DNA of 64,000 bases from Pirellulaceae bacterium (GTDB taxonomy: Bacteria; Planctomycetota; Planctomycetia; Pirellulales; Pirellulaceae): positions 1-64,000 of the forward strand of contig JADYZV010000142.1 of the NCBI GenBank assembly GCA_020852965.1, written 5' to 3'. The notes beneath the pieces are model-generated. The model was not told where the DNA came from. It did not search any database and saw only the letters and a program-made list of their open reading frames with translations. Below are positions 1-64,000 of the stretch, piece after piece. Each line of letters starts with the position of its first letter. The first letter of the stretch is position 1. Position numbers and translations under genes: made by a program.

Positions 1-221
<221 letters not shown>

Positions 222-234
222 GAGGACAGATCGC

Positions 235-1530
235 GTGGTCTCTCAAATGGAAAATCCACCCTCGCGGAATCGCGATACAAGCGGTAAAATGCCGTGGTTT
301 TCACGCCCGCTCCTACGATTGTGCCCTACCAAAGACCCGCCGATGCCACTGAGTAATTGGATTAGTGGACGAGTTTTCAAGTTCGTCCATGGAAATAACC
401 TCGTCTACAACACCTGCTGGGAAGACCCTCGCTTAGATCGTCAAGCGCTCGAATTGACCAGCAGTGATCGGGTGCTGGTCATCACTTCGGCGGGTTGCAA
501 TGCGCTCGATTACGCGCTAACCGGCCCGGCCCACGTGTACGCAGTCGACATGAACCCTCGGCAGAATGCGTTATTGGAATTGAAGATGACCGGCATTCGG
601 AATCTTCAATACGATGACTTTTTTGAACTCTTTGGTCACGGCTATCACCCCCGTGCGGCCGCCATTTACCAGTCGGCACTGCGCAGCGCCCTGAGCCCCT
701 GGGCGCAGAACTACTGGGATCGCTTTATCAAGTTTTTTGACAAACCCAAACGCTCGTTCTACTATCGCGGCACCTCGGGGACTTTCGCTCGCGGCATTCG
801 TTATTACATCGATCGCATGGCCAAGTTGCGTCCCGAAGTGAACGACTTGCTCGCTTGCCAGACGGTCGACGAGCAGCAAGCCATCTATGGGAAGATACGC
901 GAGCGATTTTGGAGCAAGTCGATGCGGTTCGCGCTGAATCGCGATTCGACCCTGTCGATGCTGGGCGTCCCCAAGGCGCAGCGATTGCAAATTGACAAGC
1001 AATACCCGGGCGGCATTCTGAGCTTTATTCAAGACTCGATGGACGCTGTGTTCGGAAGATTGCCGATTCACGAAAACTACTTTTGGCGAGTCTACATCAC
1101 CGGTAGCTATACGCCCGCGTGCTGCCCCGAGTACTTGAAGGAAGACAATTTTCAGCAGCTCAAGTCGACCGGCGTCTCCAACGTGTCGGTCCACACCGAT
1201 AGCGTGCAAGGTTTCCTGGAAAAGGGGGACGAGCCGATTTCGCGCTTCGTATTGCTCGACCACATGGACTGGTTGTCCGAGCATCTATTCCCGCTGTTGG
1301 AGCTAGAGTGGCAAGCCATCCTCGATCGCGCTGCCCCCAACACTCGCATCCTGTGGCGCAGTGGTGGATTGCGGACCGACTTCATCGACCGCGTGCAGGT
1401 CGCTCGTGATGGCAAGCCGGTTAGGCTCCCCGAATTGTTGAGTTACCGTACCGAGCAATCGGCTGCGTTGCACGAGCTCGATCGCGTTCACACTTACGGC
1501 AGTTTTTACATCGCTGATTTGGCTAGCTGA
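235..1530 (+). CDS. btaA: BtaA-like S-adenosylmethionine:diacylglycerol 3-amino-3-carboxypropyl transferase (DUF3419)
   Basis: Predicted to transfer the 3-amino-3-carboxypropyl group of SAM to diacylglycerol, the first step to the betaine lipid DGTS. The 431-residue length fits the family. The N-terminal core has the typical VYNTCWEDPRLDRQAL stretch (about residues 61-76), then a SAM-binding region with ITSAGCNALDYAL and YAVDMNPRQNALLELK. The C-terminal part has the conserved FVLLDHMDWL (about residue 338) and ILWRSGG. The GTG start at 235 follows AGAGGACAG; ATG 247 or later ATGs are possible, because the first 35 residues are not conserved-looking. The next gene starts six bases after the stop, and the two form a natural operon. 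Confidence 0.88.
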   Translation: MVSQMENPPSRNRDTSGKMPWFSRPLLRLCPTKDPPMPLSNWISGRVFKFVHGNNLVYNTCWEDPRLDRQALELTSSDRVLVITSAGCNALDYALTGPAHVYAVDMNPRQNALLELKMTGIRNLQYDDFFELFGHGYHPRAAAIYQSALRSALSPWAQNYWDRFIKFFDKPKRSFYYRGTSGTFARGIRYYIDRMAKLRPEVNDLLACQTVDEQQAIYGKIRERFWSKSMRFALNRDSTLSMLGVPKAQRLQIDKQYPGGILSFIQDSMDAVFGRLPIHENYFWRVYITGSYTPACCPEYLKEDNFQQLKSTGVSNVSVHTDSVQGFLEKGDEPISRFVLLDHMDWLSEHLFPLLELEWQAILDRAAPNTRILWRSGGLRTDFIDRVQVARDGKPVRLPELLSYRTEQSAALHELDRVHTYGSFYIADLAS

Positions 1531-1536
1531 TAGAAC

Positions 1537-2271
1537 ATGGCATTTTTCCAAGACCTCAAGATCCTGTACCACTTGGCACTGCGCCCGGTGCGCGGCAAAG
1601 ACCATGCGGCCAGAATGGAGAATTTCTACTCGGGGCAAGCTGGCGGCTACGATGACTTCCGCAAGCGGTTGTTGCACGGTCGCGAGCAACTCTTCCAACA
1701 AATCGAACTTCCCGTCGGCGGCACTTGGGTCGATCTGGGAGGTGGCACGGGCGCCAACATGGAGTTCATCGCAGAAAAAGTTCCCAAGTTGGGACAAGCC
1801 TACGTAGTCGATTTGGCTTCCTCGCTATTAAAAGTCGCCGAGGATCGCTTTCAAAAACATGGCTGGTCTCACGTCCAAGCTGTCACGGCCGACGCCACGC
1901 AGTGGCAGCCACCGACGGGACAAGCCGACGTGGTGACGTTTTCCTACTCGTTGACGATGATCCCCGATTGGTTTGCCGCCATCGAAAACGCGCTGCGTAT
2001 GCTCAAGCCCGGTGGTGTGATTGGCGTCGTCGATTTCTATGTCGCACGAAAGCATGCCGCCGAAGGAATGAAGCGCCACGGTTGGTTCACACGCAGCTTT
2101 TGGCCCGTGTGGTTTGCCAACGATAACGTATTTCCTTCGAGCGAACATTTGCCATTTCTCCAGAACCACTTCGAAACGCTTTGGTGCCAGGAATCGCGCT
2201 CGAAAGTCCCTTACATTCCGTTGATTCGCACGCCGTTCTATCAGTTTATCGGTCGCAAACCGATAGGTTAG
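1537..2271 (+). CDS. btaB: BtaB-like SAM-dependent N-methyltransferase
   Basis: Predicted to methylate diacylglycerylhomoserine three times to give DGTS, using the product of BtaA. The 244-residue protein has a class I methyltransferase fold: motif [17 protein letters not shown] (about residues 63-78), an acidic post-I strand ([11 protein letters not shown]), [14 protein letters not shown] and [14 protein letters not shown] (about residues 150-170). Tight coupling to btaA supports the assignment over a generic methyltransferase. In some bacteria the two activities occur on separate adjacent genes, as here. The last codons run into three TTAGGG units, so the extreme C-terminus is shaped by a repeat. 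Confidence 0.85.
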
Positions 2272-2285
2272 GGTTAGGGTTAGGG
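2268..2285 (+). repeat. Three TTAGGG units at the btaB stop
   Basis: Three consecutive TTAGGG hexamers; the TAG at 2269-2271 in the first unit is the btaB stop codon. The last unit merges into the GGGTAAAGGGG end of the next repeat. It matches the vertebrate telomere unit but is far too short to mean anything of that kind. Confidence 0.9.
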
Positions 2286-2366
2286 TAAAGGGGTCAGGAG
2301 TCAATTGCCGCTAGCGGCCCTACCGGTGCTTTGCATCATTCACCCCTGCCCCCTTTACCCCAATTC
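2283..2366. repeat. Family E repeat, copy 1
   Basis: An 84-base segment that begins GGGTAAAGGGGTCAGGAGTC and ends CCCCCTTTACCCCAATTC, so its ends form an imperfect inverted repeat. A second segment with the same type of ends lies at 58259-58392. It looks like a REP-type non-autonomous element; no transposase gene is in the window. Confidence 0.6.
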
Positions 2367-2386
2367 TTGCTGGTGGTCGTTGACGT

Positions 2387-2428
2387 TTTGGCATACATTG
2401 TAAGGACGATTTGGCATACATTGTAAGG
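2387..2428 (+). repeat. 19-base direct repeat upstream of the CehA-like gene
   Basis: The 19 bases starting TTTGGCATACATTG occur at 2387-2405 and identically at 2410-2428, a 23-base period (about two helical turns). The second copy ends 28 bases before the next start codon. Such phasing fits a paired operator site, but a local duplication would look the same. Confidence 0.6.
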
Positions 2429-2456
2429 GAGTATACCAAAACTGGAGGAACCAATC

Positions 2457-4940
2457 ATGCTCGCCGCCTCGCTGCCTCGACTATCGTTGGGCATGCTCCT
2501 GTTTGTCGTATGCAATGGCTGGCATCCATTGGCAGCGCAGGACGTACCGACGGAAGATGTCGCCCTGCAACCGCTCATGTCCAACGTTCAGCGTGTACTC
2601 CAAACGCTCGATGCACTTGGCCATCCACTGGAGCAAGCGACCGAGCAAGCCATCGCCGTCGCAACCAAGTCGCGAGATGCGGCTGAGTTGCAACAGGCAG
2701 TTGACCGAGCGGTGCTGGCGGTGGTGACCCTCAGTCCCGAGCAACGCGTGAGTGTCGCACGAGGCCCAGCAGCGGCCGAACTGCAGCAGGCGGGGTTCGT
2801 ACCGATGTTGCTGAAAATCATCAACCACAGTACATCCACTCCCCGTCTACGCATCAGCAGCCCACAAGCGGGTCCGGTTTACGCCGGTGTCGCTGTCTTC
2901 ACCATGCAGCGACAGCAACAAACGCAGTTGTCCGAGAATCAAAACTCCGCGCACTCACTCGATCGATTCTTGGCAGTGGAAATCTACGATTCTTCGCCGA
3001 TGACGGATAAACTCTCAGGCTTGGAAGTCGAATATGCAATCGTGCTGCTGGCATCGAGCCAAGCCGGAAAGCGCGAAGCCGTATTGCACTTTGATGTTGG
3101 TGAAGGGACGGCTGACCTTGAGCATCGCAATGAGCTGCCGGTGCTGTTTCATATTCACCCTGCACTACCGCTGACTTTGAGGATTACCGATGCCAACGGC
3201 ACTCCCAGTATGGCACGTCTTGAATTCCGCGACGAGCATGCAAGAGTCTACCCCTTACAAGCCAAACGCGAGGCTCCCGACTTCTTCTTCCAGCCTCAAG
3301 TCTATCGTGGTGATGGCGAGGTAGTACTTCTCCCTCCAGGCAGATTTTCGGTGCAATCAAGTCGTGGTCCTGAGTACCGCCTGCAAAATGCCACGGTGAC
3401 CGTCAGCCAGGAACAGAGCAACGAACTCACCCTTCAACTCGACCGTTGGTTTGATGCCGCCGAGTACGGCTTCTACAGCGGCGATCATCACATTCACGCT
3501 GCGGGCTGCGCGCACTACACACATCCCACGGAGGGTGTTTCTCCATCGGACATGTTCCGTCAAGTGCAAGGTGAGGGGCTCAATGTTGGCTGCGTGTTGA
3601 CGTGGGGGCCCTGCTTCGAACACCAGCGAAAGTTCTTTGATTCCGAAGCGAACTTTTTTGGGACCGAGAATACTTTGCTAAAGTACGATTTGGAAATCAG
3701 TGGCTTTGGTTCTGCAGCGCTGGGGCATGTGTGCTTGCTGAATCTTCGCGACCAGTCGTACCCTGGCAGCGAGAGTACCGCGACCAAAGGCTGGCCGACT
3801 TGGACCACACCCGTGATGCGTTGGGCTAAAGAGCAAGGAGGATATGCGGGCTACGCGCATTCGGCCAGCGGCTTGGCCATCGATCCGCAAGCGGCTAGCA
3901 AGCGCTTGATCGACCGCTACGATGCAGATCGCGACGGTGTACTGCACGTGACGGAAGTGGCCGGCGCACTGTTGCCCGCTGACGCTTCGGCCATCGATCG
4001 GGACGGCGATCAACGACTGTCACTCGAAGAATTGGCCGAGGCACACGCGCAGGCTGCCGAACAACTTCCCAATTTGGCGATCCCCGAGATGAATGGGGTG
4101 GGAGCCATGGAGATTTGTGTCAGCAGCGTAGCGGGTGTATGCGACTTTATCAGTGCCATGGACACTCGGCGCATCCAAGAGTGGAATACTTGGTATCACT
4201 TACTCAACTGCGGTTTCCCATTGAAGGTCTCCGGAGAAACGGATTTCCCCTGCATGAGTAGTCGCCGAGTGGGTCAAGGGCGAGTCTATGTGCATTTGGG
4301 CACTGGCGCGAAACTTGATTTTGGCCATTGGTGCCGCGGGCTTGCGGAAGGCAAATCGTACGTCTCCGACGGATATGCGCATTTGCCCTCGATGAGCGTC
4401 GATGGCGTCGCACCGGGCTATGGAGACGTTGAGCTCGTGCGCGCGGCAACGGTCACCGTTCGCGCCACCGTCGCCTTTGCGCCGCAGACTCCGGCCGGCG
4501 TAGCTTACAACACGCTTCCAAGCGACGGAGGCAGAGCCGTCACAGGTGACACCGTCATCCTGCATCGCGAACGCAGCGACGAGTGGATTGCCGGTGGTGA
4601 ACGCGAAGTCGAGATCGTGGTCAACGGCATTGCCGTCGCCAAGCAAGTCGTTCCTGCCGATGGCCAGCTTCATACGCTTGAGTTCCAAATTCCCATTGAA
4701 CGCAGCAGTTGGCTAGCCGTACGCCATTTCCCTCAGCTTCACTCAAATCCTGTCAATGTCATCGTTGGCGGTCAACCGATTCGCGCCTCACGCGACAGTG
4801 CTCGATGGTGTATCGAGATGACGGAACTGCTGTGGAAGAATCGTGAGAAAAATATTGCGGAAGCTGAACGACCTGAGGCGGAACAAGCTTTCCAACGAAC
4901 CTTCAGCTACTTTCGAGGCATCGCAGACGAAGCAGACTGA
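2457..4940 (+). CDS. Secreted CehA/McbA-like metallohydrolase (PHP-type) with EF-hand-like insert
   Basis: An 827-residue exported protein. Residues 1-27 are a signal peptide ending ...HPLAAQD. The middle holds the signature of the CehA/McbA metallohydrolases: YGFYSGDHHIHA near residue 338, with a further His cluster (CAHYTHPTEG) and a cysteine-containing LTWGPCFEHQ. Around residues 488-530 are two Asp-rich loops (DADRDGVLHVTE and DRDGDQRLSLEE) of EF-hand/dockerin type, placed inside the hydrolase region. Family members cleave esters or carbamates, but the substrate here is unknown. The ATG at 2457 has GGAGG 7-8 bases upstream. The gene stands alone between repeats. Confidence 0.8.
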   Translation: MLAASLPRLSLGMLLFVVCNGWHPLAAQDVPTEDVALQPLMSNVQRVLQTLDALGHPLEQATEQAIAVATKSRDAAELQQAVDRAVLAVVTLSPEQRVSVARGPAAAELQQAGFVPMLLKIINHSTSTPRLRISSPQAGPVYAGVAVFTMQRQQQTQLSENQNSAHSLDRFLAVEIYDSSPMTDKLSGLEVEYAIVLLASSQAGKREAVLHFDVGEGTADLEHRNELPVLFHIHPALPLTLRITDANGTPSMARLEFRDEHARVYPLQAKREAPDFFFQPQVYRGDGEVVLLPPGRFSVQSSRGPEYRLQNATVTVSQEQSNELTLQLDRWFDAAEYGFYSGDHHIHAAGCAHYTHPTEGVSPSDMFRQVQGEGLNVGCVLTWGPCFEHQRKFFDSEANFFGTENTLLKYDLEISGFGSAALGHVCLLNLRDQSYPGSESTATKGWPTWTTPVMRWAKEQGGYAGYAHSASGLAIDPQAASKRLIDRYDADRDGVLHVTEVAGALLPADASAIDRDGDQRLSLEELAEAHAQAAEQLPNLAIPEMNGVGAMEICVSSVAGVCDFISAMDTRRIQEWNTWYHLLNCGFPLKVSGETDFPCMSSRRVGQGRVYVHLGTGAKLDFGHWCRGLAEGKSYVSDGYAHLPSMSVDGVAPGYGDVELVRAATVTVRATVAFAPQTPAGVAYNTLPSDGGRAVTGDTVILHRERSDEWIAGGEREVEIVVNGIAVAKQVVPADGQLHTLEFQIPIERSSWLAVRHFPQLHSNPVNVIVGGQPIRASRDSARWCIEMTELLWKNREKNIAEAERPEAEQAFQRTFSYFRGIADEAD

Positions 4941-5035
4941 TACTGCGTTACGCAAAGTATTAGGGTTGAATGTAGTGGACGATGATAGCGACTAGGTTTT
5001 CGCCATAGAAGCAAATAACAGTCTGCTATGCAATC

Positions 5036-5174
5036 GTAACCCGCAGCGTCAGCAAGGACGTTGACTCGGCTGCATATGGGTTGCGTAAAACCAAGGTAAT
5101 TCATGCTTTAGAAATTCCATTTGGATTCGAACGTCCTTGCTGACGCTGCGGGTTACGAATAATTTGGGTTAAAC
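5036..5174. repeat. Family A element, copy 1 (139 bp, long inverted arms)
   Basis: A perfect 27-base inverted repeat, 5036-5062 and 5130-5156, encloses a 67-base loop, and the unit continues to GGGTTAAAC at 5174. A second copy of exactly the same length is at 46869-47007. The loop stretch ACCAAGGTAATTCATGC is identical in both. The unit lies between the CehA-like gene and the PQQ-like gene. Confidence 0.88.
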
Positions 5175-5197
5175 TTCGCTCGATTTGAAAAGACAAG

Positions 5198-6643
5198 ATG
5201 ATCGCACCATTTCTTCACTACCCTCGCCTCTTGCCGTTTCACATACTGCTAGGCACCGTTCTCTTGCAATGCACGGCCTGCGGGCAGGATCCACGCGCAG
5301 ACCAACCGACGAAAGTTGCTGAAGCGCCACGTGCGCTGCCGACACCCGTCCGCACCGCTGGGGAGGACTGGCCTGTTTTCTTGGGACCGCGCGGTGATGG
5401 GTCGTCGAGTGAAACGGGCGTCGATCCGAAACGCTGGCAGCCGATTCCACCCGTAGTATGGTCCATTCCACTGGGAGTTAGCTACGGTGCGCCAACCATC
5501 GCCGCAGGTAAGCTATTTCAGTTTGATCGCTATGGCGACTTCGAACGCCTGACGTGCTATGCAGCCGAAACCGGACAAGAATTGTGGCAATCGCAGTCCG
5601 AAGTACGATACGATGATCGCTATGGATATAACAATGGACCTCGCTGTTCACCGATTGTCGATGGAAAGCTCGTTTACTTGTACGGTGTGACCGGCAATTT
5701 ATCTTGCGTCGACTCGGACAATGGACAAGTGGTGTGGAGTAACGATCTGAACAGCGACTATGGTGTGGTGCCGAATTTTTTCGGCGTAGCCAGCAATCCG
5801 TGCATCTTCGAAAACCTTCTACTGGTCATGGTCGGTGGTAGCACACCGCAGACTCGTGGGCTGCCAACGGAGCGGCTGGCCCAAGTGAAACCCGACGGGA
5901 CGGCTGTGGTCGCCTTCGACAAACTCACCGGGAACGAAGTCTATCGCGTGGGGGCAGGCCTGGCCAGCTACGCCTCACTTACGGTCAAGCAGATTGACGG
6001 ACAATCGACCGGCTTGGCCTTTCTTCGCGACGGCCTGATGGGATGGGAGCCGAGCAGTGGCCAATTGCTGTTCGAGTTTCCTTGGCGAGCTCCGATGCTA
6101 GAGAGTGTCAATGCTGCGTTGCCGGTCGTCTCAGGTGAACACGTTCTCATTAGCGAAGCCTACGAAGTCGGCAGCGCGCTGTTGCGTTTGAAACACGGGC
6201 ATCCGCCGAGTGTGGTATGGAAAGATGGTGGTCCGCGTAGCCGTTGCCGCTTTCGTGCCCACTGGTCCACCCCAGTCGTTGTCGACGGGTTCCTCTATGG
6301 TTGCAGTGGCCGCAATGGCCCCGACACCGACTTTCGCTGCGTGCGCCTAGCCGATGGCGAAGTGATGTGGACCGATCGTGACCGAGATCGTCAGCGGAGT
6401 AGCCTACTACTGGTCGACGGCTATCTCATAGTGTTTGGCGAGACAGGTACGCTCGAACTAATTCGTCCTTCGCCGGAGAAACTCGAAGTGCTCGCACGGG
6501 CCGACTTGAGCCAAATTGCCGACCCGCAGTCCGGCGAGCCATTGGTTGATTATCCCTGTTGGGCCGCACCTGTGCTCTCGCATGGACTGCTCTATTTACG
6601 CGGCAATCGTTCGCTGGTTTGCCTCGATTTAATTCCTCAGTAA
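5198..6643 (+). CDS. Secreted PQQ-like beta-propeller repeat protein
   Basis: A 481-residue exported protein. A hydrophobic segment (residues 9-27, ending LLQCTACGQ) is a signal peptide, possibly of a lipoprotein with a weak lipobox. The sequence after residue 55 is made of beta-propeller blades of the PQQ-like type: WPVFLGPRGDG opens the fold, followed by repeated G-x-L-x-x-x-D/A-G-x-x-x-W units such as CYAAETGQELWQSQ, CVDSDNGQVVWSND and VRLADGEVMWTDRD. This family, with the WPxFxGPxGxG opening, is expanded in planctomycetes, where members are usually of unknown role; PQQ binding is not implied. The ATG at 5198 lies 24 bases after the family A element. Confidence 0.82.
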   Translation: MIAPFLHYPRLLPFHILLGTVLLQCTACGQDPRADQPTKVAEAPRALPTPVRTAGEDWPVFLGPRGDGSSSETGVDPKRWQPIPPVVWSIPLGVSYGAPTIAAGKLFQFDRYGDFERLTCYAAETGQELWQSQSEVRYDDRYGYNNGPRCSPIVDGKLVYLYGVTGNLSCVDSDNGQVVWSNDLNSDYGVVPNFFGVASNPCIFENLLLVMVGGSTPQTRGLPTERLAQVKPDGTAVVAFDKLTGNEVYRVGAGLASYASLTVKQIDGQSTGLAFLRDGLMGWEPSSGQLLFEFPWRAPMLESVNAALPVVSGEHVLISEAYEVGSALLRLKHGHPPSVVWKDGGPRSRCRFRAHWSTPVVVDGFLYGCSGRNGPDTDFRCVRLADGEVMWTDRDRDRQRSSLLLVDGYLIVFGETGTLELIRPSPEKLEVLARADLSQIADPQSGEPLVDYPCWAAPVLSHGLLYLRGNRSLVCLDLIPQ

Positions 6644-6782
6644 CGGATCGAAATACAGAGGCACAGAGAACACAGAGTTAGGAGTCCCATTTTATCCGTG
6701 CTCCGGCCTTGCCATCCGTGCTAGCGAATGACACGAGCGATTGCAAAACATGTGAACGACTTCGAGAATTTGGCATACGTCA

Positions 6783-6806
6783 GGGACTCGTAACCTCGTC
6801 CACTAC
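6783..6806. repeat. Family D repeat, single arm
   Basis: Reads GGGACTCGTAACC followed by TCGTCCACTAC, the right-hand arm of the family D hairpin found in full elsewhere (for example 54930-54984). No left arm is present, so this is a solo or decayed copy. It lies in the 380-base gap before the DUF1549 gene. Confidence 0.85.
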
Positions 6807-6844
6807 AGTTTTGACAAGCGGCAATTGGATTTCGGGGAAAACTC

Positions 6845-6870
6845 TTGAATGGGGGCGTGTATGTTATAAT
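6845..6870 (+). promoter_or_regulatory. Possible promoter upstream of the DUF1549/DUF1553 gene
   Basis: A perfect TATAAT at 6865-6870 is preceded by TTGAAT at 6845-6850, but the 14-base spacing is short for a sigma70 promoter. It is the best candidate in the 6644-7023 gap, about 150 bases before the chosen start. The rest of the gap holds a family D arm (6783-6806) and nothing else I can recognise. Confidence 0.3.
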
Positions 6871-7023
6871 AGTGGTTGGGCCGAAGGTCTTATCCCACCT
6901 CCTAACGATATCCTGCCGATGACACTTTCCATTCATTCATCACGATCCAATCGTCAAATCTCTGGGTTACAACGCTTTATCCACTCGCAATGGTTATCGG
7001 CACGGCTAGCTAGGAGGCTGACG

Positions 7024-10000
7024 ATGGTGCCTGCCGCCTGTTGCCTGCTGTTATGGTGCTGTACCGCTTGGGCGGATGAGGAAGCAGTAGCTAGAAACAC
7101 TCCGACGGAGATTGATTTTGCGCGTGACATTCGGCCGCTGCTATCCGACCGCTGCTTTCTATGCCATGGTCCCGATGCGGAACAGCGGGCGAGCGACTTG
7201 CGGCTTGACGTGCAGAGCTCCGCTCATCAATTAGCCATCAAACCTAGCGATGCGGCCAATAGTGAGCTAGTGCGGCGCATTACCAGCGACGATGCCGACG
7301 AGCTCATGCCGCCTCCCGATTCGAATTTAAAGTTAAACGCAGCCGAACAAGAGCTACTGCGCCACTGGATAGATCAAGGGGGCGAGTACGAGCAGCATTG
7401 GGCATTTGTCGCGCCCGAGCGTCCCGCAGTCCCTGAAATAAAACAAACCGCTTGGCCTCGCAGCGATTTGGACTGTTTCGTACTTAATCGACTCGAACAA
7501 GAGCAACTCTCCCCCAGCCCGCCAGCGGATGCGGTGACATTGATTCGCAGACTGACGCTCGATTTGACCGGTTTGCCACCCACGCTTGAGGAACTCGATT
7601 CGTTCTTGGTCGACTACGAGGAGCAGCCAGATGTGGCCTACGAACGGCTGGTCGATCGCCTGCTGTCGAGCGAGCGCTATGGAGAACGCATGGCCGTCGA
7701 TTGGCTCGACGTTGCACGCTACGCCGACACCTATGGCTATCAGGCGGATCGATACCGCGCGATGTGGCCCTGGCGCGATTGGGTAGTGCAAGCCTTCAAT
7801 CAGAACCTGGGCTACGACGACTTCATCACCTGGCAGCTCGCCGGTGATCTGCTGCCCGATGCCACGCATGAACAGATTTTGGCGACCGCTTTCAATCGCA
7901 ATCATCGGCAGACGAATGAAGGAGGGAGTGTCGAAGAGGAGTTCCGTAGCGAGTACGTGGCCGATCGTGTCAACACGTTTGGGGCCGCCTTCTTGGGACT
8001 AACGCTCGAATGCTGTCGCTGCCACGATCACAAATACGATCCTATCACGCAACGCGAATACTATCAGTTCTCGTCGTTCTTCAATAGTATCGACGAGTCG
8101 GGTTTGTATTCGCATTTTACCGACGCTACGCCAACACCAACGTTGTTACTCCCCGACGATAGTCAAGCGACCGAGCTAGCCAGTGTTCAGGCCGAGATTG
8201 ATTGCGCTCAAGCGAATTTGGCGGAATGGCAGCCTTCCTCTGGCGAGTTCGCCGCCAAGTTTGCTGGCGAGTTTGAGGAATGGCGCAACCGACTACCAGA
8301 TGTTCGGCTTGCAGAGACTGCTGATCCAACGGAAGGGAACCGACGGCCGAGCGTCGAGCCACATTCATCAGACTCACATGGAAACCGACGGCGGAGCGTC
8401 GAGCCACATTTATCGGACTCACATGGAAACCGACGGCGGAGCGTCGAGCCACATTTATCGGACTCACTGCGAATGCAGCTCGAACGCTCGTTGTCTGAAT
8501 CGCTGGTGGGAGATTTTTCACTCGACAAAGTCGAAGATGGTAAATTGCTCAATCGAGTCGATCAAACATGGTCAGGAACAACTGCGGATGGTCCCGAGCC
8601 GGTGTCGGGCCGTGTCGGCCAAGGCCTGCGACTCAGCGGCGACAACACCGTTTCAATCAAAACCGGTAGTGACTTCACACGCGATCAACCCTTTACGATT
8701 TCGCTGTGGCTCAAAGCTACGGAACGCTTCGATCGAGCGGTCATTTTTCACCGATCGCAGGCATGGACCGACTCCGGCAGCCGTGGTTATGAGCTGCTGA
8801 TTGAGAACGGCAAGTTGAGCGCTGGGATAATCCACTTCTGGCCAGGCAATGCGCTGCGAGTAGTCAGTAGCGAAGAGTTGCCGCTCGACCGTTGGGTCCA
8901 AGTCGCGGTGCGCTACGATGGTTCTAGCCAAGCGGCTGGGCTAAGTCTATTCGTCGACGGGCAGCCTGTGGCGACCGAAGTGGTCCGCGATTGTTTGACC
9001 AAGCACATCATCGGTCACGATGCTGCGGCCGCTCTCGACCTGAGCTTCGGGCAGCGCTTTCGCGACCGAGGACTCAAGAATGGTGAGATCGACGAGCTCA
9101 AAGTCTTCACACGAGACTTGAGTGACTTGGAGTTGAAAGTGCTGTACTTGCGCGACGCCGCGCCGGAAAATTTAGCCGAGGTGTTGCACAACGTCGACCA
9201 AGCTGCCTTGCAGGACTATTTCTCACGCAGGCATTCACAACGCGTCGAGCAGGAAGCCGCCTTGCGACAACTTCGCGAACGTCGCAATAAGTTGTCGAGT
9301 GCGATAGCTGAGATCATGATCATGCGCGAACAGCCCACGTTGCGGCCGACCCATATTTTGTTGCGTGGTGCCTACGATGCGCCGGGTGAGCTGGTCGAAC
9401 GCGCTCTGCCTGCCAGTATATTGCCGACGAAAATCGGCCCCGACGCTTCGCGACTTGATCTAGCGCGATGGCTGGTCGATCCGCAGCATCCTCTGACGGC
9501 GCGGGTAGCGGTCAATCGCTTTTGGCAGTCGCTGTTTGGTCAAGGGTTGGTCAGTACGGCTGAAGACTTTGGCCTGCAGGGAGCTTCCCCCTCACACCCC
9601 GAACTGCTCGATTGGCTATCGGTCGAGTTTGTGGAATCGGGGTGGGATGTCAAACGGCTATTGAAAGCCATTGTCATGTCCGCCACTTATCGGCAATCGT
9701 CCAATCCGACACCGGCACTGTTGGAACGCGACCCTGAGAATCGACACCTCGCGCGCGGGCCTGCCGGAAGACTACCGGCGGAGATGATTCGCGATACGGC
9801 GCTGGCCGCCAGTGGCTTGTTGGTCGAGACTGCGGGTGGTGCTCCCGTGAAGCCATATCAGCCGGAGGGTTTGTGGGAGGAAAAGGCTGGGCTAACCTAC
9901 GAACGCGACACCCAAGCGGGCAGCCATCGTCGCAGCTTGTATACCTATTGGAAACGCACATCGCCGCCACCATCCATGATGACCTTGGATGCCAGCAATC

Positions 10001-10569
10001 GAGAAGTGTGTGTGGTGCATCGCCAAGTTACGATGACTCCGTTACAAGTACTGGTGCTGCTGAACGATCCGCAGTATGTGGAGGCGGCTCGTGCACTGGC
10101 ACAGCGGGCGATGGAGAGGAGTGTCGAGGGTGCTCATTTAATGTGGCCCGACGCTCCGCGTCGGAATGCGGCGCAACGGGCGATGGAGAGGAGCGCGGAG
10201 AAAGCTGAGGGGGAAGTGAGGGAGGAAGTGAGTGGGGAAGATAGTGGGGAAGATAGTGGGGAAGATAGTGGGGAAGATAGTGGGGAAGACGGGGACTCAC
10301 GACGCGGAGCGTCGAGCCACATTAATACAGCCAGCTTCATCTTTCGCTCGCTGACGGCGCGCGTTCCTACGGAGGGCGAACTGTCTGTGCTGCTAAGAAT
10401 GTTCCAAGAGCAAAAGGGCTTGTTGGCCAGCGATCCGGCCGGTCGCGACCAATGGTTGTCGATCGGCGATCAGCAACCCGCTCAAGATATCGACCGAGCC
10501 GAGCTGGCTGCCTGGAGCGCAGTTGCCAGTGGCTTGATGAGCTTCGATGAAACTGTGATGAAGAGATAG
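7024..10569 (+). CDS. Secreted DUF1549/DUF1553 protein with cytochrome-like motif and LamG insert
   Basis: A very large exported protein typical of planctomycetes. The frame is open from 6709, but ATG 7024 is preceded by AGGAGG at seven bases and opens a clear signal peptide ([20 protein letters not shown]), so I place the start there: 1181 residues. In order: a planctomycete cytochrome-like motif with CFLCH near residue 46, DUF1549 ([13 protein letters not shown]; then [12 protein letters not shown]), a LamG-like domain at about 490-720, and DUF1553 at about 800-1010 ([14 protein letters not shown]). The LamG and repeat insertions make it longer than usual. Two in-frame family C insertions lie at about residues 438-481 and 1039-1100. 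DUF1501 follows in an operon. The biochemical role is unknown; family members often sit near polysaccharide-degradation genes. Confidence 0.85.
8337..8467 (+). repeat. Family C insertion in coding sequence: three 45-base units
   Basis: Three tandem 45-base units (period shown by 8382 and 8427) encode a 15-residue repeat, approximately [15 protein letters not shown], inside the DUF1549 protein between DUF1549 and LamG. Each unit contains CGGAGCGTCGAGCCACATT, the same core as at 10139, 10297, 23280 and 62322. The reading frame is kept because the period is divisible by three. Confidence 0.85.
10139..10325 (+). repeat. Family C pair plus 12-base tandem array in coding sequence
   Basis: A family C core on one strand (ATGTGGCCCGACGCTCCGCG at 10141) and another on the opposite strand (ACGCGGAGCGTCGAGCCACA at 10301) bracket a tandem array of GAAGATAGTGGG units (about 10230-10290, five copies, encoding Gly-Glu-Asp-Ser). 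The gene segment coding QRAMERS appears before (about 10102-10122) and again after (about 10174-10194) the first core, a 72-base duplication around the insertion. All of it stays in frame. Confidence 0.8.
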
Positions 10570-10577
10570 AGATAACC

Positions 10578-12080
10578 ATGCAAGACTATTCAGAGCATAA
10601 CGCCCAGAGTTTAGCAAGCCACTTGACTCGGCGTCACTTCTTCGGCCGCAGCAGCTTGGGGATCGGTACCGCCGCGCTGGCAGGTCTCTTCTCCGGTGAG
10701 CTGCGAGCTGCTGAGAATCGCAGCGATAGTACCGTACCCACTGACCTTCCGAGCTTGGCGCTGCGTGGCGGGGGAGTGCTACCCGCCTATCATCATGCGC
10801 CGCAAGCCAAACGGATCGTCTACTTGTTCATGAGTGGCGGCCCATCGCAAATCGAGACGTTCGACTACAAGCCGCAACTAAACATCGACAACGGCAAAGA
10901 GCTCCCCGCCTCGGTGCGCATGGGACAAAGGTTGACCGCCATGTCGGGCAATCAAGCGACGCTGCCCATCGCCGGTTCCATTTTCAAATTCAACCAGCAC
11001 GGCCAATCGGGTGGCTGGGTCAGCGAGCTGCTGCCTCACACTGCGGGTGTGATCGACGAATTGTGTGTGATCAAGTCGGTCTATACCGAAGCGATCAACC
11101 ACGATCCGGCTATAACTTTTTTGCAAACCGGTGCGCAAATTGCCGGTCGACCTTCGTTGGGAGCCTGGCTCGACTATGGTCTGGGGACCAACAACGAAAA
11201 CCTCCCGTCGTTCTGTGTGTTGGTGACCAAGAACAAAGCTGGCCAGCCACTCTACTCCCGACTTTGGGGTAGCGGCTTCCTGCCCGCCAATCATCAAGGG
11301 GTCCAGTTTCGCGCCGGAAAAGATCCGGTTCTGTATTTGTCTAATCCTGACGGAATTTCACGACACGCTCGGAGACGTTTACTCGATGGACTCAATGAAC
11401 TGCATCGACTCGAGTTCGAGCGGAGACTGGACCCCGCTATCGAGGCGAGGATCGAACAGAGCGAGATGGCCTTTCGCATGCAGACGTCGGTTCCCGAAGT
11501 GGCCGACTTTGCCGACGAACCGGAGCACATGTTTGAACTGTATGGACAGGATGCCAAAAACCCTGGGTCCTTCGCCGCCAATTGTCTACTCGCCAGACGT
11601 CTGCTCGAACGTGACGTGCGATGCGTGCAGCTATTTCATAAGGGCTGGGATCAGCACGGCGGACTCCCCGCCGGAATCACTCAGCAGTGTCGCGATGTCG
11701 ATCAAGCCTGTGCGGCCTTGGTTACCGATTTGCGAGCGCGAGGCCTGCTAGAAGACACGCTGGTGGTTTGGGGAGGCGAGTTTGGGCGAACCGCTTATAG
11801 TCAAGGTAAACTGACCGCCACCGACTACGGACGCGACCATCACCCCAGGTGTTTCAGCATGTGGATGGCCGGAGGTGGCGTGAAACCAGGTTTTAGCTAC
11901 GGCACGACCGATGAATATAGCTACAATATCGTCGAGCAACCGGTACACGTACACGATTTGAACGCTACCATCTTGCACTTGTTGGGCATCGATCATCAAC
12001 GATTGACATTCAGGTATCAAGGGAGGCGTTTTCGCCTGACCGACGTACACGGAGAAATCGTCGAACCCATTCTGGCTTAG
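10578..12080 (+). CDS. DUF1501 family protein with Tat signal
   Basis: A 500-residue protein of the DUF1501 family (sulfatase-like alkaline phosphatase fold). The N-terminus has a twin-arginine signal, [18 protein letters not shown] (about residues 15-32), so export in folded form by Tat is expected. Conserved stretches are [22 protein letters not shown] (written here in part), HQGVQFRAG and [15 protein letters not shown], with a late [17 protein letters not shown]. It starts eight bases after the upstream DUF1549/DUF1553 gene. That order is the standard planctomycete pairing, and the two products are assumed to work together at the cell surface. The catalytic role is not established for the family. 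Confidence 0.87.
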
Positions 12081-12120
12081 CGCCAATCGAATACAAACTC
12101 TTCATTCAAGCAGAATAAAA

Positions 12121-12495
12121 ATGGCCAAGAACGTGTTGGGAACGGATCTCGAATCGTGCAGTACGGACCCCATGACTGGGTTCTACCGCGATGGGTGCTG
12201 CAATACGGGTGCCAGCGATGATGGGATGCACACGGTATGCGTGGAAGCCACTGAGGATTTCTTGCGATTCTCTAAGCAGAAGGGGAACGACCTTTCGACC
12301 CCAAACATGCTCTACGATTTCCCAGGCCTCAAAGATGGTGACCGTTGGTGTTTGTGTGTATTGCGTTGGAAGGAGGCTTATCAAGCCGGTCATGCCCCGC
12401 TGGTGAATTTGCGCGCCACGCACATATCCGCGCTCGAATTCATCGACTTGGAAGTCCTCAAAGAGTACGCCACCGGCGATTCGCTCGACGACTAA
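12121..12495 (+). CDS. DUF2237 family protein
   Basis: A 124-residue soluble protein, nearly identical in pattern to the DUF2237 family: NVLGTDLESCSTDPMTGFYR at the start, DGCCNTGASDDGMHTVC, FLRFSKQKGNDLSTP and FPGLKDGDRWCLCVLRWKEA, ending LEFIDLEVLKEYA. The conserved Cys residues (in YRDGCC and WCLC) are present. The family has no assigned function. The gene is single, between the DUF1501 gene and a toxin-antitoxin pair; the 230 bases after it hold nothing I recognise apart from the next promoter. Confidence 0.85.
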   Translation: MAKNVLGTDLESCSTDPMTGFYRDGCCNTGASDDGMHTVCVEATEDFLRFSKQKGNDLSTPNMLYDFPGLKDGDRWCLCVLRWKEAYQAGHAPLVNLRATHISALEFIDLEVLKEYATGDSLDD

Positions 12496-12665
12496 CTCGC
12501 TCACGCGGTTTGTTGAAGTTTTTCGGCCCACACCCGTTTTGCCCACGAATCACTCGAATGTACGCGAATACCATACAGCGAGTACCTACCGATTATGAGA
12601 CTTTTGGCCTTGCGTGTTACTGTCGGCAATCCAATTAGACATCTGTCGAACATGCGTGGCAAATA

Positions 12666-12694
12666 TTGACATTATTCGCCAGTAGTGGTAAGGT
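12666..12694 (+). promoter_or_regulatory. Likely sigma70-type promoter of the ParD/ParE pair
   Basis: TTGACA at 12666-12671 and TAAGGT at 12689-12694, with a 17-base spacer, lie 32 bases before the antitoxin start. The -35 is perfect and the -10 weak, as is usual for autorepressed toxin-antitoxin promoters. Confidence 0.45.
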
Positions 12695-12726
12695 TGTGTC
12701 ATCGACCGGCCACTGGAGAATTTGAA

Positions 12727-12972
12727 ATGAGCACATCGATCAATCTTTCGCTAACAGACGAGCTGCGAGCTTTTTTGGACGCGAATTCAGGTGACGGAAC
12801 ACTGTATTCAACGCCAAGTGAATACGTTCGCGATCTGCTTCGACAGCAAAAGGTTCGGCAGGAGGCAGCGGCCGCTCGCGATGCGATTCTTGAAGGCTAC
12901 CAGGACGCAACCGCTGGGCGAACACATGTGTATAAAGGTGATTTGCGAAGCCTGCTAAACAAGGTCGAGTAA
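12727..12972 (+). CDS. parD: ParD-like antitoxin
   Basis: An 81-residue protein with an N-terminal ribbon-helix-helix (STSINLSLTDELRAFLDAN) and the motif SEYVRDLLRQQK typical of ParD/CC2985 antitoxins; the C-terminal half would wrap the toxin. An upstream in-frame start exists, but the ATG at 12727 with GGAG 8-9 bases before it begins the conserved fold. The stop abuts the toxin start. It should bind its own promoter as antitoxin and as complex with ParE. Confidence 0.85.
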   Translation: MSTSINLSLTDELRAFLDANSGDGTLYSTPSEYVRDLLRQQKVRQEAAAARDAILEGYQDATAGRTHVYKGDLRSLLNKVE

Positions 12973-13356
12973 GTGGCTAAGAAAGCTACAGGCAGACCTG
13001 CAATTCATCTGACCGATCGCGCTCTGCGAGACATCGCGAGTATTGAAGCTTATTCGATCGAGCAGTTCGGAAAGCGTGTGGCGAGCAAGTATATTGACAA
13101 GCTCGAATCGGGAATCAATTACATTGCCGAGAATCCGAGTCTGCTTCGAGAAGAGACGCCATTTCATAGGTCACTTCGATTCTATCGCGTCGAGAAGCAT
13201 CTGCTCGTATGTGAGACAGCGATCGATACTCGAGTAATTATCCTGACCGTGTTGCACGCGTCGATGGATGTCCCGTCGCGACTCGCAGAGCTAGAACCAA
13301 GCCTCAAAGCAGAAGTTGAAATGCTCGCAAAGTGGTTGCGCGACGCACAAAAGTGA
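12973..13356 (+). CDS. parE: ParE-like toxin (RelE/ParE superfamily)
   Basis: A 127-residue protein starting with GTG directly after the antitoxin stop. It shows the ParE pattern: IHLTDRALRDIASIEAYSIE, FGKRVASKYIDKLESGINYI, ENPSLLREE, and the core strands SLRFYRVEKHLLVCE and VIILTVLHASMD. ParE toxins inhibit DNA gyrase, while RelE relatives cut mRNA. The YSIEQFG and HASMD patterns favour the ParE group. It is about 25 residues longer than the usual 95-100, with a charged C-terminal helix (LKAEVEMLAKWLRDAQK) as the extra part. Confidence 0.83.
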   Translation: MAKKATGRPAIHLTDRALRDIASIEAYSIEQFGKRVASKYIDKLESGINYIAENPSLLREETPFHRSLRFYRVEKHLLVCETAIDTRVIILTVLHASMDVPSRLAELEPSLKAEVEMLAKWLRDAQK

Positions 13357-13560
13357 ATGACACACTAGCGCTGCATCCATTCTCAATTTTTAGGAGGGAA
13401 TCCCAATATTTTGCCAGTGATTATTCTGCCTTGAGACTTTTGGGGGTGCGGGCAGAACCAAGGCTGGCAGAATGATCGGACATATTTGGGTGGTAGCGTC
13501 CAGCGAGAACTATCGCCTTTCTTTTCCTTTTTTGGTAGCTCCGTGTCAGTCTCGCTTGGG

Positions 13561-13579
13561 GCCAGTGTTTAATACTGGC
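13561..13579. promoter_or_regulatory. Small inverted repeat before the sigma factor gene
   Basis: GCCAGT and ACTGGC, six-base arms seven bases apart, end 15 bases before the sigma factor start, next to the AGGGGAC ribosome-binding site. This could be an operator or a translational hairpin; no promoter is clear around it. Confidence 0.3.
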
Positions 13580-13594
13580 AAAGGGGACGTTTTG

Positions 13595-14191
13595 ATGGCA
13601 GATATGCCCGACACGCAAGATAGTTTGATTGCCCAACTGCGAGACGCGGACAATTTCGATGCTTGGGAGTCGTTTGCTCGGCTCTATCGACCCGTCGTCT
13701 ATCGGCTGGCGCGAGCGCGTGGGCTGCAACATGCCGATGCGGATGATTTGTCGCAACAAGTCATGCTGTCGGTAGCTCGGGCTATTCCGCTGTGGCAACG
13801 TGACCCACAAACTCGATTTCGACACTGGCTGGCGCGCATCGTGCGTAATGCCATCCTCAATGCGCTGACTCGCAGCCGGCAGGATCGAGCTGCGGGAGGG
13901 AGCGGTTTCTTATCTGTAATGCACAACGTGCCTGCGGACGAGACGGAGATCGAGCTGCAGGTCGAGGTCGAATACCAACGACAGGTGTACCGCCGCGCGG
14001 CGGAAATCGTGCGCGACGAAGTGCAAGTGGACTCGTGGCGAGCCTTTGTGCTCACGGTCGTCGACGGAGAGCCAACGTCGGTCGTCGCCGAGCAACTGGG
14101 CAAGTCCATCGGAGCGATTCATGCCGTCCGTAGTCGCATTATGCGTCGCTTGCAAAACACAGTTCGAGAGCTGCTGGAGGCGGATGAATGA
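13595..14191 (+). CDS. RNA polymerase sigma factor, ECF-like, planctomycete kinase-linked type
   Basis: A 198-residue sigma factor. The start is placed at ATG 13595, which follows AAGGGGACG; the frame is open further upstream but that part is not conserved. Region 2 is WESFARLYRPVVYRLARARG with DADDLSQQVMLSVARAI (about residues 22-65) and the following FRHWLARIVRNAILNALTR. Region 4 carries the helix-turn-helix VVAEQLGKSIGAIHAVRSRI (about residues 165-185). It overlaps the kinase gene by ATGA (14188-14191), so translation is coupled. The kinase, with its zinc-finger-like N-terminus, is the obvious partner and probable regulator. A truncated paralogue lies at 46209-46329 on the other strand. 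Confidence 0.85.
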   Translation: MADMPDTQDSLIAQLRDADNFDAWESFARLYRPVVYRLARARGLQHADADDLSQQVMLSVARAIPLWQRDPQTRFRHWLARIVRNAILNALTRSRQDRAAGGSGFLSVMHNVPADETEIELQVEVEYQRQVYRRAAEIVRDEVQVDSWRAFVLTVVDGEPTSVVAEQLGKSIGAIHAVRSRIMRRLQNTVRELLEADE

Positions 14192-15711
14192 AACCCAATG
14201 CACCAACCTGCCCAACCGATCGGCTGGAAGCTCTGCTGAGTGGCACGCTATCGACGGTTGACGAAGCACTAGTCTCACAACACTTGGAGCAATGCCCATC
14301 TTGCCAGCGACAGCTTGAGACCCTGGCAGCCGCCGAAGCGAGCTGGCAACACGCCTCTGTCTATTTGCGCGACGATCCGCACGACTTGTCATCGATCAGT
14401 CAATTGGATCTTGAGCAACACGCCATTCCAGCACAGATCACACAAGTGCTCGATGCGCTCGACCCCACCGACGATCCGGCCATGCTGGGGCGGCTGGGAG
14501 GCTATGAAATATCCGGAGCGGTCGGAGCGGGTGGAATGGGTGTTGTGTTGAAAGGAATCGATCGCGCCTTGGATCGGACCGTAGCGATTAAAGTCATGGC
14601 TCCGCACTTGGCGACCAGCGGTGCGGCGCGACAGCGTTTTTCACGCGAAGCCCGCGCCGCAGCGGCCGTGATTCACCCCAACGTCATCGCAATACATTCT
14701 GTATGCACTGACACTGTGCTTCCTTTTCTGGTGATGCCCTACGTCGGAGCGGCTTCGCTGCAAAAGCGGATCGACTCGGAAGGCGCGTTACCTTTGGCCG
14801 ACATCTTGCGCATCGGTATTCAGATTGCTGCTGGTCTGTCCGCCGCCCATCATCAGGGACTGGTTCACCGCGATATCAAGCCCGCCAATATTCTCCTCGA
14901 CAAAGGGATCGAGCGACTGGTGATCACCGACTTCGGCTTGGCACGCGCCGTCGACGATGCCTCGATGACGCGTACCGGTGTGATTGCCGGAACGCCACAA
15001 TTCATGTCTCCTGAACAGGCGCGTGGGGAAGCCATCGATGCACGCAGCGATCTCTTTAGCCTTGGAAGCGTGCTCTATACGCTGTGTACCGGTCGAGCTC
15101 CGTTTCGGGCAGATTCGGCGCTGGCCGTGCTGCGGCGCATTACCGACAGCGACGCGCGACCGATTGCCGAGATCAATCCGACTGTACCACCGTGGCTGGT
15201 CCAAGTCGTCGAGCGACTGCATGCCAAGACGCCGCCGCAGCGGTACCCGTCGGCTGCGTACGTCGCCGAACTGTTGACTGAGTGCTTAGCGCATTTGAAT
15301 CAACCAGCAGAGCATCAATTGCCTGAGGAATTGCGTATGGCTAGTCAGCGGAAAACTATTTCACCCGACAAGTCGAAACGATTTGCCGCCACACTCGGTT
15401 CGACCATTGGTGTGGCGATTGCTATGGGTTTGCTTGTTGCCGGGATATTTGCGACATCAACATTTAACTGGTTCTCCGTTCAAGATACGAATGAGAGTGG
15501 TGCTGCGAAAACAAACAAGCTGGATGTTGTTTCGCCCCCTACGTTGCTGCCAGCGGAGGAGGCTCCTCCATCGACAACCACAGTGGTTAGACCCAACGAA
15601 ATACCTCTGCCTTGGGAGGCAGAGGAGCCCAAGCTCCAAAGCTGGGACGACCAACTCGGGCCAGTACTCGAACACATAAACCAACGGATACTCGAGAGCA
15701 ATGCTCTGTAA
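14188..15711 (+). CDS. Membrane Ser/Thr protein kinase with anti-sigma-like zinc finger
   Basis: A 507-residue protein. The N-terminus has a Cys (residue 8) and the HLEQCPSC pattern (HxxxCxxC, about residues 32-39) of zinc-binding anti-sigma domains. The kinase domain (about 105-380) is complete: glycine loop GAVGAGGMGVV, VAIK lysine, HRDIKPANILL, DFGLA and GTPQFMSPEQARG. One membrane segment (about 397-420) precedes a Pro-rich, acidic extracytoplasmic tail of some 85 residues. Overlap with the sigma gene and the zinc-finger N-terminus together suggest that this kinase holds or phosphorylates that sigma factor and releases it on a signal sensed outside the cytoplasm. That is inference from layout; the domain calls are direct. 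Confidence 0.87.
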   Translation: MKPNAPTCPTDRLEALLSGTLSTVDEALVSQHLEQCPSCQRQLETLAAAEASWQHASVYLRDDPHDLSSISQLDLEQHAIPAQITQVLDALDPTDDPAMLGRLGGYEISGAVGAGGMGVVLKGIDRALDRTVAIKVMAPHLATSGAARQRFSREARAAAAVIHPNVIAIHSVCTDTVLPFLVMPYVGAASLQKRIDSEGALPLADILRIGIQIAAGLSAAHHQGLVHRDIKPANILLDKGIERLVITDFGLARAVDDASMTRTGVIAGTPQFMSPEQARGEAIDARSDLFSLGSVLYTLCTGRAPFRADSALAVLRRITDSDARPIAEINPTVPPWLVQVVERLHAKTPPQRYPSAAYVAELLTECLAHLNQPAEHQLPEELRMASQRKTISPDKSKRFAATLGSTIGVAIAMGLLVAGIFATSTFNWFSVQDTNESGAAKTNKLDVVSPPTLLPAEEAPPSTTTVVRPNEIPLPWEAEEPKLQSWDDQLGPVLEHINQRILESNAL

Positions 15712-15736
15712 TAGTGATTCATCGCAGATGCAAATT

Positions 15737-16069
15737 GTTTAACGCCTAGCCGCAGTAGCTGGTGGAGCGGAAATGATTATTACTACGGAGATTTGGCACA
15801 AAGCATGATTGATTGAACCAGCGCAGGTATGCCAGCTACGTAGGCGCAGGCAGGAGCGGTGTCGATTGCACCCAGCCAGGACGCGCGTGCGCCAGAGCGC
15901 GAACCAAGCATGGTTGGCATTCGCATTGGAGCATAGCAGGTGGCTGTCGCAGGAGCCATCGCCTGCGTAGTCCGCGAGTGAGGGTTGGTTAGCGCCGTGG
16001 TGCATCAGAGACTTGTGTATTGCCCAAGTCACCTCGTGCATCGCGGCCTACTCCGGCTCGGCGTTAAAC
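15737..16069 (+). repeat. Family B element, copy 1 (333 bp)
   Basis: Begins GTTTAACGCCTAGCCG and ends CGGCGTTAAAC, so the termini form an inverted repeat of about 22 bases. Copy 2 follows directly at a 357-base period. The 15712-16459 gap holds only these two copies and short spacers. No convincing open reading frame lies inside. Confidence 0.88.
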
Positions 16070-16093
16070 GACTATTCATCGTCGATGCAAATT

Positions 16094-16426
16094 GTTTAAC
16101 GCCTAGCCGCAGTAGCTGGCGAAGCGGAAATGATCATTACTACGGAGATTCGGCACAGAGCATTATTGATTGAACCAGCGCAAGTATGCCAGCTACGTAG
16201 GCGCAGGCGGGAGCGGAGTCGATTGCGCCCAGCCAGGACGCGCGTGCGCCAGAGCGCGAACCGAGCATGGTTGGCATTCGCATTTGAGCATAGCAGGTGT
16301 CTGTCGCAGGAGCCGTCGCCTGCGCAGTCCGCGAGTGAGGGTTGGTTAGCGCCGTGGTGCATCCGAGACTTGTGTATTACGCAAGTCACCTCGTGCATCG
16401 CGGCCTGCTGCGGCTCGGCGTTAAAC
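16094..16426 (+). repeat. Family B element, copy 2 (333 bp)
   Basis: Nearly identical to copy 1, including the preceding spacer GATGCAAATT, so the pair probably arose by tandem duplication of a 357-base unit. It ends 33 bases before the next gene. Inverted ends are GTTTAACGCC and GGCGTTAAAC. Confidence 0.88.
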
Positions 16427-16459
16427 GATTGTTAGAACATTTATCGAAAGGAAAGCAAC

Positions 16460-18490
16460 ATGCGAAAACTTGATTGTTTCACGTATTTTACGTTCACTCT
16501 GTTCTTGTCCAGTGCAATGTGCGCGTTGGGACAAGAGCGGCAACTGGAACTGATCAACCCAGATGGCAAGGTTGCAACCGATTGCTTGGCAATACCGGTC
16601 ATAGCACCAAGCATTCACCTAAACGATCAACTCCAACTACAAATGACAAATGCGAGCGCCGAACATCCAAACCAATCGGCCGGCGATATAAGTCCATGGG
16701 CAGTACCACTGAATGTTGGCAAAAGTGGCCTGTTGAATGTCCCCGCTGAGGCGAAAGTAGTGGTAGCTCAGAACGAGCACGGATTCGCATTCGTCCCACC
16801 CAATGCGTTGTCCGGTAAAGCGAAGCTGCGCCCCTGGGCAAAATTGAAAATAGATGCATCTGCTTTCCCCGAGAAACTACGCAGTAAATATCAACTGCGC
16901 ATTCTGTGGCAAAACAGTTTTGCAGGTCAACTACCCGACGAGGTCCTTACACTTAACCGCCCTACCGAGGACCCGTTTGGCGGCCCCGGAAACGATGATC
17001 CTTTTAGCGATCGAGCAGCCGCACCGCTCGATTGGCGTTTTCACGACTACGTGACACGGACTCAAGTCGTAGATGTCGTTGACCAGATAGCTACCGTGCC
17101 GCCTGGAGAAGTTACTATTCTATTAGATCTTCTCGTTTCTGAATCGGCTGTGTCCACCTCGATACCGTTGGGCATTGTTCGCACGGCTAGTAACCAGACA
17201 GCTGAGTTTAGATTGCCAGAGCTCGGCTCCGTGCACGGTCAATTGCTCGACGACGCTAGTCTACCCAACTGGAGCGAGGCCAGAAATCAACCAACTCGCG
17301 TTTTCGCGATGCCTGGCCGCGCTGACGGTATTCCACCTCCACCAACTCAAGGCCAGCTACTGCCGAGCTTTCCGCGTTCGCAAGGTTTCGGCGACGACCC
17401 ATTTGCTGCCGTAGGGGTGACTGATCGACAATGGTTGGCGGACGCCTACGCACGTTACTGCGCCTCGGCGGATGGGACTGTATTCCGTTCCAGATTAGTC
17501 AGAATGGCTGAGGCTCCAGTCGACGAGCACGGCGAGTTTACGTTCGACGTTCTGCCGATTGGACCATACGAACTGCTCATTTCGCTTTCGGCTGGACCGA
17601 GTGACTCGTCCCCACAATACAGAGCGGCCCAGCAGCTTTCGACGGCGGGAGGTGGCACACGTGCAACGCTGAGATTTGTCGTCAAGTCAAATGAGCTATT
17701 GGATCTAGGAAGTGTTGCTAGGCGTGTCAAACAGAGTGAGGAGAAGGCGGCAATGATTAATGCTGGAGAGGTCTCAACACCCACTCTTAGCACGTTAGTC
17801 GAACCGAAAAAGTCAGCCGATCCAAACCAATTCGCGACCGCGGCCCATGCACGCATTGAGACAGCCTTAAACTATCTGGTACAAGATATAGCCTACCATG
17901 CGATTCCGCTGTCTAAAGTGATCGATTCTCTTAGCGACGACATGAACATCCCTATTGTTATCAATCTCTACGAGTTTGAACTGGGAGGGTTCTCTATGGA
18001 TGCACCGATTACTCTGAGCCTACCACCCGTCACTCTACACAGCCTGCTCAATCTTGTATTGGATCAGGTCGCCGGTGGCAAACTCACGTTTGTAGTCCGC
18101 GATGAAGTCCTACTCATTACGACTACCGAAGATGCTGCCAAGCATCCGAGTGTCACTTACAGCGAGGCGCAAACAACTCGCGGATCCACTGACTCCGCCA
18201 CAACTCCTCCAACTCGTGACCGTGCGGAGGAGATCGTCGAGAGTTGGTTGAAATCTGCACCTGAGAATGCCGACCGCTCGGAACTAAAGCAACTGCTCGA
18301 AACGCACTTGTCCGCCGAGTTCGATTCGCAGCAGCAAACGCGTCGAGCGGAGATAGATCGTTTGCAAAAGCTCCTTGAACAATCTCGCACGTGGCTAGAC
18401 GGGCGTCAGCGGCAGCGCGAACAGATCATCCAGCGACGGGTGCAAGAGTTATTAGTCGAACCGCCCGCCACGAATGCATTGTCAAAATGA
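16460..18490 (+). CDS. Secreted protein with secretin/TonB short N-terminal (STN)-like region and coiled coil
   Basis: A 676-residue exported protein of unknown function. Residues 1-24 are a signal peptide (ending MCALGQE). Residues about 475-560 resemble the STN fold: HAIPLSKVIDSLSDDMNIPI, then SLPPVTLHSLLNLVLDQVA and LTFVVRDEVLLITT. The C-terminus (about 600-670) is a charged coiled coil ending in QRQREQIIQRRVQELL. A similar coiled coil (RDHQRDEIIERRLSDL) is in the protein at 43508-45163, which also sits beside a sigma/kinase locus. The gene lies between inverted family B copies. It may be the extracytoplasmic partner or sensor input of the kinase; this is inference. AAAGGAAAG precedes the ATG. 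Confidence 0.7.
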   Translation: MRKLDCFTYFTFTLFLSSAMCALGQERQLELINPDGKVATDCLAIPVIAPSIHLNDQLQLQMTNASAEHPNQSAGDISPWAVPLNVGKSGLLNVPAEAKVVVAQNEHGFAFVPPNALSGKAKLRPWAKLKIDASAFPEKLRSKYQLRILWQNSFAGQLPDEVLTLNRPTEDPFGGPGNDDPFSDRAAAPLDWRFHDYVTRTQVVDVVDQIATVPPGEVTILLDLLVSESAVSTSIPLGIVRTASNQTAEFRLPELGSVHGQLLDDASLPNWSEARNQPTRVFAMPGRADGIPPPPTQGQLLPSFPRSQGFGDDPFAAVGVTDRQWLADAYARYCASADGTVFRSRLVRMAEAPVDEHGEFTFDVLPIGPYELLISLSAGPSDSSPQYRAAQQLSTAGGGTRATLRFVVKSNELLDLGSVARRVKQSEEKAAMINAGEVSTPTLSTLVEPKKSADPNQFATAAHARIETALNYLVQDIAYHAIPLSKVIDSLSDDMNIPIVINLYEFELGGFSMDAPITLSLPPVTLHSLLNLVLDQVAGGKLTFVVRDEVLLITTTEDAAKHPSVTYSEAQTTRGSTDSATTPPTRDRAEEIVESWLKSAPENADRSELKQLLETHLSAEFDSQQQTRRAEIDRLQKLLEQSRTWLDGRQRQREQIIQRRVQELLVEPPATNALSK

Positions 18491-18515
18491 CAAATGGTGC
18501 CGACTCGCTGAATTC

Positions 18516-18846
18516 GTTTAACGCCGAGCCGCAGCAGACCGCAGGTGCACGGGGGGAGTTGTTCAATAGGCGAGTCTCTGATGCACCACGCCGCGTGCCA
18601 ACCCACTATTGTCGGTCTGCGCAGGCGACGGCACTTACGACAGCCACCTGCTTCGCGCCAGGCGCACATGACAACCCACTCTGCCCGCTGGCGCACAGGT
18701 TTCGCACTGCGGCGCAATCGACTCCGCTTCTGCCTGCACCTACGCAGCCGGTATACTCGCGCTGATTCAACAACCACAACGTAGTAGCACTACTCCACAA
18801 TAGGCATCACTCACGATCCACCGGCTACTCCGGTTAGGCGTTAAAC
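18516..18846 (-). repeat. Family B element, copy 3 (331 bp)
   Basis: Opposite orientation to copies 1 and 2: its reverse complement aligns along most of their length, including the core read here as CTGCGCAGGCGACGGCAC. AATTC occurs on both flanks, which could be a target duplication. It starts 25 bases after the preceding gene. The rest of the 18491-18918 gap shows nothing else. Confidence 0.85.
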
Positions 18847-18918
18847 AATTCGCTCCGAGCCGCAGATTGCCCCTGCACTAGCCAAGCAGAGCGTTAGGCC
18901 GGCAATCCAAATTGACGC

Positions 18919-19680
18919 CTACTTGACTGCTTCGAAAACACGTCGAATCGGCTGTGGTAAAAGAGTCCAGACCTGTTGATAGGTCTCGTCCAAGGGTAGC
19001 GTGACGTAACGATCTTCGATCAAGAACACAGGCATCTCGGGTATAGCGTCGCCGACCGAGAAGCGATTGAGATGGACGACGACTGAGGGTTTGGCTTGAA
19101 ATGAGGCAGCGATCAAGGGACGTTCCGCATCGTAGGGCAGTTCTTGCGTCGAGTCGATTTCTTGCCAGATCAAGTTGGCAATTCCCTGTGGGTCTCGGGG
19201 CGTCGCAGGAAACGGATCAACAACCAACAAATGGATACCATTCTCTATCAGTTCAACCGACTTGCTTACTAGGCGCTGCATCTCGCTACGAGAGTGTTTG
19301 TTACCAGGCGAAACCAATTCAATCACTGAGATCACTTGCCCCATTTCGTGTTTGATTGCGATCTGACTTTTCTTACGAACGTAACTCGGCCCCGCAGCCA
19401 TCACTATTTCTGTCTTGGGTGGCAGCATCGGTTCTGACAATGTCGCAACTCCACCGTATTGCTGAGATCCGTCAGCCAATAGGCGAGCGGCGGGTGCTTC
19501 GGGCCGATCACGTAATGTAACTACAGCTGGTGCGGGGCCGCCTATCACCTGTTCGGCCATCGCGAACAACTCTGGGGGGAGCAAGCCGGCATTGAGAGTG
19601 TTCGTCATCGCCGCAATCCACTTCAAATGAAAATCGTGATAAGTGCCAGCGGTGGCGAGTGTCCAATTGTGAATCGGCAT
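18919..19680 (-). CDS. DUF4058 family protein
   Basis: A 253-residue soluble protein. It opens with the family hallmark MPIHNWTLATAGTYHDFHLK, then MTNTLNAGLLPPELFAMAEQ; this is why I start at 19680 rather than four codons earlier. Later parts are IAIKHEMGQVISVIELVSPG (about residues 120-139), HLLVVDPFPATPRDPQGI and a C-terminal VFLIEDRYVTLPLDETYQQV. The central IELVSPGNK resembles the core of PD-(D/E)XK-type folds such as Uma2, but function is unknown. A decayed second copy is at 51557-51888. Confidence 0.82.
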   Translation of the reverse strand: MPIHNWTLATAGTYHDFHLKWIAAMTNTLNAGLLPPELFAMAEQVIGGPAPAVVTLRDRPEAPAARLLADGSQQYGGVATLSEPMLPPKTEIVMAAGPSYVRKKSQIAIKHEMGQVISVIELVSPGNKHSRSEMQRLVSKSVELIENGIHLLVVDPFPATPRDPQGIANLIWQEIDSTQELPYDAERPLIAASFQAKPSVVVHLNRFSVGDAIPEMPVFLIEDRYVTLPLDETYQQVWTLLPQPIRRVFEAVK

Positions 19681-20160
19681 CGAGGAACTCATGCATTAGT
19701 AGCCAAAGCGAGCGCCGAACTTCAGCGCTAACTTACACTATTATAACAGGCCATTGCGAGGGTAGGTTGGAATAGTCGCCCAGTTGACTCAAGGCAGAAT
19801 CATACGGCGCAGAATGATAGGTTTCCCGAACCGCAGCAAACCTATTTCGCAACCGTTCCCGAACTTGGAGGATTGGGGGTTGTATTCACCACGAAACACA
19901 CGAAAAAAATCTACTGGTGTTCTTGTTGGTCCAGCAACGAGCTGATGCGCAATGCTGAAAACCTGTTCCAAGATAAAAGCTGCCAAATCATGGGAGCGAT
20001 GTTCTAGGTTTACCAAGAGCAATAGGAACGAATCGCCTACCACAATATTATGAGGATGAAATCGCAGACGTATTAAACAGTTGGAGAACTACAGAGCCGG
20101 CGTTTCGTGTACTTCGTGTTTTTCGTGGTTAAAAAACGAACAAAGCCGTGGCCGGCACCC
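19681..20160. other. 480-base gap without a convincing gene
   Basis: Contains an 84-codon minus-strand frame (19789-20043) with no recognisable domain; its segment HRSHDLAAFILEQVF is amphipathic but nothing argues for expression. Two stretches rich in TTCGTGTTTTTCGTGG-like sequence (about 19890 and 20103-20130) look like the common dispersed repeats of this genome type. The frame is probably remnant sequence. Confidence 0.4.
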
Positions 20161-22251
20161 CTATTTCTTGGGTCTGGGAACGCGGCTTTTGTTTTTGCCG
20201 CGACGGCGAGGGCCGCTGGGTTGTTGCGAGGAATCGGCGTAGTCCTCGACGGTTTCGCCGACACGATCACGCAGCGAGGTGACTTTGTCGCGCAGCGAGG
20301 CGGCGCGCTCGAACTCCAAATCCTCGGCTGCTTGCAGCATGTCTTTTTCGAGTTGATCGAGGAAATCTTCGGTGATGATCTGACCGCCACCGGGGAGCTT
20401 GCCGCTGATGATGTCACGCGCTTGTTGATGCGAGGCGGCAGCTGAGTGAATGCCCGATTTTATCTCGCGGCGAACGGTGGCTGGAGTAATACCGTGAGCC
20501 TCATTGAATTCTTGTTGCAACTTGCGACGACGTAGTGTTTCGTCAATCGCCGCTTGCATGGCCTTGGTCATTTTGTCGGCGTACAGAACGACTTTGGAAT
20601 TGACATTCCGCGCGGCTCGACCGATGGTTTGGATCAGCGACGTTTCGCTGCGCAGGAAGCCCTCCTTGTCGGCGTCGAGCACGGCGACCATCGAGACTTC
20701 GGGCAAATCGAGACCTTCGCGCAGTAGATTGACGCCGACGAGGCAATCGAACTTGCCCTGCCTGAGTTCGTATAGCAGTTCGACTCGTTCAAATGCGTCG
20801 AGTTCGCTGTGCAACCAGCGACAGCGTATGTTCTGTTCGGTGAGATAGCCCGCCAAGTCTTCGGCCAAGCGTTTGGTCAATGCAGTCACGAGTACGCGTT
20901 CATCGCGGGCGGCGCGCAGGCGTATCTCCTCCAGCAAGTGAGCGACTTGGCCGCGGGCGGGGACAACTTCTATTTCGGGATCGAGCAAACCGGTTGGGCG
21001 AATGATTTGCTCGACCACTTCACCGCCGGTTTTTTCCAATTCATAGTTGCTGGGAGTAGCCGAGACAAAGATGACTTGTTTGGTCTTCTCCTCCCACTCC
21101 TCGAACATCAGTGGACGATTGTCGAGCGCGCTGGGGAGGCGAAAGCCATGGTTGACCAGCGTGGTTTTGCGACTACGGTCGCCCGCGTACATGGCGCGAA
21201 CTTGAGGTACGGAGACGTGCGATTCGTCTACGAACAACAAGAAGTCTTCGGGGAAGAAGTCGTATAGCGTATCGGGTGTTGCCCCCGGCGGCTTGCCGGA
21301 CAGCGGTCGCGAATAGTTTTCAACTCCGGGACAATGACCGACCTCTTGCAGCATTTCGAGGTCGAACCGCGTGCGCGCGTTGAGTCGCTGGGCTTCGAGT
21401 AGTTTCCCCTCGGCCTCGAATTTTGCCAATTGCTCTCGCAGCTCTTCGCGAATCAGCGCAATGGCTGCTTCCACACGCTCTTCGGGAGTCACGAAGTGCT
21501 TGGCCGGATAGATGAAGACTTCATCCAAACGCGAAATCACTTCTCCCGTTAGCGGATTGGTAATGGAGATCTGCTCAATATCATCCCCCCAGAGCTCGAT
21601 GCGGTACGAGAATTCTTCATACGAGGGCCATATTTCCAGGCAGTCGCCACGCACACGGAATTTGGAACGCTCAAAACCGACGTCGTTGCGCTGATACTGA
21701 ATGTCGATGAGCCGCAGTAATACGTCGTCACGATTGATCGACTCACCGACCTTGAGCGGCACCACCATCCCGCGATAGTCCTCGGGATTACCCAAGCCAT
21801 AGATGCTAGACACGCTGGCCACAATGATCACATCGCGGCGGCTGACCAGTGCGCTAGTTGCAGCCAGACGCAGGCGATCGATCTCCTCGTTGATCGATGA
21901 GTCCTTCTCGATGTAGACATCGCGGGCTGGAATGTAGGCTTCCGGTTGATAGTAGTCGTAGTAACTGACAAAGTAGTGGACGGCGTTGTGTGGGAAGAAG
22001 TCACGGAATTCGGAGTAGAGCTGTGCGGCTAGGGTCTTGTTGTGGCTGAGGATCAAGGTTGGCCGCTGCACGCGCTGGATGATGTTGGCCATGGTAAATG
22101 TCTTCCCCGATCCCGTCACCCCCATGAGCACTTGCTCTTTGGAGTTGGCTTGCAGGCCACGCACCAAAGCGTCAATTGCGGCTGGCTGATCACCGGCTGG
22201 GGCAAACTGGCTGACAAGCTTAAATGGGGCATCGTTGGTGACGGTTGACAT
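20161..22251 (-). CDS. uvrB: Excinuclease ABC subunit UvrB
   Basis: A 696-residue nucleotide excision repair helicase that receives damaged DNA from UvrA and loads UvrC. It has Walker A (GVTGSGKTF, about residue 41), the beta-hairpin region [20 protein letters not shown] (about 95-114), [13 protein letters not shown], the helicase motifs [12 protein letters not shown] and a C-terminal UVR motif ([20 protein letters not shown], about 640-660). The start at 22251 has AGGAA seven bases upstream. The longer frame to 22320 only adds repeat-encoded residues from a family D arm. It is single, with the comEA-like gene upstream on the same strand after a repeat-filled spacer. Confidence 0.96.
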
Positions 22252-22284
22252 GCAGGTTCCTATGAGACAATCGTTCTGTAAAAT

Positions 22285-22312
22285 ATAGTGGACGAGTCGA
22301 CGAGTCCCTCGG
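22285..22312. repeat. Family D repeat, decayed left arm
   Basis: ATAGTGGACGAGTCGACGAG followed by TCCCTCGG, a variant of the left arm, just upstream of uvrB. A full copy begins 16 bases further on and shares the TCCCTCGG continuation, so this looks like a partial duplication. Confidence 0.7.
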
Positions 22313-22327
22313 ACATTCAATGACCGT

Positions 22328-22394
22328 GTAGTGGACTAGGTTACGAGTCCCTCGGATTCGAAACATCTCAGGGACTCGTAACCTCGTCCACTAC
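22328..22394. repeat. Family D hairpin, full copy, overlapping the comEA 3' end
   Basis: Left arm 22328-22350 (GTAGTGGACTAGG then TTACGAGTCC) and right arm 22371-22394 can pair over about 22 bases with one mismatch and a 20-base loop. The right arm, read on the minus strand, encodes VVDEVTSP and the TGA stop of the comEA-like gene. Confidence 0.9.
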
Positions 22395-22760
22395 GTGCAG
22401 GGTCAGCATGGGGCGCAGTTGGTGCAACGTCCGCTCGCCAACCCCGTGGACCTGCAACAAGTCGTCTAGTTCACGGAACGGTCCTTGAGTTCTACGATAT
22501 TCGACAATTCGGGCGGCTAAGGTGGAACCTACGTTGGGCAGTGCTTCCAGTTCATTGGCAGGTGCCTGATTCACATCGACAATGAAGCGCGGTGTTGGTA
22601 TGGACTGACGGTCAATCGCGTTGGATTTATCGCTGGGCGCGCTCGCCCGTTGCAGTGCGAGGGCAAATTGCTGACTGGCGGCCAGCAGCGATAGGCAGGC
22701 CAGCAGCCAACACCAGCTACGAATGATCGAAAAGCGGTTGGGTTGGTCGCTTGTGGTCAT
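22368..22760 (-). CDS. ComEA-like helix-hairpin-helix DNA-binding protein
   Basis: A 130-residue protein: an N-terminal membrane segment or signal (about residues 14-36, WCWLLACLSLLAASQQFALAL), a linker, then a ComEA-type helix-hairpin-helix domain (VDVNQAPANELEALPNVGST, LAARIVEYRRTQGPF, LLQVHGVGERTLHQLRP; about 61-117). Such proteins bind double-stranded DNA outside the membrane in competence, but many short ones have no proven role. The last eight residues, VVDEVTSP, and the stop come from a family D repeat arm, so the original end has been replaced. The gene is divergent from the NRPS gene, with 73 bases between the chosen starts. Confidence 0.8.
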   Translation of the reverse strand: MTTSDQPNRFSIIRSWCWLLACLSLLAASQQFALALQRASAPSDKSNAIDRQSIPTPRFIVDVNQAPANELEALPNVGSTLAARIVEYRRTQGPFRELDDLLQVHGVGERTLHQLRPMLTLHVVDEVTSP

Positions 22761-22833
22761 TGCGTCCTTTTCTCAGCCCATGAAAATAGTGAATCGACTA
22801 TTATACAGCTTTCACCCCCTCCTGGGCAATTCG

Positions 22834-25800
22834 ATGAGCAGCCAATCGGCACTGAACGCACTCTCCGCCACTCAGCAGCGCGAAATGCTGGCCAAACTGC
22901 TGCGTGCCAAGGTGGCAGGGGCACAGCGTTTTCCCATGTCGATCGGTCAGCAGGGGCTGTGGCACGCCTTTCGTCGCGATCCCGAGTCGACATCCTTCAA
23001 CGTCTTTTTGCCTACTCGCATGCGGGCTCACCTCGACACTGGGGCCCTGCAGCGTGCGGTCGAGTGTGTAGCCGCACGACATGATTGCTTGCATAGCGTC
23101 TTCTCCGATTCCGGTGGTGAGCTGATGCTGGAGGTACAACCCGACTTGCTCCCCGCTTTTGAAGTCATCGACTTGGAAAGTGTTGGTGAGCGGCAGGAGG
23201 GGGAAGGGGGTGCTGGTGCGAAAGAGGGGGTGAATGAGGGGGTGAAAGAGTGGGGGAAGGAGTGGAGGAAGGAGCTTCCGACGACGGAGCGTCGGGCCAC
23301 ATTCGGAGAGCAGCAGGTGCGGGCGGCGGTCGCTAGGGCAACGCTCGCTCCGTTTGACTTGCAACGCGGCCCGCTTTTTCGTGTGCAGGTCTATCGCTTG
23401 GCCGAAGACGACTGGATCGTGTTGGCAATGACGCATCACATAGTCGTCGACTTTTGGTCACTGGTCATTATTGTTGATGAAATGCGTGCGGCCTATCCTT
23501 GCTTCGCCCAGCAGCGTGCGCCGCAGTTGCCGCCGCCGGAGAATAACTTTGCTCAGTTCGTGCGTGATCAACAGTTGCTGTTGGCCAGCCCACGCGGGGA
23601 CGAACTGCGTGATTACTGGCAAAAGACCGTGGCTCGGGCGACTAGCGTGCTCGATCTTCCCAGCGATCGCTTGCGGCCAATTGTGTTTGAGAACGCGGCG
23701 CGCAGTGCACCTCTCGAATTCCCAGCGAGCACTGCCTCGAACATAGTCAAGTTGGCGGCGCAATCCAAGGCGACTCCTTTCTCCGTCGTGCATGCCGCGT
23801 TGCAGGTCTTCTTGGGCCGAATGAGCGGTCAAACAAGCTTTCTGATTGGCAGCCCCTTCTCGGGACGCAGCAAAGGTGAGTATGAGCGCACCGTCGGCTT
23901 CTTCATCAATATGCTGCCACTGCTTGCCGATTTGGGTGGCGATCCAACCTTTGCGCAGTTGATCGTGCGTACCAGTGAGAACTTGCTCGATGCGCTCGAG
24001 CATGAAGCCTATCCTATCGTGCAGATCACGCACGACGCGAAGGTATCGCGCGATCCATCGCGCAGCCCGTTGTTTCAAGTTTCCTGCACGTTTGAAAAAT
24101 CGCAATTGAAGTCAGAGGTCGGCCGTGCATCGTTCCTCTTCCCCGATCAGCAACAAGTGTGGGACTTTGGCGGGTTACCCCAAGAGGGTTTCTATGTCCC
24201 CCACCCAACATGCCACTACGACCTGGAGTTCATTTTCGAGCAGACCGAGACTCACTTGCGCGGCATGATCGTCGCTTGCCGCGCCCTGTTCGAGGAAGCG
24301 AGCGTCAGAGCGATGGCGCAGAATTTCTCGCAGTTGCTGCAACGACTACTCGGCGACAGCCAACGGCCGCTTTCGCAAGTGAGCTGGGGCGAACCCGATG
24401 TGGTGTCGCTGGCAGCGTGCTCCAGTACCGACGCAGCAGAGCAGGGCCATGGCGCGAGATCGACTACTAGCCAAGCTAGCACGGTGGATCGTATGCTTTT
24501 TGCCGCTACCAGCTCGAATCCCTCGGGAGTCGCGTTTCAATTTGCTGGCAGGCAGATCAGCTACACCGAGCTGTGGCACTCAGCTACGAGGCTGGCGAAA
24601 CGCATCGAACACTGTTACCCAGAGAAACGAGCCAATTCACGCGATGCGGCCAATCGAGAATCTCGATCCATTTTGCCGATCTATACAGAGTCCGGTCCGC
24701 TGGCGTTTATTGGAATGCTGGCCGCTCACTTGACGGGTGCGGCGTCAGCGGCCATCGATGCGCGACAGCCTGCAGTGGAGCTGCAAACGCTATGCACCGA
24801 GCTGAATGCCCGTTGTTGGCTGGGCGACTCGTCGTCGAATAGCACTCAAGATACGATGCCGATTGACCTGGCTGAGTCATTAGGCGAAGTAGATGCCGAC
24901 GTCGGAAAGCCAAGCGCGCCCGAGGCCACACGGGCGACCGATGCGGCCTATTTGATCTATACCTCAGGTTCGACCGGCCGCCCCAAAGGTGTACTGGTCG
25001 AGCATGCCGCCGTTTGCAATACGTTGCACTGGCGACAAAAGGCAGTGCCGCTGTTTCCCAGCGATCGAGTGTTCATGTTGCTGTCGCACCAGTTCGATGC
25101 AGCTCTTGGAATTGGTTGGACAACGTTAACTCAAGGCGCTACCCTAGTGTGGCCCGATAGCGTGGGGAAGGTGGATCCCGAGAGTTTGTTAGAGCAGATT
25201 ATCCGCGATCGCATTACCGTACTGCCGGCTGTTCCAAGTCTATTGCGAGTGCTGGTGGCGCATCGGCTGTTTGCACAGTGCGATAGTTTGCGATTGATTT
25301 TTACCGGTGGCGAGCCACTCCCACCAGAATTGCCGAGTCAAGTGCGGCAAATCAGTCAGGCTAAGTTTTGGAATTTCTACGGCCCATCGGAAGCTGCCAT
25401 CGAAGCCACTGCCTGCGAGGTAACCGATCACAGTCCGCAGCTACCGGTTCCTATCGGGCGACCGATCGACAACATGCAAGTGTTGGTGCTCGATGCCGAG
25501 CGGCAACCTGTTCCCGTTACAGTCCCAGGAGAATTGGCAATAGCTGGAGTTGGACTGGCGCGCGGTTATTGGAATGGAACCGAACTCGACGCAGAATTAA
25601 CGGCACAAAAATTCGTCTCCGTCAATGGCCTGCGGGTCTATCTAACTGGCGACCGAGGGCGGCGGTTGCCCGATGGTCAGCTTCAATTCTTGGGACGCGA
25701 CGATCATCAAATTAAACTGCGAGGATATCGCATCGAACTGGGTGAAATTGAAGCGGTTCTTGAGTCGCATCCTCAGGTCGAACGGGCGGCCGTGAAGCTT

Positions 25801-27273
25801 GTCGGCGGGGGGCTCCCGCAAGCTCAACTGTTGGGTTTCGTGAGTCTGCTTCCGAACGCAAGAGACTCAGACGAAATGCCAGTCGAACAAGCGGCAGTCC
25901 AGTCAGCCACATTGTCCGCCGGCCTGCGGCGTTTTGTCAGCGGTCGCTTGCCGAGCTACAAAGTTCCCACAGCGATTGTGATCGTCGACCCTATGCCGCT
26001 GACAAGCAGCGGTAAAGTTGACCGACGGCGACTTCCCGACACCCTGCCTGAAACGCTTGCCGATGAACATTTCATTGCAGCCGAGACGCCTCTGGAAGAG
26101 TATCTGGCCGCTGCTTGGTGCGAGAGTCTGCGGGTCGAACGTGTGAGTGTGGATCGCAATTATTTCGATGCGGGTGGAAGTTCTTTGCAAGCCGCTATGT
26201 TGACCACTCAATTGAGCCAAGACTTGGGAGTGTATGTGCCGACGGCGCTGTTGTTTGATTTGGTGGACATCGCACACATGGCACTGCGCTTGGCCGAGCT
26301 GCATAGCGCAGAGTTGTCGGCGCGGTTTGGCGGCGACTGCTTGATGAGGCAGATCTCGCGCATGAATGCGTTGGCTGCGAATGGCACGCAGAGGATGGAA
26401 ATTGAGTCGCACGTTGAGGGGGCCGAAGTTGACGGACCAAATCCTAGGGCGACAGCTCCGTTGCTTTCCTCACGCTCCGCGCGGCTCCATCCACTGCTGG
26501 CTCCGTTGAAAGTCAGCGGATCACGGACGCCGATCTTTATGGTTCATCCGCCCGGCGGAATCGTCGTTTGCTACCGCGAGTTGGCTCGACAGCTCGCGGC
26601 CGATCAGCCATTGTTGGCACTGCGATCGCGAGGCTTACATGGTGCTGAACCACTGCCGCCAACGCTCGCAGCCATGGCCGCCGACTATGTCGAGGCGGTG
26701 CGCGCCTATCAGCCGCAGGGTCCCTATACGCTCGGCGGCTGGTCGCTGGGAGGTCTGGTAGCCTACGAGATGGCCCAACAACTACTACATGCTGGTCAGG
26801 AACTATCGCACTTGATCTTACTGGATACCACCATCCCGGCGGGAGCTACGGAGCTGGTTCCAGCGAGCGAATTGGTCAATGTGGGGCTCGAATATGGTAT
26901 TGAACTGACCTTGGACGAGCTTGGAGCGCTCGCACCTGAAGAGCAATTGCGGTTCTTGTGGGAGCACGCTCAGGGACTGGGGGTACTCGATGACAATTCT
27001 CCCCCAGAAGTGGTAGCGAGGGTGCTACAAGATTTACAGCAGCTCTTTCATCACCATGTTCAGTTGTCGCGGGCCTATCGCATCCAGCCGTTAAACGGAC
27101 GTATCGAACTGATTCGACCAAGCGATACACCTGTCGCCCTACCCGTTGCCCACGATCGCGGCTGGAGCCACTTGGCCCGCTCCGTGCGAGTGCAGTTCGT
27201 TTCGGGACACCATCACAGTATGGTTCAGTCGCCGCATGTCGAGCAATTGGCACAAATCATTAATTCCTTTTGA
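22834..27273 (+). CDS. Single-module non-ribosomal peptide synthetase (C-A-PCP-TE)
   Basis: About 1479 residues from ATG 22834; the frame is open to 22723 and no start has a good ribosome-binding site. Domains: condensation (about 35-470; active site MTHHIVVD near residue 200, FFINMLPLL), adenylation (about 555-1060; LIYTSGSTGRPKG, NFYGPSEA, YLTGDRGRRLPDG, QIKLRGYRIELGEIE), a carrier with phosphopantetheine serine in YFDAGGSSLQA (about 1110) and thioesterase (1230-1479; GWSLGGL nucleophile, GHHHSMV histidine). All core motifs are intact. A condensation domain in front of one adenylation domain means that an acyl or peptidyl donor must come from elsewhere. An N-acyl amino acid or a short acyl conjugate is a reasonable guess. 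A family C insertion sits at residues 118-157. No partner synthetase or phosphopantetheinyl transferase is in the window. Confidence 0.88.
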   Translation: MSSQSALNALSATQQREMLAKLLRAKVAGAQRFPMSIGQQGLWHAFRRDPESTSFNVFLPTRMRAHLDTGALQRAVECVAARHDCLHSVFSDSGGELMLEVQPDLLPAFEVIDLESVGERQEGEGGAGAKEGVNEGVKEWGKEWRKELPTTERRATFGEQQVRAAVARATLAPFDLQRGPLFRVQVYRLAEDDWIVLAMTHHIVVDFWSLVIIVDEMRAAYPCFAQQRAPQLPPPENNFAQFVRDQQLLLASPRGDELRDYWQKTVARATSVLDLPSDRLRPIVFENAARSAPLEFPASTASNIVKLAAQSKATPFSVVHAALQVFLGRMSGQTSFLIGSPFSGRSKGEYERTVGFFINMLPLLADLGGDPTFAQLIVRTSENLLDALEHEAYPIVQITHDAKVSRDPSRSPLFQVSCTFEKSQLKSEVGRASFLFPDQQQVWDFGGLPQEGFYVPHPTCHYDLEFIFEQTETHLRGMIVACRALFEEASVRAMAQNFSQLLQRLLGDSQRPLSQVSWGEPDVVSLAACSSTDAAEQGHGARSTTSQASTVDRMLFAATSSNPSGVAFQFAGRQISYTELWHSATRLAKRIEHCYPEKRANSRDAANRESRSILPIYTESGPLAFIGMLAAHLTGAASAAIDARQPAVELQTLCTELNARCWLGDSSSNSTQDTMPIDLAESLGEVDADVGKPSAPEATRATDAAYLIYTSGSTGRPKGVLVEHAAVCNTLHWRQKAVPLFPSDRVFMLLSHQFDAALGIGWTTLTQGATLVWPDSVGKVDPESLLEQIIRDRITVLPAVPSLLRVLVAHRLFAQCDSLRLIFTGGEPLPPELPSQVRQISQAKFWNFYGPSEAAIEATACEVTDHSPQLPVPIGRPIDNMQVLVLDAERQPVPVTVPGELAIAGVGLARGYWNGTELDAELTAQKFVSVNGLRVYLTGDRGRRLPDGQLQFLGRDDHQIKLRGYRIELGEIEAVLESHPQVERAAVKLVGGGLPQAQLLGFVSLLPNARDSDEMPVEQAAVQSATLSAGLRRFVSGRLPSYKVPTAIVIVDPMPLTSSGKVDRRRLPDTLPETLADEHFIAAETPLEEYLAAAWCESLRVERVSVDRNYFDAGGSSLQAAMLTTQLSQDLGVYVPTALLFDLVDIAHMALRLAELHSAELSARFGGDCLMRQISRMNALAANGTQRMEIESHVEGAEVDGPNPRATAPLLSSRSARLHPLLAPLKVSGSRTPIFMVHPPGGIVVCYRELARQLAADQPLLALRSRGLHGAEPLPPTLAAMAADYVEAVRAYQPQGPYTLGGWSLGGLVAYEMAQQLLHAGQELSHLILLDTTIPAGATELVPASELVNVGLEYGIELTLDELGALAPEEQLRFLWEHAQGLGVLDDNSPPEVVARVLQDLQQLFHHHVQLSRAYRIQPLNGRIELIRPSDTPVALPVAHDRGWSHLARSVRVQFVSGHHHSMVQSPHVEQLAQIINSF
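23188..23303 (+). repeat. Family C plus purine-rich tandem repeat inside the NRPS gene
   Basis: An imperfect G/A-rich array (units such as GAGGGGGTGAAAGAGTGGGG) runs directly into the family C core (ACGGAGCGTCGGGCCACATT, about 23284-23303). It encodes a Glu/Gly/Lys-rich loop and ERRATFGE within the condensation domain, after the VIDLES strand. The same order, purine array then core, occurs at 10230-10325. Confidence 0.8.
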
Positions 27274-27287
27274 TTGCGGTAGATATG

Positions 27288-27354
27288 GTAGTAGACCAGG
27301 TTACGAGTCCGTTTGATACGCGGTACGTTAGGGACTCGTAGCCTCATCCACTCC
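27288..27354. repeat. Family D hairpin, full copy
   Basis: Left arm 27288-27310 (GTAGTAGACCAGG then TTACGAGTCC) and right arm 27331-27353, with a 20-base loop and several mismatches. It lies 14 bases after the NRPS stop and could act as its transcription stop, though no T-run follows. The remaining 27355-27588 sequence shows no gene; a TTGGCT/TAAAAT pair near 27453-27478 could be a weak promoter for the next gene. Confidence 0.85.
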
Positions 27355-27588
27355 CCCTTACTCCCAATCTCCCGGCAGAATCGATACAAACCGGTTTAGC
27401 CGTAGACACGGTCATAGAATCTACGCTGCGCTCGAAGGAACCACTGTTTTTTGGCTATATCTCAAGAACGGTCTAAAATAGATGGATACCACGCACCGCG
27501 TGGAGGCGCTGGTTTGAGCACAGCCTTACCCTACTCCCGTGTACCTCTGGTCCGTTTCTAACTTGCCCCAAAAGCAGATGCTTCGAGC

Positions 27589-29421
27589 ATGGAACAGCGC
27601 AACTCGAAATCTTCTTCGCCGAGAAAACCGGGAAAGCCCCCACCGGGCTCGATTCCCACGCCACAGCCCCCCCCTACTCCCAGCGATTTGGATTCAGACG
27701 AGCTCGATCTGGGCGAAGTCGATGTGGATGACGAACTGCGTTTAGCGCCGCTGGAGGATTCGCCCCCTGTAAAGCGAGCCGCACCGGTAATCGCCACGCC
27801 GCTTAATACCCCAAAGATCAATGGCAAAGCGGTTGCAAACAATACGACGAGTCGAAGTGCACCAAGTCGTCACGGTGCTTCCGCGGAGACGGCAGCGGAA
27901 GTATTCCAACCGGGCACGAACGCCCAAGAGCAGTCGACCACACCTAGAGCCAGGGCCTGGCCACGATGGTTTGGTGGAGCAACGCCGAGCTGGCTGGCCA
28001 GCCTGTTGGTGCATGTGGTCGTCATTCTCACCTTGGCGGCTATTACGCTCGACCCGATCGACAGGGTGCTAAGTATCCTTACCGCGACCACTTCTCAAAC
28101 TGGGGAATCGATCGAGCAATTCGAACTGCTGGGCCCACAATTGGACAACCCAGAATCGCAAGTCGATCCGCTGTCGACTCCGTCGACAGAAGTGAGTCAA
28201 ATGATCGAGATGCCGGAACTGACCAGCGTATTGTTGCCGTCTCCTGCGATGTCTGTCGATGGGCTCGACACGAATCGCTTGACCGAAAGCGTAATGCCTT
28301 CTGCGCTACTGAGTGGTGGAGCACTGAGCCAGATGACAACGTCGCTCAACAGTCGTTCGAAAGCCTCGAAAAGCGAGATGCTCGAACGCTATGGTGGAAC
28401 GTCCGAAAGTGAGAAAGCCGTGGCCATGGCGCTCAAGTGGATCGCCGAGCACCAAGCGTTAAACGGCGGCTGGACGTTCGCTCACTCGGAGATATGTCAC
28501 GGGCAATGTGACGGAGCCGGAGAATTGTCGTTCGCGACCAATGCGGCGACGGCCATGGCTATTTTGCCATTCTTGGGGGCCGGACAAACGCACATGGAAG
28601 GACAGTATAAAGAGACCGTGCACAAAGGTCTCGCCTTTCTGATCAATCGCATGAAGGTCACCACTGGTCAACTTCCCGAGGGATCGTGGCACGAACCTGG
28701 GGGAACAATGTACTCGCACGCTCTAGCCTCGATCGCAGTTTGCGAAGCCTATGCCATGACGCGCGATCCCGATCTATTGCAACCAGCGCAATTGTCGCTG
28801 AACTATTTGATTGCATCGCAAGATCCGCACGGCGGCGGTTGGCGCTACGCACCTCGGCAACCTGGCGACACGTCGGTAGTCGGCTGGTGCGTCATGGCAC
28901 TCAAAAGTGGGCGTATGGGCAATTTGATCGTCCCCGATGAGACCTTCGCCGGTGCCAAGAGATTTCTCGATACGGTGAGCACCAATAAAGGGGCCTATTA
29001 TGGTTATGACAAGCCCGCCGCCAAAATCAATGGCCGCCGCGCCACGACCGCAGTTGGTCTGCTGTGCCGGATGTACATGGGTTGGCCCAAGGAGCATCCC
29101 GGCATCCATGAAGGAGTAAAATATCTGGCAAAGGTTGGACCCAACCCGGACGACTTGTACTACAGCTATTACGGCACGCAAGTCATGCGTCAATACGATG
29201 GCCCAGACTGGGAAAAATGGAATGCGCAGCTTCGCGACGATCTGATTGATTCGCAAGTCGCCCAGGGGCACGCTGCCGGCAGTTGGCTTCCCACCGATGC
29301 CCACAGCGAAAAAGGTGGCCGTCTCTACTCCACGTCGCTAGCTACGATGATCCTCGAAGTCTACTACCGTCACATGCCACTCTATTCCCAGAAGTCCGCC
29401 GAGAATGGATTCGAGTTGTAA
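27589..29421 (+). CDS. Membrane-anchored prenyltransferase/squalene-oxidase-like alpha-toroid protein
   Basis: A 610-residue protein of a group common in planctomycetes. The N-terminal 135 residues are Pro/Ser/Asp-rich and cytoplasmic; one membrane helix follows (SWLASLLVHVVVILTLAAI, about 140-158), then a linker and, from about residue 265, an (alpha/alpha)6-type toroid with repeated QxxxGGW-like turns (KWIAEHQALNGGWTF, YLIASQDPHGGGWRY, SQVAQGHAAGSWLPT). The fold is that of terpene cyclases and prenyltransferases, but the Asp-rich active-site motifs of those enzymes are not evident. The function is therefore unknown, perhaps structural or protein-binding. The gene is single. Confidence 0.75.
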   Translation: MEQRNSKSSSPRKPGKPPPGSIPTPQPPPTPSDLDSDELDLGEVDVDDELRLAPLEDSPPVKRAAPVIATPLNTPKINGKAVANNTTSRSAPSRHGASAETAAEVFQPGTNAQEQSTTPRARAWPRWFGGATPSWLASLLVHVVVILTLAAITLDPIDRVLSILTATTSQTGESIEQFELLGPQLDNPESQVDPLSTPSTEVSQMIEMPELTSVLLPSPAMSVDGLDTNRLTESVMPSALLSGGALSQMTTSLNSRSKASKSEMLERYGGTSESEKAVAMALKWIAEHQALNGGWTFAHSEICHGQCDGAGELSFATNAATAMAILPFLGAGQTHMEGQYKETVHKGLAFLINRMKVTTGQLPEGSWHEPGGTMYSHALASIAVCEAYAMTRDPDLLQPAQLSLNYLIASQDPHGGGWRYAPRQPGDTSVVGWCVMALKSGRMGNLIVPDETFAGAKRFLDTVSTNKGAYYGYDKPAAKINGRRATTAVGLLCRMYMGWPKEHPGIHEGVKYLAKVGPNPDDLYYSYYGTQVMRQYDGPDWEKWNAQLRDDLIDSQVAQGHAAGSWLPTDAHSEKGGRLYSTSLATMILEVYYRHMPLYSQKSAENGFEL

Positions 29422-29692
29422 GCACGCTTGAATGGCAAGTATGGACGTAGTGCGTCATTTTCCGAATTAGAGGCTGTAGCCCACTGCGCAATTTCCTTCC
29501 CTCGAACAGGCAAATTCTCGGGATTCATTCACGGTACGCTGCCTTTGGTTTATACGATAAGTATGTAGCCAAACAGCGACTGAGGCCGCAGAGACGCTGG
29601 CAGTTCGGTTCACTAGAAATTACCAATCGCGCACTCGCATGTTGTGCCGACTGCGAATTGGTCTCTTAGAAAATCCAGATTGAACCAGCTTC

Positions 29693-31549
29693 TTATTGGC
29701 CCGGTTCGGCGCGGAGACTATCGCTCGCTTTATTTGTCTGGGTGATACTTGTTTCGAGGCTCGAATCTTCGGTCGATCGATCCTCTACACTGGGCGCAGT
29801 GAGTTTGGGAGGCGTCACTGGATTGGGTTGCGGTCCGATTGTCATGCCGACGTATTCCACCGTTCCTTGCTCGGAAATCTCGCGCACATGCAGAACGACC
29901 GATTCAAATCGCACGGTTGAGCCAATTTCAAGTTTGTCCTTGGTAAGACGCGCACGAATCAATTCGTCCAGTGTCGCCTCGGCATCTTCGTCCAACACGA
30001 TTTGATAGAACTCCTCAAGCTCACTCACTCGGACGGCGCCGCGCAGCGGGAACTCCAATTCAGGTGGTATCTCCTGCGTTTGGTGATCGCAAAGAGCAAA
30101 CACGCGATCGACCATTGCGCGCACATCGGGGCGCATGACGACAATCACATGATCACCACTCTGTAGTAGCGATCGCCCCTGAGGCAAAATGGTTTGCTCG
30201 GCGCGAACGATTAGTGCAATGACCACTCCTTCGGGCAACACCAAGTTCTTAATCATTTTATCCGCCGCTCGACAATCCTCGTCGACATAGTAGTCGACGA
30301 TGTCACCGTCGACGTTTCGCAGCGAGCTGATTTCGAGTGTCACGGGCGCAAGTCGCCGCGCCGGAACTTCGAGTTTTAGGTAGCGCGCCACCGAGGGGAG
30401 CGTCCAACCTTGCACCAAAGCGGAAACGAGCACAACGAAAAAGACCGTGTCAAACATCACCGACGCACCATTCAGCTCGGCAAGCATTGGAAACGTTGCC
30501 AGCGTAATAGGAACCGCTCCCTTGAGACCCACCCATGACAGGAACAGCAATTCCCGTCGAGCGAACTTGAACGGTGCGGCGCAGAGAAAAACAGCGATCG
30601 GCCGAGCGACGAAGATGAGCACTACTGAGATTGCTATTGCGGGCAACGCCACTTCGATCAATCGACTCGGGAAGGAAAGGATACCCAGCGCTGTAAACAT
30701 CAGTATCTGACAAATCCAAGCCAGTGCATCATGAAATAACAAAATACCGCGATGAAATACGGGGCGTCGATTTCCTATCACGATGCCCGTCAGGTAGACC
30801 GACAAGAATCCACTGCCACCGAATGCCGCAGCAAACCCGAATGAGAATAGTCCGAGCGCAGTGGCCATCACCGGGTACAATCCGGCGGCTTCCAACCGGA
30901 TGTGTTTCAACATCCACGAACCAACCCAGCCGACGAACAAGCCAACTAGGGATCCCAAGACAATCTGGTTAAAGAACAACACCAGCAATCCGATTCCTAG
31001 CGGCACGGCACCCGATAAAACTTGGATTAAACCGATCGTCAGAAAGATGGCCATCGGGTCGTTCGATCCGCTTTCAACTTCCAATGTACTGGCGAGCCTT
31101 GGGCGGATATGGACACCTCCACCGCGCAACACTGAGAAGACGACTGAAGCGTCCGTTGATCCGACGATGCTTCCCAACAAAAGGCCTTCCAGCACGGACA
31201 GGCCCAGTATCCAAGACGCTGCCAAGCCGGTGATGAGTGCCGTGATAAGAACTCCTGCCGTTGCCAAAACTCCTGCGGGCTTCCATGAAGACCGGATCGA
31301 CTGATAGGGTGTCCGAATCCCACCGTCAAAGAGAATCAAGCAGAGCGAGACCGTGCCGATTCCGTATGCAAGCGAGTAGTTCTCGAACTCGATTCCACCA
31401 ATGCCCTCCGAACCTGCGAGCATGCCGACCAAAAGAAACACGAACAGCACAGGCACGCCCATACGGGCAGAGAACTTGTTCGACGCGATGCCGAGAAGGA
31501 GCAGAACGCCGGTGATGAGGATCAGTGTTTCGATACTTAGCATCGACAA
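29693..31549 (-). CDS. nhaP2: K+/H+ antiporter of the CPA1/NhaP2 (CvrA) type
   Basis: A 618-residue inner-membrane cation/proton antiporter. About 12 hydrophobic segments occupy residues 1-390, with family motifs LVGMLAGSEGIGGI, LILFDGGIRT, LGSIVGSTDASVVFSVL and LEVESGSNDPMAI (the Asp pair of the transport site). A soluble C-terminus follows: a TrkA-C-like domain (about 405-475, LPEGVVIALIVRAEQTILPQ) and a second regulatory region. Length and layout match E. coli NhaP2, which exports K+. The last 30 residues are Ser/Thr/Glu-rich. The gene is monocistronic, and the start has a usable context at ATG 31549 or 31543. Confidence 0.85.
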   Translation of the reverse strand: MSMLSIETLILITGVLLLLGIASNKFSARMGVPVLFVFLLVGMLAGSEGIGGIEFENYSLAYGIGTVSLCLILFDGGIRTPYQSIRSSWKPAGVLATAGVLITALITGLAASWILGLSVLEGLLLGSIVGSTDASVVFSVLRGGGVHIRPRLASTLEVESGSNDPMAIFLTIGLIQVLSGAVPLGIGLLVLFFNQIVLGSLVGLFVGWVGSWMLKHIRLEAAGLYPVMATALGLFSFGFAAAFGGSGFLSVYLTGIVIGNRRPVFHRGILLFHDALAWICQILMFTALGILSFPSRLIEVALPAIAISVVLIFVARPIAVFLCAAPFKFARRELLFLSWVGLKGAVPITLATFPMLAELNGASVMFDTVFFVVLVSALVQGWTLPSVARYLKLEVPARRLAPVTLEISSLRNVDGDIVDYYVDEDCRAADKMIKNLVLPEGVVIALIVRAEQTILPQGRSLLQSGDHVIVVMRPDVRAMVDRVFALCDHQTQEIPPELEFPLRGAVRVSELEEFYQIVLDEDAEATLDELIRARLTKDKLEIGSTVRFESVVLHVREISEQGTVEYVGMTIGPQPNPVTPPKLTAPSVEDRSTEDSSLETSITQTNKASDSLRAEPGQ

Positions 31550-31985
31550 TGCATTTTGTTGATCGCGTAGTTCGTGTCGATGAATCGCAGCTCTTGAACG
31601 TATGCCAGGTCAATGGATCATGGCGAAATTCGTAGCTGGCCCTGTCGGGGTATTTTAAGGCTCTTCCGCAAATGCACTAGCCCAGTTCAATTTCGACACG
31701 TGGTGTTGAACATGCGATTGTAGAGCATGCGACGGTGACTTCCATGGGGGCACCGGTACAGTGCGGCTGCTTTCATGATAGAGGGAAATACTTCGATTGA
31801 AGTGTCGATCTGGTTGATGCTCGTTCGACTACCTATTAAACGCTACGAAGGAACCTATCGGTGACACCCTGTCGCCGGAATGGATCTACAATGCGATGGG
31901 CGGCTGCGCGACAAGCTGGCGCCAATTCAATTGGCGCATTGCAGTCGCAATCCAAAATTTACTCTGACTGAAACGGAAAATACCT
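31550..31985. other. 436-base gap with a 19-base palindrome
   Basis: No gene is apparent. At 31919-31937 a perfect palindrome of nine-base arms, GCGCCAATT and AATTGGCGC around one base, lies 48 bases before the VOC-family start. It could be an operator for that gene. No convincing -35/-10 pair was found beside it. Confidence 0.4.
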
Positions 31986-32381
31986 ATGAGTGGCAAGCAA
32001 CTGCAAATGAACCCCGTTGGCTGGTTTGAGATTTATGTGCAGGACATGGCGCGGGCAGCAGAATTCTATAGTGCGGTACTTGGCGTTCCACTGGACAAAC
32101 TTCCATCACCCGTGGAGAGGAAGATTGAAATGATGTCCTTTCCAATGCAGATGGGACTTTCCGGTGCAGCCGGCGCGCTGGTAAAAATGGAGGGATTTCC
32201 GTCCGGTGGGAATAGCACGCTGGTGTACTTCGTGTGCGAGGACTGCGCCACGGAAGCCGCCCGCGTCGAAGGGGCCGGCGGACGTATTCACGAACAAAAA
32301 ACGTCCATCGGACAATACGGTTTCATCGTGCTAGCGATCGACACCGAAGGCAACATGTTCGGTCTGCACTCGCAAAAGTAA
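31986..32381 (+). CDS. VOC (glyoxalase/bleomycin resistance) family protein
   Basis: A 131-residue protein of the vicinal oxygen chelate fold, two beta-alpha-beta-beta-beta halves: GWFEIYVQDMARAAEFYSAV (about residues 12-31) and LVYFVCEDCATEAARVEGAG (about 78-97), ending FIVLAIDTEGNMFGLHSQK. This matches the sub-group of single-domain VOC proteins of about 130 residues found across bacteria, which have no proven substrate. It is followed after about 170 bases by the ArsR-type regulator but is separated from it by that gene's own promoter. Confidence 0.82.
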   Translation: MSGKQLQMNPVGWFEIYVQDMARAAEFYSAVLGVPLDKLPSPVERKIEMMSFPMQMGLSGAAGALVKMEGFPSGGNSTLVYFVCEDCATEAARVEGAGGRIHEQKTSIGQYGFIVLAIDTEGNMFGLHSQK

Positions 32382-32506
32382 CGAAGCCTTCTGCGCCAGG
32401 TCATGAGCGGAGCGTCAGTGACTGAGGTTGCGAGTGCGATTTCGACGGAGCAGTCAGCGACTATCCGACCGGTCCGCCGTCTCACAGAACTCCTCAAAAT
32501 CACTCA

Positions 32507-32534
32507 TTGACATATCGCGATCTGACGATATGTT
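32507..32534 (+). promoter_or_regulatory. Promoter with overlapping operator of the ArsR-type gene
   Basis: TTGACA (32507-32512) and TATGTT (32529-32534), 16 bases apart, form a good promoter. An inverted repeat, CATATCG (32511-32517) and CGATATG (32526-32532) with an eight-base centre, fills the spacer and touches both boxes. This is the expected layout for an autorepressing ArsR/SmtB protein. AGGAGG (32541-32546) then precedes the ATG at 32553. Confidence 0.75.
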
Positions 32535-32552
32535 AAGGTAAGGAGGAACGGG

Positions 32553-32882
32553 ATGGCTGGGAAAACGAAAACCAAATCGGAACCAAAGCCTGCGGGCGAT
32601 CCGGCGGCGTTTGCTCAAGCTGCGGAATGCCTGAAGACATTGGCTCATCCGGTGCGACTGCGGATGGTGCAGCTTTTGCTACATGGTCGGTACACCGTCG
32701 GCGAATTGGCGGAAGACTGCAGCGTCCCGGACAATGTGGCTTCTGAGCACCTGCGGTTGATGCAGCGCTGTGGTTTTTTTACCAGTGAGCGTGAAGGACG
32801 TCGGGTGTACTATCAAGTCGCGGAGCCGCATCTTGCCGACATCATGAAATGTGTCGAGAGTCGGTTTTTGGCCAATGAATAG
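32553..32882 (+). CDS. ArsR-family winged-helix transcriptional regulator
   Basis: A 109-residue regulator. After a Lys-rich leader it has ECLKTLAHPVRLRMVQLLL, then the helix-turn-helix YTVGELAEDCSVPDNVASEH (about residues 51-70) and wing SEREGRRVYYQVAEP. Cys residues are at AECLK, EDCSV, QRCGF and MKCVE, but the classical ELCVCDL metal motif is replaced by YTVGELAEDC, so the effector is not predictable. The promoter just upstream carries an inverted repeat, which implies autorepression. It probably also controls the lipoprotein and ABC export genes that follow. Confidence 0.87.
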   Translation: MAGKTKTKSEPKPAGDPAAFAQAAECLKTLAHPVRLRMVQLLLHGRYTVGELAEDCSVPDNVASEHLRLMQRCGFFTSEREGRRVYYQVAEPHLADIMKCVESRFLANE

Positions 32883-33071
32883 GAATAGTGCTCGCCAAGA
32901 TGCCGTGGTGTCTCTGAAAGGGTGGATCGTGCTCGGCCTGGCCGAACCGTTCAGTTTGTAGCAACCTTTGCTATTTGTCATCGTGTTATTGGCTGGAGGT
33001 TTTTGACCTACCGATGGATGCGTTAAGGATCATGAATTGGCTTGCATACTACAACGAAAAGGAACTCTCTC

Positions 33072-33218
33072 ATGAATCGGACCCTCATCACAATTGCTGC
33101 AAGGGGAGCGTATCTATCGATCGTCTTGTTGACGGTTGGTTGCCAGCGCGATGCTGCAAAACCCTCTGCGGAATCGAACCATGGCGAAGTAGCCGCAGTA
33201 ACGATCGTTGCTGAGTAG
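33072..33218 (+). CDS. Small lipoprotein (48 residues)
   Basis: ATG 33072, preceded by AAAGGAAC at eight bases, opens a 48-codon frame ending TAG. It reads as a basic N-terminus (MNRTLITIAARGAY), a hydrophobic stretch (LSIVLLTVG) and a lipobox LTVGC at about residues 20-24, then a short hydrophilic tail. After processing only about 25 residues would remain. It lies between the regulator and the membrane fusion protein gene. It could be a true small accessory lipoprotein, or what is left of a longer one. Confidence 0.65.
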   Translation: MNRTLITIAARGAYLSIVLLTVGCQRDAAKPSAESNHGEVAAVTIVAE

Positions 33219-33318
33219 AATTTGCCTTATCGATGGAGCTGACTGCAATGCATCCAGCCTACATCGCAAACGTATGCCCGCACCAACTCAGCCATTGCAA
33301 ATCTAGGACCACCTGAGA

Positions 33319-34488
33319 ATGAGCGAACTCTGGAACAAGATGAGACGAATTGCTTGGCGAGTGTTGAAAGCAAGCATCTTGCTTTTCATTGCGGGTGGTG
33401 TTCTCTACTGGGTGAGGTTCTCACCGGTACAGGTCGTCGCGCACACGGTCGGGCGGGGAACCATCACGGCTGAGGCCATGGGGACGGGGACTTTGGAAGC
33501 TCGAGTACAGACGACGATCAGTCCCAAAATCGCAGGCCGTATTGTCGAACTATTGGTCGATCAGGGGGATCGTGTATCCGGAGGCGATTTGCTGGTGCGG
33601 CTCGACGATGAAGAGTTGCAGCAACAGGTGGCAATCGCTCAGGCCAACTTGGAAGCGGTATCTGCCGCAATCGTCCGCCTCACAACCGACAAGAATCGTG
33701 CCGAAGCTGTCTACGAGCAAGCGAGAAAAAGTCACGATCGAATTCAGGCGCTTGCTCGACAAAACGCAATCAGTCCTGAAGACGCTGACAAAGCCATCGA
33801 AGCACTGGCCATTAGCGAAGCTGGCGTAAGCCGCGCAGAAGCGGCGATTGCCGAAGGTCAAAAGGAGCTGGTCGCTGCAGAAAGGACACTTGAGTACCAT
33901 CGCGCAAGGTCGCTCGACACCAAAGTTCACGCTCCCTTTGATGGTATGGTTGTGAAACGCCGCCGCGAGCCGGGCGATGTCGTCGTCCCCGGCAGTTCCA
34001 TCCTGACACTGATATCAACCGACGAACTATGGATCAGCGCGTGGGTAGACGAAACCGAGATGGCGCGATTGCAGCCGGAGCAAGCAGCACGAGTTGTCTT
34101 CCGATCCGAGCGGGACAAAGACTATCCCGGCAGAGTGGTTCGACTGGGGCGAGAGGCAGATCGAGAAACACGCGAGTTCGTGGTGGACGTTCGTGTGCTT
34201 GAGCTTCCGACAAACTGGGCCGTGGGACAACGAGCCGAGACTTTTATCCAGATTTCTCAGAAACAAGATGTATTGTTGCTACCAGCCCAATGGATCGTCA
34301 AGCGCGACAGCGATTTGGGCGTCTTTGTCGATGTGGACGGAGTCGCGAGTTGGCGTCCTGTCAAGCTCGGACTGCGAAGCCGTGATACTGCGGAAGTGCT
34401 CGATGGGCTCGTGGAGGGCGACTCCGTCATCACTCCGAACCGTCCATCGACCGAGCTAACCGACGGACGAAAGGTAGCGTTGCCATGA
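33319..34488 (+). CDS. HlyD-family membrane fusion protein of an ABC exporter
   Basis: A 389-residue periplasmic adaptor with one N-terminal membrane anchor (about residues 13-36). The lipoyl half-motifs are split as usual: TTISPKIAGRIVELLVDQGD (about 56-75) and KVHAPFDGMVVKRRREPGDV (about 203-222), with a long coiled-coil hairpin between (residues 90-200, Gln/Glu/Ala-rich). The beta-barrel region (ELWISAWVDETEMARLQPEQ) follows. It overlaps the permease gene by four bases (ATGA). With the next two genes it forms a DevBCA/MacAB-like export operon; an outer-membrane channel is not encoded here. Confidence 0.88.
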   Translation: MSELWNKMRRIAWRVLKASILLFIAGGVLYWVRFSPVQVVAHTVGRGTITAEAMGTGTLEARVQTTISPKIAGRIVELLVDQGDRVSGGDLLVRLDDEELQQQVAIAQANLEAVSAAIVRLTTDKNRAEAVYEQARKSHDRIQALARQNAISPEDADKAIEALAISEAGVSRAEAAIAEGQKELVAAERTLEYHRARSLDTKVHAPFDGMVVKRRREPGDVVVPGSSILTLISTDELWISAWVDETEMARLQPEQAARVVFRSERDKDYPGRVVRLGREADRETREFVVDVRVLELPTNWAVGQRAETFIQISQKQDVLLLPAQWIVKRDSDLGVFVDVDGVASWRPVKLGLRSRDTAEVLDGLVEGDSVITPNRPSTELTDGRKVALP

Positions 34489-35696
34489 ACCTTGCTATGA
34501 AGGATATTCGGCATAACCTTGGTCGGTTCCTGCTCACAGCCGTCGGCATCGGGATGTTACTGATGGTGGTCATGGGCATGGGGGGCATCTATCGCGGCGT
34601 GGTCGAGGACGCGACATTGCTGATCGACCGAGTCGGTGCGGACTTGTGGATCGTCCAACGCGATACGCGTGGACCGTTCGCCGAGCTATCGCGCGTTCCC
34701 TCGAATTTAGTGTTCCGGGCGGCGACGGTCCCTGGCGTTCAGCTATCGCGGGAGTTCGTGTATCACACCGTTCAGCGACAGCGCGATGGAAAGCCGCTTC
34801 GCATCGCCGTTTTGGGTTTGAGCTGGCCGACCGACAAAGGAGAGTGGGTGCCGCTCATCACCGGGCGACCGCTGGGACAATCGCACTACGAAATGATTGC
34901 CGACAAGTCGCTCGGTTTGGGCGTTGGCGAGCAACTGGAACTAGGCAAGGAGACGTATACGGTTGTAGGAACAACCAACAATATGATCAGTTCGGGTGGG
35001 GACGGTATAGCATTTGTAACAGTCGCCGATGCGCAAGCGATTCAGTTTGATGTGCCGGGCGAGGCGGTTCGACTGGAACGGGCCGCCAGAGAGGCGCGAG
35101 GCGAAGTCTTCGAGCTAGCGATACAACAACCAATGATGCTGAACAATGCAGCCAGACCATCAGGAGAACTTCCCGCCGTCGCCCGGCCGCAAATCAGCGC
35201 CGTCATGGTCACTCTTTCTCCGGGGGCCGACGTGAATCATGTTGCCGAGACCTTCTCGGGCTGGGGAGATGTCTCCGTGTTCACCGCAGATGGACAACGC
35301 GAACTGTTGCTCAAGGGAAGTGTCGAAAAAGTCCGCCAACAGATCGGACTGTTCCGCGTCCTGTTGACCGTCATCGCCGCCATTATCATGGCATTGATTC
35401 TCTACACGCTGACGCTCGACAAAATTCACTCGATCGCTCTGCTCAAACTGATCGGTGCGCCCAACACGGTCATTCTCGGACTCATCCTTCAGCAAGCACT
35501 GATTCTAGGGGTCGTCGGCTTTGGAATCGCGTACCTGGTCGGTCAGCAATTGTTTCCAATGTTCCCGCGACGCGTGATCCTTGCCGAGTCGGACTTGCTG
35601 CAACTGGCGGGAATTGTTCTAGCGATCTCGGTGCTCTCCAGCCTGCTCGGCATCTGGAAGACCATGAAGGTCTCGCCCAATGAGGCACTTACATGA
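34485..35696 (+). CDS. ABC transporter permease, FtsX/DevC-like
   Basis: A 403-residue inner-membrane protein with the four-helix FtsX/MacB layout: one helix at the N-terminus (NLGRFLLTAVGIGMLLMVVM, about residues 10-30), a large periplasmic domain (about 35-270) and three C-terminal helices (LFRVLLTVIAAIIMALILYT; LGLILQQALILGVVGFGIAY; LAGIVLAISVLSSLLGIWKT). The soluble part has the DevC-like GADLWIVQRDTRGPFAELSR. Translation is coupled to both neighbours through ATGA overlaps. Transporters of this kind export lipids or peptides by mechanotransmission; the substrate is unknown. Confidence 0.88.
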   Translation: MNLAMKDIRHNLGRFLLTAVGIGMLLMVVMGMGGIYRGVVEDATLLIDRVGADLWIVQRDTRGPFAELSRVPSNLVFRAATVPGVQLSREFVYHTVQRQRDGKPLRIAVLGLSWPTDKGEWVPLITGRPLGQSHYEMIADKSLGLGVGEQLELGKETYTVVGTTNNMISSGGDGIAFVTVADAQAIQFDVPGEAVRLERAAREARGEVFELAIQQPMMLNNAARPSGELPAVARPQISAVMVTLSPGADVNHVAETFSGWGDVSVFTADGQRELLLKGSVEKVRQQIGLFRVLLTVIAAIIMALILYTLTLDKIHSIALLKLIGAPNTVILGLILQQALILGVVGFGIAYLVGQQLFPMFPRRVILAESDLLQLAGIVLAISVLSSLLGIWKTMKVSPNEALT

Positions 35697-36436
35697 CGAC
35701 ACTTGACTCCAAGAAATTCGCAATCGACGCCGTCAAACTGACAAAAATCTATGGTAGCGGCAACACCGAAGTCGTGGCGATGCGCGACGCATCCATGCAA
35801 GTTGCCCAGGGAGAAGTCGTCGCGTTGCTCGGGCCGAGTGGTTCTGGCAAGTCGACGTTTCTGACAGCCGTGGGGCTGATCAATCCACCTACCTCCGGTC
35901 GCATTACCATCAAAGGCCAATTGGTACTCGACGGAGAGACCGAGCATGCAAATCTGCGATCTTTTCGTCGTCAGCACATCGGCTTCATCTTTCAGAAATC
36001 GAATCTGATTCCGTTTCTCTCAGCCGTTGAAAACATCCAAATAGCCATGCAGCTCAACGGCCAATCGAGCGGCTTTGCGCGCAGGCGCGCGATCGAGTTG
36101 ATGGACTATTTGGGAGTTGCCGACCGAGCCGATAACTTTCCATCCATGCTCTCCGGTGGTCAACAGCAGCGTGTCGCCGTAGCTCGTGCCTTGGCCAATC
36201 ATCCCAGCGTGATTCTGGCCGACGAACCGACCGCCGCACTCGACGGTCACCGTGGCAGGCAAGTGATGGAGTTGTTCGCCAAAGTTGCGCACGAACAAGG
36301 GACCGGCGTTATCGTGGTCACCCACGACCATCGCGCCCTCGACGTCTTCGACACCATCTACGAAATGGAAGATGGCCTGATGCACGAGCAACCCAAACAG
36401 TCTGCTTCAAGCCTTGACGGTGCTCAGTCGTTGTAG
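35693..36436 (+). CDS. ABC transporter ATP-binding protein, DevA/MacB/LolD-like
   Basis: A 247-residue ATPase with all motifs: Walker A GPSGSGKST (about residues 46-54), Q-loop FIFQKSNLIPF, signature LSGGQQQRVAVARAL (about 151-165), Walker B VILADEPTAALD and switch VVTHDHRALD. It drives the permease encoded just upstream. The tail after residue 230 is short and Ser/Gln-rich. The gene ends 43 bases before the PIN-domain gene, so the operon probably stops here. Confidence 0.92.
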   Translation: MTTLDSKKFAIDAVKLTKIYGSGNTEVVAMRDASMQVAQGEVVALLGPSGSGKSTFLTAVGLINPPTSGRITIKGQLVLDGETEHANLRSFRRQHIGFIFQKSNLIPFLSAVENIQIAMQLNGQSSGFARRRAIELMDYLGVADRADNFPSMLSGGQQQRVAVARALANHPSVILADEPTAALDGHRGRQVMELFAKVAHEQGTGVIVVTHDHRALDVFDTIYEMEDGLMHEQPKQSASSLDGAQSL

Positions 36437-36479
36437 CACAATATGGTATCATGCTTTTCGATCCCTGAAAGTGTTGCTG

Positions 36480-36929
36480 ATGTCTGCAGCAAGTCCGCCA
36501 ATCGTGCTTGACACGAATGTTTTAGTCGCTGGTGCGTGCCGACACGAGTCGAGTTTGGCATATCGAATCTTGATGGCAGTGCTGCAACGGCGCGTACAAT
36601 TGATATTGACTGAGGGAATTATTGCCGAATATGAGGAAGTGTTGGGACGGCTGGCGGTACGCAGGCTTACTGGACTGACATCGACGCAAAATGGCGAACT
36701 TGTTCTCGACCTGATTGCGCTGTCACTGCAAACACAACTTCATTTCAATTGGCGGCCAAACCTGATCGATGTGGCCGACAATAAGTTCATTGAAGCTGCC
36801 ATTTCGGGCACGGCAATCATCATCACTTACGACACTCGCGACTTCGAGCGGCGCGATCTAAAGAAACTTGGTTGGGACGTGATGACGCCACTAGATTTTA
36901 CAACCCGTTATGACCTGGAGACGATCTAA
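36480..36929 (+). CDS. PIN-domain toxin-like ribonuclease
   Basis: A 149-residue PIN-domain protein. The start is put at ATG 36480 because VLDTNVLVAGACR, the first acidic strand of the fold, begins nine residues later; the upstream frame overlaps nothing conserved. Further acidic residues are in LTEGIIAEYEEVL (about 46-58), NLIDVADNKFIEAAISGTAI (about 96-115) and ITYDTRDFE, a normal PIN quartet. These nucleases cut RNA and are usually toxins. Its TAA overlaps the ATG of the next gene by one base, so the presumed antitoxin is translated second, the reverse of the usual order. Confidence 0.8.
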   Translation: MSAASPPIVLDTNVLVAGACRHESSLAYRILMAVLQRRVQLILTEGIIAEYEEVLGRLAVRRLTGLTSTQNGELVLDLIALSLQTQLHFNWRPNLIDVADNKFIEAAISGTAIIITYDTRDFERRDLKKLGWDVMTPLDFTTRYDLETI

Positions 36930-37195
36930 TGGCGACTCTTTCACTGCGCATGCGCGACGACCTCAAAGCAAAGGCTCAGCAACTCGCAAGCGAGCAGGGC
37001 GTTTCACTGAACAGCTTCATCAACGCTACGCTTGCCGCGACGGTCGCACAGTCGGAAACGCTTGCGATGATGGGCGAACGGTTGGCTGACATCGATCAAG
37101 TTAAGCTTCATGATCGAGTCATGAAGTTCATGTCGAAGTCACGAAGCGGCATAGAACCAACTCCGGACGAGATTGAAAAAGCTGTTCAAAACTGA
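36929..37195 (+). CDS. Ribbon-helix-helix antitoxin-like protein
   Basis: An 88-residue protein with an N-terminal ribbon-helix-helix (ATLSLRMRDDLKAKAQQLAS, then GVSLNSFINATLAATVAQ, as in HicB and other RHH antitoxins) and a charged C-terminal segment that would bind the toxin. It is coupled to the PIN gene by a TAATG junction. It should neutralise the PIN ribonuclease and repress the pair. A bare arrangement like this could also be a housekeeping regulator, but the coupling favours toxin-antitoxin. Confidence 0.72.
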   Translation: MATLSLRMRDDLKAKAQQLASEQGVSLNSFINATLAATVAQSETLAMMGERLADIDQVKLHDRVMKFMSKSRSGIEPTPDEIEKAVQN

Positions 37196-37201
37196 GTCAG
37201 C

Positions 37202-37232
37202 AACTAAGAACTAAGAACTAAGCACCAAGAAC
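37202..37232. repeat. Short AACTAAG heptamer array before the SDR gene
   Basis: Three AACTAAG heptamers and a degenerate CACCAAG run directly into the SDR start codon at 37233, leaving no recognisable ribosome-binding site. The reverse complement, CTTAGTT/CTTGGTT, is the unit of the large array at 54023-54134. Confidence 0.75.
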
Positions 37233-38000
37233 ATGAAATCAGAATCCAAGTCGCTCGCACTGATCACTGGCGCGAGCTCGGGTATTGGTCGACAGATCGC
37301 AGAGCGGCTTGCGATTGTGGGTTACGGCATTGTCGTCGATCACTTTCGCGATCCGGATGGTGCTCAGCGCACGCTCGAGCTGGTTCGCGCTGCCGGTAGC
37401 GACGGCTGGGCCTTTGATGCCGACGTCGGCTCATCGGAGGAGTTGGACGCGCTGTTCGCTAAGATTGCCGGCAGCGGCATGCGACTCGAAGTGCTGGTCA
37501 ACAACGCGGCCGTACAGACCTTTGCTCCGCTGATGGAACTGAGCGAGCAGGACTGGGACCGCACGATTCGCACCAATCTCAAAGGGACCTTTCTGTGTAC
37601 TCAGCGGGCGGCCAAGCTGATGCAATCCACCGGCGGAGCCATCGTCAATATCGGCTCGGGGGCCAATCGAATTCCATTCCCGAGTCTCGGAGACTATGCC
37701 GCCAGCAAGGGTGGTATCGAAATGTTGACGAAAGTCGCTGCGATTGAATTGGGCAAATTCAAGATACGAGTCAACTGCGTCGCGCCGGGAGCCATTGAGA
37801 ACGAGCGAACTCAACGGGAGAGTCCCGACTACGGAACGACCTGGGGCGGCATCACGCCCCTGGGACGCGTCGGCACGGAGAGCGATGTAGCCGAGACGGT
37901 AGCTTACCTAGTCAGTCCAGCATCCAGTTTTGTTACTGGGCAGACCCTCTATGTCGATGGCGGCCTATGGACGCAGGGTGTCTGGCCCTACGACGTCTAA
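37233..38000 (+). CDS. Short-chain dehydrogenase/reductase (SDR), FabG-like
   Basis: A 255-residue NAD(P)-dependent oxidoreductase of the classical SDR type: cofactor motif ITGASSGIGRQIAE (about residues 12-25), VLVNNAAVQ (about 86-94), catalytic Ser in IVNIGSGANRIPFP and Tyr-Lys in YAASKGG (about 155-161), then RVNCVAPGAIENERT. The C-terminus VTGQTLYVDGG is standard. The substrate is unknown; similarity to 3-oxoacyl-ACP and sugar dehydrogenases is equally strong. The start codon follows a heptamer array instead of a Shine-Dalgarno site. Confidence 0.85.
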   Translation: MKSESKSLALITGASSGIGRQIAERLAIVGYGIVVDHFRDPDGAQRTLELVRAAGSDGWAFDADVGSSEELDALFAKIAGSGMRLEVLVNNAAVQTFAPLMELSEQDWDRTIRTNLKGTFLCTQRAAKLMQSTGGAIVNIGSGANRIPFPSLGDYAASKGGIEMLTKVAAIELGKFKIRVNCVAPGAIENERTQRESPDYGTTWGGITPLGRVGTESDVAETVAYLVSPASSFVTGQTLYVDGGLWTQGVWPYDV

Positions 38001-38194
38001 CAACATTGCACAATACTTGCCTCATGCCCGGCAAGCGGCCATAGGGCCAGGCACAATCGTCCAAGCGGATACATGATTAAGCCGGTCTGACGCTCAAGCC
38101 TATACTCCAACACGAACGGGCGCTGTCTAGCTGGACGCAATCGACTATATTGACTCCAAAGTCCGTTATCTATGGAATTAAGGATGATCACGCA

Positions 38195-39838
38195 ATGACG
38201 CTCAGCAAACAAGCCCAGCCTTCTCTTACTTCGCGTCCCCAGTGGCAAGCGCTTGCTGAGCACTACCAGGCGATTGGCGGAAAACATCTGCGGGAGCTGT
38301 TTGCTGCCGATCCGCAACGCGGCCAACAGTTAACGCTCGAAGCCGAGGGTCTGTACCTCGACTATTCTAAGAACCGCATTACCGCGCAGACCATCGATCT
38401 GCTGGTCGACTTGGCCAACGCCTGTCAGCTTCCCGATCGTATCGACGCGATGTTCGCAGGTGAAAAGATCAACATCACCGAAGACCGCGCAGTGTTGCAT
38501 ACCGCCTTGCGTGCACCGCGGGATGCTAACGTACAAGTCGATGGGGCAAACGTCATTCCCGATGTCCATGCGGTGCTCGACAAGATGTCTAGCTTTTGCA
38601 CTCGCGTGCGCAGTGGCAAATGGTTGGGACAGACCGGCAAGCCCATTCGCAACATCGTCAACATCGGCATTGGCGGTTCCGACTTGGGGCCGGTCATGGC
38701 CTACGAAGCGCTGCGGCATTTCAGCGATCGCAATTTGACGATGCGCTTTGTCAGCAACGTCGATGCGACCGACTTTGTCGAAGCGACTGCGGACCTCGAT
38801 CCTGAAGTAACACTATTCATCGTCGCTTCGAAAACATTTACGACGATGGAAACGATGACCAACGCCGACACGGCTCGGCAATGGTTGCTCTCTGGTGTGG
38901 GAGGCGAGCGAGCGGCGATTGCCAAGCACTTTGTCGCCCTGTCGACCAACGCTGAAAAAGTTACCGAGTTCGGTATCGATACGCAGAACATGTTTGAATT
39001 CTGGGATTGGGTCGGCGGTCGCTATTCGATGGAGTCCGCTATTGGCCTATCGACCATGCTGGCCATTGGACCGGAAGCCTTTCAGGACATGCTGGCTGGT
39101 TTTCATTCGATAGACGAGCACTTTCGCTCTGCCCCGCTGGCGCAAAATCTTCCCTGCCTGATGGGCCTGCTTTCCATCTGGTATGCGAACTTTTTCGATG
39201 TCGAGACGGTTGCGGTACTCCCCTACGATCAGTACCTCAAGCGATTCCCAGCCTACTTGCAGCAGTTGACGATGGAGAGCAACGGCAAGTACGTCACCGT
39301 GGAAGGAAATCAAGTCGACTATGCGACGGGGATGATCTACTGGGGCGAACCGGGCACGAACGGCCAGCATTCGTTTTATCAATTGATCCACCAGGGGACT
39401 CGGCTCATCCCCTGCGACTTCATTGCGTTTGGTAGGTCGCTCAATCCGTTGGGAGAACATCAAGACATCCTCATTGCCAACGTTTTGGCTCAGAGCGAAG
39501 CCCTGGCGTTTGGCAAGACCGCTGAAGAAGTCGCCGCCGACGGTACGCCAGCTTGGCTGGTTCCCCACCGTGTATTCCAAGGCAATCGTCCCTCGAACAC
39601 CTTGCTAGCTCAGCAGATGTCGCCGCATGTCTTAGGCCAGTTGGTCGCGCTCTACGAACACAGCGTATTCGTACAGAGCGTTATTTGGAACATCGATGCC
39701 TTCGATCAATGGGGGGTTGAACTGGGGAAGGTACTCGCCAAGCGGATCATCCCCGAGCTATCCTCGACGCACACCGCAAAATTGCAGCATGATAGTTCCA
39801 CCAACGAGCTCATCCGCCGCTATCGCGCATTGAAGTAG
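38195..39838 (+). CDS. pgi: Glucose-6-phosphate isomerase
   Basis: A 547-residue enzyme that interconverts glucose 6-phosphate and fructose 6-phosphate in glycolysis and gluconeogenesis. The length equals that of E. coli Pgi. Motifs: [20 protein letters not shown] (about residues 149-168), the sugar-phosphate loop [11 protein letters not shown], the signature [46 protein letters not shown] with catalytic Glu and His, and the C-terminal [23 protein letters not shown] 38195 has AAGGA about ten bases upstream; an in-frame ATG at 38150 is less likely. The gene is single. Confidence 0.96.
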
Positions 39839-39846
39839 TTCTCATC

Positions 39847-39918
39847 GTGTGGACGAGCCAACGAGTCCCCTCCTGCCATCGAATTATGCAGCTCAGGACT
39901 CGTAACCTCGTCCACCAC
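39847..39918. repeat. Family D hairpin, full copy
   Basis: Left arm 39847-39869 (GTGTGGACGAGCC then AACGAGTCCC) and right arm 39896-39918, with a 26-base loop and a few mismatches, nine bases after the pgi stop. Read on the minus strand, its right arm encodes VVDEVTSP, as in the comEA-like gene. Confidence 0.85.
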
Positions 39919-40049
39919 GGCACGGGAGTATGTATAATAGGATCTATGAAACATCAAACTCTCACACCAGATCTCGTGGATGCACTTGAACATGGCGTTT
40001 GAAGTCATCATTGGACAGCCTGTTCTTACCGTTGAGCTAAGACGCAATC

Positions 40050-40583
40050 ATGCAACTCGTAATCCAACTACCAACACGTGACGAACAGATCGAGCTGAAT
40101 CGGCGTCGTTGGTCAGAGGTTCTTGCGGATTCGCGCCTTGCCGACTTACCCTACCGCATTGAGACGAATGCTTACGGCGAACTTGTGATGAATCCTCCGC
40201 CGTCCGGCAGCCACAGCAGTCGACAAGGACGACTGACGATTCTGCTGGATAAACACCTTAGCAACCATGCGTTGCCCGAATGTCCGATATCGACGATCGA
40301 CGGAGTTAAGGCCGCGGACGTAGGTTGGTATTCCGCCGAACGCTTTGCTCTGGTCGAAGGGCAGCAGGCATTTGAAATTGCGCCAGAAATTTGTGTGGAA
40401 ATCCTGTCCCCCAGTAACACCATTGCGGAAATGCAGCACAAGCGGCAATTGTATTTTGAAGCTGGAGCGGAAGAAGTCTGGCAGTGCGACCATAGTGGGC
40501 AACTTGAGTTCTACAAATCTAGCGCCCCCGACGTTCCCGTTTCCGCCTCCAGCCGTTGTCCCAACTTTCCTCTCAGTATTTAG
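40050..40583 (+). CDS. Uma2-family (DUF820) putative endonuclease
   Basis: A 177-residue protein of the Uma2 family with a PD-(D/E)XK-type core: ELVMNPPPSGSHS, then AADVGWYSAERFA, and the catalytic strand EICVEILSPSNTIAEMQHKR (about residues 111-130) followed by YFEAGAEEVWQCD. These acidic and Lys residues match the nuclease pattern, although activity of the family is largely unproven. It is common in many copies in planctomycetes and cyanobacteria. A TAAGACGC stretch precedes the ATG; no partner gene. Confidence 0.85.
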   Translation: MQLVIQLPTRDEQIELNRRRWSEVLADSRLADLPYRIETNAYGELVMNPPPSGSHSSRQGRLTILLDKHLSNHALPECPISTIDGVKAADVGWYSAERFALVEGQQAFEIAPEICVEILSPSNTIAEMQHKRQLYFEAGAEEVWQCDHSGQLEFYKSSAPDVPVSASSRCPNFPLSI

Positions 40584-40807
40584 CCAAGTGTTAAGAGCCA
40601 TCGGTTAATTTGAAGAGGATTCAAATCAAGAGTGGTATTCTACCACCTAATGACGCTATACAACTGTTCCGCAAGCAACTTGAACTTGCGTATCCAGGCA
40701 CATCCTAGGATCAGTGCTGAAGTGTGAAATCGCAGAATGGGTGCCGGAACCAGGAATCGTGTAGAATGTATTCAGGTTCGTCACTACTCTTCGATTGAAT
40801 CCAAGTC

Positions 40808-42859
40808 ATGCTCGCCCGCTGCGCACTCGTCGTCGCTGTCTTACTTGTTTTTTCATCGGTGGCATTCGGCCAATCGGCCAGCGACGTCGATCCCTCGCTT
40901 TTGGCCAACAAGCTACCGCCCAATGCGTTGAAACGGTTTGGGTCAAATCGGTTAAGGCATACCCACTCTGTCCGCGCTGTAGCCTTCTCGCCTGATGGAA
41001 ATTATCTCGCGACTGCCGGTATGGAGCGTTATGTTCGGATTTGGTCGGTTGCTGACGGCGACCTCCACAATTTGTTGGCCGATGAAGAAGGCTGGGGCTT
41101 CATGTCTCTGGCCTTTTCGCCCAGCAGCCAAGAGTTGGCCGCCATCGACGAAGAGGGCAACGTAGTCGTCTGGGATATCGAAAAAGGGCAACTATTGTGG
41201 CGAAAGAAAAACCATGACGGTCGTGGAACTCAAATCAGCTTTTTTTCTGATCGCCCTTGGATTGCTACGTCCGGGGCCAGCGGTAGCGTCGTCATCAACC
41301 ATAGCCGCACTGGTGAGACAATTCAGTCGATAACTTCTGACGCTAACGTGCGAGACGGATTGCAATTCGCCATCTCGCCGGACGGAAGTACGATCGCTAT
41401 TGCAGCTCAACGAGATATCGAAATCGTAGAAGTTGCCAATCCAACTAACCGCAGGCGGCTGAAAAACTCACATGGTTTCTCGTGCGAATCTTTGGAGTTC
41501 ACTCCGGACGGAATCAGTCTGCTTTCGGGAGGAACTACAAGAAGCTCGCAGCAGGTCCAAGGCAAGCGCATGCTTGTCTCGCAAGCGGAGAGACGGCTTT
41601 GGAGCGTGGAAGATGAAACACTTATCCGCGAGTTCACGATTCCAACGGCAGATCGTGGACGAGCTAGCTGCCGGCTTTCTCCCAACGGGGGTTTTCTGGT
41701 GGGATTTGGGGAAGATGCGATGGTTGTCTGGAGCACAGAATCTGGCGAGATCGTCAAATCATTTGAATATGTCAGTAGCAACGCATCCCGCTCCCGGAGT
41801 GGACTCGCGATATCACCTGACGGAACGCTACTGGCCGCAGTGGATAGGGGGAGCAGTGTCCTTGTTTGGAATCTGCACACCGGCGAGTCAAAATATGATG
41901 CAAACCCGGCCCATTCAAGCAGAGTGACCGATGTGGTCTTTAGTCCTGATGGTCGGCTAATTGGCTCGGTCGGAGGCGGAGACATCCGCGTCTGGGAAAT
42001 TGACTTCGGGAAACTGCTATCGACGATGGTTCCGCTTGGCCTATCTCCAGCAACTGTGCATTCGATAGACTTCTCGAACGGTGGGTCGCAACTGATTGCG
42101 GCCGGCGAATGTTACACCCCCAAACGCGGCTTCGGAGGAACCATATCACTCTGGGAGACAAGCACTGGGAGGAACTTGCGATCCAAGTTGCTTCCTGGCC
42201 GTTGTACTTATGTCAAAGTCGACGATGCGCAGGATGTTGTGGTCGTAGGCTCCGGAATGACCCTAAGGGGATTCGGTGGCGAAAATCGCGAGGCCGAGCC
42301 AAAGATCGACCAATTCACCAAAGATCTGTCGCTGAGTGTGTCCGGTCCCGATATCTCGTCCGGAAGAATACGCGAAGCCTTTATCGGATCGAATGGGAAA
42401 ATCACGTTCGTGACGGAGGGCGGAAATCTTATGCGTTGGAATAATGACGAAGACCAGGTACATGAATTCAAGCTGAAGGCCCTAAGAAATCTAATTCATT
42501 CGGCCGCGATATCAAAAGATGGGAACTTGCTTGTAACCAGTGGCCTATTCGATCCTGCCATATACGTTTGGCAAGTTGAACCCGAGCAACAATTATCGCA
42601 GTTTCTGTACGCCGATACTATGGGTTCGTCAGTGGCCATCTCGCCCGACTCGGCCATGATTGCTGTAGCACCGATCAGCTTAACCAGTACCTCGAAAGAG
42701 TTCGCAAAGAATATCAAGGTATGGTCCCAGGCCGGCGAAGCGCTTTGCGAACTGCAAATCGGGCTGGCAAATGCGTCCTGCCTGGCGTTCTCGCCCGATG
42801 GCAGCTTACTTGTATCGGGCCATCAAGATGGAACACTCACACTTTGGCAAATTCCTTAG
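40808..42859 (+). CDS. Secreted WD40-repeat-like beta-propeller protein
   Basis: A 683-residue exported protein. Residues 1-22 are a signal peptide (cut after VAFGQ). Repeats of the WD40/quinoprotein type run through the protein, with recurring AFSPDGNYLATAGMERYVRI, AFSPSSQELAAIDEEGNVVV, AISPDGTLLAAVDRGSSVLV, VFSPDGRLIGSVGGGDIRVW and finally AFSPDGSLLVSGHQDGTLTL. At least ten units are visible, enough for one or two propellers. It would act as a binding scaffold in the periplasm or outside; the partner is unknown. The upstream gap 40584-40807 shows nothing notable. Confidence 0.8.
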   Translation: MLARCALVVAVLLVFSSVAFGQSASDVDPSLLANKLPPNALKRFGSNRLRHTHSVRAVAFSPDGNYLATAGMERYVRIWSVADGDLHNLLADEEGWGFMSLAFSPSSQELAAIDEEGNVVVWDIEKGQLLWRKKNHDGRGTQISFFSDRPWIATSGASGSVVINHSRTGETIQSITSDANVRDGLQFAISPDGSTIAIAAQRDIEIVEVANPTNRRRLKNSHGFSCESLEFTPDGISLLSGGTTRSSQQVQGKRMLVSQAERRLWSVEDETLIREFTIPTADRGRASCRLSPNGGFLVGFGEDAMVVWSTESGEIVKSFEYVSSNASRSRSGLAISPDGTLLAAVDRGSSVLVWNLHTGESKYDANPAHSSRVTDVVFSPDGRLIGSVGGGDIRVWEIDFGKLLSTMVPLGLSPATVHSIDFSNGGSQLIAAGECYTPKRGFGGTISLWETSTGRNLRSKLLPGRCTYVKVDDAQDVVVVGSGMTLRGFGGENREAEPKIDQFTKDLSLSVSGPDISSGRIREAFIGSNGKITFVTEGGNLMRWNNDEDQVHEFKLKALRNLIHSAAISKDGNLLVTSGLFDPAIYVWQVEPEQQLSQFLYADTMGSSVAISPDSAMIAVAPISLTSTSKEFAKNIKVWSQAGEALCELQIGLANASCLAFSPDGSLLVSGHQDGTLTLWQIP

Positions 42860-43204
42860 CGAAGTTGTTTCCTAATGAGTGAGGAATAGCTACATGGATC
42901 GCAATCAATGCGAGGCAGGAAATGGACAAACTGTCACTTTTCATCTTGAGAAAAAAATAGTGATCTTGGTGTGAAAAGCATGGCGACCGGCGACCGGCCA
43001 TTGCAAGTTGAGCCGTAGTGGAAGGCTGGTTAGAGTTCGAACTTACATGAGTGGAATGCTCAATGCTTGACCGTTGAGGGGGGTGGCTAGGGGATCTCAT
43101 TCCTGGGGTTGCCCTACAGTCGTTTTGATCCAATACTTGGACTATCGTAGAGATTATGCGGCAGCCAGCGTTGCCAACTCGAAAACATTAGCGCGAGTGT
43201 TCAC
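42860..43204. other. 345-base gap without recognisable gene
   Basis: No frame or motif stands out. The short direct repeat GGCGACCGGCGACCGGCC (near 42980-42998) is the only structure. A DUF6941-like fragment starts right after. Confidence 0.5.
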
Positions 43205-43375
43205 TTGAAACCGATACTCCAAGCTCTCCTGCTCGCAGATCACGTCTACCATGATTCTAGCACGGGTAAGTTTGTGATTGCTGGTATCTTCAATGGGGTT
43301 ACGGTGCTTCGGAATGGCGTAAGTCAGAATGGAGACGACATTTCCCAGACCCCTGCGAGCTCGACTCGCGGGTGA
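43205..43375 (+). pseudogene. DUF6941-like gene fragment
   Basis: From TTG 43205 the translation reads LKPILQALLLADHVYHDSST then GKFVIAGIFNGV, which resembles the N-terminus of a planctomycete family I associate with DUF6941 (pattern KPxxQALLLADHVY...GKxxIAGxFN). After about 47 codons the frame runs into the direct repeat at 43346 and ends at TGA 43375, whereas full proteins of this kind are about 120-150 residues. I read it as a remnant truncated by the repeat. The family name is from memory and moderately certain. Confidence 0.5.
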
Positions 43376-43503
43376 ATCAGTTTTGGTGTTAGCCGGCCCC
43401 GACCCACCGCCTTTCCCGCTTCCGCATCACCAGACCCCTGCGAGCTCGACTCGCAGGTGAATCAGTTTTGGTGTTAGCCGGCCCCGACCCACCGCCTTTC
43501 CCG
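43346..43503. repeat. Tandem direct repeat, 85-base period
   Basis: The stretch beginning CAGACCCCTGCGAGCTCGAC at 43346 is repeated at 43431 with one or two changes over about 73 bases (GCGGG versus GCAGG). The second copy ends at the 3' end of the minus-strand gene 43508-45163. Confidence 0.85.
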
Positions 43504-43507
43504 CCAC

Positions 43508-45163
43508 CTACGTTCTGGTGGAAAGAGGCGGCTCTACGCCCTCTACTTTCTCGACCGGCGCAACGGGCTTCGGAGCTACCTCGGGCGCGGTGTCCGTCTC
43601 AGGCAATGGTGCATCCGGAGCTTTGGCCACGTTCAACTGCTTCTGAAACTCACATGCTCGTTGATGAAGATCGCGTAGCCTGTCCAACTCCAATTTTGCT
43701 CGCTGCGCGCTGTTAGTCGCATGTTGCAATTCTACTTGTGCACGCCGTGCTTCAGCGACAGTAAGAGCGCCTTTTTGGTGTGCCTGCGTCGCGTCTTCAG
43801 ACTCGGACTTGGCCAACTCCTCGGTCGCACGGGCGTCTTCCCAGGCCAATTCTTGAAGACTCAGTTGATGCTCTAACTGTTGAAACGTGAATCCCCAATC
43901 CTCGGTTGCTGCGGACACTTTGGGTTCGAGCTTGGCCAGGATCTGAGCGCGGACATCTGCAGTTGCGTAATTAGTGCTTTCCACCCCCGCGAACTCTTCT
44001 TTCAACGCTTTCAAGCGACGCATAGCGTTCCATAGAGCTTCTGGTGTTGACTGGCTAGCTGTCGGTTCGCTGCTAGACTCCACCGTCGTCGTTGATTCGC
44101 TTGCATTCACGGCGACTGGAACATAAGTTACCTTTCCGTGCTCATCCAGTTTTCTTAAATAGCGAATCCGCTCGGTGTTGGAAGATTCATCAACAGGCCG
44201 CTCCTCGCTAGGAGTGTCCAAAGTGGAAAGCTGATTGCTTGCAGGGTCGTCTTCATTTTGGTTGGAACCCGCTTGTTGAGGGAAATTAGACTTAAATTGT
44301 AGAGAATCAAGTTGTTGACCAGGAACAGTTTGAGCGTAGGGTTGAGGCACTTTATTAGATGGTACGACGCCGTAACCTGGATTTGCAGGCGGCTCCCATG
44401 GTTGATAGTCCCACTGCAATGGATCCTTCTGTCCGGTCAAATCAGACAAACGACGCTCGATGATCTCGTCGCGCTGATGGTCCCTGCGCTGGAGTATGTC
44501 TTGCATGCGTTTGACGTCGGTTGAAAGCTTTTCCACTTGATCCGATTGTTGTTGATGTCGGGTTTCAAATTGCGCCGCAATCAGCGAGCGCAACTCATTC
44601 TCTTTTTGTTTTCTAAGGTGGTGGTCGCTGGGCAGTCCATGCAGCTCGGCTACCAACTGACCCATCTTCATTTCTTCAGGTGTGGCAGGCCTCATCGCCG
44701 ATGGGTATGGGTTGTAAGTCGGATAGTATGTGTTTGCAGGAGGGGACTGAGGCGGTGTGTACGTCCCAGGTTGGCCGGTGAGGGCAGGTGGGAACTGTGG
44801 AAGGGCGAGGATGCCTTGGAGTTCAGCGGATAGAGGGACCATGCTCGAATTCGGCCCATAACGATTGTCGCGACTGTCTACTGGGGCAACCTCTGAAGAA
44901 AATCCACCATTGCTCGGTTGGGTGGGGTACGCGATTGTAACGCCATCGGTGTACGCTTGAATGGTTGGACTTGCGGGTGAAGCGCTATTTGAAGGGACGC
45001 GAGCTTCGGAGTACGTTGGCCCATTGGTCGACACGGCGCTGCGGGAGGGCGTCGAATCAGTGCGCGACTGTGCAAACAGAACTCCGACTACGACTGCAGT
45101 CCCAGCCGTAGCCATCATCACTGAAACTTTCCAGAATCTAGCAGTGGTCGATTTGGTTTTCAT
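43508..45163 (-). CDS. Exported coiled-coil protein, partner of the broken sigma/kinase locus
   Basis: A 551-residue protein with an N-terminal membrane segment or signal (WKVSVMMATAGTAVVVGVLF, about residues 11-30), a long Pro/Ser/Tyr-rich region, and two coiled-coil stretches. The first (about 165-245) ends HQRDEIIERRLSDLTGQ and aligns with the C-terminal QRQREQIIQRRVQELL of the protein at 16460-18490. The second (about 385-530) is Ala/Glu/Arg-rich. A Pro/Val-rich tail closes the protein. It follows the disrupted sigma/kinase genes on the same strand, in the same order as at 13.6-18.5 kb. The function is unknown; a surface or periplasmic partner of the kinase tail is possible. Confidence 0.68.
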   Translation of the reverse strand: MKTKSTTARFWKVSVMMATAGTAVVVGVLFAQSRTDSTPSRSAVSTNGPTYSEARVPSNSASPASPTIQAYTDGVTIAYPTQPSNGGFSSEVAPVDSRDNRYGPNSSMVPLSAELQGILALPQFPPALTGQPGTYTPPQSPPANTYYPTYNPYPSAMRPATPEEMKMGQLVAELHGLPSDHHLRKQKENELRSLIAAQFETRHQQQSDQVEKLSTDVKRMQDILQRRDHQRDEIIERRLSDLTGQKDPLQWDYQPWEPPANPGYGVVPSNKVPQPYAQTVPGQQLDSLQFKSNFPQQAGSNQNEDDPASNQLSTLDTPSEERPVDESSNTERIRYLRKLDEHGKVTYVPVAVNASESTTTVESSSEPTASQSTPEALWNAMRRLKALKEEFAGVESTNYATADVRAQILAKLEPKVSAATEDWGFTFQQLEHQLSLQELAWEDARATEELAKSESEDATQAHQKGALTVAEARRAQVELQHATNSAQRAKLELDRLRDLHQRACEFQKQLNVAKAPDAPLPETDTAPEVAPKPVAPVEKVEGVEPPLSTRT

Positions 45164-45232
45164 ATTGGCCTCGTTGAGTAGAGAGGGGATCGCCCTCGAA
45201 AGTAGTTCGTTTAAGTGTTAGCTGGGGTCGCA

Positions 45233-45335
45233 CGCCTGTCGCCCCTTCAGGGCTTGCGCTGCTGGGCGCTCTACTTCACCTGGGATTTGCATCCCAGGCT
45301 ATCTCAAGCCGTCCCTATCGGGACTAAAAACTGGG
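45233..45335. repeat. Palindrome-rich intergenic repeat overlapping the kinase 3' end
   Basis: Contains CCTGTCGCCCCTTCAGGGCT, CACCTGGGATTTGCATCCCA and CCGTCCCTATCGGGACTA, each with short internal inverted repeats. This type of sequence is common as a dispersed element in planctomycete genomes (from general knowledge). Its last bases provide the stop of the kinase frame. Confidence 0.5.
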
Positions 45336-46329
45336 GCCTTCGAGCTCTGATTGCAAGCGCTGAAGTTGTTGCTGACTGGAGTCTAGCAACTTCTCCAATT
45401 CGCTTGATCGCCATGGTTCTTCAATCTCAGTGCGTGCAACCGATTTATTATTAATCTGATTTGAATTCACAGGCTGAGCAAGCTCGGCGGCTTGCCACCC
45501 AACCTGGGAAGTATAGATGGCAAGCGTTAAACAGAGCAACAACAATGCGACCGATACCGTTCGCTTCAGCCAACGGAGCTTGGGCGTGCGCAGCGCGGCA
45601 GGAAGTGCGACATGCGTCGGTGCGCGAGCATGGGCTAGCGCTCCACGCACGAGCTCAGCGACTTGCTCGGCCGATTGAATTCGCTCGGCAGCTTTGGCCG
45701 TCATCAAGAGCTGGACCAGCCGTTGATACCACAGGGGATAGGTGGGATTGATCTCGACAATGGAATGTGGCTGTTCTTCGGCTATGCGACGCAAGACATC
45801 GAGCGTTGAAGCCCCACGCACTGGCGGGCGTCCGGTAGCCATGGCATACAGTACTGCTCCCAATGAATAGATGTCGGTGCGATGATCGAGCTCGGCACCA
45901 CGCGCTTGCTCAGGACTCATATACTGCGGCGTGCCAGCTAGGAGACCACTACCCGTCAGTGTTGCATCGTCGAGCGCACGAGCCAAGCCGAAGTCGGTGA
46001 TCAAAATGCGAAAGCCTCCTTCATCCAACAGCAGGTTGGCCGGCTTGATATCGCGATGCACAATCCCCTGACGATGTGCGGCCGCCAGTCCCTCAGCGAC
46101 TTGTAGTCCGATCGACAGGCTGCGTTCGAGCGGCAATGGGCCATCCTGGTCGATGGCATGTTGCAAATTCCCTCCAGCTACCAATGGCATCACGAGGTAG
46201 GGCCAGGCGGTAGATTGCCCGTTCGTAGATGGCACAGAATTCGACCCACGCGGACGCATCGCCTCGGTCATTCAACCGCTGGAGCAGCGAAATTCGCGTA
46301 TCGGGGACGAGCATCCTGTGCGACCTCAA
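45324..46329 (-). pseudogene. Sigma factor/Ser-Thr kinase pair fused by a deletion
   Basis: On the minus strand the first 120 bases encode MLVPDTRISLLQRL...AWVEFCAIYERAIYRLA, the start of a sigma factor like that at 13595. At about 46201-46208 the homology switches to a different frame and a different gene: WPYLVMPLVAGGNLQ, the hinge of a kinase like that at 14188. Everything between (sigma regions 2.3-4, zinc finger, glycine loop and VAIK lysine) is missing. The remaining kinase part keeps HRDIKPANLLL, DFGLA, a membrane segment (WLKRTVSVALLLLCLTLAIY) and a tail ending LEGPSF. An open frame from 46271 exists but its first residues are out-of-frame sigma sequence, and without an N-lobe it cannot be an active kinase. 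Confidence 0.8.
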
Positions 46330-46509
46330 GCAGGAAATATGTGGGATAGGCTTCTAGCCTGCCATGCCGGAATTGACAGGCTGGGAGTCGATCCCACCTT
46401 CCAAAACCGACAGTGAGAAACCGAAACTGTCTACATAGTATCACGCTTGAGCAGGCGAATTCTTACAGCCGCCGACGGAAAATAATACAGTTTTTTACGA
46501 CATAAAATC

Positions 46510-46844
46510 GTTTAACGCCGAGCCGTAGCAGGCCGTTATGCACAAGGCGAGCTGATCAACGGATGGAGCTCCGACGAACCACAGCACATCTCAACCCGCT
46601 GTCGCGGCCTGCGCAGGCGACGGCACCTGCGGCCGCCAACATCCTCGCCAATATGCGCATGCCAACCAACTCTGCCCTCTGCCCTATGTGGCGATGAGCC
46701 CGCGCCGAAGTGCAATCGACTCCGCTTCTGCCTGCGCCTACGTAGCCTGTGGTCTCGCGCTCGTTCAACTACTGCAGCTTCGTAGCACCACTCCATAGTA
46801 AACATAACTCATGATCCACCGGCTACTCCGTCTCGTTGTTAAAC
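46510..46844 (-). repeat. Family B element, copy 4 (335 bp)
   Basis: Same orientation as copy 3. It begins GTTTAACGCCGAGCCG and ends GTTGTTAAAC, with the right end more diverged. The central CTGCGCAGGCGACGGCAC is intact. It lies 180 bases upstream of the broken sigma/kinase locus, as the other copies lie beside the intact one. Confidence 0.85.
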
Positions 46845-46868
46845 AATTTGTCTCAACTAGCTGAAACC

Positions 46869-47007
46869 GTTAAACGCAGCGTCAGCAAGGGCGTTTGATT
46901 TGACTGCAAATGGGTGCATAAAACCAAGGTAATTCATGCATTAGAGATTCGAGTTAGACTCAAACGTCCCTGCTGACGCTGCGGGTTATGAATAATCCGG
47001 GTTAAAC
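46869..47007. repeat. Family A element, copy 2 (139 bp)
   Basis: Arms at 46869-46896 and 46962-46989 pair with a few mismatches; the loop keeps ACCAAGGTAATTCATGC, and the unit ends GGGTTAAAC as in copy 1. Together with family B copy 4 it fills most of the 46330-47063 gap. Confidence 0.87.
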
Positions 47008-47063
47008 AGACTAACGTGCTACCAACTCAAACTCGCTTGGTCGATCATCACTTTTGCTAGTGT

Positions 47064-49037
47064 TTATTGGATAAACAGAAACTCGCGAGTGTTGATTAGG
47101 GCCCAGACGACATTGCCGTAGTCCATCATAATGTCTCCGCGGCTCATTTCGTGCAGGGCTGTATCGCAATCATGGCTGGTCGGTGGGCGATTGAGAATCG
47201 ACAGAAACATCACATTGAGCGCATCGCGTGGGCCGCGCGAGCGTGACAGATTATTGTGAATCACGGAGCCACTTTCGAGCATCATGTGGGTAAAGGGACC
47301 GTTGAACATCGTGAGGATCTGAGGCACGTTGGGAGCCGTGCTGTCTCCTTCGATCGTTTCGCGATCTCCCTGGCCGAATTGTCGCAAAAAGTGATCGGCC
47401 GGGAGCGGACTGGGCAACTCCGACGAACGCGCCAGCACTTGTTGGCAATAGCTCGAACCATTCATGATTTCCTGCCGCGCCTGAGGCCCGACCGTTTCGT
47501 CGTAGCTGGTAGCAATCTTTTCAGCGTCGCTCCAAGTGACCGTGGCCATGTCGACATTGACCGTGTCACGCAGCTTCTCATTGTCGGGCAGCTCGAACGA
47601 GAACGGGTTGTAAACGGCAATCGTTAGAATCGAATCCCACACCTGTTCGGCCGACATGCGGCGCAGTCGCGGCCCTGGAAAATGATAGAACTCAGCCAGC
47701 GAAGGATCGAAATCGCTACTCGCTCGCTGGTACGTTTTGGTGTAGTACAACGTTCGTAGGAATTCTTTCTGATTGAATTTGAGCCGAATCATCTCCTGAG
47801 TCAAGAACTCGAGTAGCTCGGGGTTTTGACAAGGACTGTCGTCGCGAAGATCGTCAATCGGCTCGATCAATCCCACTCCCATGACGCGCTTCCACAGGCG
47901 ATTGGCGATCGTCTTGGCAAACAGTGGATTGTCGGTCGCGGTCAACCACTGAGCAAACTGCTCGCGCCGCGTCTTGCCTTCGGAGCCCTCGGGCAAGCTA
48001 CCCCACAGCACGGACGGCGCGACGACCTCGTCGGGTTTGCCATCGGAGTAGGCATAGTCGAGGGGGAGCTTGAGAACGCGCTGCGCGTCGAAGGAGACGC
48101 GATACAAATTGGCTTGCATCATTTGATCCATCGAGCCTTCAAGCCGCTTTTCTGGATCGATCTTCTTAGCTTCCTGCTTGAGTCGCTCGATCGGATCGCC
48201 ATTGCTAAAGGCAGGCGAGTCCCCACCATCGCGAGTGACGACGCCGGCGGTAAATGCCGCCAATTCGTAGAAGTTCTTCTGCGTCCAGCGATCGAATGGA
48301 TGATCGTGGCACTGCGCGCAACCGATCTGCGTCCCCAAAAAGACTCGGACCGTGTTATCAATGTGTACCAGCGGCATACCGTCATCGCGAAGCGTATAGC
48401 CCGCCGCCGGATTGTCCCACAGCTTTCCTTCGGCCGTCAACATTTCGCGGACCCACTCATCATAGGGGCGATTGATGCGCACTTGATCCTTGACCCAGTC
48501 GCGGTAGCTGGTGGCCGGTAGGAACTCCTGGCGGTCGTTCAAGCGTAGGATGCTGGCCCAATAGTTATAGCTGTGGCTGACATAGCCATACGAATTGAGG
48601 AGACCGTCGATCAGGATTTCTTGCTTGCGCTCTTGCTTGTCACTGGCATAGGCATTGGTATGCACCAACCCTGGAATTGCACCTGAAATATCGAGAAACG
48701 CGCGTCGTACAAAGGTGTGGTCGTTAGCGGGCGAATTGGCTGATAACTTCTGGTGAGCCAATTGGGCTTCGACCAGGGCGTCGATCTTTTCGGCAACTTG
48801 CCGACACTCGGTCACGCGGTCCATATCGACGGGGGCGACTTCAGGCAGCTTGGCAGGTACCGATTTGACTGGGGCTGGAAGGCCACCATACCCTCTAAAA
48901 TCGCGTGAGGAGATGGTGCGTTTGGAATCCGGCTGCCCAAAGGCCCTCTGCGAAAGGTAGCCGGTGGAGGCGATGTACCACAGACAGACGAACCAAAGCA
49001 ACGGACTGTGACAACTCGGCAGCCAAGGGCGTTTCAC
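47064..49037 (-). CDS. Secreted DUF1549/DUF1553 protein (short form)
   Basis: About 657 residues from a GTG at 49037, which has AAGGA six bases upstream and opens a signal peptide (MKRPWLPSCHSPLLWFVCLW); an ATG two codons earlier overlaps the AAGGA site and the ATG at 49082 has none. It carries DUF1549 (FVRRAFLDISGAIPG; GTQIGCAQCHDHPFDRWTQ) and DUF1553 (NPLFAKTIANRLWKRVMGVG, FLRTLYYTKTYQRASS). Unlike the protein at 7024-10569 it has no cytochrome-like N-terminal motif, no LamG and no family C insertion, and no DUF1501 gene beside it. The function is unknown. Confidence 0.82.
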   Translation of the reverse strand: MKRPWLPSCHSPLLWFVCLWYIASTGYLSQRAFGQPDSKRTISSRDFRGYGGLPAPVKSVPAKLPEVAPVDMDRVTECRQVAEKIDALVEAQLAHQKLSANSPANDHTFVRRAFLDISGAIPGLVHTNAYASDKQERKQEILIDGLLNSYGYVSHSYNYWASILRLNDRQEFLPATSYRDWVKDQVRINRPYDEWVREMLTAEGKLWDNPAAGYTLRDDGMPLVHIDNTVRVFLGTQIGCAQCHDHPFDRWTQKNFYELAAFTAGVVTRDGGDSPAFSNGDPIERLKQEAKKIDPEKRLEGSMDQMMQANLYRVSFDAQRVLKLPLDYAYSDGKPDEVVAPSVLWGSLPEGSEGKTRREQFAQWLTATDNPLFAKTIANRLWKRVMGVGLIEPIDDLRDDSPCQNPELLEFLTQEMIRLKFNQKEFLRTLYYTKTYQRASSDFDPSLAEFYHFPGPRLRRMSAEQVWDSILTIAVYNPFSFELPDNEKLRDTVNVDMATVTWSDAEKIATSYDETVGPQARQEIMNGSSYCQQVLARSSELPSPLPADHFLRQFGQGDRETIEGDSTAPNVPQILTMFNGPFTHMMLESGSVIHNNLSRSRGPRDALNVMFLSILNRPPTSHDCDTALHEMSRGDIMMDYGNVVWALINTREFLFIQ

Positions 49038-49194
49038 TAGCATTCCTTTTCGTGATTGCCCAGCGGTGGCCGGCGTTTCCAAGAAACAAGAAACGCAGAT
49101 AAGTTCAATCGGCCAAAAGTGTGCAAGCTACAGCCTACCATTTCGCCGTCGAATACTCAACGATTAGATAGCACTTTATGCAAATATTCGCTCC

Positions 49195-51465
49195 TCAATT
49201 CGCACTCGACCGGACACAATCGACATAATACCTAAGTTGGCCGTCCACTTTCTCTTCAATTAAACCATGGATATCGGTATCAAAGCCAGGGAACTGCTGG
49301 TTGAACATTCGTGCGAATTGCAGGTATTCAACAATCAATTTATTGAACCGCTCACCAGGAATTAATAGTGGGATTCCTGGTGGGTACGGGGTCAATAGCA
49401 CCGCAGTAACTCGACCTTCGAGTTCGTCGATCTCGACGCGATCCAGATCGCGGTGAGTCATATGGTCGTAGGCTTGCCACGGCTTCATGGCCGGTTGCAT
49501 GGGCGACAGGTACATCTCAGTCGTCACGCGCGCGATATCATGCTTTTTATAGGCATCGTGGATTTGCTGGCACAGATGCTTGAGCCCAACCCCCTCGTAT
49601 TGCGGGTATTGCTGGGCAAACTCGGGGAGGATTTTCCAGATGGCTAAGTTTCTATCGTAGTCATCTTTGAATTGTTGCAAGGCGCTGAGCAGCGTGTTCC
49701 AGCGTCCCTTGGTAATGCCGATGGTGAACATGATGAAAAACGAATACAAACCCGTTTTCTCAACGATGACGCCGTGTTCGGCCAAATAGCGCGTGACGAT
49801 TGAAGCCGGTATGCCAGACTCTGCGAAATGTCCTTTGACGTTTAACCCTGGAGTGATCAGCGTCGCCTTGATCGGGTCGAGCATGTTGAAGCCCTCCGCC
49901 AAGTTACCGAAGCCGTGCCAATTGTCATCGCCACCGCGTAGAATCCAGTCTTCTTGCGTGCCAATCCCCTCTTCGCAGATCTCCTCGGGACCCCAGACTT
50001 GGAACCACCAATCGTCCCCCCACTCGGCGTCCACCTTGCGCATCGCGCGGCGAAAGTTGAGCGCTTCGGCGATCGACTCCTCGACGAGCGCCGTGCCGCC
50101 TGGTGGTTCCATCATGGCCGCCGCTACGTCGCACGAAGCGATAATGGCGTACTGCGGCGACGTCGAGCTGTGCATCAAATAGGCTTCGTTGAAGATATGT
50201 CGATCGAGCTTGGTCGCTTTTGACTCTTGGACCAAAATCTGCGATGCCTGCGAGATTCCGGCCAGTAATTTGTGCGTCGAGTGAGTCGCGAAGACCATCG
50301 AGTTGTCGCAGCACGGACGCTCGCGGCCAATGGCATGCATGTTTTTGTAGAAATCATGAAACGTAGCGTGTGGTAGCCAAGCCTCGTCGAAGTGCAGTGT
50401 GTCGATCTTTCCGTCAAGTATTTCTTTGAGCGTTTCGACGTTGTATACGATGCCATCGTAGGTGCTCTGGGTGATCGTCAAGATACGCGGCTTGCGATCC
50501 GGATGCTTGGCCTGCGCCTCGCGCGCGAACGGGTTGGCATCAATCTTCTTTTGGATGTTCTCAGGACGGAACTCTTCTATGGGAATTGGGCCGATCAACC
50601 CCAGGCTATTGCGCGTCGGGGTCAGAAAGACGGGGATGGCCCCGGTCATTATGATCGAGTGCAAAATCGACTTGTGGCAATTGCGATCGACGACCACGAT
50701 GTCGCCCGAGGCGACGGTCGAGTGCCATACCATCTTGTTGGATGTCGACGTGCCGTTGGTTACAAAGAAGCAGTGGTCGGCGCTAAAAATCCTCGCCGCA
50801 TTGCGCTCCGACGCGGCTATGGGTCCGGTGTGATCGAGCAACTGCCCGAGCTCCTCGACGGCGTTGCACACGTCGGCACGCAGCATGTTCTCGCCGAAGA
50901 ATTGGTGGAACATCTGCCCCACTGGACTTTTTAAGAAGGCGACTCCCCCCGAGTGACCAGGGCAATGCCACGAATACGAACCGTCGCTCGCATAGTGCAC
51001 GAGCGCACGAAAGAAGGGGGGGGCCAGGCCGTCGGTGTACGATCGAGCCTCACGCAAGATGTGTCGCGCCACAAATTCGGGAGTATCCTCGAACATGTGA
51101 ATAAAGCCATGCAGCTCGCGCAAGATATCGTTGGGAATATGGCTGCTTGTGCGCGTCTCGCCGTAAAGAAAGATAGGGATATCGTTGTTCTTGAAGCGAA
51201 TCTCTTGAATGAATTCTCGCAGCTTGGCAATGGCCGGTTCCTCGTCACCACCGGCGGTAAACTCTTCGTCGTCGATGGACAGAATGAAAGCCGACGCGCG
51301 AGATTGTTGCTGTGCGAACTGAGACAAATCGCCGTAGCTCGTCGCCCCGATGACCTCTGCCCCCTCGCCTTCGATCGCTTGGGCAAGCGCGCGAATTCCC
51401 AGCCCGGAAGCATTTTCCGAACGAAAGTCCTCGTCGATGATCAAAATAGGGAAGCGAAACTTCAT
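49195..51465 (-). CDS. PLP-dependent arginine/lysine/ornithine decarboxylase (class III fold, inducible type)
   Basis: A 756-residue decarboxylase of the AdiA/LdcC/SpeC family that releases CO2 from a basic amino acid to give a polyamine precursor. The N-terminal wing domain (ILIIDEDFRSENASGLGIRA, about residues 7-26) resembles a response-regulator receiver. The core has FFVTNGTSTSNKMVWHS (about 239-255), HFDEAWLPHATF with the PLP-binding Asp, and the Schiff-base Lys in ATHSTHKLLAG near residue 399. The C-terminal lobe includes YPPGIPLLIPGE, which all members keep. Which basic amino acid is used cannot be told by eye. A single gene with ATG 51465. Confidence 0.9.
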   Translation of the reverse strand: MKFRFPILIIDEDFRSENASGLGIRALAQAIEGEGAEVIGATSYGDLSQFAQQQSRASAFILSIDDEEFTAGGDEEPAIAKLREFIQEIRFKNNDIPIFLYGETRTSSHIPNDILRELHGFIHMFEDTPEFVARHILREARSYTDGLAPPFFRALVHYASDGSYSWHCPGHSGGVAFLKSPVGQMFHQFFGENMLRADVCNAVEELGQLLDHTGPIAASERNAARIFSADHCFFVTNGTSTSNKMVWHSTVASGDIVVVDRNCHKSILHSIIMTGAIPVFLTPTRNSLGLIGPIPIEEFRPENIQKKIDANPFAREAQAKHPDRKPRILTITQSTYDGIVYNVETLKEILDGKIDTLHFDEAWLPHATFHDFYKNMHAIGRERPCCDNSMVFATHSTHKLLAGISQASQILVQESKATKLDRHIFNEAYLMHSSTSPQYAIIASCDVAAAMMEPPGGTALVEESIAEALNFRRAMRKVDAEWGDDWWFQVWGPEEICEEGIGTQEDWILRGGDDNWHGFGNLAEGFNMLDPIKATLITPGLNVKGHFAESGIPASIVTRYLAEHGVIVEKTGLYSFFIMFTIGITKGRWNTLLSALQQFKDDYDRNLAIWKILPEFAQQYPQYEGVGLKHLCQQIHDAYKKHDIARVTTEMYLSPMQPAMKPWQAYDHMTHRDLDRVEIDELEGRVTAVLLTPYPPGIPLLIPGERFNKLIVEYLQFARMFNQQFPGFDTDIHGLIEEKVDGQLRYYVDCVRSSAN

Positions 51466-51556
51466 AGGTAAATTCTCGGCGAGCCAGAATTGCAGGGAGG
51501 AATGAAGAACTAGCTCTCAGATTCTACCCAGCCTTGCCCAGTTTGTCGTCGCCACT

Positions 51557-51888
51557 TTACCTGGCTGGCTTTCCAAGCACCACATCGCGCCAAAATGCAG
51601 GCGTTCCCTTCCAGGCACCCTCGTAGGCCGATTCTAACGGAACGTTTACAAAGCGCTTAGCGTCCAAAAAGATCGGCATTTCGGGAAGCCGCATTCCGGC
51701 TTCCAGATACTCGACGAACATGTCAATATGCCGTGGCAGACTCAGTTTGGGCAATACAGTTCGGCCAGCGCATAGTAGCCTTCGGGAAGGACCCCACAGT
51801 TGAGCGCGTTGCGAATTTCTGTGATCCACGCTGTGTGGAAATCGTGAAAAACCCCCGATTCGACGCGCGACCAATCATGCACTGGCAT
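51557..51888 (-). pseudogene. DUF4058 gene with internal deletion
   Basis: From ATG 51888 the frame reads MPVHDWSRVESGVFHDFHTA then ITEIRNALNCGVLPEGYYAL, an excellent DUF4058 N-terminus, and stops after AELYCPN. The C-terminal end of the family (EMPIFLDAKRFVNVPLESAY, GTPAFWRDVVLGKPAR) follows in another frame. About 130 residues of the middle are absent compared with the intact copy at 18919-19680. A deletion plus frameshift is the simplest reading. Confidence 0.78.
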
Positions 51889-51961
51889 TCCTACTCTCCT
51901 TTAAATAGCTACAACCTCTATTGTAGTCCTAAATGGAGACGTCCACGATTTTCATTACTTA

Positions 51962-51985
51962 AACTTAAACACTAAGGTTTAAGTT
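51962..51985. promoter_or_regulatory. AT-rich inverted repeat AACTTAAAC/GTTTAAGTT
   Basis: Perfect nine-base arms six bases apart (51962-51970 and 51977-51985) between the DUF4058 remnant and a family D copy. It may be an operator or a remnant hairpin; no gene context decides. Confidence 0.3.
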
Positions 51986-52031
51986 GGAGTTTTGGTTAAG
52001 CATTAGTGCTTCAACCACTTTTAAATTAAGG

Positions 52032-52098
52032 GTAGTGGAGGAGGTTACGAGTCCGATTGATTCGTAAAACGTTTGGGACTCGTAACCTCGTCCACTAC
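52032..52098. repeat. Family D hairpin, full copy
   Basis: Left arm 52032-52054 (GTAGTGGAGGAGG then TTACGAGTCC), right arm 52075-52098, 20-base loop, one mismatch. It lies 49 bases before the SDR start. A longer in-frame start for that gene would begin with repeat-encoded residues, MGLVTSSTTS. Confidence 0.9.
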
Positions 52099-52147
52099 CT
52101 CCAACTCCATAATCAAGAAATCAAAGTCTTTATCGAGGGTAGTATCC

Positions 52148-52963
52148 ATGACCCATCGACCTATCGGTCAGATTAATTACGACAACCGCGATCGAGTGGT
52201 CTTGGTCAGTGGCGGTGCGAGCGGTATTGGACTAGCGATCTGCGAGAGCTTTGCCGAGTCGAGTGCTCGGGTGTTGTGCATGGACATCGACCATGCGGCG
52301 GCGAAAGCTCTGCCAGCAGCCATTGAGTTCATTCAAGGGGACACTTCACGTGAAGCGGACTGCCAAGCAGCGGTCGAGCACGCCGTCGAATTGTGGGGCG
52401 GGTTGGATGTACTGGTCAATAATGCCGCCATCCAACCCAAAGCATCGTATGTACCGCTCGATCAACTCGACGCTGAATTGTGGCAGCAGATGGTCGCTGT
52501 CAATTTGTCAGGCTATTCGTTTCTTGCCAAGCATGCTGTGCGAATCATGCTGGCTCAGCACAGCGGTGTGATCGTCAACATGGCCAGCGGCCAGGCCCAC
52601 CGCACCGCCCGCCAAGTACCCAGTTACGGACCGCTCAAAGCGGCCAACGTGCTGCAGAGTATGCAGTGGGGAATAGAATACGCGCGGCAGGGAATCCGAG
52701 TTGTCTCGGTATCGCCCGGAGCGATCGATACACCGCTGGTCCGCGCGAGTTTGGAGGCGCAGGGAGGCGAGCGGGAATTGGCCAATCGACATCCACTGGG
52801 ACGCATTGGCCGAGCCGCCGAGGTGGCTGCGGCTGTGCTATGGCTGAGCAGCTCCGCAGCTTCGTTCGTCACCGCGACCGACCTGGCCGTCGACGGGGGC
52901 CTGGGAGCGATGGGGGCATTTGCAGACCCCTACCCAATCGATACGCTGCGGGAGGATACATAA
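52148..52963 (+). CDS. Short-chain dehydrogenase/reductase (SDR)
   Basis: A 271-residue classical SDR. The start is ATG 52148, about 12 bases after GAGGG; the 25 codons upstream in frame come from a family D arm. Motifs: LVSGGASGIGLAICE (about residues 19-33), VLVNNAAIQ (about 94-102), IVNMASGQAH with catalytic Ser and SYGPLKAANV with Tyr and Lys (about 160-170), VSPGAIDTPLV, and VTATDLAVDGGLGAMGAF at the end. The substrate is unknown. The first Gly-rich residue is Ser rather than the common Thr, which is tolerated in the family. Confidence 0.85.
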   Translation: MTHRPIGQINYDNRDRVVLVSGGASGIGLAICESFAESSARVLCMDIDHAAAKALPAAIEFIQGDTSREADCQAAVEHAVELWGGLDVLVNNAAIQPKASYVPLDQLDAELWQQMVAVNLSGYSFLAKHAVRIMLAQHSGVIVNMASGQAHRTARQVPSYGPLKAANVLQSMQWGIEYARQGIRVVSVSPGAIDTPLVRASLEAQGGERELANRHPLGRIGRAAEVAAAVLWLSSSAASFVTATDLAVDGGLGAMGAFADPYPIDTLREDT

Positions 52964-53018
52964 GCAATTCGGATCAAACAGACCAATGGTCGGTTACAGC
53001 TAAGAATTAGGGTGGAAG

Positions 53019-53046
53019 GTAGTGGACGAGGCACTAGTCTCCCGAT
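53019..53046. repeat. Family D repeat, decayed left arm
   Basis: GTAGTGGACGAGGCACTAGT followed by CTCCCGAT: an intact first half of the left arm and a diverged second half, with no right arm. It precedes the parA-like gene. Confidence 0.7.
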
Positions 53047-53195
53047 TACGTTTTATTCGCGCTCATTCGTGTGATTCGAGGGCAAAATTCCGCTCTAGCG
53101 AGCAAAGTAAAGATTTTACTAGGATGCATGCCAGCGCTGGCCGCACCCCGCTTTGGCCCGCTCCCAGAATTCTCCAAGCGAAGGAACGCGAAACG

Positions 53196-54023
53196 ATGCG
53201 ATCAATTGCAGTCATCAATCAGAAAGGTGGGGTGGGTAAGACCACAACCGCCGTCAATCTAGCCGCATCGCTTGCGGAAGCAGGTCGCCGCGTATGCGTG
53301 CTCGACCTCGACCCCCAAGCTCACGCATCGTTGCATCTAGGTTTGTCGGTCATCGACGACCAGCCGAGCGTATATGACATTTTGTGCGGCGACGCCGCGA
53401 TCGACGACGCACGCAGTTGGGTCAACGAACGTTTGGCCATCGTCCCCTCGAGCCTCGATCTGGCCGCAGCCGAGATGGAATTGGCTTGTGAAGTCGGGCG
53501 GGAAGTGATCCTGCGCGACAAATTGGAAGTCGACACCGAGGAATTCGATTTCCTCATACTCGACTGCCCACCATCGCTGGGTGTGTTGACGCTCAATGCG
53601 TTGACCGCTGTCGACGAAGTCTTCTTACCGCTTCAACCGCACTTCTTGGCGCTACACGGGCTGAGCAAGCTGTTGAAGACGATCGAGATCGTAGCCAAAC
53701 GATTAAATCCCAGCCTGCACCTGTCGGGCGTGGTATTGTGCATGTACGAATCGAGCACTCGCTTGGCGGCTGAAGTGACACGCGATGTGGATGAGTTTCT
53801 GCAGTTGCAGTCACGCGGCGGTGGCGTGTGGGCTGGCGCCAAATTCTTCCAAACTCGGATTCGCAGAAACATACGCTTGGCCGAAGCGCCGAGCTTTGGA
53901 CAGTCGATTCTCGAATACGCTCCGACATCCAATGGGGCCGAAGACTATCGCGCCTTGGCTCAAGAGTTCATGGAATTGCGTGTTGGTCGCCATGCTGAGC
54001 GCGAAGTCGCGCGGGCTGCTTAG
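53196..54023 (+). CDS. ParA/Soj-family ATPase
   Basis: A 275-residue ParA-type ATPase. From ATG 53196 it opens directly with the deviant Walker A INQKGGVGKTTTAVNLAASL (about residues 7-26), then VLDLDPQAHASLHLG (A' motif), and FDFLILDCPPSLGVLTLNAL (Walker B). GVVLCMYESSTRLAAEV and NIRLAEAPSFGQSILEYAP are typical of chromosomal Soj. The frame upstream to 53022 is unconserved. There is no parB neighbour, so a role in chromosome segregation is not assured; orphan ParA proteins also position other cargo. The stop codon is the first element of a heptamer array. Confidence 0.87.
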   Translation: MRSIAVINQKGGVGKTTTAVNLAASLAEAGRRVCVLDLDPQAHASLHLGLSVIDDQPSVYDILCGDAAIDDARSWVNERLAIVPSSLDLAAAEMELACEVGREVILRDKLEVDTEEFDFLILDCPPSLGVLTLNALTAVDEVFLPLQPHFLALHGLSKLLKTIEIVAKRLNPSLHLSGVVLCMYESSTRLAAEVTRDVDEFLQLQSRGGGVWAGAKFFQTRIRRNIRLAEAPSFGQSILEYAPTSNGAEDYRALAQEFMELRVGRHAEREVARAA

Positions 54024-54134
54024 TTCTTAGTTCTTGGTTCTTGGTTCTTGGTTCTTGGTTCTTAGTTCTTGGTTCTTGGTTCTTAGTTCTTGGTTCTTGG
54101 TTCTTGGTTCTTGGTTCTTGGTTCTTGGTTCTTG
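54023..54134. repeat. Heptamer tandem array, about 16 x (T)TCTTGG(T)
   Basis: About sixteen units of GTTCTTG with occasional GTTCTTA fill 112 bases from the parA stop to the next family D copy. The same heptamer, on the other strand, is at 37202-37232. A seven-base unit shifts frame at each copy, so coding use is unlikely. Length is probably variable between strains. Confidence 0.92.
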
Positions 54135-54201
54135 GTAGTGGACGAGGTTGCGAGTCCCGGAGAACTAACGAATCGAACCGACTCGTTGCCTCGTCCACTC
54201 C
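54135..54201. repeat. Family D hairpin, full copy
   Basis: Left arm 54135-54158 (GTAGTGGACGAGG then TTGCGAGTCCC), right arm about 54180-54201 (ACTCGTTGCCTCGTCCACTC). The paired changes at the same position (TTGC with GTTGCC in place of TTAC with GTAACC) are partly compensated, one keeping G opposite T. It sits between the heptamer array and the lipoprotein gene. Confidence 0.85.
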
Positions 54202-54228
54202 CTTTAAGATGGAAATAGAGCGAAATTG

Positions 54229-54918
54229 ATGCAAGCCACGAGTCGAAAAACTGTTCGCTCGATGCTCGCACTGTTGGCGTTGAGCTTACTTTTCGCCGTC
54301 GGCTGTCATGGCTGGCGTAGCGGAGCGATCGACCAAGGGCTCGATTTACTGTCTCCACCGCCTCCGGTCGAGGTGTCGGTATCCAATCCGGCCCACGTGG
54401 GCGATGTCGATCCTGATTTCCTGTGGCGTCAAGTCGTCGATGCGGTGGACGACCACTTTCGCATCGACAAGGAAACTCCAGTCCGCCGCGACAATATGAC
54501 TTGGTTCGAGGGTCGCTTGTCAACCTACCCTCAAGTCAGTGGGACGAGCATGGAACCGTGGCGGCACGATGCGGCTCGCGGCTTCGAACGACTTCAGAGC
54601 ACGGTGCAGACCATTCGACGCACAGCCAACGTGCGCATCGTTCCCGAAGCGACTGGCTATATGCTGGACGTCCAAGTGATGAAAGAGCAGGAGGATGTCG
54701 ATCAATCGCAATTTGCCACGGCAGGGGCCGCTGCCCAACGACATGATGGCTCGATCGTCCGCCACCAAAATAGCCTGCGACAGGCCCCAGTAACCCTCGG
54801 TTGGTACGAAATTGGACGCGATCGCGACTTGGAACGTAGGCTCATGGAGAGTATTCTAGGGCGGATAACCAATGTCGCACCGCCGCGAAGTCGCTTGTTG
54901 CAACATGCAATGCCGTAG
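54229..54918 (+). CDS. Lipoprotein of unknown function
   Basis: A 229-residue lipoprotein: basic N-terminus, hydrophobic stretch (MLALLALSLLFAVGC) and lipobox FAVGC near residue 26. The start is ATG 54229 (a TTG directly before it is also in frame). The mature part starts with a Pro-rich linker (LLSPPPPVEVS) and has a compact domain with FLWRQVVDAVDDHFRIDKET and RLSTYPQVSGTSMEPWRHDA, then RIVPEATGYMLDVQVMKEQE. This layout is familiar from planctomycete outer-membrane lipoproteins, but I recognise no named family. It is single, between two family D copies. Confidence 0.75.
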   Translation: MQATSRKTVRSMLALLALSLLFAVGCHGWRSGAIDQGLDLLSPPPPVEVSVSNPAHVGDVDPDFLWRQVVDAVDDHFRIDKETPVRRDNMTWFEGRLSTYPQVSGTSMEPWRHDAARGFERLQSTVQTIRRTANVRIVPEATGYMLDVQVMKEQEDVDQSQFATAGAAAQRHDGSIVRHQNSLRQAPVTLGWYEIGRDRDLERRLMESILGRITNVAPPRSRLLQHAMP

Positions 54919-54929
54919 CGGACGAGCCT

Positions 54930-54984
54930 GTAGTGGACGAGGTTACGAGTCCCTAACAAACGGACTCGTAACCTCGTCCACTAC
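54930..54984. repeat. Family D hairpin, full copy with perfect arms
   Basis: Left arm 54930-54952 and right arm 54962-54984 are perfectly complementary over 23 bases (GTAGTGGACGAGG then TTACGAGTCC) with a nine-base loop. This is the clearest copy and can serve as the reference for the family. Confidence 0.96.
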
Positions 54985-55008
54985 CTCAAATCCCGAAAAG
55001 TCGATTCC

Positions 55009-55914
55009 ATGAAAATTATTTTTGCCACGCTGTCGCTGTCTATGTTTTTCGCGAGTGGGGCGATCGACCAGCTCTTCGGATCGGTAGCCTGCGGAGCGGA
55101 ACCAACGACCGTCCGACTGTGGGAAGGAGACGCACCTGGGGCGCTCGGTTCGGAAGAAAAGGACATTCCGACCGCCATCGTCTACTTGCCCGCCAAGGCT
55201 TCAGCACCGACCGGTGCGATCGTGATTTGCCCCGGCGGCGGTTATGGCCACCTAGCCATCGATCATGAGGGACACCAAATCGCCGCGTGGGCGAATGAAA
55301 TGGGCTTGGCAGGCATCATCGTCAGCTATCGACATCGCCAGCGCGGCTACGGTCACCCAGCTCCGCTGCTCGACGCCCAGCGCGCGATTCGCCTCACTCG
55401 CCAGAATGCCTCCCAATGGAATATCGACCCCAACCGAGTCGGCGTGATCGGCTTCTCCGCCGGTGGGCACTTGGTAACGACCGTTTTGACTCACTTCGAT
55501 TTGGGCGATGCAAGCGCCAAGGATGCGATCGACAAGCAGAGCTGTCGCCCCGACTTTGGTATCGTATGCTATGCGGTGATCTCCTTGGGCGAAATTTTCA
55601 CCCATGGTGGTAGCATGAAGAATCTGCTCGGCGAGAACGCCGATCCCGAGCTCGTTAAAAGTCTGTCGAACGAACGGCAAGTCACTGCGGAAACACCTCC
55701 CTGTTTCGTTTGGAGCACGGCGGAAGATCCGGTCGTGCCCGTAGAGAATAGTTTGCGATTTGTTTCTGCTTTGGCCAAAGCAGGTGTACCGGTCGAACTA
55801 CATGTGTTCCCCCAAGGGCGACATGGAATCGGCCTTGGTGCCGATATCCCCGGCGCGAGTCAATGGCCCAGCCTGTGCCACGACTGGCTGCGCAGATTGA
55901 ACATCGCCAAGTAA
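55009..55914 (+). CDS. Secreted alpha/beta hydrolase, esterase-like
   Basis: A 301-residue exported hydrolase. Residues 1-29 look like a signal peptide (IIFATLSLSMFFASGAIDQL). The fold begins with GAIVICPGGGYGHLAIDHEG (about 66-85, the oxyanion HGGG-like loop written GGGY), then nucleophile VIGFSAGGHL (about 145-154), the acid Asp in WSTAEDPVVPVENS (about 235) and the His in FPQGRHGIGLG (about 267). Similar secreted enzymes deacetylate xylan or other plant-type glycans, so carbohydrate esterase is the best guess, without proof. A family D copy ends 24 bases before the ATG. Confidence 0.82.
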   Translation: MKIIFATLSLSMFFASGAIDQLFGSVACGAEPTTVRLWEGDAPGALGSEEKDIPTAIVYLPAKASAPTGAIVICPGGGYGHLAIDHEGHQIAAWANEMGLAGIIVSYRHRQRGYGHPAPLLDAQRAIRLTRQNASQWNIDPNRVGVIGFSAGGHLVTTVLTHFDLGDASAKDAIDKQSCRPDFGIVCYAVISLGEIFTHGGSMKNLLGENADPELVKSLSNERQVTAETPPCFVWSTAEDPVVPVENSLRFVSALAKAGVPVELHVFPQGRHGIGLGADIPGASQWPSLCHDWLRRLNIAK

Positions 55915-55965
55915 GTTGATCACCCATCCACTTCCCCAATTTCCACCGATTACGAGACGATCGCC

Positions 55966-56691
55966 ATGGGCCGCAGTTTTGAAGTTCGCAAAGTCTCTAT
56001 GGCCAAGACGGCCGGACAAAAATCCAAGGTCTATTCGAAATACGGCAAGCAACTGTATGTCATGGCCAAAAACAGTGGCGCGGACCCAGCCGGCAATCCC
56101 AGCCTCCGCGCTTTGATCGAAAAAGCCAAACGCGACCAGGTTCCCGCCCACGTAATCGAGAAAGCTCTCGAGAAGGCCAGTGGTGTGGGGGGCGAAGATT
56201 TCTTTGCGGCGCGGTATGAAGGCTTTGGCCCCGGTGGCTGTTCGATGATCATCGATTGCCTAACCGACAACAACAATCGTACCATCACCGATGTGCGCAA
56301 TTGCTTTACCAAGACTGGCTCGAAAATGGGTGCCCCCGGCTCGGTGGCTCACCAGTTCGATCACTTGGCCATCGTCTCTTTTGTAGGCGACGATGCCGAG
56401 TCCGTTCTGGAAGCGCTGCTGGCCGCCGATGTGGATGTTAACGACGTCGAGTGCGAAGAGGGGCATGTCACTGTGTTCGCACCGGCTACCGAATCGCACA
56501 AACTCAAGCAAGCGCTGCATGACGCCTTCCCTGAACTCACCATCGAGCTCGATGAAATCACCTTTGTCCCGCAGACTCGCGCCGACATTTCCGCCGACGA
56601 TCTACCGATGTTCGAGAAGTTCCTCCACATGCTCAACGATTGCGACGATGTGCAAGACGTCTATCACAACGCAAATCTACCGAACGGTTAG
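55966..56691 (+). CDS. YebC/PmpR-family (YeeN-type) transcription/translation factor
   Basis: A 241-residue protein of the YebC family (DUF28), including TACO1 in mitochondria; recent work ties such proteins to translation, older work to DNA binding. The start [20 protein letters not shown] differs from the MAGHSKW form and fits the YeeN-type branch. Core motifs: [20 protein letters not shown] (about 45-64), [20 protein letters not shown] (about 86-105), [20 protein letters not shown] (about 113-132) and the C-terminal [20 protein letters not shown]. All are intact. The gene is single. Confidence 0.93.
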
Positions 56692-56790
56692 TTGCGACCT
56701 CTCGCCATTGCCACTGCGCTATCTGCCATTAAACCCGGAGTGTTCTCGAGCGACCCAATCGTGATTTTTCTTGCCCACCTGTTTGGGAGG

Positions 56791-56872
56791 GTCGCGAGTC
56801 ATGCGAGCGGGGAGGGGACTTTCGCCATACTGCCCCTCCGCTCGTCCAACTGCGTCGGTGCATGTCGCGACT
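56791..56872. other. Extended inverted repeat between convergent genes
   Basis: GTCGCGAGTCATGC and GAGCGGGGAGGGG at 56791-56817 can pair with GCCCCTCCGCTC and GCATGTCGCGAC at 56832-56872, leaving a bulge of about 16 bases on one side and a short loop. It lies after the yebC stop and before the terminator of the convergent Cys-rich gene. It could be a transcript-end structure or a small structured RNA. The rest of the 56692-56995 gap is otherwise plain. Confidence 0.45.
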
Positions 56873-56908
56873 CTCATGCAGGGGAGTAAATAAAGAGTCT
56901 AAATACAA

Positions 56909-56934
56909 AACGGCGACACGCATGTGTCGCCGTT
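56909..56934 (-). terminator. Rho-independent terminator of the Cys-rich protein gene
   Basis: A perfect 11-base stem (AACGGCGACAC with GTGTCGCCGTT) and a GCAT loop. On the minus strand it is followed by TTTTGTATTT, and it lies about 60 bases beyond the stop of the minus-strand gene 56996-57526. Confidence 0.85.
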
Positions 56935-56995
56935 CTGATTTAATTCTCAAGAAGAAACGCTACTGCGTTTGCTTTCGATGCTCGATCACTCGAGC

Positions 56996-57526
56996 TTAGT
57001 GGCCACAACCACAACCAGCAGCAATTCCGCAGCCACAGCTTGGTGCGACAACGACGCAGCAGCTATCTACGCAGCTATTGGGGGCGGCCCGACGAGCCTT
57101 CAGGCGTGCGAACAGGCCTGGCTTCTTGCAGCAGACCGTCGCTTCGCAGCAAACGGGTGCACAGCAAACGGGGGCTTCGCAGCAAACGGGTGCTGGAGCA
57201 CAGCAGGGTGCTGGTGCTACAACAGGAGCACAGCAGGGTGCTGGTGCTACAACAGGCGCACAGCAGGGTGCTGGAGTCGCTTCGCAGCAGACAGGTGCTG
57301 GAGTGCAGCAAACGGGTGCGGGAATGCAGCAGTCACGTTTAGCCAAGCGTTTCGCCTTGCGGCTTGGGCGAGCACATGGATCGCAGCTCACTTCGCAACC
57401 ACAGCTTGGAGCAACGTCGCAACCACATGCGTTGCCGCGGGAACCGAACAAGCCGGCTTGAGCACTGGCAGGAGCCGAACAACAGACGGCCGCAACGGCC
57501 AACAGAGCAACAAATCGAATCGACAT
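56996..57526 (-). CDS. Small secreted Cys-rich repeat protein
   Basis: A 176-residue exported protein. The signal peptide is MSIRFVALLAVAAVCCSAPA, cut near ASAQA. The start is ATG 57526; a TTG four codons earlier is less likely. The mature protein has more than 40 Cys, mostly as CC pairs in Pro/Ala/Val contexts (PVCCTPAPVCCEATPAPCC, APVVAPAPCCAPV repeated), flanked by a basic stretch (RPSRKAKRLAKRDCC) and KKPGLFARLKARRA. It ends GCGIAAGCGCGH. Such proteins are found in planctomycetes, whose cell wall is protein-rich; a disulfide-linked wall or surface role is plausible. It has its own strong terminator. Confidence 0.78.
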   Translation of the reverse strand: MSIRFVALLAVAAVCCSAPASAQAGLFGSRGNACGCDVAPSCGCEVSCDPCARPSRKAKRLAKRDCCIPAPVCCTPAPVCCEATPAPCCAPVVAPAPCCAPVVAPAPCCAPAPVCCEAPVCCAPVCCEATVCCKKPGLFARLKARRAAPNSCVDSCCVVVAPSCGCGIAAGCGCGH

Positions 57527-57820
57527 AGAGGGTCTCAACTTTCAAAACCAGAACAGGGTAAGTGGTAAGTCTCCGGCAATTTCGACTGGCTCGCTTTCAC
57601 AGGCTTGGCAACTGACAACGTGTTGGGCCAACTGTCTGAGCTGAGGTGTCGAACTTGGATCCGGGGACACGAGTTCGAAAGAAGTTTTCACCACGACTAG
57701 CCTTAAGGTCTGCCCAATCTGCAATAATTGCCTAAAGTCAGGCTCGTGACCGCTCGACCTTGCCGGTCGTGCGACCTATGCAGCTTGTGCCGAGTGCTTT
57801 CCATAGACTAAGACGGAGGG

Positions 57821-58190
57821 ATGACTCCTGAAGAACGCTCGAAACGGTTGGAAGAAGCCCGCAACGACGACGATTCGTGGAACGAATGGTATCATCTAAC
57901 CCCCATGGAACGTTGGGACGAGTCGTCGAAGATGTAGCAGTTCTATCTACAAATAGGTGGCTCGCTTGATCCCGAACCCGATCCACAAAGTCCTTTCGAC
58001 GCTTTCATGCCACGCAGTGCAGCGCCTGCTTATGGGCGATCAAGCCTGCGTGTTCTACGGCGTAGCCGAGTTTAGTCGCGATTGCGCCATCGTCCTCATC
58101 GCCGATCCCAACAATCTTGCGAGGCTGTCCGCAACTCTCGACGAACCGCAAGCACTTCGTCTAGCCCGACGCCAGCGGGGTATAGCGTAA
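57821..58190 (+). pseudogene. Degraded small-protein/nucleotidyltransferase gene pair
   Basis: From ATG 57821: MTPEERSKRLEEARNDDDSW, then WYHLTPMERWDESSKM and a TAG at 57935, after which the same frame continues QFYLQIGGSLDPEPDPQSPF. The stop replaces what is usually Trp (TGG) in this small-protein family. The next part, in another frame, is VQRLLMGDQACVFYGVAEFS then RDCAIVLIADPNNLARLSAT, the core of an AbiEii/MNT-like nucleotidyltransferase, which then loses similarity and ends at 58190. The first gene's end and the second gene's start are missing. The pair looks like a dead toxin-antitoxin-type module. Confidence 0.65.
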
Positions 58191-58258
58191 AGGCTGCATT
58201 CTCAGTATGTCAATCTTCGAACCTTAGACTTCTCATGCAAGCATTGCCGCCAGTCCCG

Positions 58259-58392
58259 AATTGGGTAAAGGGGCCAGAAGTCTGCTTGCATTACCCCAAG
58301 GCGATCTGCTATTGCGCAATCGCAAATCGCATTATGTTGCAGAATTGCTATTGGTGAAACGCATTCACCTATGCTACCGTTTTACCCCAATC
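58259..58392. repeat. Family E repeat, copy 2
   Basis: Opens AATTGGGTAAAGGGGCCAG and closes GTTTTACCCCAATCCCG, with about 95 bases between. The ends match the element at 2283-2366 but the interior does not, which fits a REP-like pair bounded by conserved ends. It fills most of the 58191-58467 gap. Confidence 0.55.
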
Positions 58393-58467
58393 CCGTTATT
58401 GCTGCGCTCGCTTCCCCAGAAAAGCTAGTGTGGGCTTGTTTTGTCATTGGCATAAGGAGGAGCCTTC

Positions 58468-61400
58468 ATGCAACTTGTTAACATGGACGTTGAACGTCAC
58501 GGATCGTTCGGACCCTTTTCATTGGGCCCCCTCTCACCAGGCCTCAACGCACTGTGCGGCCCAGCCGGCTCGGGCAAAACGACCCTGCTGTCTTGGTTGC
58601 GCCAATTGGCGGAAGAAGATCACCAGCGGGGCGCAAACGGCCTCCGCTCAACTTGGAGCCGCACTCGTCCTGCATTGCTCGGCAGTGTCGAAGTAGCCAA
58701 TCGCGGACTTCGCTTTCGCCTGGGGGGCCACAGTTCGGTGCCGCGTGGTCATTCGCACAGCCACTACGCGTACGACGCTCGACCGCTCGATCAAGCTGGC
58801 ACAAACCTAACCGCTCGACAGCTTGAAGCCTTCGCCGCCATGGCCTCGACCAGCCCTGCCTTGAATCTCACTCCCCATGAGGCCCTAGCCGGTATCGAAA
58901 GCGGACTAGAAATCACTGCCCAGCGTTTGGGACTCGATGCACACCCAGCCCGATCGTACCAGCACCCCGATCGCGAGCACCTGTTGGCACGTCAACGCGA
59001 TATCGAGTCGCGTTTGCAGCACCTGAGTCAACTACAATCGTCGCGTGAAATCCTACTTTCTCGACGCGATGATCTGCAGCGCGAATTACAGAACGCCCAC
59101 TCGAATCCGCAAGTTGCAAATGCACAGGCTGCGTTGCGTTATGAAGGCTATCCCAGCGAATATCGACGCTACGGCGAACGCTTCGCGCTTATCGAAGCTG
59201 ATTTGCGCGAGTCCGAAACACGACTCGCAGAACTCGATCGCGAATTGGCTAGCCTGCAAGCCGAATTGAAACTGCTGGAGACTTCACGGCACTGCGTCAC
59301 GGTCGACGACTCCTATCGAGTGCAGTTGCAACAGATCGATGAACGCTTGACGCGTTGGCGGCAAACGCTGCGCGATCTCAAAGGACATCGCAACCACATC
59401 GAACACGAAGCTACCGACGCACGCTTGGATCGACAAGTCGGCGATCAGTTGTCAGCCACCAAAGAGCCCGATCCTCGCGCTCCACTGCGGTCGCTCGAGG
59501 CCCAGATTCTCTCCGCGCGCAATCAGCTCGACGCCCTAGTCGATCGCTACAGCGTCTTCCAAGATCAACGCGGTCAGGGCACGCGACGCGGCTACGGCGA
59601 CGGGCGCAGCGGCTACGCAGTGCATCAGGATACCTCGGGCCGCACCCACATAGCCTATACGGATAACCACTACTATCCCGACTCGAGCAATCTGCCCGAC
59701 ACGCTGCGCAGCATGCAAAAGGATCTGTACGAAGCCTGCCAACAGTTGGCACGCCATGAATCGCGCGCAGCCACCGAAACGCTCAAACAGCAATCGCAAC
59801 AATTGCAGCGTTGCGAGTCGGAATTGCTGCATTCGGTCGAGAAGTTGATCGAAGAACGCGCTGCACTGCTGCGAAAAATCGCCGACCAGTATCAGTTGTC
59901 TGCCGAGCAATTGTCGTTAGCATTTGGCGATTGGTGCAACTGTCACGACCACAATCATCTCCACGATTGGCTGCTCAGTGAAGCGGACATTAAGACTTCG
60001 CATACCGGTGCCGACCCGCTAGCGCGCCAGCGATTGCTCGAAAAGATTTCAGGCATTGAACTCCAACGCAAGCAAGTCACTTTGCATTGTGAGGGCTGCC
60101 GTCGACAGTTGCGCGACGCCGAGCTGCACCGAGTCGACTTGGTCGATCGTCGCGCCGATCGACACCTGGCGCCGCGAGGGCGCATGGTTGATGAAATCCA
60201 GCGTGAACTGCATGACGTATTGGCTCAGCTCGACCAATGGGAAGACCGTGAGCGACTGCTGCGTGAAGCGGAGGACTTGCGCCTGCGTTTGACGGCCGAG
60301 CAGCCGGTCCAAGATCTAGGCGGTCGTTTTCGTGAACTCGTCCATCGGCACATCGCCGGCTTGATGGGCGGTCGGGAACGCTTTAGCTCGCGTGCTGCCT
60401 CCCGCAATGTGTCGGAAGGCATGCAGCGCCGCTACGACCTGGTGGATGGAATCGTCTACGACCAGGAACGGCGTCTTGAGATCGAGGTGCCCTCGTCGCT
60501 GGTACGCGTCGCTCAGCGTCTAGCGATAGCCGAAGCCATGGCTGCACGCGCCGAGCCGGTCCCGGTGTTGATCGACGAAGCGCTTGATCGCCTCGCCCAC
60601 GATGAACAAGCGGCTGCCATCGCCTACTTGGCGCGGATCGCTGCAGGCCAACAAATCGTGCTGATGACCGGCAACGAACGTGTGGCCGAATTGGTCCGAC
60701 AACGGCATGGCTGGGTCGCCTACCTCCAGCCCCATGTGGCACCAGCCGTGGATATCAATCGACACCTTACCGCTCTGGCCAACGACTACGAAGCCGCCAA
60801 ATGGTTTCAACCCAACGTCGACGCCGAACCGCTTCGTTCGACGTCGCAATCGGTGCCGTTCTACCTGACCGAGCGCTCTCGCATTGAGCAATCGCCCTCG
60901 ATCGATGGAGTTTTAGCTGCTCGCTTGCGCGCTATCGGAGTCGATCGCATCGGTGATCTGCTCGATGTCGACCCCCGCTGGCTGGCCGAACAACTTCGTC
61001 AAGACGGTGTTAACGACACCACGATATCGAGCTGGCAAGCCGAAGCGCGCCTGCTCTGCTCGGTGCGGCAATTGCGCCCCTTCGACGCGCGTCTGCTGGT
61101 ATCGATCGGCGTTCGCACACCGCAGCAGTTAGCGGATATGCATCCAAGTCAACTGCTCGACCGCGTCGAGCGATTCGTTGCCACCGATCGTGGGCGTCGC
61201 TTCTTGCGCAGCGGTAGTAGCTACGAGCTGTCCCGGATTACCAATTGGATAGCATCGGCCAAGGGAGGGGCTGGTCGCTTCCAAGGTTCGAGCTTCGAAG
61301 ATCAGCCTGCCGGAAGTGAGTCCAGCCGCAATGGCTATGAATCAGCACACAATTCGCGCCGCGGATCGAGACGCTCTGCGAGTAACGGGTCGTCCCGCCG

Positions 61401-62322
61401 CGATGCCGCCTGGAACGGTTGGACCGATACGCAGGACGAGTACAATTCGCAGGGTGAGTACGAGCAAGAGCTGCGGGACGGCTATCCAGCAGACTACGAC
61501 CGAGACCCAAACCGCAATTATCCACGACGAACTCGGAGCGACGCAAGGCAATTGGCTCCGGGGGACGTCAAGTACGACGACGATTTCAACACGCCGCGTC
61601 GCGAAAGCACAACGCGCCGAACTTCGGATCGCGAGGGGAGTTCACGACGTCAGCGTCGTTCCAGCGCTTCGTCGCGCACCGGCCGCTCACGCTCGTCGGA
61701 CCGTAGTTCCCCCGACTATTCCAACTTGCGTCGTTCGAAACGTTCGACCGCATCCAGCGATCGCAAGATCCAACCTGTGGTCGCGCGTGAAGAACGGAGC
61801 GAGCGACGGTCTCGGCCAAGTCTTGAGCGCGAGGTGCGCGAGCCGCGCCGAACGGAAGCTATCAAGTTGGCCGAAACTACCCCTCTGAAGTTCTATTTGG
61901 AATTGGCCAGCCCAGTTGTCGACGCGCCGTCGATCGGTCCCCGCATGGCCGCCCGTCTGGAAGCGTTGGGGATTTTTACCGTCGATCAATTGTTAGCTGC
62001 CAACGCAGAATCGCTGACAGACAAGCTGAATCTGCGCCGCGTCGATGCGACTACGGTACGTGCTTGGCAGGAGCAAGCGCGTCTAGTATGCCGCATCCCC
62101 AACATGCGCGGCCACGACGCTCAGTTGTTGGTCGCCTGCGATTTGACGTCGCCCGAAGAGCTGGCAACGATGCAAGCTGCCAGTGTTTTGGCACAGGTCT
62201 TGGTCGTTGCCGAGAGCAGCGAGGGACAACGCATCCTGCGAGGCAGCAAACAACCCGACCTGGCTGAAGTCAAAGACTGGATTGAATGGGCCAGTCAATG
62301 CCGCTCGCTCAACGCGGCCTAA
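58468..62322 (+). CDS. Large SMC-like ATPase with two DUF4332 (helix-hairpin-helix) regions
   Basis: A 1284-residue cytoplasmic protein. N-terminal Walker A, LCGPAGSGKTTLLSWLR (about residues 29-45), belongs to an ABC/SMC-type head. Long coiled coils (about 165-640) contain many Leu/Glu/Arg heptads, and the head closes with Walker B PVLIDEALDRLAHDEQAAA (about 697-715) and a switch MTGNERVA. Two repeats of a DUF4332-like helical module follow: about 795-930 (SIDGVLAARLRAIGVDRIGD, SWQAEARLLC) and 1137-1281 (SIGPRMAARLEALGIFTVDQ, WQEQARLVC). Between them is a 200-residue Arg/Ser-rich disordered stretch. AAGGAGGAG precedes the ATG. It looks like a DNA-acting, SMC/Rad50-like machine; no partner nuclease is adjacent. 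Confidence 0.8.
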   Translation: MQLVNMDVERHGSFGPFSLGPLSPGLNALCGPAGSGKTTLLSWLRQLAEEDHQRGANGLRSTWSRTRPALLGSVEVANRGLRFRLGGHSSVPRGHSHSHYAYDARPLDQAGTNLTARQLEAFAAMASTSPALNLTPHEALAGIESGLEITAQRLGLDAHPARSYQHPDREHLLARQRDIESRLQHLSQLQSSREILLSRRDDLQRELQNAHSNPQVANAQAALRYEGYPSEYRRYGERFALIEADLRESETRLAELDRELASLQAELKLLETSRHCVTVDDSYRVQLQQIDERLTRWRQTLRDLKGHRNHIEHEATDARLDRQVGDQLSATKEPDPRAPLRSLEAQILSARNQLDALVDRYSVFQDQRGQGTRRGYGDGRSGYAVHQDTSGRTHIAYTDNHYYPDSSNLPDTLRSMQKDLYEACQQLARHESRAATETLKQQSQQLQRCESELLHSVEKLIEERAALLRKIADQYQLSAEQLSLAFGDWCNCHDHNHLHDWLLSEADIKTSHTGADPLARQRLLEKISGIELQRKQVTLHCEGCRRQLRDAELHRVDLVDRRADRHLAPRGRMVDEIQRELHDVLAQLDQWEDRERLLREAEDLRLRLTAEQPVQDLGGRFRELVHRHIAGLMGGRERFSSRAASRNVSEGMQRRYDLVDGIVYDQERRLEIEVPSSLVRVAQRLAIAEAMAARAEPVPVLIDEALDRLAHDEQAAAIAYLARIAAGQQIVLMTGNERVAELVRQRHGWVAYLQPHVAPAVDINRHLTALANDYEAAKWFQPNVDAEPLRSTSQSVPFYLTERSRIEQSPSIDGVLAARLRAIGVDRIGDLLDVDPRWLAEQLRQDGVNDTTISSWQAEARLLCSVRQLRPFDARLLVSIGVRTPQQLADMHPSQLLDRVERFVATDRGRRFLRSGSSYELSRITNWIASAKGGAGRFQGSSFEDQPAGSESSRNGYESAHNSRRGSRRSASNGSSRRDAAWNGWTDTQDEYNSQGEYEQELRDGYPADYDRDPNRNYPRRTRSDARQLAPGDVKYDDDFNTPRRESTTRRTSDREGSSRRQRRSSASSRTGRSRSSDRSSPDYSNLRRSKRSTASSDRKIQPVVAREERSERRSRPSLEREVREPRRTEAIKLAETTPLKFYLELASPVVDAPSIGPRMAARLEALGIFTVDQLLAANAESLTDKLNLRRVDATTVRAWQEQARLVCRIPNMRGHDAQLLVACDLTSPEELATMQAASVLAQVLVVAESSEGQRILRGSKQPDLAEVKDWIEWASQCRSLNAA

Positions 62323-62350
62323 CGTGGCCCGACGCTCCGCCGTCGGATTC
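62322..62350. repeat. Family C core, intergenic copy
   Basis: ACGTGGCCCGACGCTCCGCC then GTCGGATTCC directly after the stop of the ATPase gene; same core as the in-frame copies at 8337-8467, 10139-10325 and 23284-23303. It shows that the element is not restricted to coding sequence. Confidence 0.75.
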
Positions 62351-62392
62351 CTCACCCAATTGCCTCTTACACATAAAACAACAGCGAGTGAA

Positions 62393-62496
62393 GTAGTGGA
62401 CGAGGTTTCGAGGCCGTTTGATCCGCTATTATACGTTTAGGGACTCGTAACCTCGTCCACTACAGCCTCCAAAGGACTCGTAACCTCGTCCACTAC
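62393..62496. repeat. Family D hairpin with an additional arm
   Basis: Left arm 62393-62415 (GTAGTGGACGAGG then TTTCGAGGCC), right arm 62440-62463 and a second right arm 62474-62496, so the element has one left and two right arms. The spare arm may be a partial duplication. It separates the SMC-like gene from the next lipoprotein gene. Confidence 0.88.
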
Positions 62497-62520
62497 AATA
62501 AATGCACTAGAGGCCACAGC

Positions 62521-63408
62521 TTGACTCGTAGTTCTGGTCTATTCATCTGCTGTTTGCTATTTTCGCTAGGCTGCCGAACGCTCGCGCCACAAGCCATTGA
62601 CACCGCACGCATCTACGACTCGCCATTGCTGCTCGATAGCGAACCACAGATTCAACGCGGAGAGCCTCGAAAAGTCATCGATGCCGTAGGTTGGGTGTGG
62701 GGCATTCCCAACAAGCTGCTACTTTGGAATCGCCGCGTCGAGAACCACAAGATCAGCGTCGATACCGAAGCGGCGATCGCCAACTATCTCTACGCCAACC
62801 AGTTGCCGACCGTGCGCGTGCGACTCAATCAGTACCGCCCCGGTGAAGACTGGAGTCGACTGGTTCGCAATAAGAGCGTGGGTGCCGGCTGGCGGTACAC
62901 TTTCGGTGCCGTGAGTGTATTGGGCGAGACCGTCCTGCCTGGTCGCATCTTTGGTGGCGACCATTTCAATCCTTTTACCAACACCGTGCATATCTATTCC
63001 GATATACCCGCCATCGCCATTCACGAAGGGGCGCACGCGAAAGATTTTGCGCGGCGACGTTGGAAGGGAACCTACGCTGCAGTCTATGCGCTTCCGATCG
63101 TCCCGCTTTACCATGAATCGATCGCCAGTCGCGATGTGATGGCCTACTTGGAAGCCCACGGATCGCGGGCTGAACAAGCTGCCGCACAGCGGATCTTAGT
63201 TCCTGCGTATGCTACCTACGTTGGGAACGCGGGCGGTTACGGGTTTCCACACTATGGTTTCCCGATCTACTACGGCAGCGTGTTGGCTGGGCATGCCTTG
63301 GGCCGCTACCAAGCTCATGAGATCATGCAACTTCCCGAAAATGACGTTGTGGATAACGAGGGCTTTGCCAATGATGTTCAAAAAGTTGGTTTCTCACTGG
63401 CGCCTTAG
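62521..63408 (+). CDS. Lipoprotein with HEGAH (HExxH) metallopeptidase-like motif
   Basis: A 295-residue lipoprotein. TTG 62521 with GAGG about seven bases upstream starts MTRSSGLFICCLLFSLGCRT, with lipobox FSLGC near residue 18. The mature part has IDAVGWVWGIPNKLLLWNRR, then AAIANYLYANQLPTVRVRLN, and at about residues 164-180 AIAIHEGAHAKDFARRRWKG, in which HEGAH fits the zinc-metallopeptidase HExxH pattern. A hydrophobic AAVYALPIVPLYHESIASRD follows, with a possible third ligand Glu. I do not recognise a named family; zinc peptidase activity is inferred from the motif only. Confidence 0.72.
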   Translation: MTRSSGLFICCLLFSLGCRTLAPQAIDTARIYDSPLLLDSEPQIQRGEPRKVIDAVGWVWGIPNKLLLWNRRVENHKISVDTEAAIANYLYANQLPTVRVRLNQYRPGEDWSRLVRNKSVGAGWRYTFGAVSVLGETVLPGRIFGGDHFNPFTNTVHIYSDIPAIAIHEGAHAKDFARRRWKGTYAAVYALPIVPLYHESIASRDVMAYLEAHGSRAEQAAAQRILVPAYATYVGNAGGYGFPHYGFPIYYGSVLAGHALGRYQAHEIMQLPENDVVDNEGFANDVQKVGFSLAP

Positions 63409-63571
63409 TTCCGATGGCCGGTCAACTTGACTAATGAGTCTACCGCCGGGACGAGTTGTTGCCTGACACGCATTGTGGGGATTCGATCCGCTACGATACA
63501 ATGTTTCAGTAGCGCACTGATGCGTATTGGGTCAAGGGTGCGACCGAGCCACTTTGTTTGGATGAAGATTT

Positions 63572-64000
63572 ATGACAAGCGCAGTTCGCGCTGAGCTTGA
63601 GCCCAGCGAGCTGAAGCGGCGGCTTCACGAGCTCAAAGGAATTGTAAGCAGGCGCACTTGGGAGCCTAGCCACCGGAATACGGTCTGCGATCAGATCGGC
63701 GGGACCGTTGTGGCTAGCTCACGTGTCATGCAAGACGCTAACTTTAGGGTTACCCAAGCGACCGACTTGCAACGTATGGCTGAGCTCTACGACCGCCAGT
63801 TTCTGGACGAACATTGCTTGACCATCGCCCGGCACTATGGAATCCAGTTTCGTTGGTCGAAGCGGATGACCAGCACCGGCGGCAAAACGGTGCGTACTAC
63901 GCAGATTGATCGCAAGACAGGTACGACCAAGGTGCAATATGAGATTGTGTTGTCTGCCCCCTTGCTCTTTCAAACCTTTGGCGATTTAAAGCGGCCGATT
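63572..64000 (+). CDS. SprT-like protein, 5' part (continues beyond the window)
   Basis: The open frame from ATG 63572 runs to the right edge (143 codons). After an 18-residue leader come MAELYDRQFLDEHCLTIARH (about residues 71-90), GIQFRWSKRMTSTGGKTVRT and TTKVQYEIVLSAPLLFQTFG, the N-terminal pattern of SprT-like proteins, which in eukaryotes includes the DNA-protein crosslink protease Spartan. The HExxH zinc site expected next lies outside the window, so activity cannot be judged. GGATGAAG precedes the ATG by a few bases. Confidence 0.7.
   Translation, partial: MTSAVRAELEPSELKRRLHELKGIVSRRTWEPSHRNTVCDQIGGTVVASSRVMQDANFRVTQATDLQRMAELYDRQFLDEHCLTIARHYGIQFRWSKRMTSTGGKTVRTTQIDRKTGTTKVQYEIVLSAPLLFQTFGDLKRPI

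Follow-up and report, generated by a model that had tools for sequence, protein, structure and literature searches.

Family D, a dispersed repeat in the 64,000-nucleotide stretch of Pirellulaceae DNA analysed here (the window), is very probably a REPIN population, in which 23-nt GTAG REPs arranged in inverted pairs are spread by a RAYT; a transposase acting on single-stranded DNA most likely distributed the copies between genes. A preliminary description had placed these repeats among REP-like or hairpin MITE elements. The REP-like part of that assignment is borne out by the GTAG foot, the inverted doublets, the intergenic location, the hundreds of copies, a RAYT flanked by the repeat in relatives and one site that is empty in congeners, while the part that would make them classical DDE elements with target duplications is not (0/17 pairs).

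Every one of the seven pairs in the preliminary description, and its solo arms, were located in the window by a sequence check and a mismatch scan. The reference copy, 54930..54984, is a perfect 23-bp inverted repeat with a 9-nt spacer, as described. Four further REPINs have a spacer of 21 nt, namely 22328..22394 (arms 22328-22350, + strand, and 22372-22394, − strand), 27288..27354, 52032..52098 (from the mismatch scan) and 54135..54201, the last immediately after a heptamer tandem repeat. The REPIN at 62393..62463 has a spacer of 25 nt, and a decayed REPIN at 39846..39918, previously placed at 39847, has arms with 4 and 1 mismatches and a spacer of 27 nt. Among the solo arms, which we take to be decayed or partial copies, an exact arm at 6784..6806 (− strand; previously placed at 6783) lies within the first 100 nt of the longest ORF at 6709-10569, whose true start may be further in. 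Two extra arms are in tandem to pairs, one at 22285..22307 (+ strand, 2 mismatches, from the mismatch scan) beside 22328..22394 and one at 62474..62496 (− strand, exact) beside 62393..62463. The arm at 53019..53042 (+ strand) is half-decayed: its head half, GTAGTGGACGAGG, is intact and the remainder altered; it is recognised in the sequence and is absent from the scan at up to 5 mismatches. A candidate at 362-384 (5 mismatches, inside a gene) was rejected as noise-level, the controls giving 0-4 matches at 5 mismatches; it is still among the 100 arms behind the arrangement counts given below. No Rfam family matches the window copies at gathering thresholds.

Other repeats share the window. A second REP-like family (GTGGCTCGACGCTCCGCCGTCGG and variants) is located at 8335-8469, 10293-10337, 23278-23303 and 62321-62351, and 464 kb of the same genome contain 31 occurrences of its most frequent 14-mer. 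A longer dispersed repeat, with ends AATTGTTTAACGCC, lies at 15717-16430, 18511-18850 and 46497-46850, in pieces of up to 300 nt that are 71-94% alike and in both orientations. Heptamer tandem repeats (TTGGTTC/TTAGTTC) are located at 54005-54134, where they abut the REPIN at 54135, and at 37202-37250, and an Acido-Lenti-1 RNA (RF01687) matches 45279-45325 with 41.5 bits.

The family D arm is a sharply bounded 23-mer, GTAGTGGACGAGGNNACGAGTCC, composed of GTAG, T, GGACGAG, GNNA and CGAGTCC. Specifically, the information content is ~1.6 bits at the first G versus 0.02-0.34 bits in the five preceding bases, and the foot (GTAG; GTRG in general form) is an exact GTAG in 75/95 arms. Neighbouring arms less than 120 nt apart form 46 pairs, of which 28 are heads-out, 6 are ++, 11 are −− and 1 is heads-in (counted on the 100 arms that a limit of 5 mismatches yields in 738,205 sampled bases from the same genome). 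The heads-out spacers have a preferred length, 21 nt in 17/28. The loops had been described as unrelated; this does not hold for the 17 spacers that measure exactly 21 nt (a length found in 4 of the seven window copies), which share the consensus CTGACGCATACCGAATCAAAC at a mean pairwise identity of 0.53, versus a shuffled mean of 0.27 and maximum of 0.30, the scoring having left out the other 11 spacers (9-39 nt). In the unit that we propose, a GTAG foot is followed by one T and then by a small hairpin in which GGAC-GA-G and C-GA-GTCC would enclose a GNNA loop. The mobile unit would presumably consist of two inverted REPs with their GTAG feet outward, separated by a short spacer, mostly of 21 nt.

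Family D extends far beyond the window. At up to 2 mismatches, 611 arms are present in the 8.37 Mb genome and a reversed-pattern control gives 0; at up to 4 mismatches, 95 arms are present in 738,205 sampled bases, compared with none in any of the five first-order Markov controls. Because all these controls are empty, chance is excluded as the source of the arms. The sampled contigs are arm-rich: at up to 2 mismatches, their 738 kb contain 82 arms where the genome mean predicts ~54. Their arm count leaves out tiles L054, L055, L058, L061 and L304. Across the family, arms (at least one match) occur in 87/241 Pirellulaceae genomes and 21/68 genera, with a single reversed-control match in total. 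The window's genome has the highest arm count of the 241, and planctomycete TBK1r has 448. Single matches at 2 mismatches may be due to chance, and a lone Natronoglomus match probably is. Among the matches listed for a restricted pattern (at least 114 stretches), arms are found in Rhodopirellula solitaria, maiorica, sallentina, rubra and europaea, in Stieleria sedimenti, Rubripirellula obstinata, Roseimaritima sediminicola and Aporhodopirellula aestuarii, in planctomycetes TBK1r and CA13, and in several Pirellulaceae MAGs.

These high-copy repeats are extragenic. Only 9/100 arm midpoints fall in predicted genes, yet 82% of the sample is coding according to a simple purpose-made gene caller, in agreement with the earlier statement that copies are intergenic or at gene ends. 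The arms form 54 clusters, located in gaps between same-direction (36), divergent (7) or convergent (5) genes or inside predicted genes (6).

One site permits a comparison with congeners. The REPIN at 54135 lies between a ParA-like ATPase gene and its neighbour, and is absent in 6/6 congeners that keep these flanking genes together (G009, G004, G007, G012, G010 and G006). The search behind this one-site comparison covered 12 genomes and detected the upstream gene in 10 of them, in 6 together with the downstream gene. No arm of up to 4 mismatches occurs in ~3.7 kb at the six syntenic loci, and none of the 10 upstream-gene loci has an arm. For window positions 60500-63900, no genome was seen with both flanking genes together.

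No target duplications were seen, with 0/17 isolated pairs flanked by a direct repeat of 4-9 nt; direct repeats of 2 and 3 nt flank 2 and 1 of the 17 pairs, versus shuffled means of 1.4 and 0.4. We considered whether the family could be a classical MITE, that is, a deletion derivative of a DDE transposon that has terminal inverted repeats and is mobilised by cut-and-paste with target duplication. Such an element would share with family D the short inverted repeats and the many extragenic copies, but it would not account for the lack of 4-9 nt end repeats, the single arms that make up 22/54 arm clusters, the GTAG that begins each arm, or the RAYT flanked by arms in three relatives (below), and we consider it highly improbable. 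The empty site, the lack of target duplications, the heads-out pairs and the extragenic location of the arms together identify the elements as REPINs rather than classical MITEs. The dinucleotide directly after the arm is CT in 35/95 arms and GT in 24/95. Escherichia coli TnpA-REP is reported, in passages of PMC8266576, to cut at CT beside the REP, and the CT after family D arms fits the same cut, without proving it.

The positions of some copies had suggested that they were adopted as transcription ends. Three window copies start 8, 12 and 15 positions past a stop; in particular, the copy at 39846 starts 8 positions past the last stop base (39838) of pgi (38150-39838), and the copy at 27288 starts 15 positions past the last stop base (27273) of the NRPS gene (22723-27273). 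Furthermore, the long RNA hairpins formed by paired arms are predicted to be very stable. TTTT within 10 nt is found at 1 (+ strand) and 2 (− strand) of the 17 isolated pairs, which amounts to 3/34 ends, versus 1.7% of random 10-nt windows. T runs are therefore too rare at the ends for most copies to be canonical intrinsic terminators, and adoption as a transcription end is possible, for example behind pgi and the NRPS gene. The same data bear on an explanation in which the hairpins are maintained by the host as terminators or mRNA stabilisers and were multiplied through host use, any mobility being old and irrelevant. A median distance of 33 nt to the neighbouring gene's 3′ end (n=46), the three copies close behind stops, the stable RNA folds and a TTTT frequency somewhat above background are in its favour. 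Most ends nevertheless have no T run, gene starts are also near (median 60.5 nt, n=50), and the one testable site, 54135, is not conserved between congeners. We therefore regard this explanation as improbable; for a REPIN population, consequences for mRNA ends, if any, would be incidental.

No transposase had been seen in the preliminary description. This stands for the window's own genome, in which we found none flanked by arms, but not as a general statement, because relatives encode a RAYT among family D arms. In TBK1r, a 211-aa ORF is located between two arrays, with 6 exact-core family D arms on each side. In R. sallentina, the RAYT gene runs off the contig, and the side held by the contig carries 4 arms of up to 1 mismatch. 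In G082, a RAYT that is 68% identical to that of TBK1r, found by reading an arm cluster, has arms at both gene ends. A cognate RAYT flanked by the same REP is thus present in three relatives, and none was found in the window's draft genome. Family D arms also crowd within a few kb, with 11 around the RAYT in G082 (L354, 7684-13102) and 14 (20 matches in all) in one stretch of G081 (L352, 7789-15822; L353, 10236-12290), where no RAYT of the TBK1r clade was found in the 30 kb read. This crowding suggests local spread near the enzyme gene and a possible loss of the RAYT in G081. In L237 and L354, the RAYT start is immediately preceded by a REP that can be translated in frame with it, the arm giving LVASSTT or LASSTT.

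The TBK1r protein is a divergent member of its group. It matches the NCBI REP-associated transposase model with 40.9 bits (E 1.3e-9), below the 80-bit cut-off, and no Pfam family at E 0.01. Among solved structures, it matches a single one at E up to 1, that of E. coli TnpA-REP (group 2; PMC8266576, PDB 4er8; E 0.0096), an HUH/Tyr enzyme of the same superfamily. Consistent with a HUH enzyme with a catalytic Tyr, residues His70/His72, Tyr131 and Asn135 are invariant in 12/12 aligned proteins. With the TBK1r RAYT as query, matches were obtained in 11/18 genomes; these are long and single-frame in nine, a frame-broken gene in R. maiorica and a short fragment in G011. Family D arms are present at 2/19 loci with relatives of this RAYT (TBK1r and R. 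sallentina).

The other ten aligned proteins sit among GTAG repeats with different stems and the same layout. One such sister REP of the TBK1r RAYT clade is GTAGTGGATCTTGTTAAAGATCC; the series includes GTAGT-GGATCTT-GTTA-AAGATCC (Rubripirellula obstinata, G045), GTAGC-(T/C)ACCGTC-GCCA-GACGGTG and others. Like family D, the sister REPs have GTAG, at most one further base, a stem of 7-8 bp and a GNNA loop (GTTA, GCCA, GCAA; once GCCC; a 5-nt GNNNA in one subgroup). Unlike family D, they have other stem sequences that are paired throughout (G-T allowed), in a search that covered only fully paired stems of at least 7 bp. A tree of the 12 proteins groups by REP type: the family D pair (93/95) stands beside the GGATCTT pair (88/89), and the two are joined at 83/86. 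Tree supports are moderate, with one of nine inner branches starred, and the G082 and R. maiorica proteins were left out.

In the register of the sister REPs, the family D stem reads G-C, G-C, A-T, C-G, then G-A, A-G, then G-C around GNNA. The 7-position stem thus keeps a tandem G-A/A-G mismatch, with GA/GA in 86/95 arms of the window's genome and GNNA in 78/95. When the mismatch positions were left free, 79 arms were matched in all 40 tiles of this genome, some of them selected for their arms; GA/GA is present in 70, and both pairs are restored in none. The corresponding figure for named genomes, 231/244, is biased, because their loci were fetched by the exact pattern. The GGAC/GTCC stem is the predicted fold of the single arm and is weak (DNA −1.8 kcal/mol, z −0.65; RNA −5.5, z −1.53), in the same register as the paired sister REPs; the two sister REPs examined have strong predicted DNA folds. 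Energy models may underrate tandem G-A pairs, given their stability in DNA. In view of the weak single-arm energies against the strong sister-REP folds, the single-arm hairpin with G-A pairs is one that we infer. The bulged REPs of E. coli resemble family D in carrying a conserved two-base stem irregularity; according to passages of PMC8266576, repairing it cost activity, and SELEX selected the irregularity bases only moderately. Family D differs from E. coli REPs in its 7-position stem, its tandem G-A mismatch and its GNNA tetraloop, and the TBK1r protein differs from E. coli TnpA-REP in matching no Pfam family and in having kin whose REPs have paired stems.

In the window's genome, neither a protein search nor a 12-row profile search detected a RAYT of the TBK1r clade. 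The draft assembly consists of 199 contigs, some of which end near arms, and a REPtron could therefore have fallen into a gap. In G020, a single contig with 113 arms, the profile search gives just one 24-bit match, which suggests that arm-rich genomes without a TBK1r-clade RAYT exist. REPINs, in fewer copies, have already been reported from E. coli genomes without a RAYT (passages of PMC8049555). The preliminary description had pointed to a Y1/IS200 or other transposase flanked by the same arms; the RAYT of the three relatives answers to the latter, whereas Y1_Tnp (PF01797) was rejected as the partner, with 33/33 loci (7 matches in the window's genome and 26 in six relatives) lacking arms of up to 4 mismatches within ~1.5 kb. 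Nor are such arms found near the 30 examined of 48 RAYT-model matches in G000, G004 and G020. Six arm-rich genomes have 63 RAYT-model matches, of which 30 were examined, and 29 of these also lack nearby arms; the negative scans of short loci used a best-match pattern that reports the best hit per locus. ORFs in arm loci gave no match to three distant RAYT queries, a weak search because the queries lie outside the TBK1r clade. The Y1 gene at L010 of the window's genome was rejected as a REPtron: it has a half arm of 13 nt, located 39 nt ahead of the gene start, which is too little. At another locus of this genome (L009, 1004-2206), a Y1 transposase gene is flanked by 107-nt inverted repeats that are 88% complementary, and resembles a TIR-flanked tyrosine transposase gene.

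The window's genome does encode a strong RAYT (169 bits; 188 aa) at L063, 1309-2243, flanked on both sides by a 134-nt element whose two copies are in direct orientation and have GTAGGCTCGTAACGAGTACC as inverted ends. This locus is the REPtron of another GTAG family, and it was rejected as the dedicated family D partner. Its presence, and the TBK1r-clade RAYT not found in the same genome, would be compatible with amplification of family D in trans by an unrelated RAYT such as this one. The L063 repeats have another stem sequence, however, and each RAYT goes with its own REP family in the literature seen in excerpt (PMC6006769), which makes this unlikely. We instead favour the origin given at the outset, in which the copies in the window's genome would have been spread by a RAYT that has since disappeared, is not included in the draft, or has diverged beyond detection.

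By analogy with E. coli TnpA-REP, the RAYT, a HUH single-strand endonuclease with a catalytic Tyr, would bind the folded single-stranded REP via the GTAG, the stem irregularity and the loop, would cut beside the REP, and would re-join the REPIN elsewhere without target duplication. Like IS200/IS605 elements, REPINs have hairpin ends, no target duplication and presumably single-strand HUH chemistry; unlike them, REPINs carry no gene, and the tetranucleotide foot is part of the repeat. Passages of PMC3733652 and PMC3116915 (Bertels and Rainey 2011) describe GTAG REPs and REPINs that resemble family D in the GTAG tag, the small hairpin (predicted for family D), the many extragenic copies, the heads-out dimers, the partly conserved spacers and the RAYT flanked by the same repeats. 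The two adjacent conserved stem mismatches set family D apart from the GTAG REPs of PMC3733652, a survey that kept a hairpin with more than one mismatch in its stem only if it was a dimer partner.

The family is apparently new, and its kind is known. Several GTAG families are listed for Rhodopirellula baltica (Di Nocera et al. 2013, PMC3733652) and were compared with family D by description only. In the excerpted literature on planctomycete REPs and REPINs, PMC3733652 and PMC6006769 are relevant and no other account of family D was found; a literature text search with three short family D strings gave, among the matches listed, none on REPs by title. The predicted mismatched hairpin and the divergent partner enzyme in relatives look new. 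More tentatively, it is possible, if rather doubtful, that REP recognition within one RAYT clade switched between perfectly paired stems and a stem with an obligatory tandem G-A mismatch, with no change in GTAG or in the GNNA-type loop, and that the REPINs of the home species and G020 persist or have expanded, to a hundred to several hundred near-identical copies, without a RAYT of their own, another enzyme serving in trans.

Family D offers a case for asking how hundreds of REPINs persist where the partner RAYT is not found. Beyond the proteobacteria, in which such systems are well studied, it adds a large REPIN system that extends across a family and has a divergent RAYT clade. The natural REP variants of this clade, with a paired or a mismatched stem on the same foot and loop type, allow direct tests of the recognition rules.
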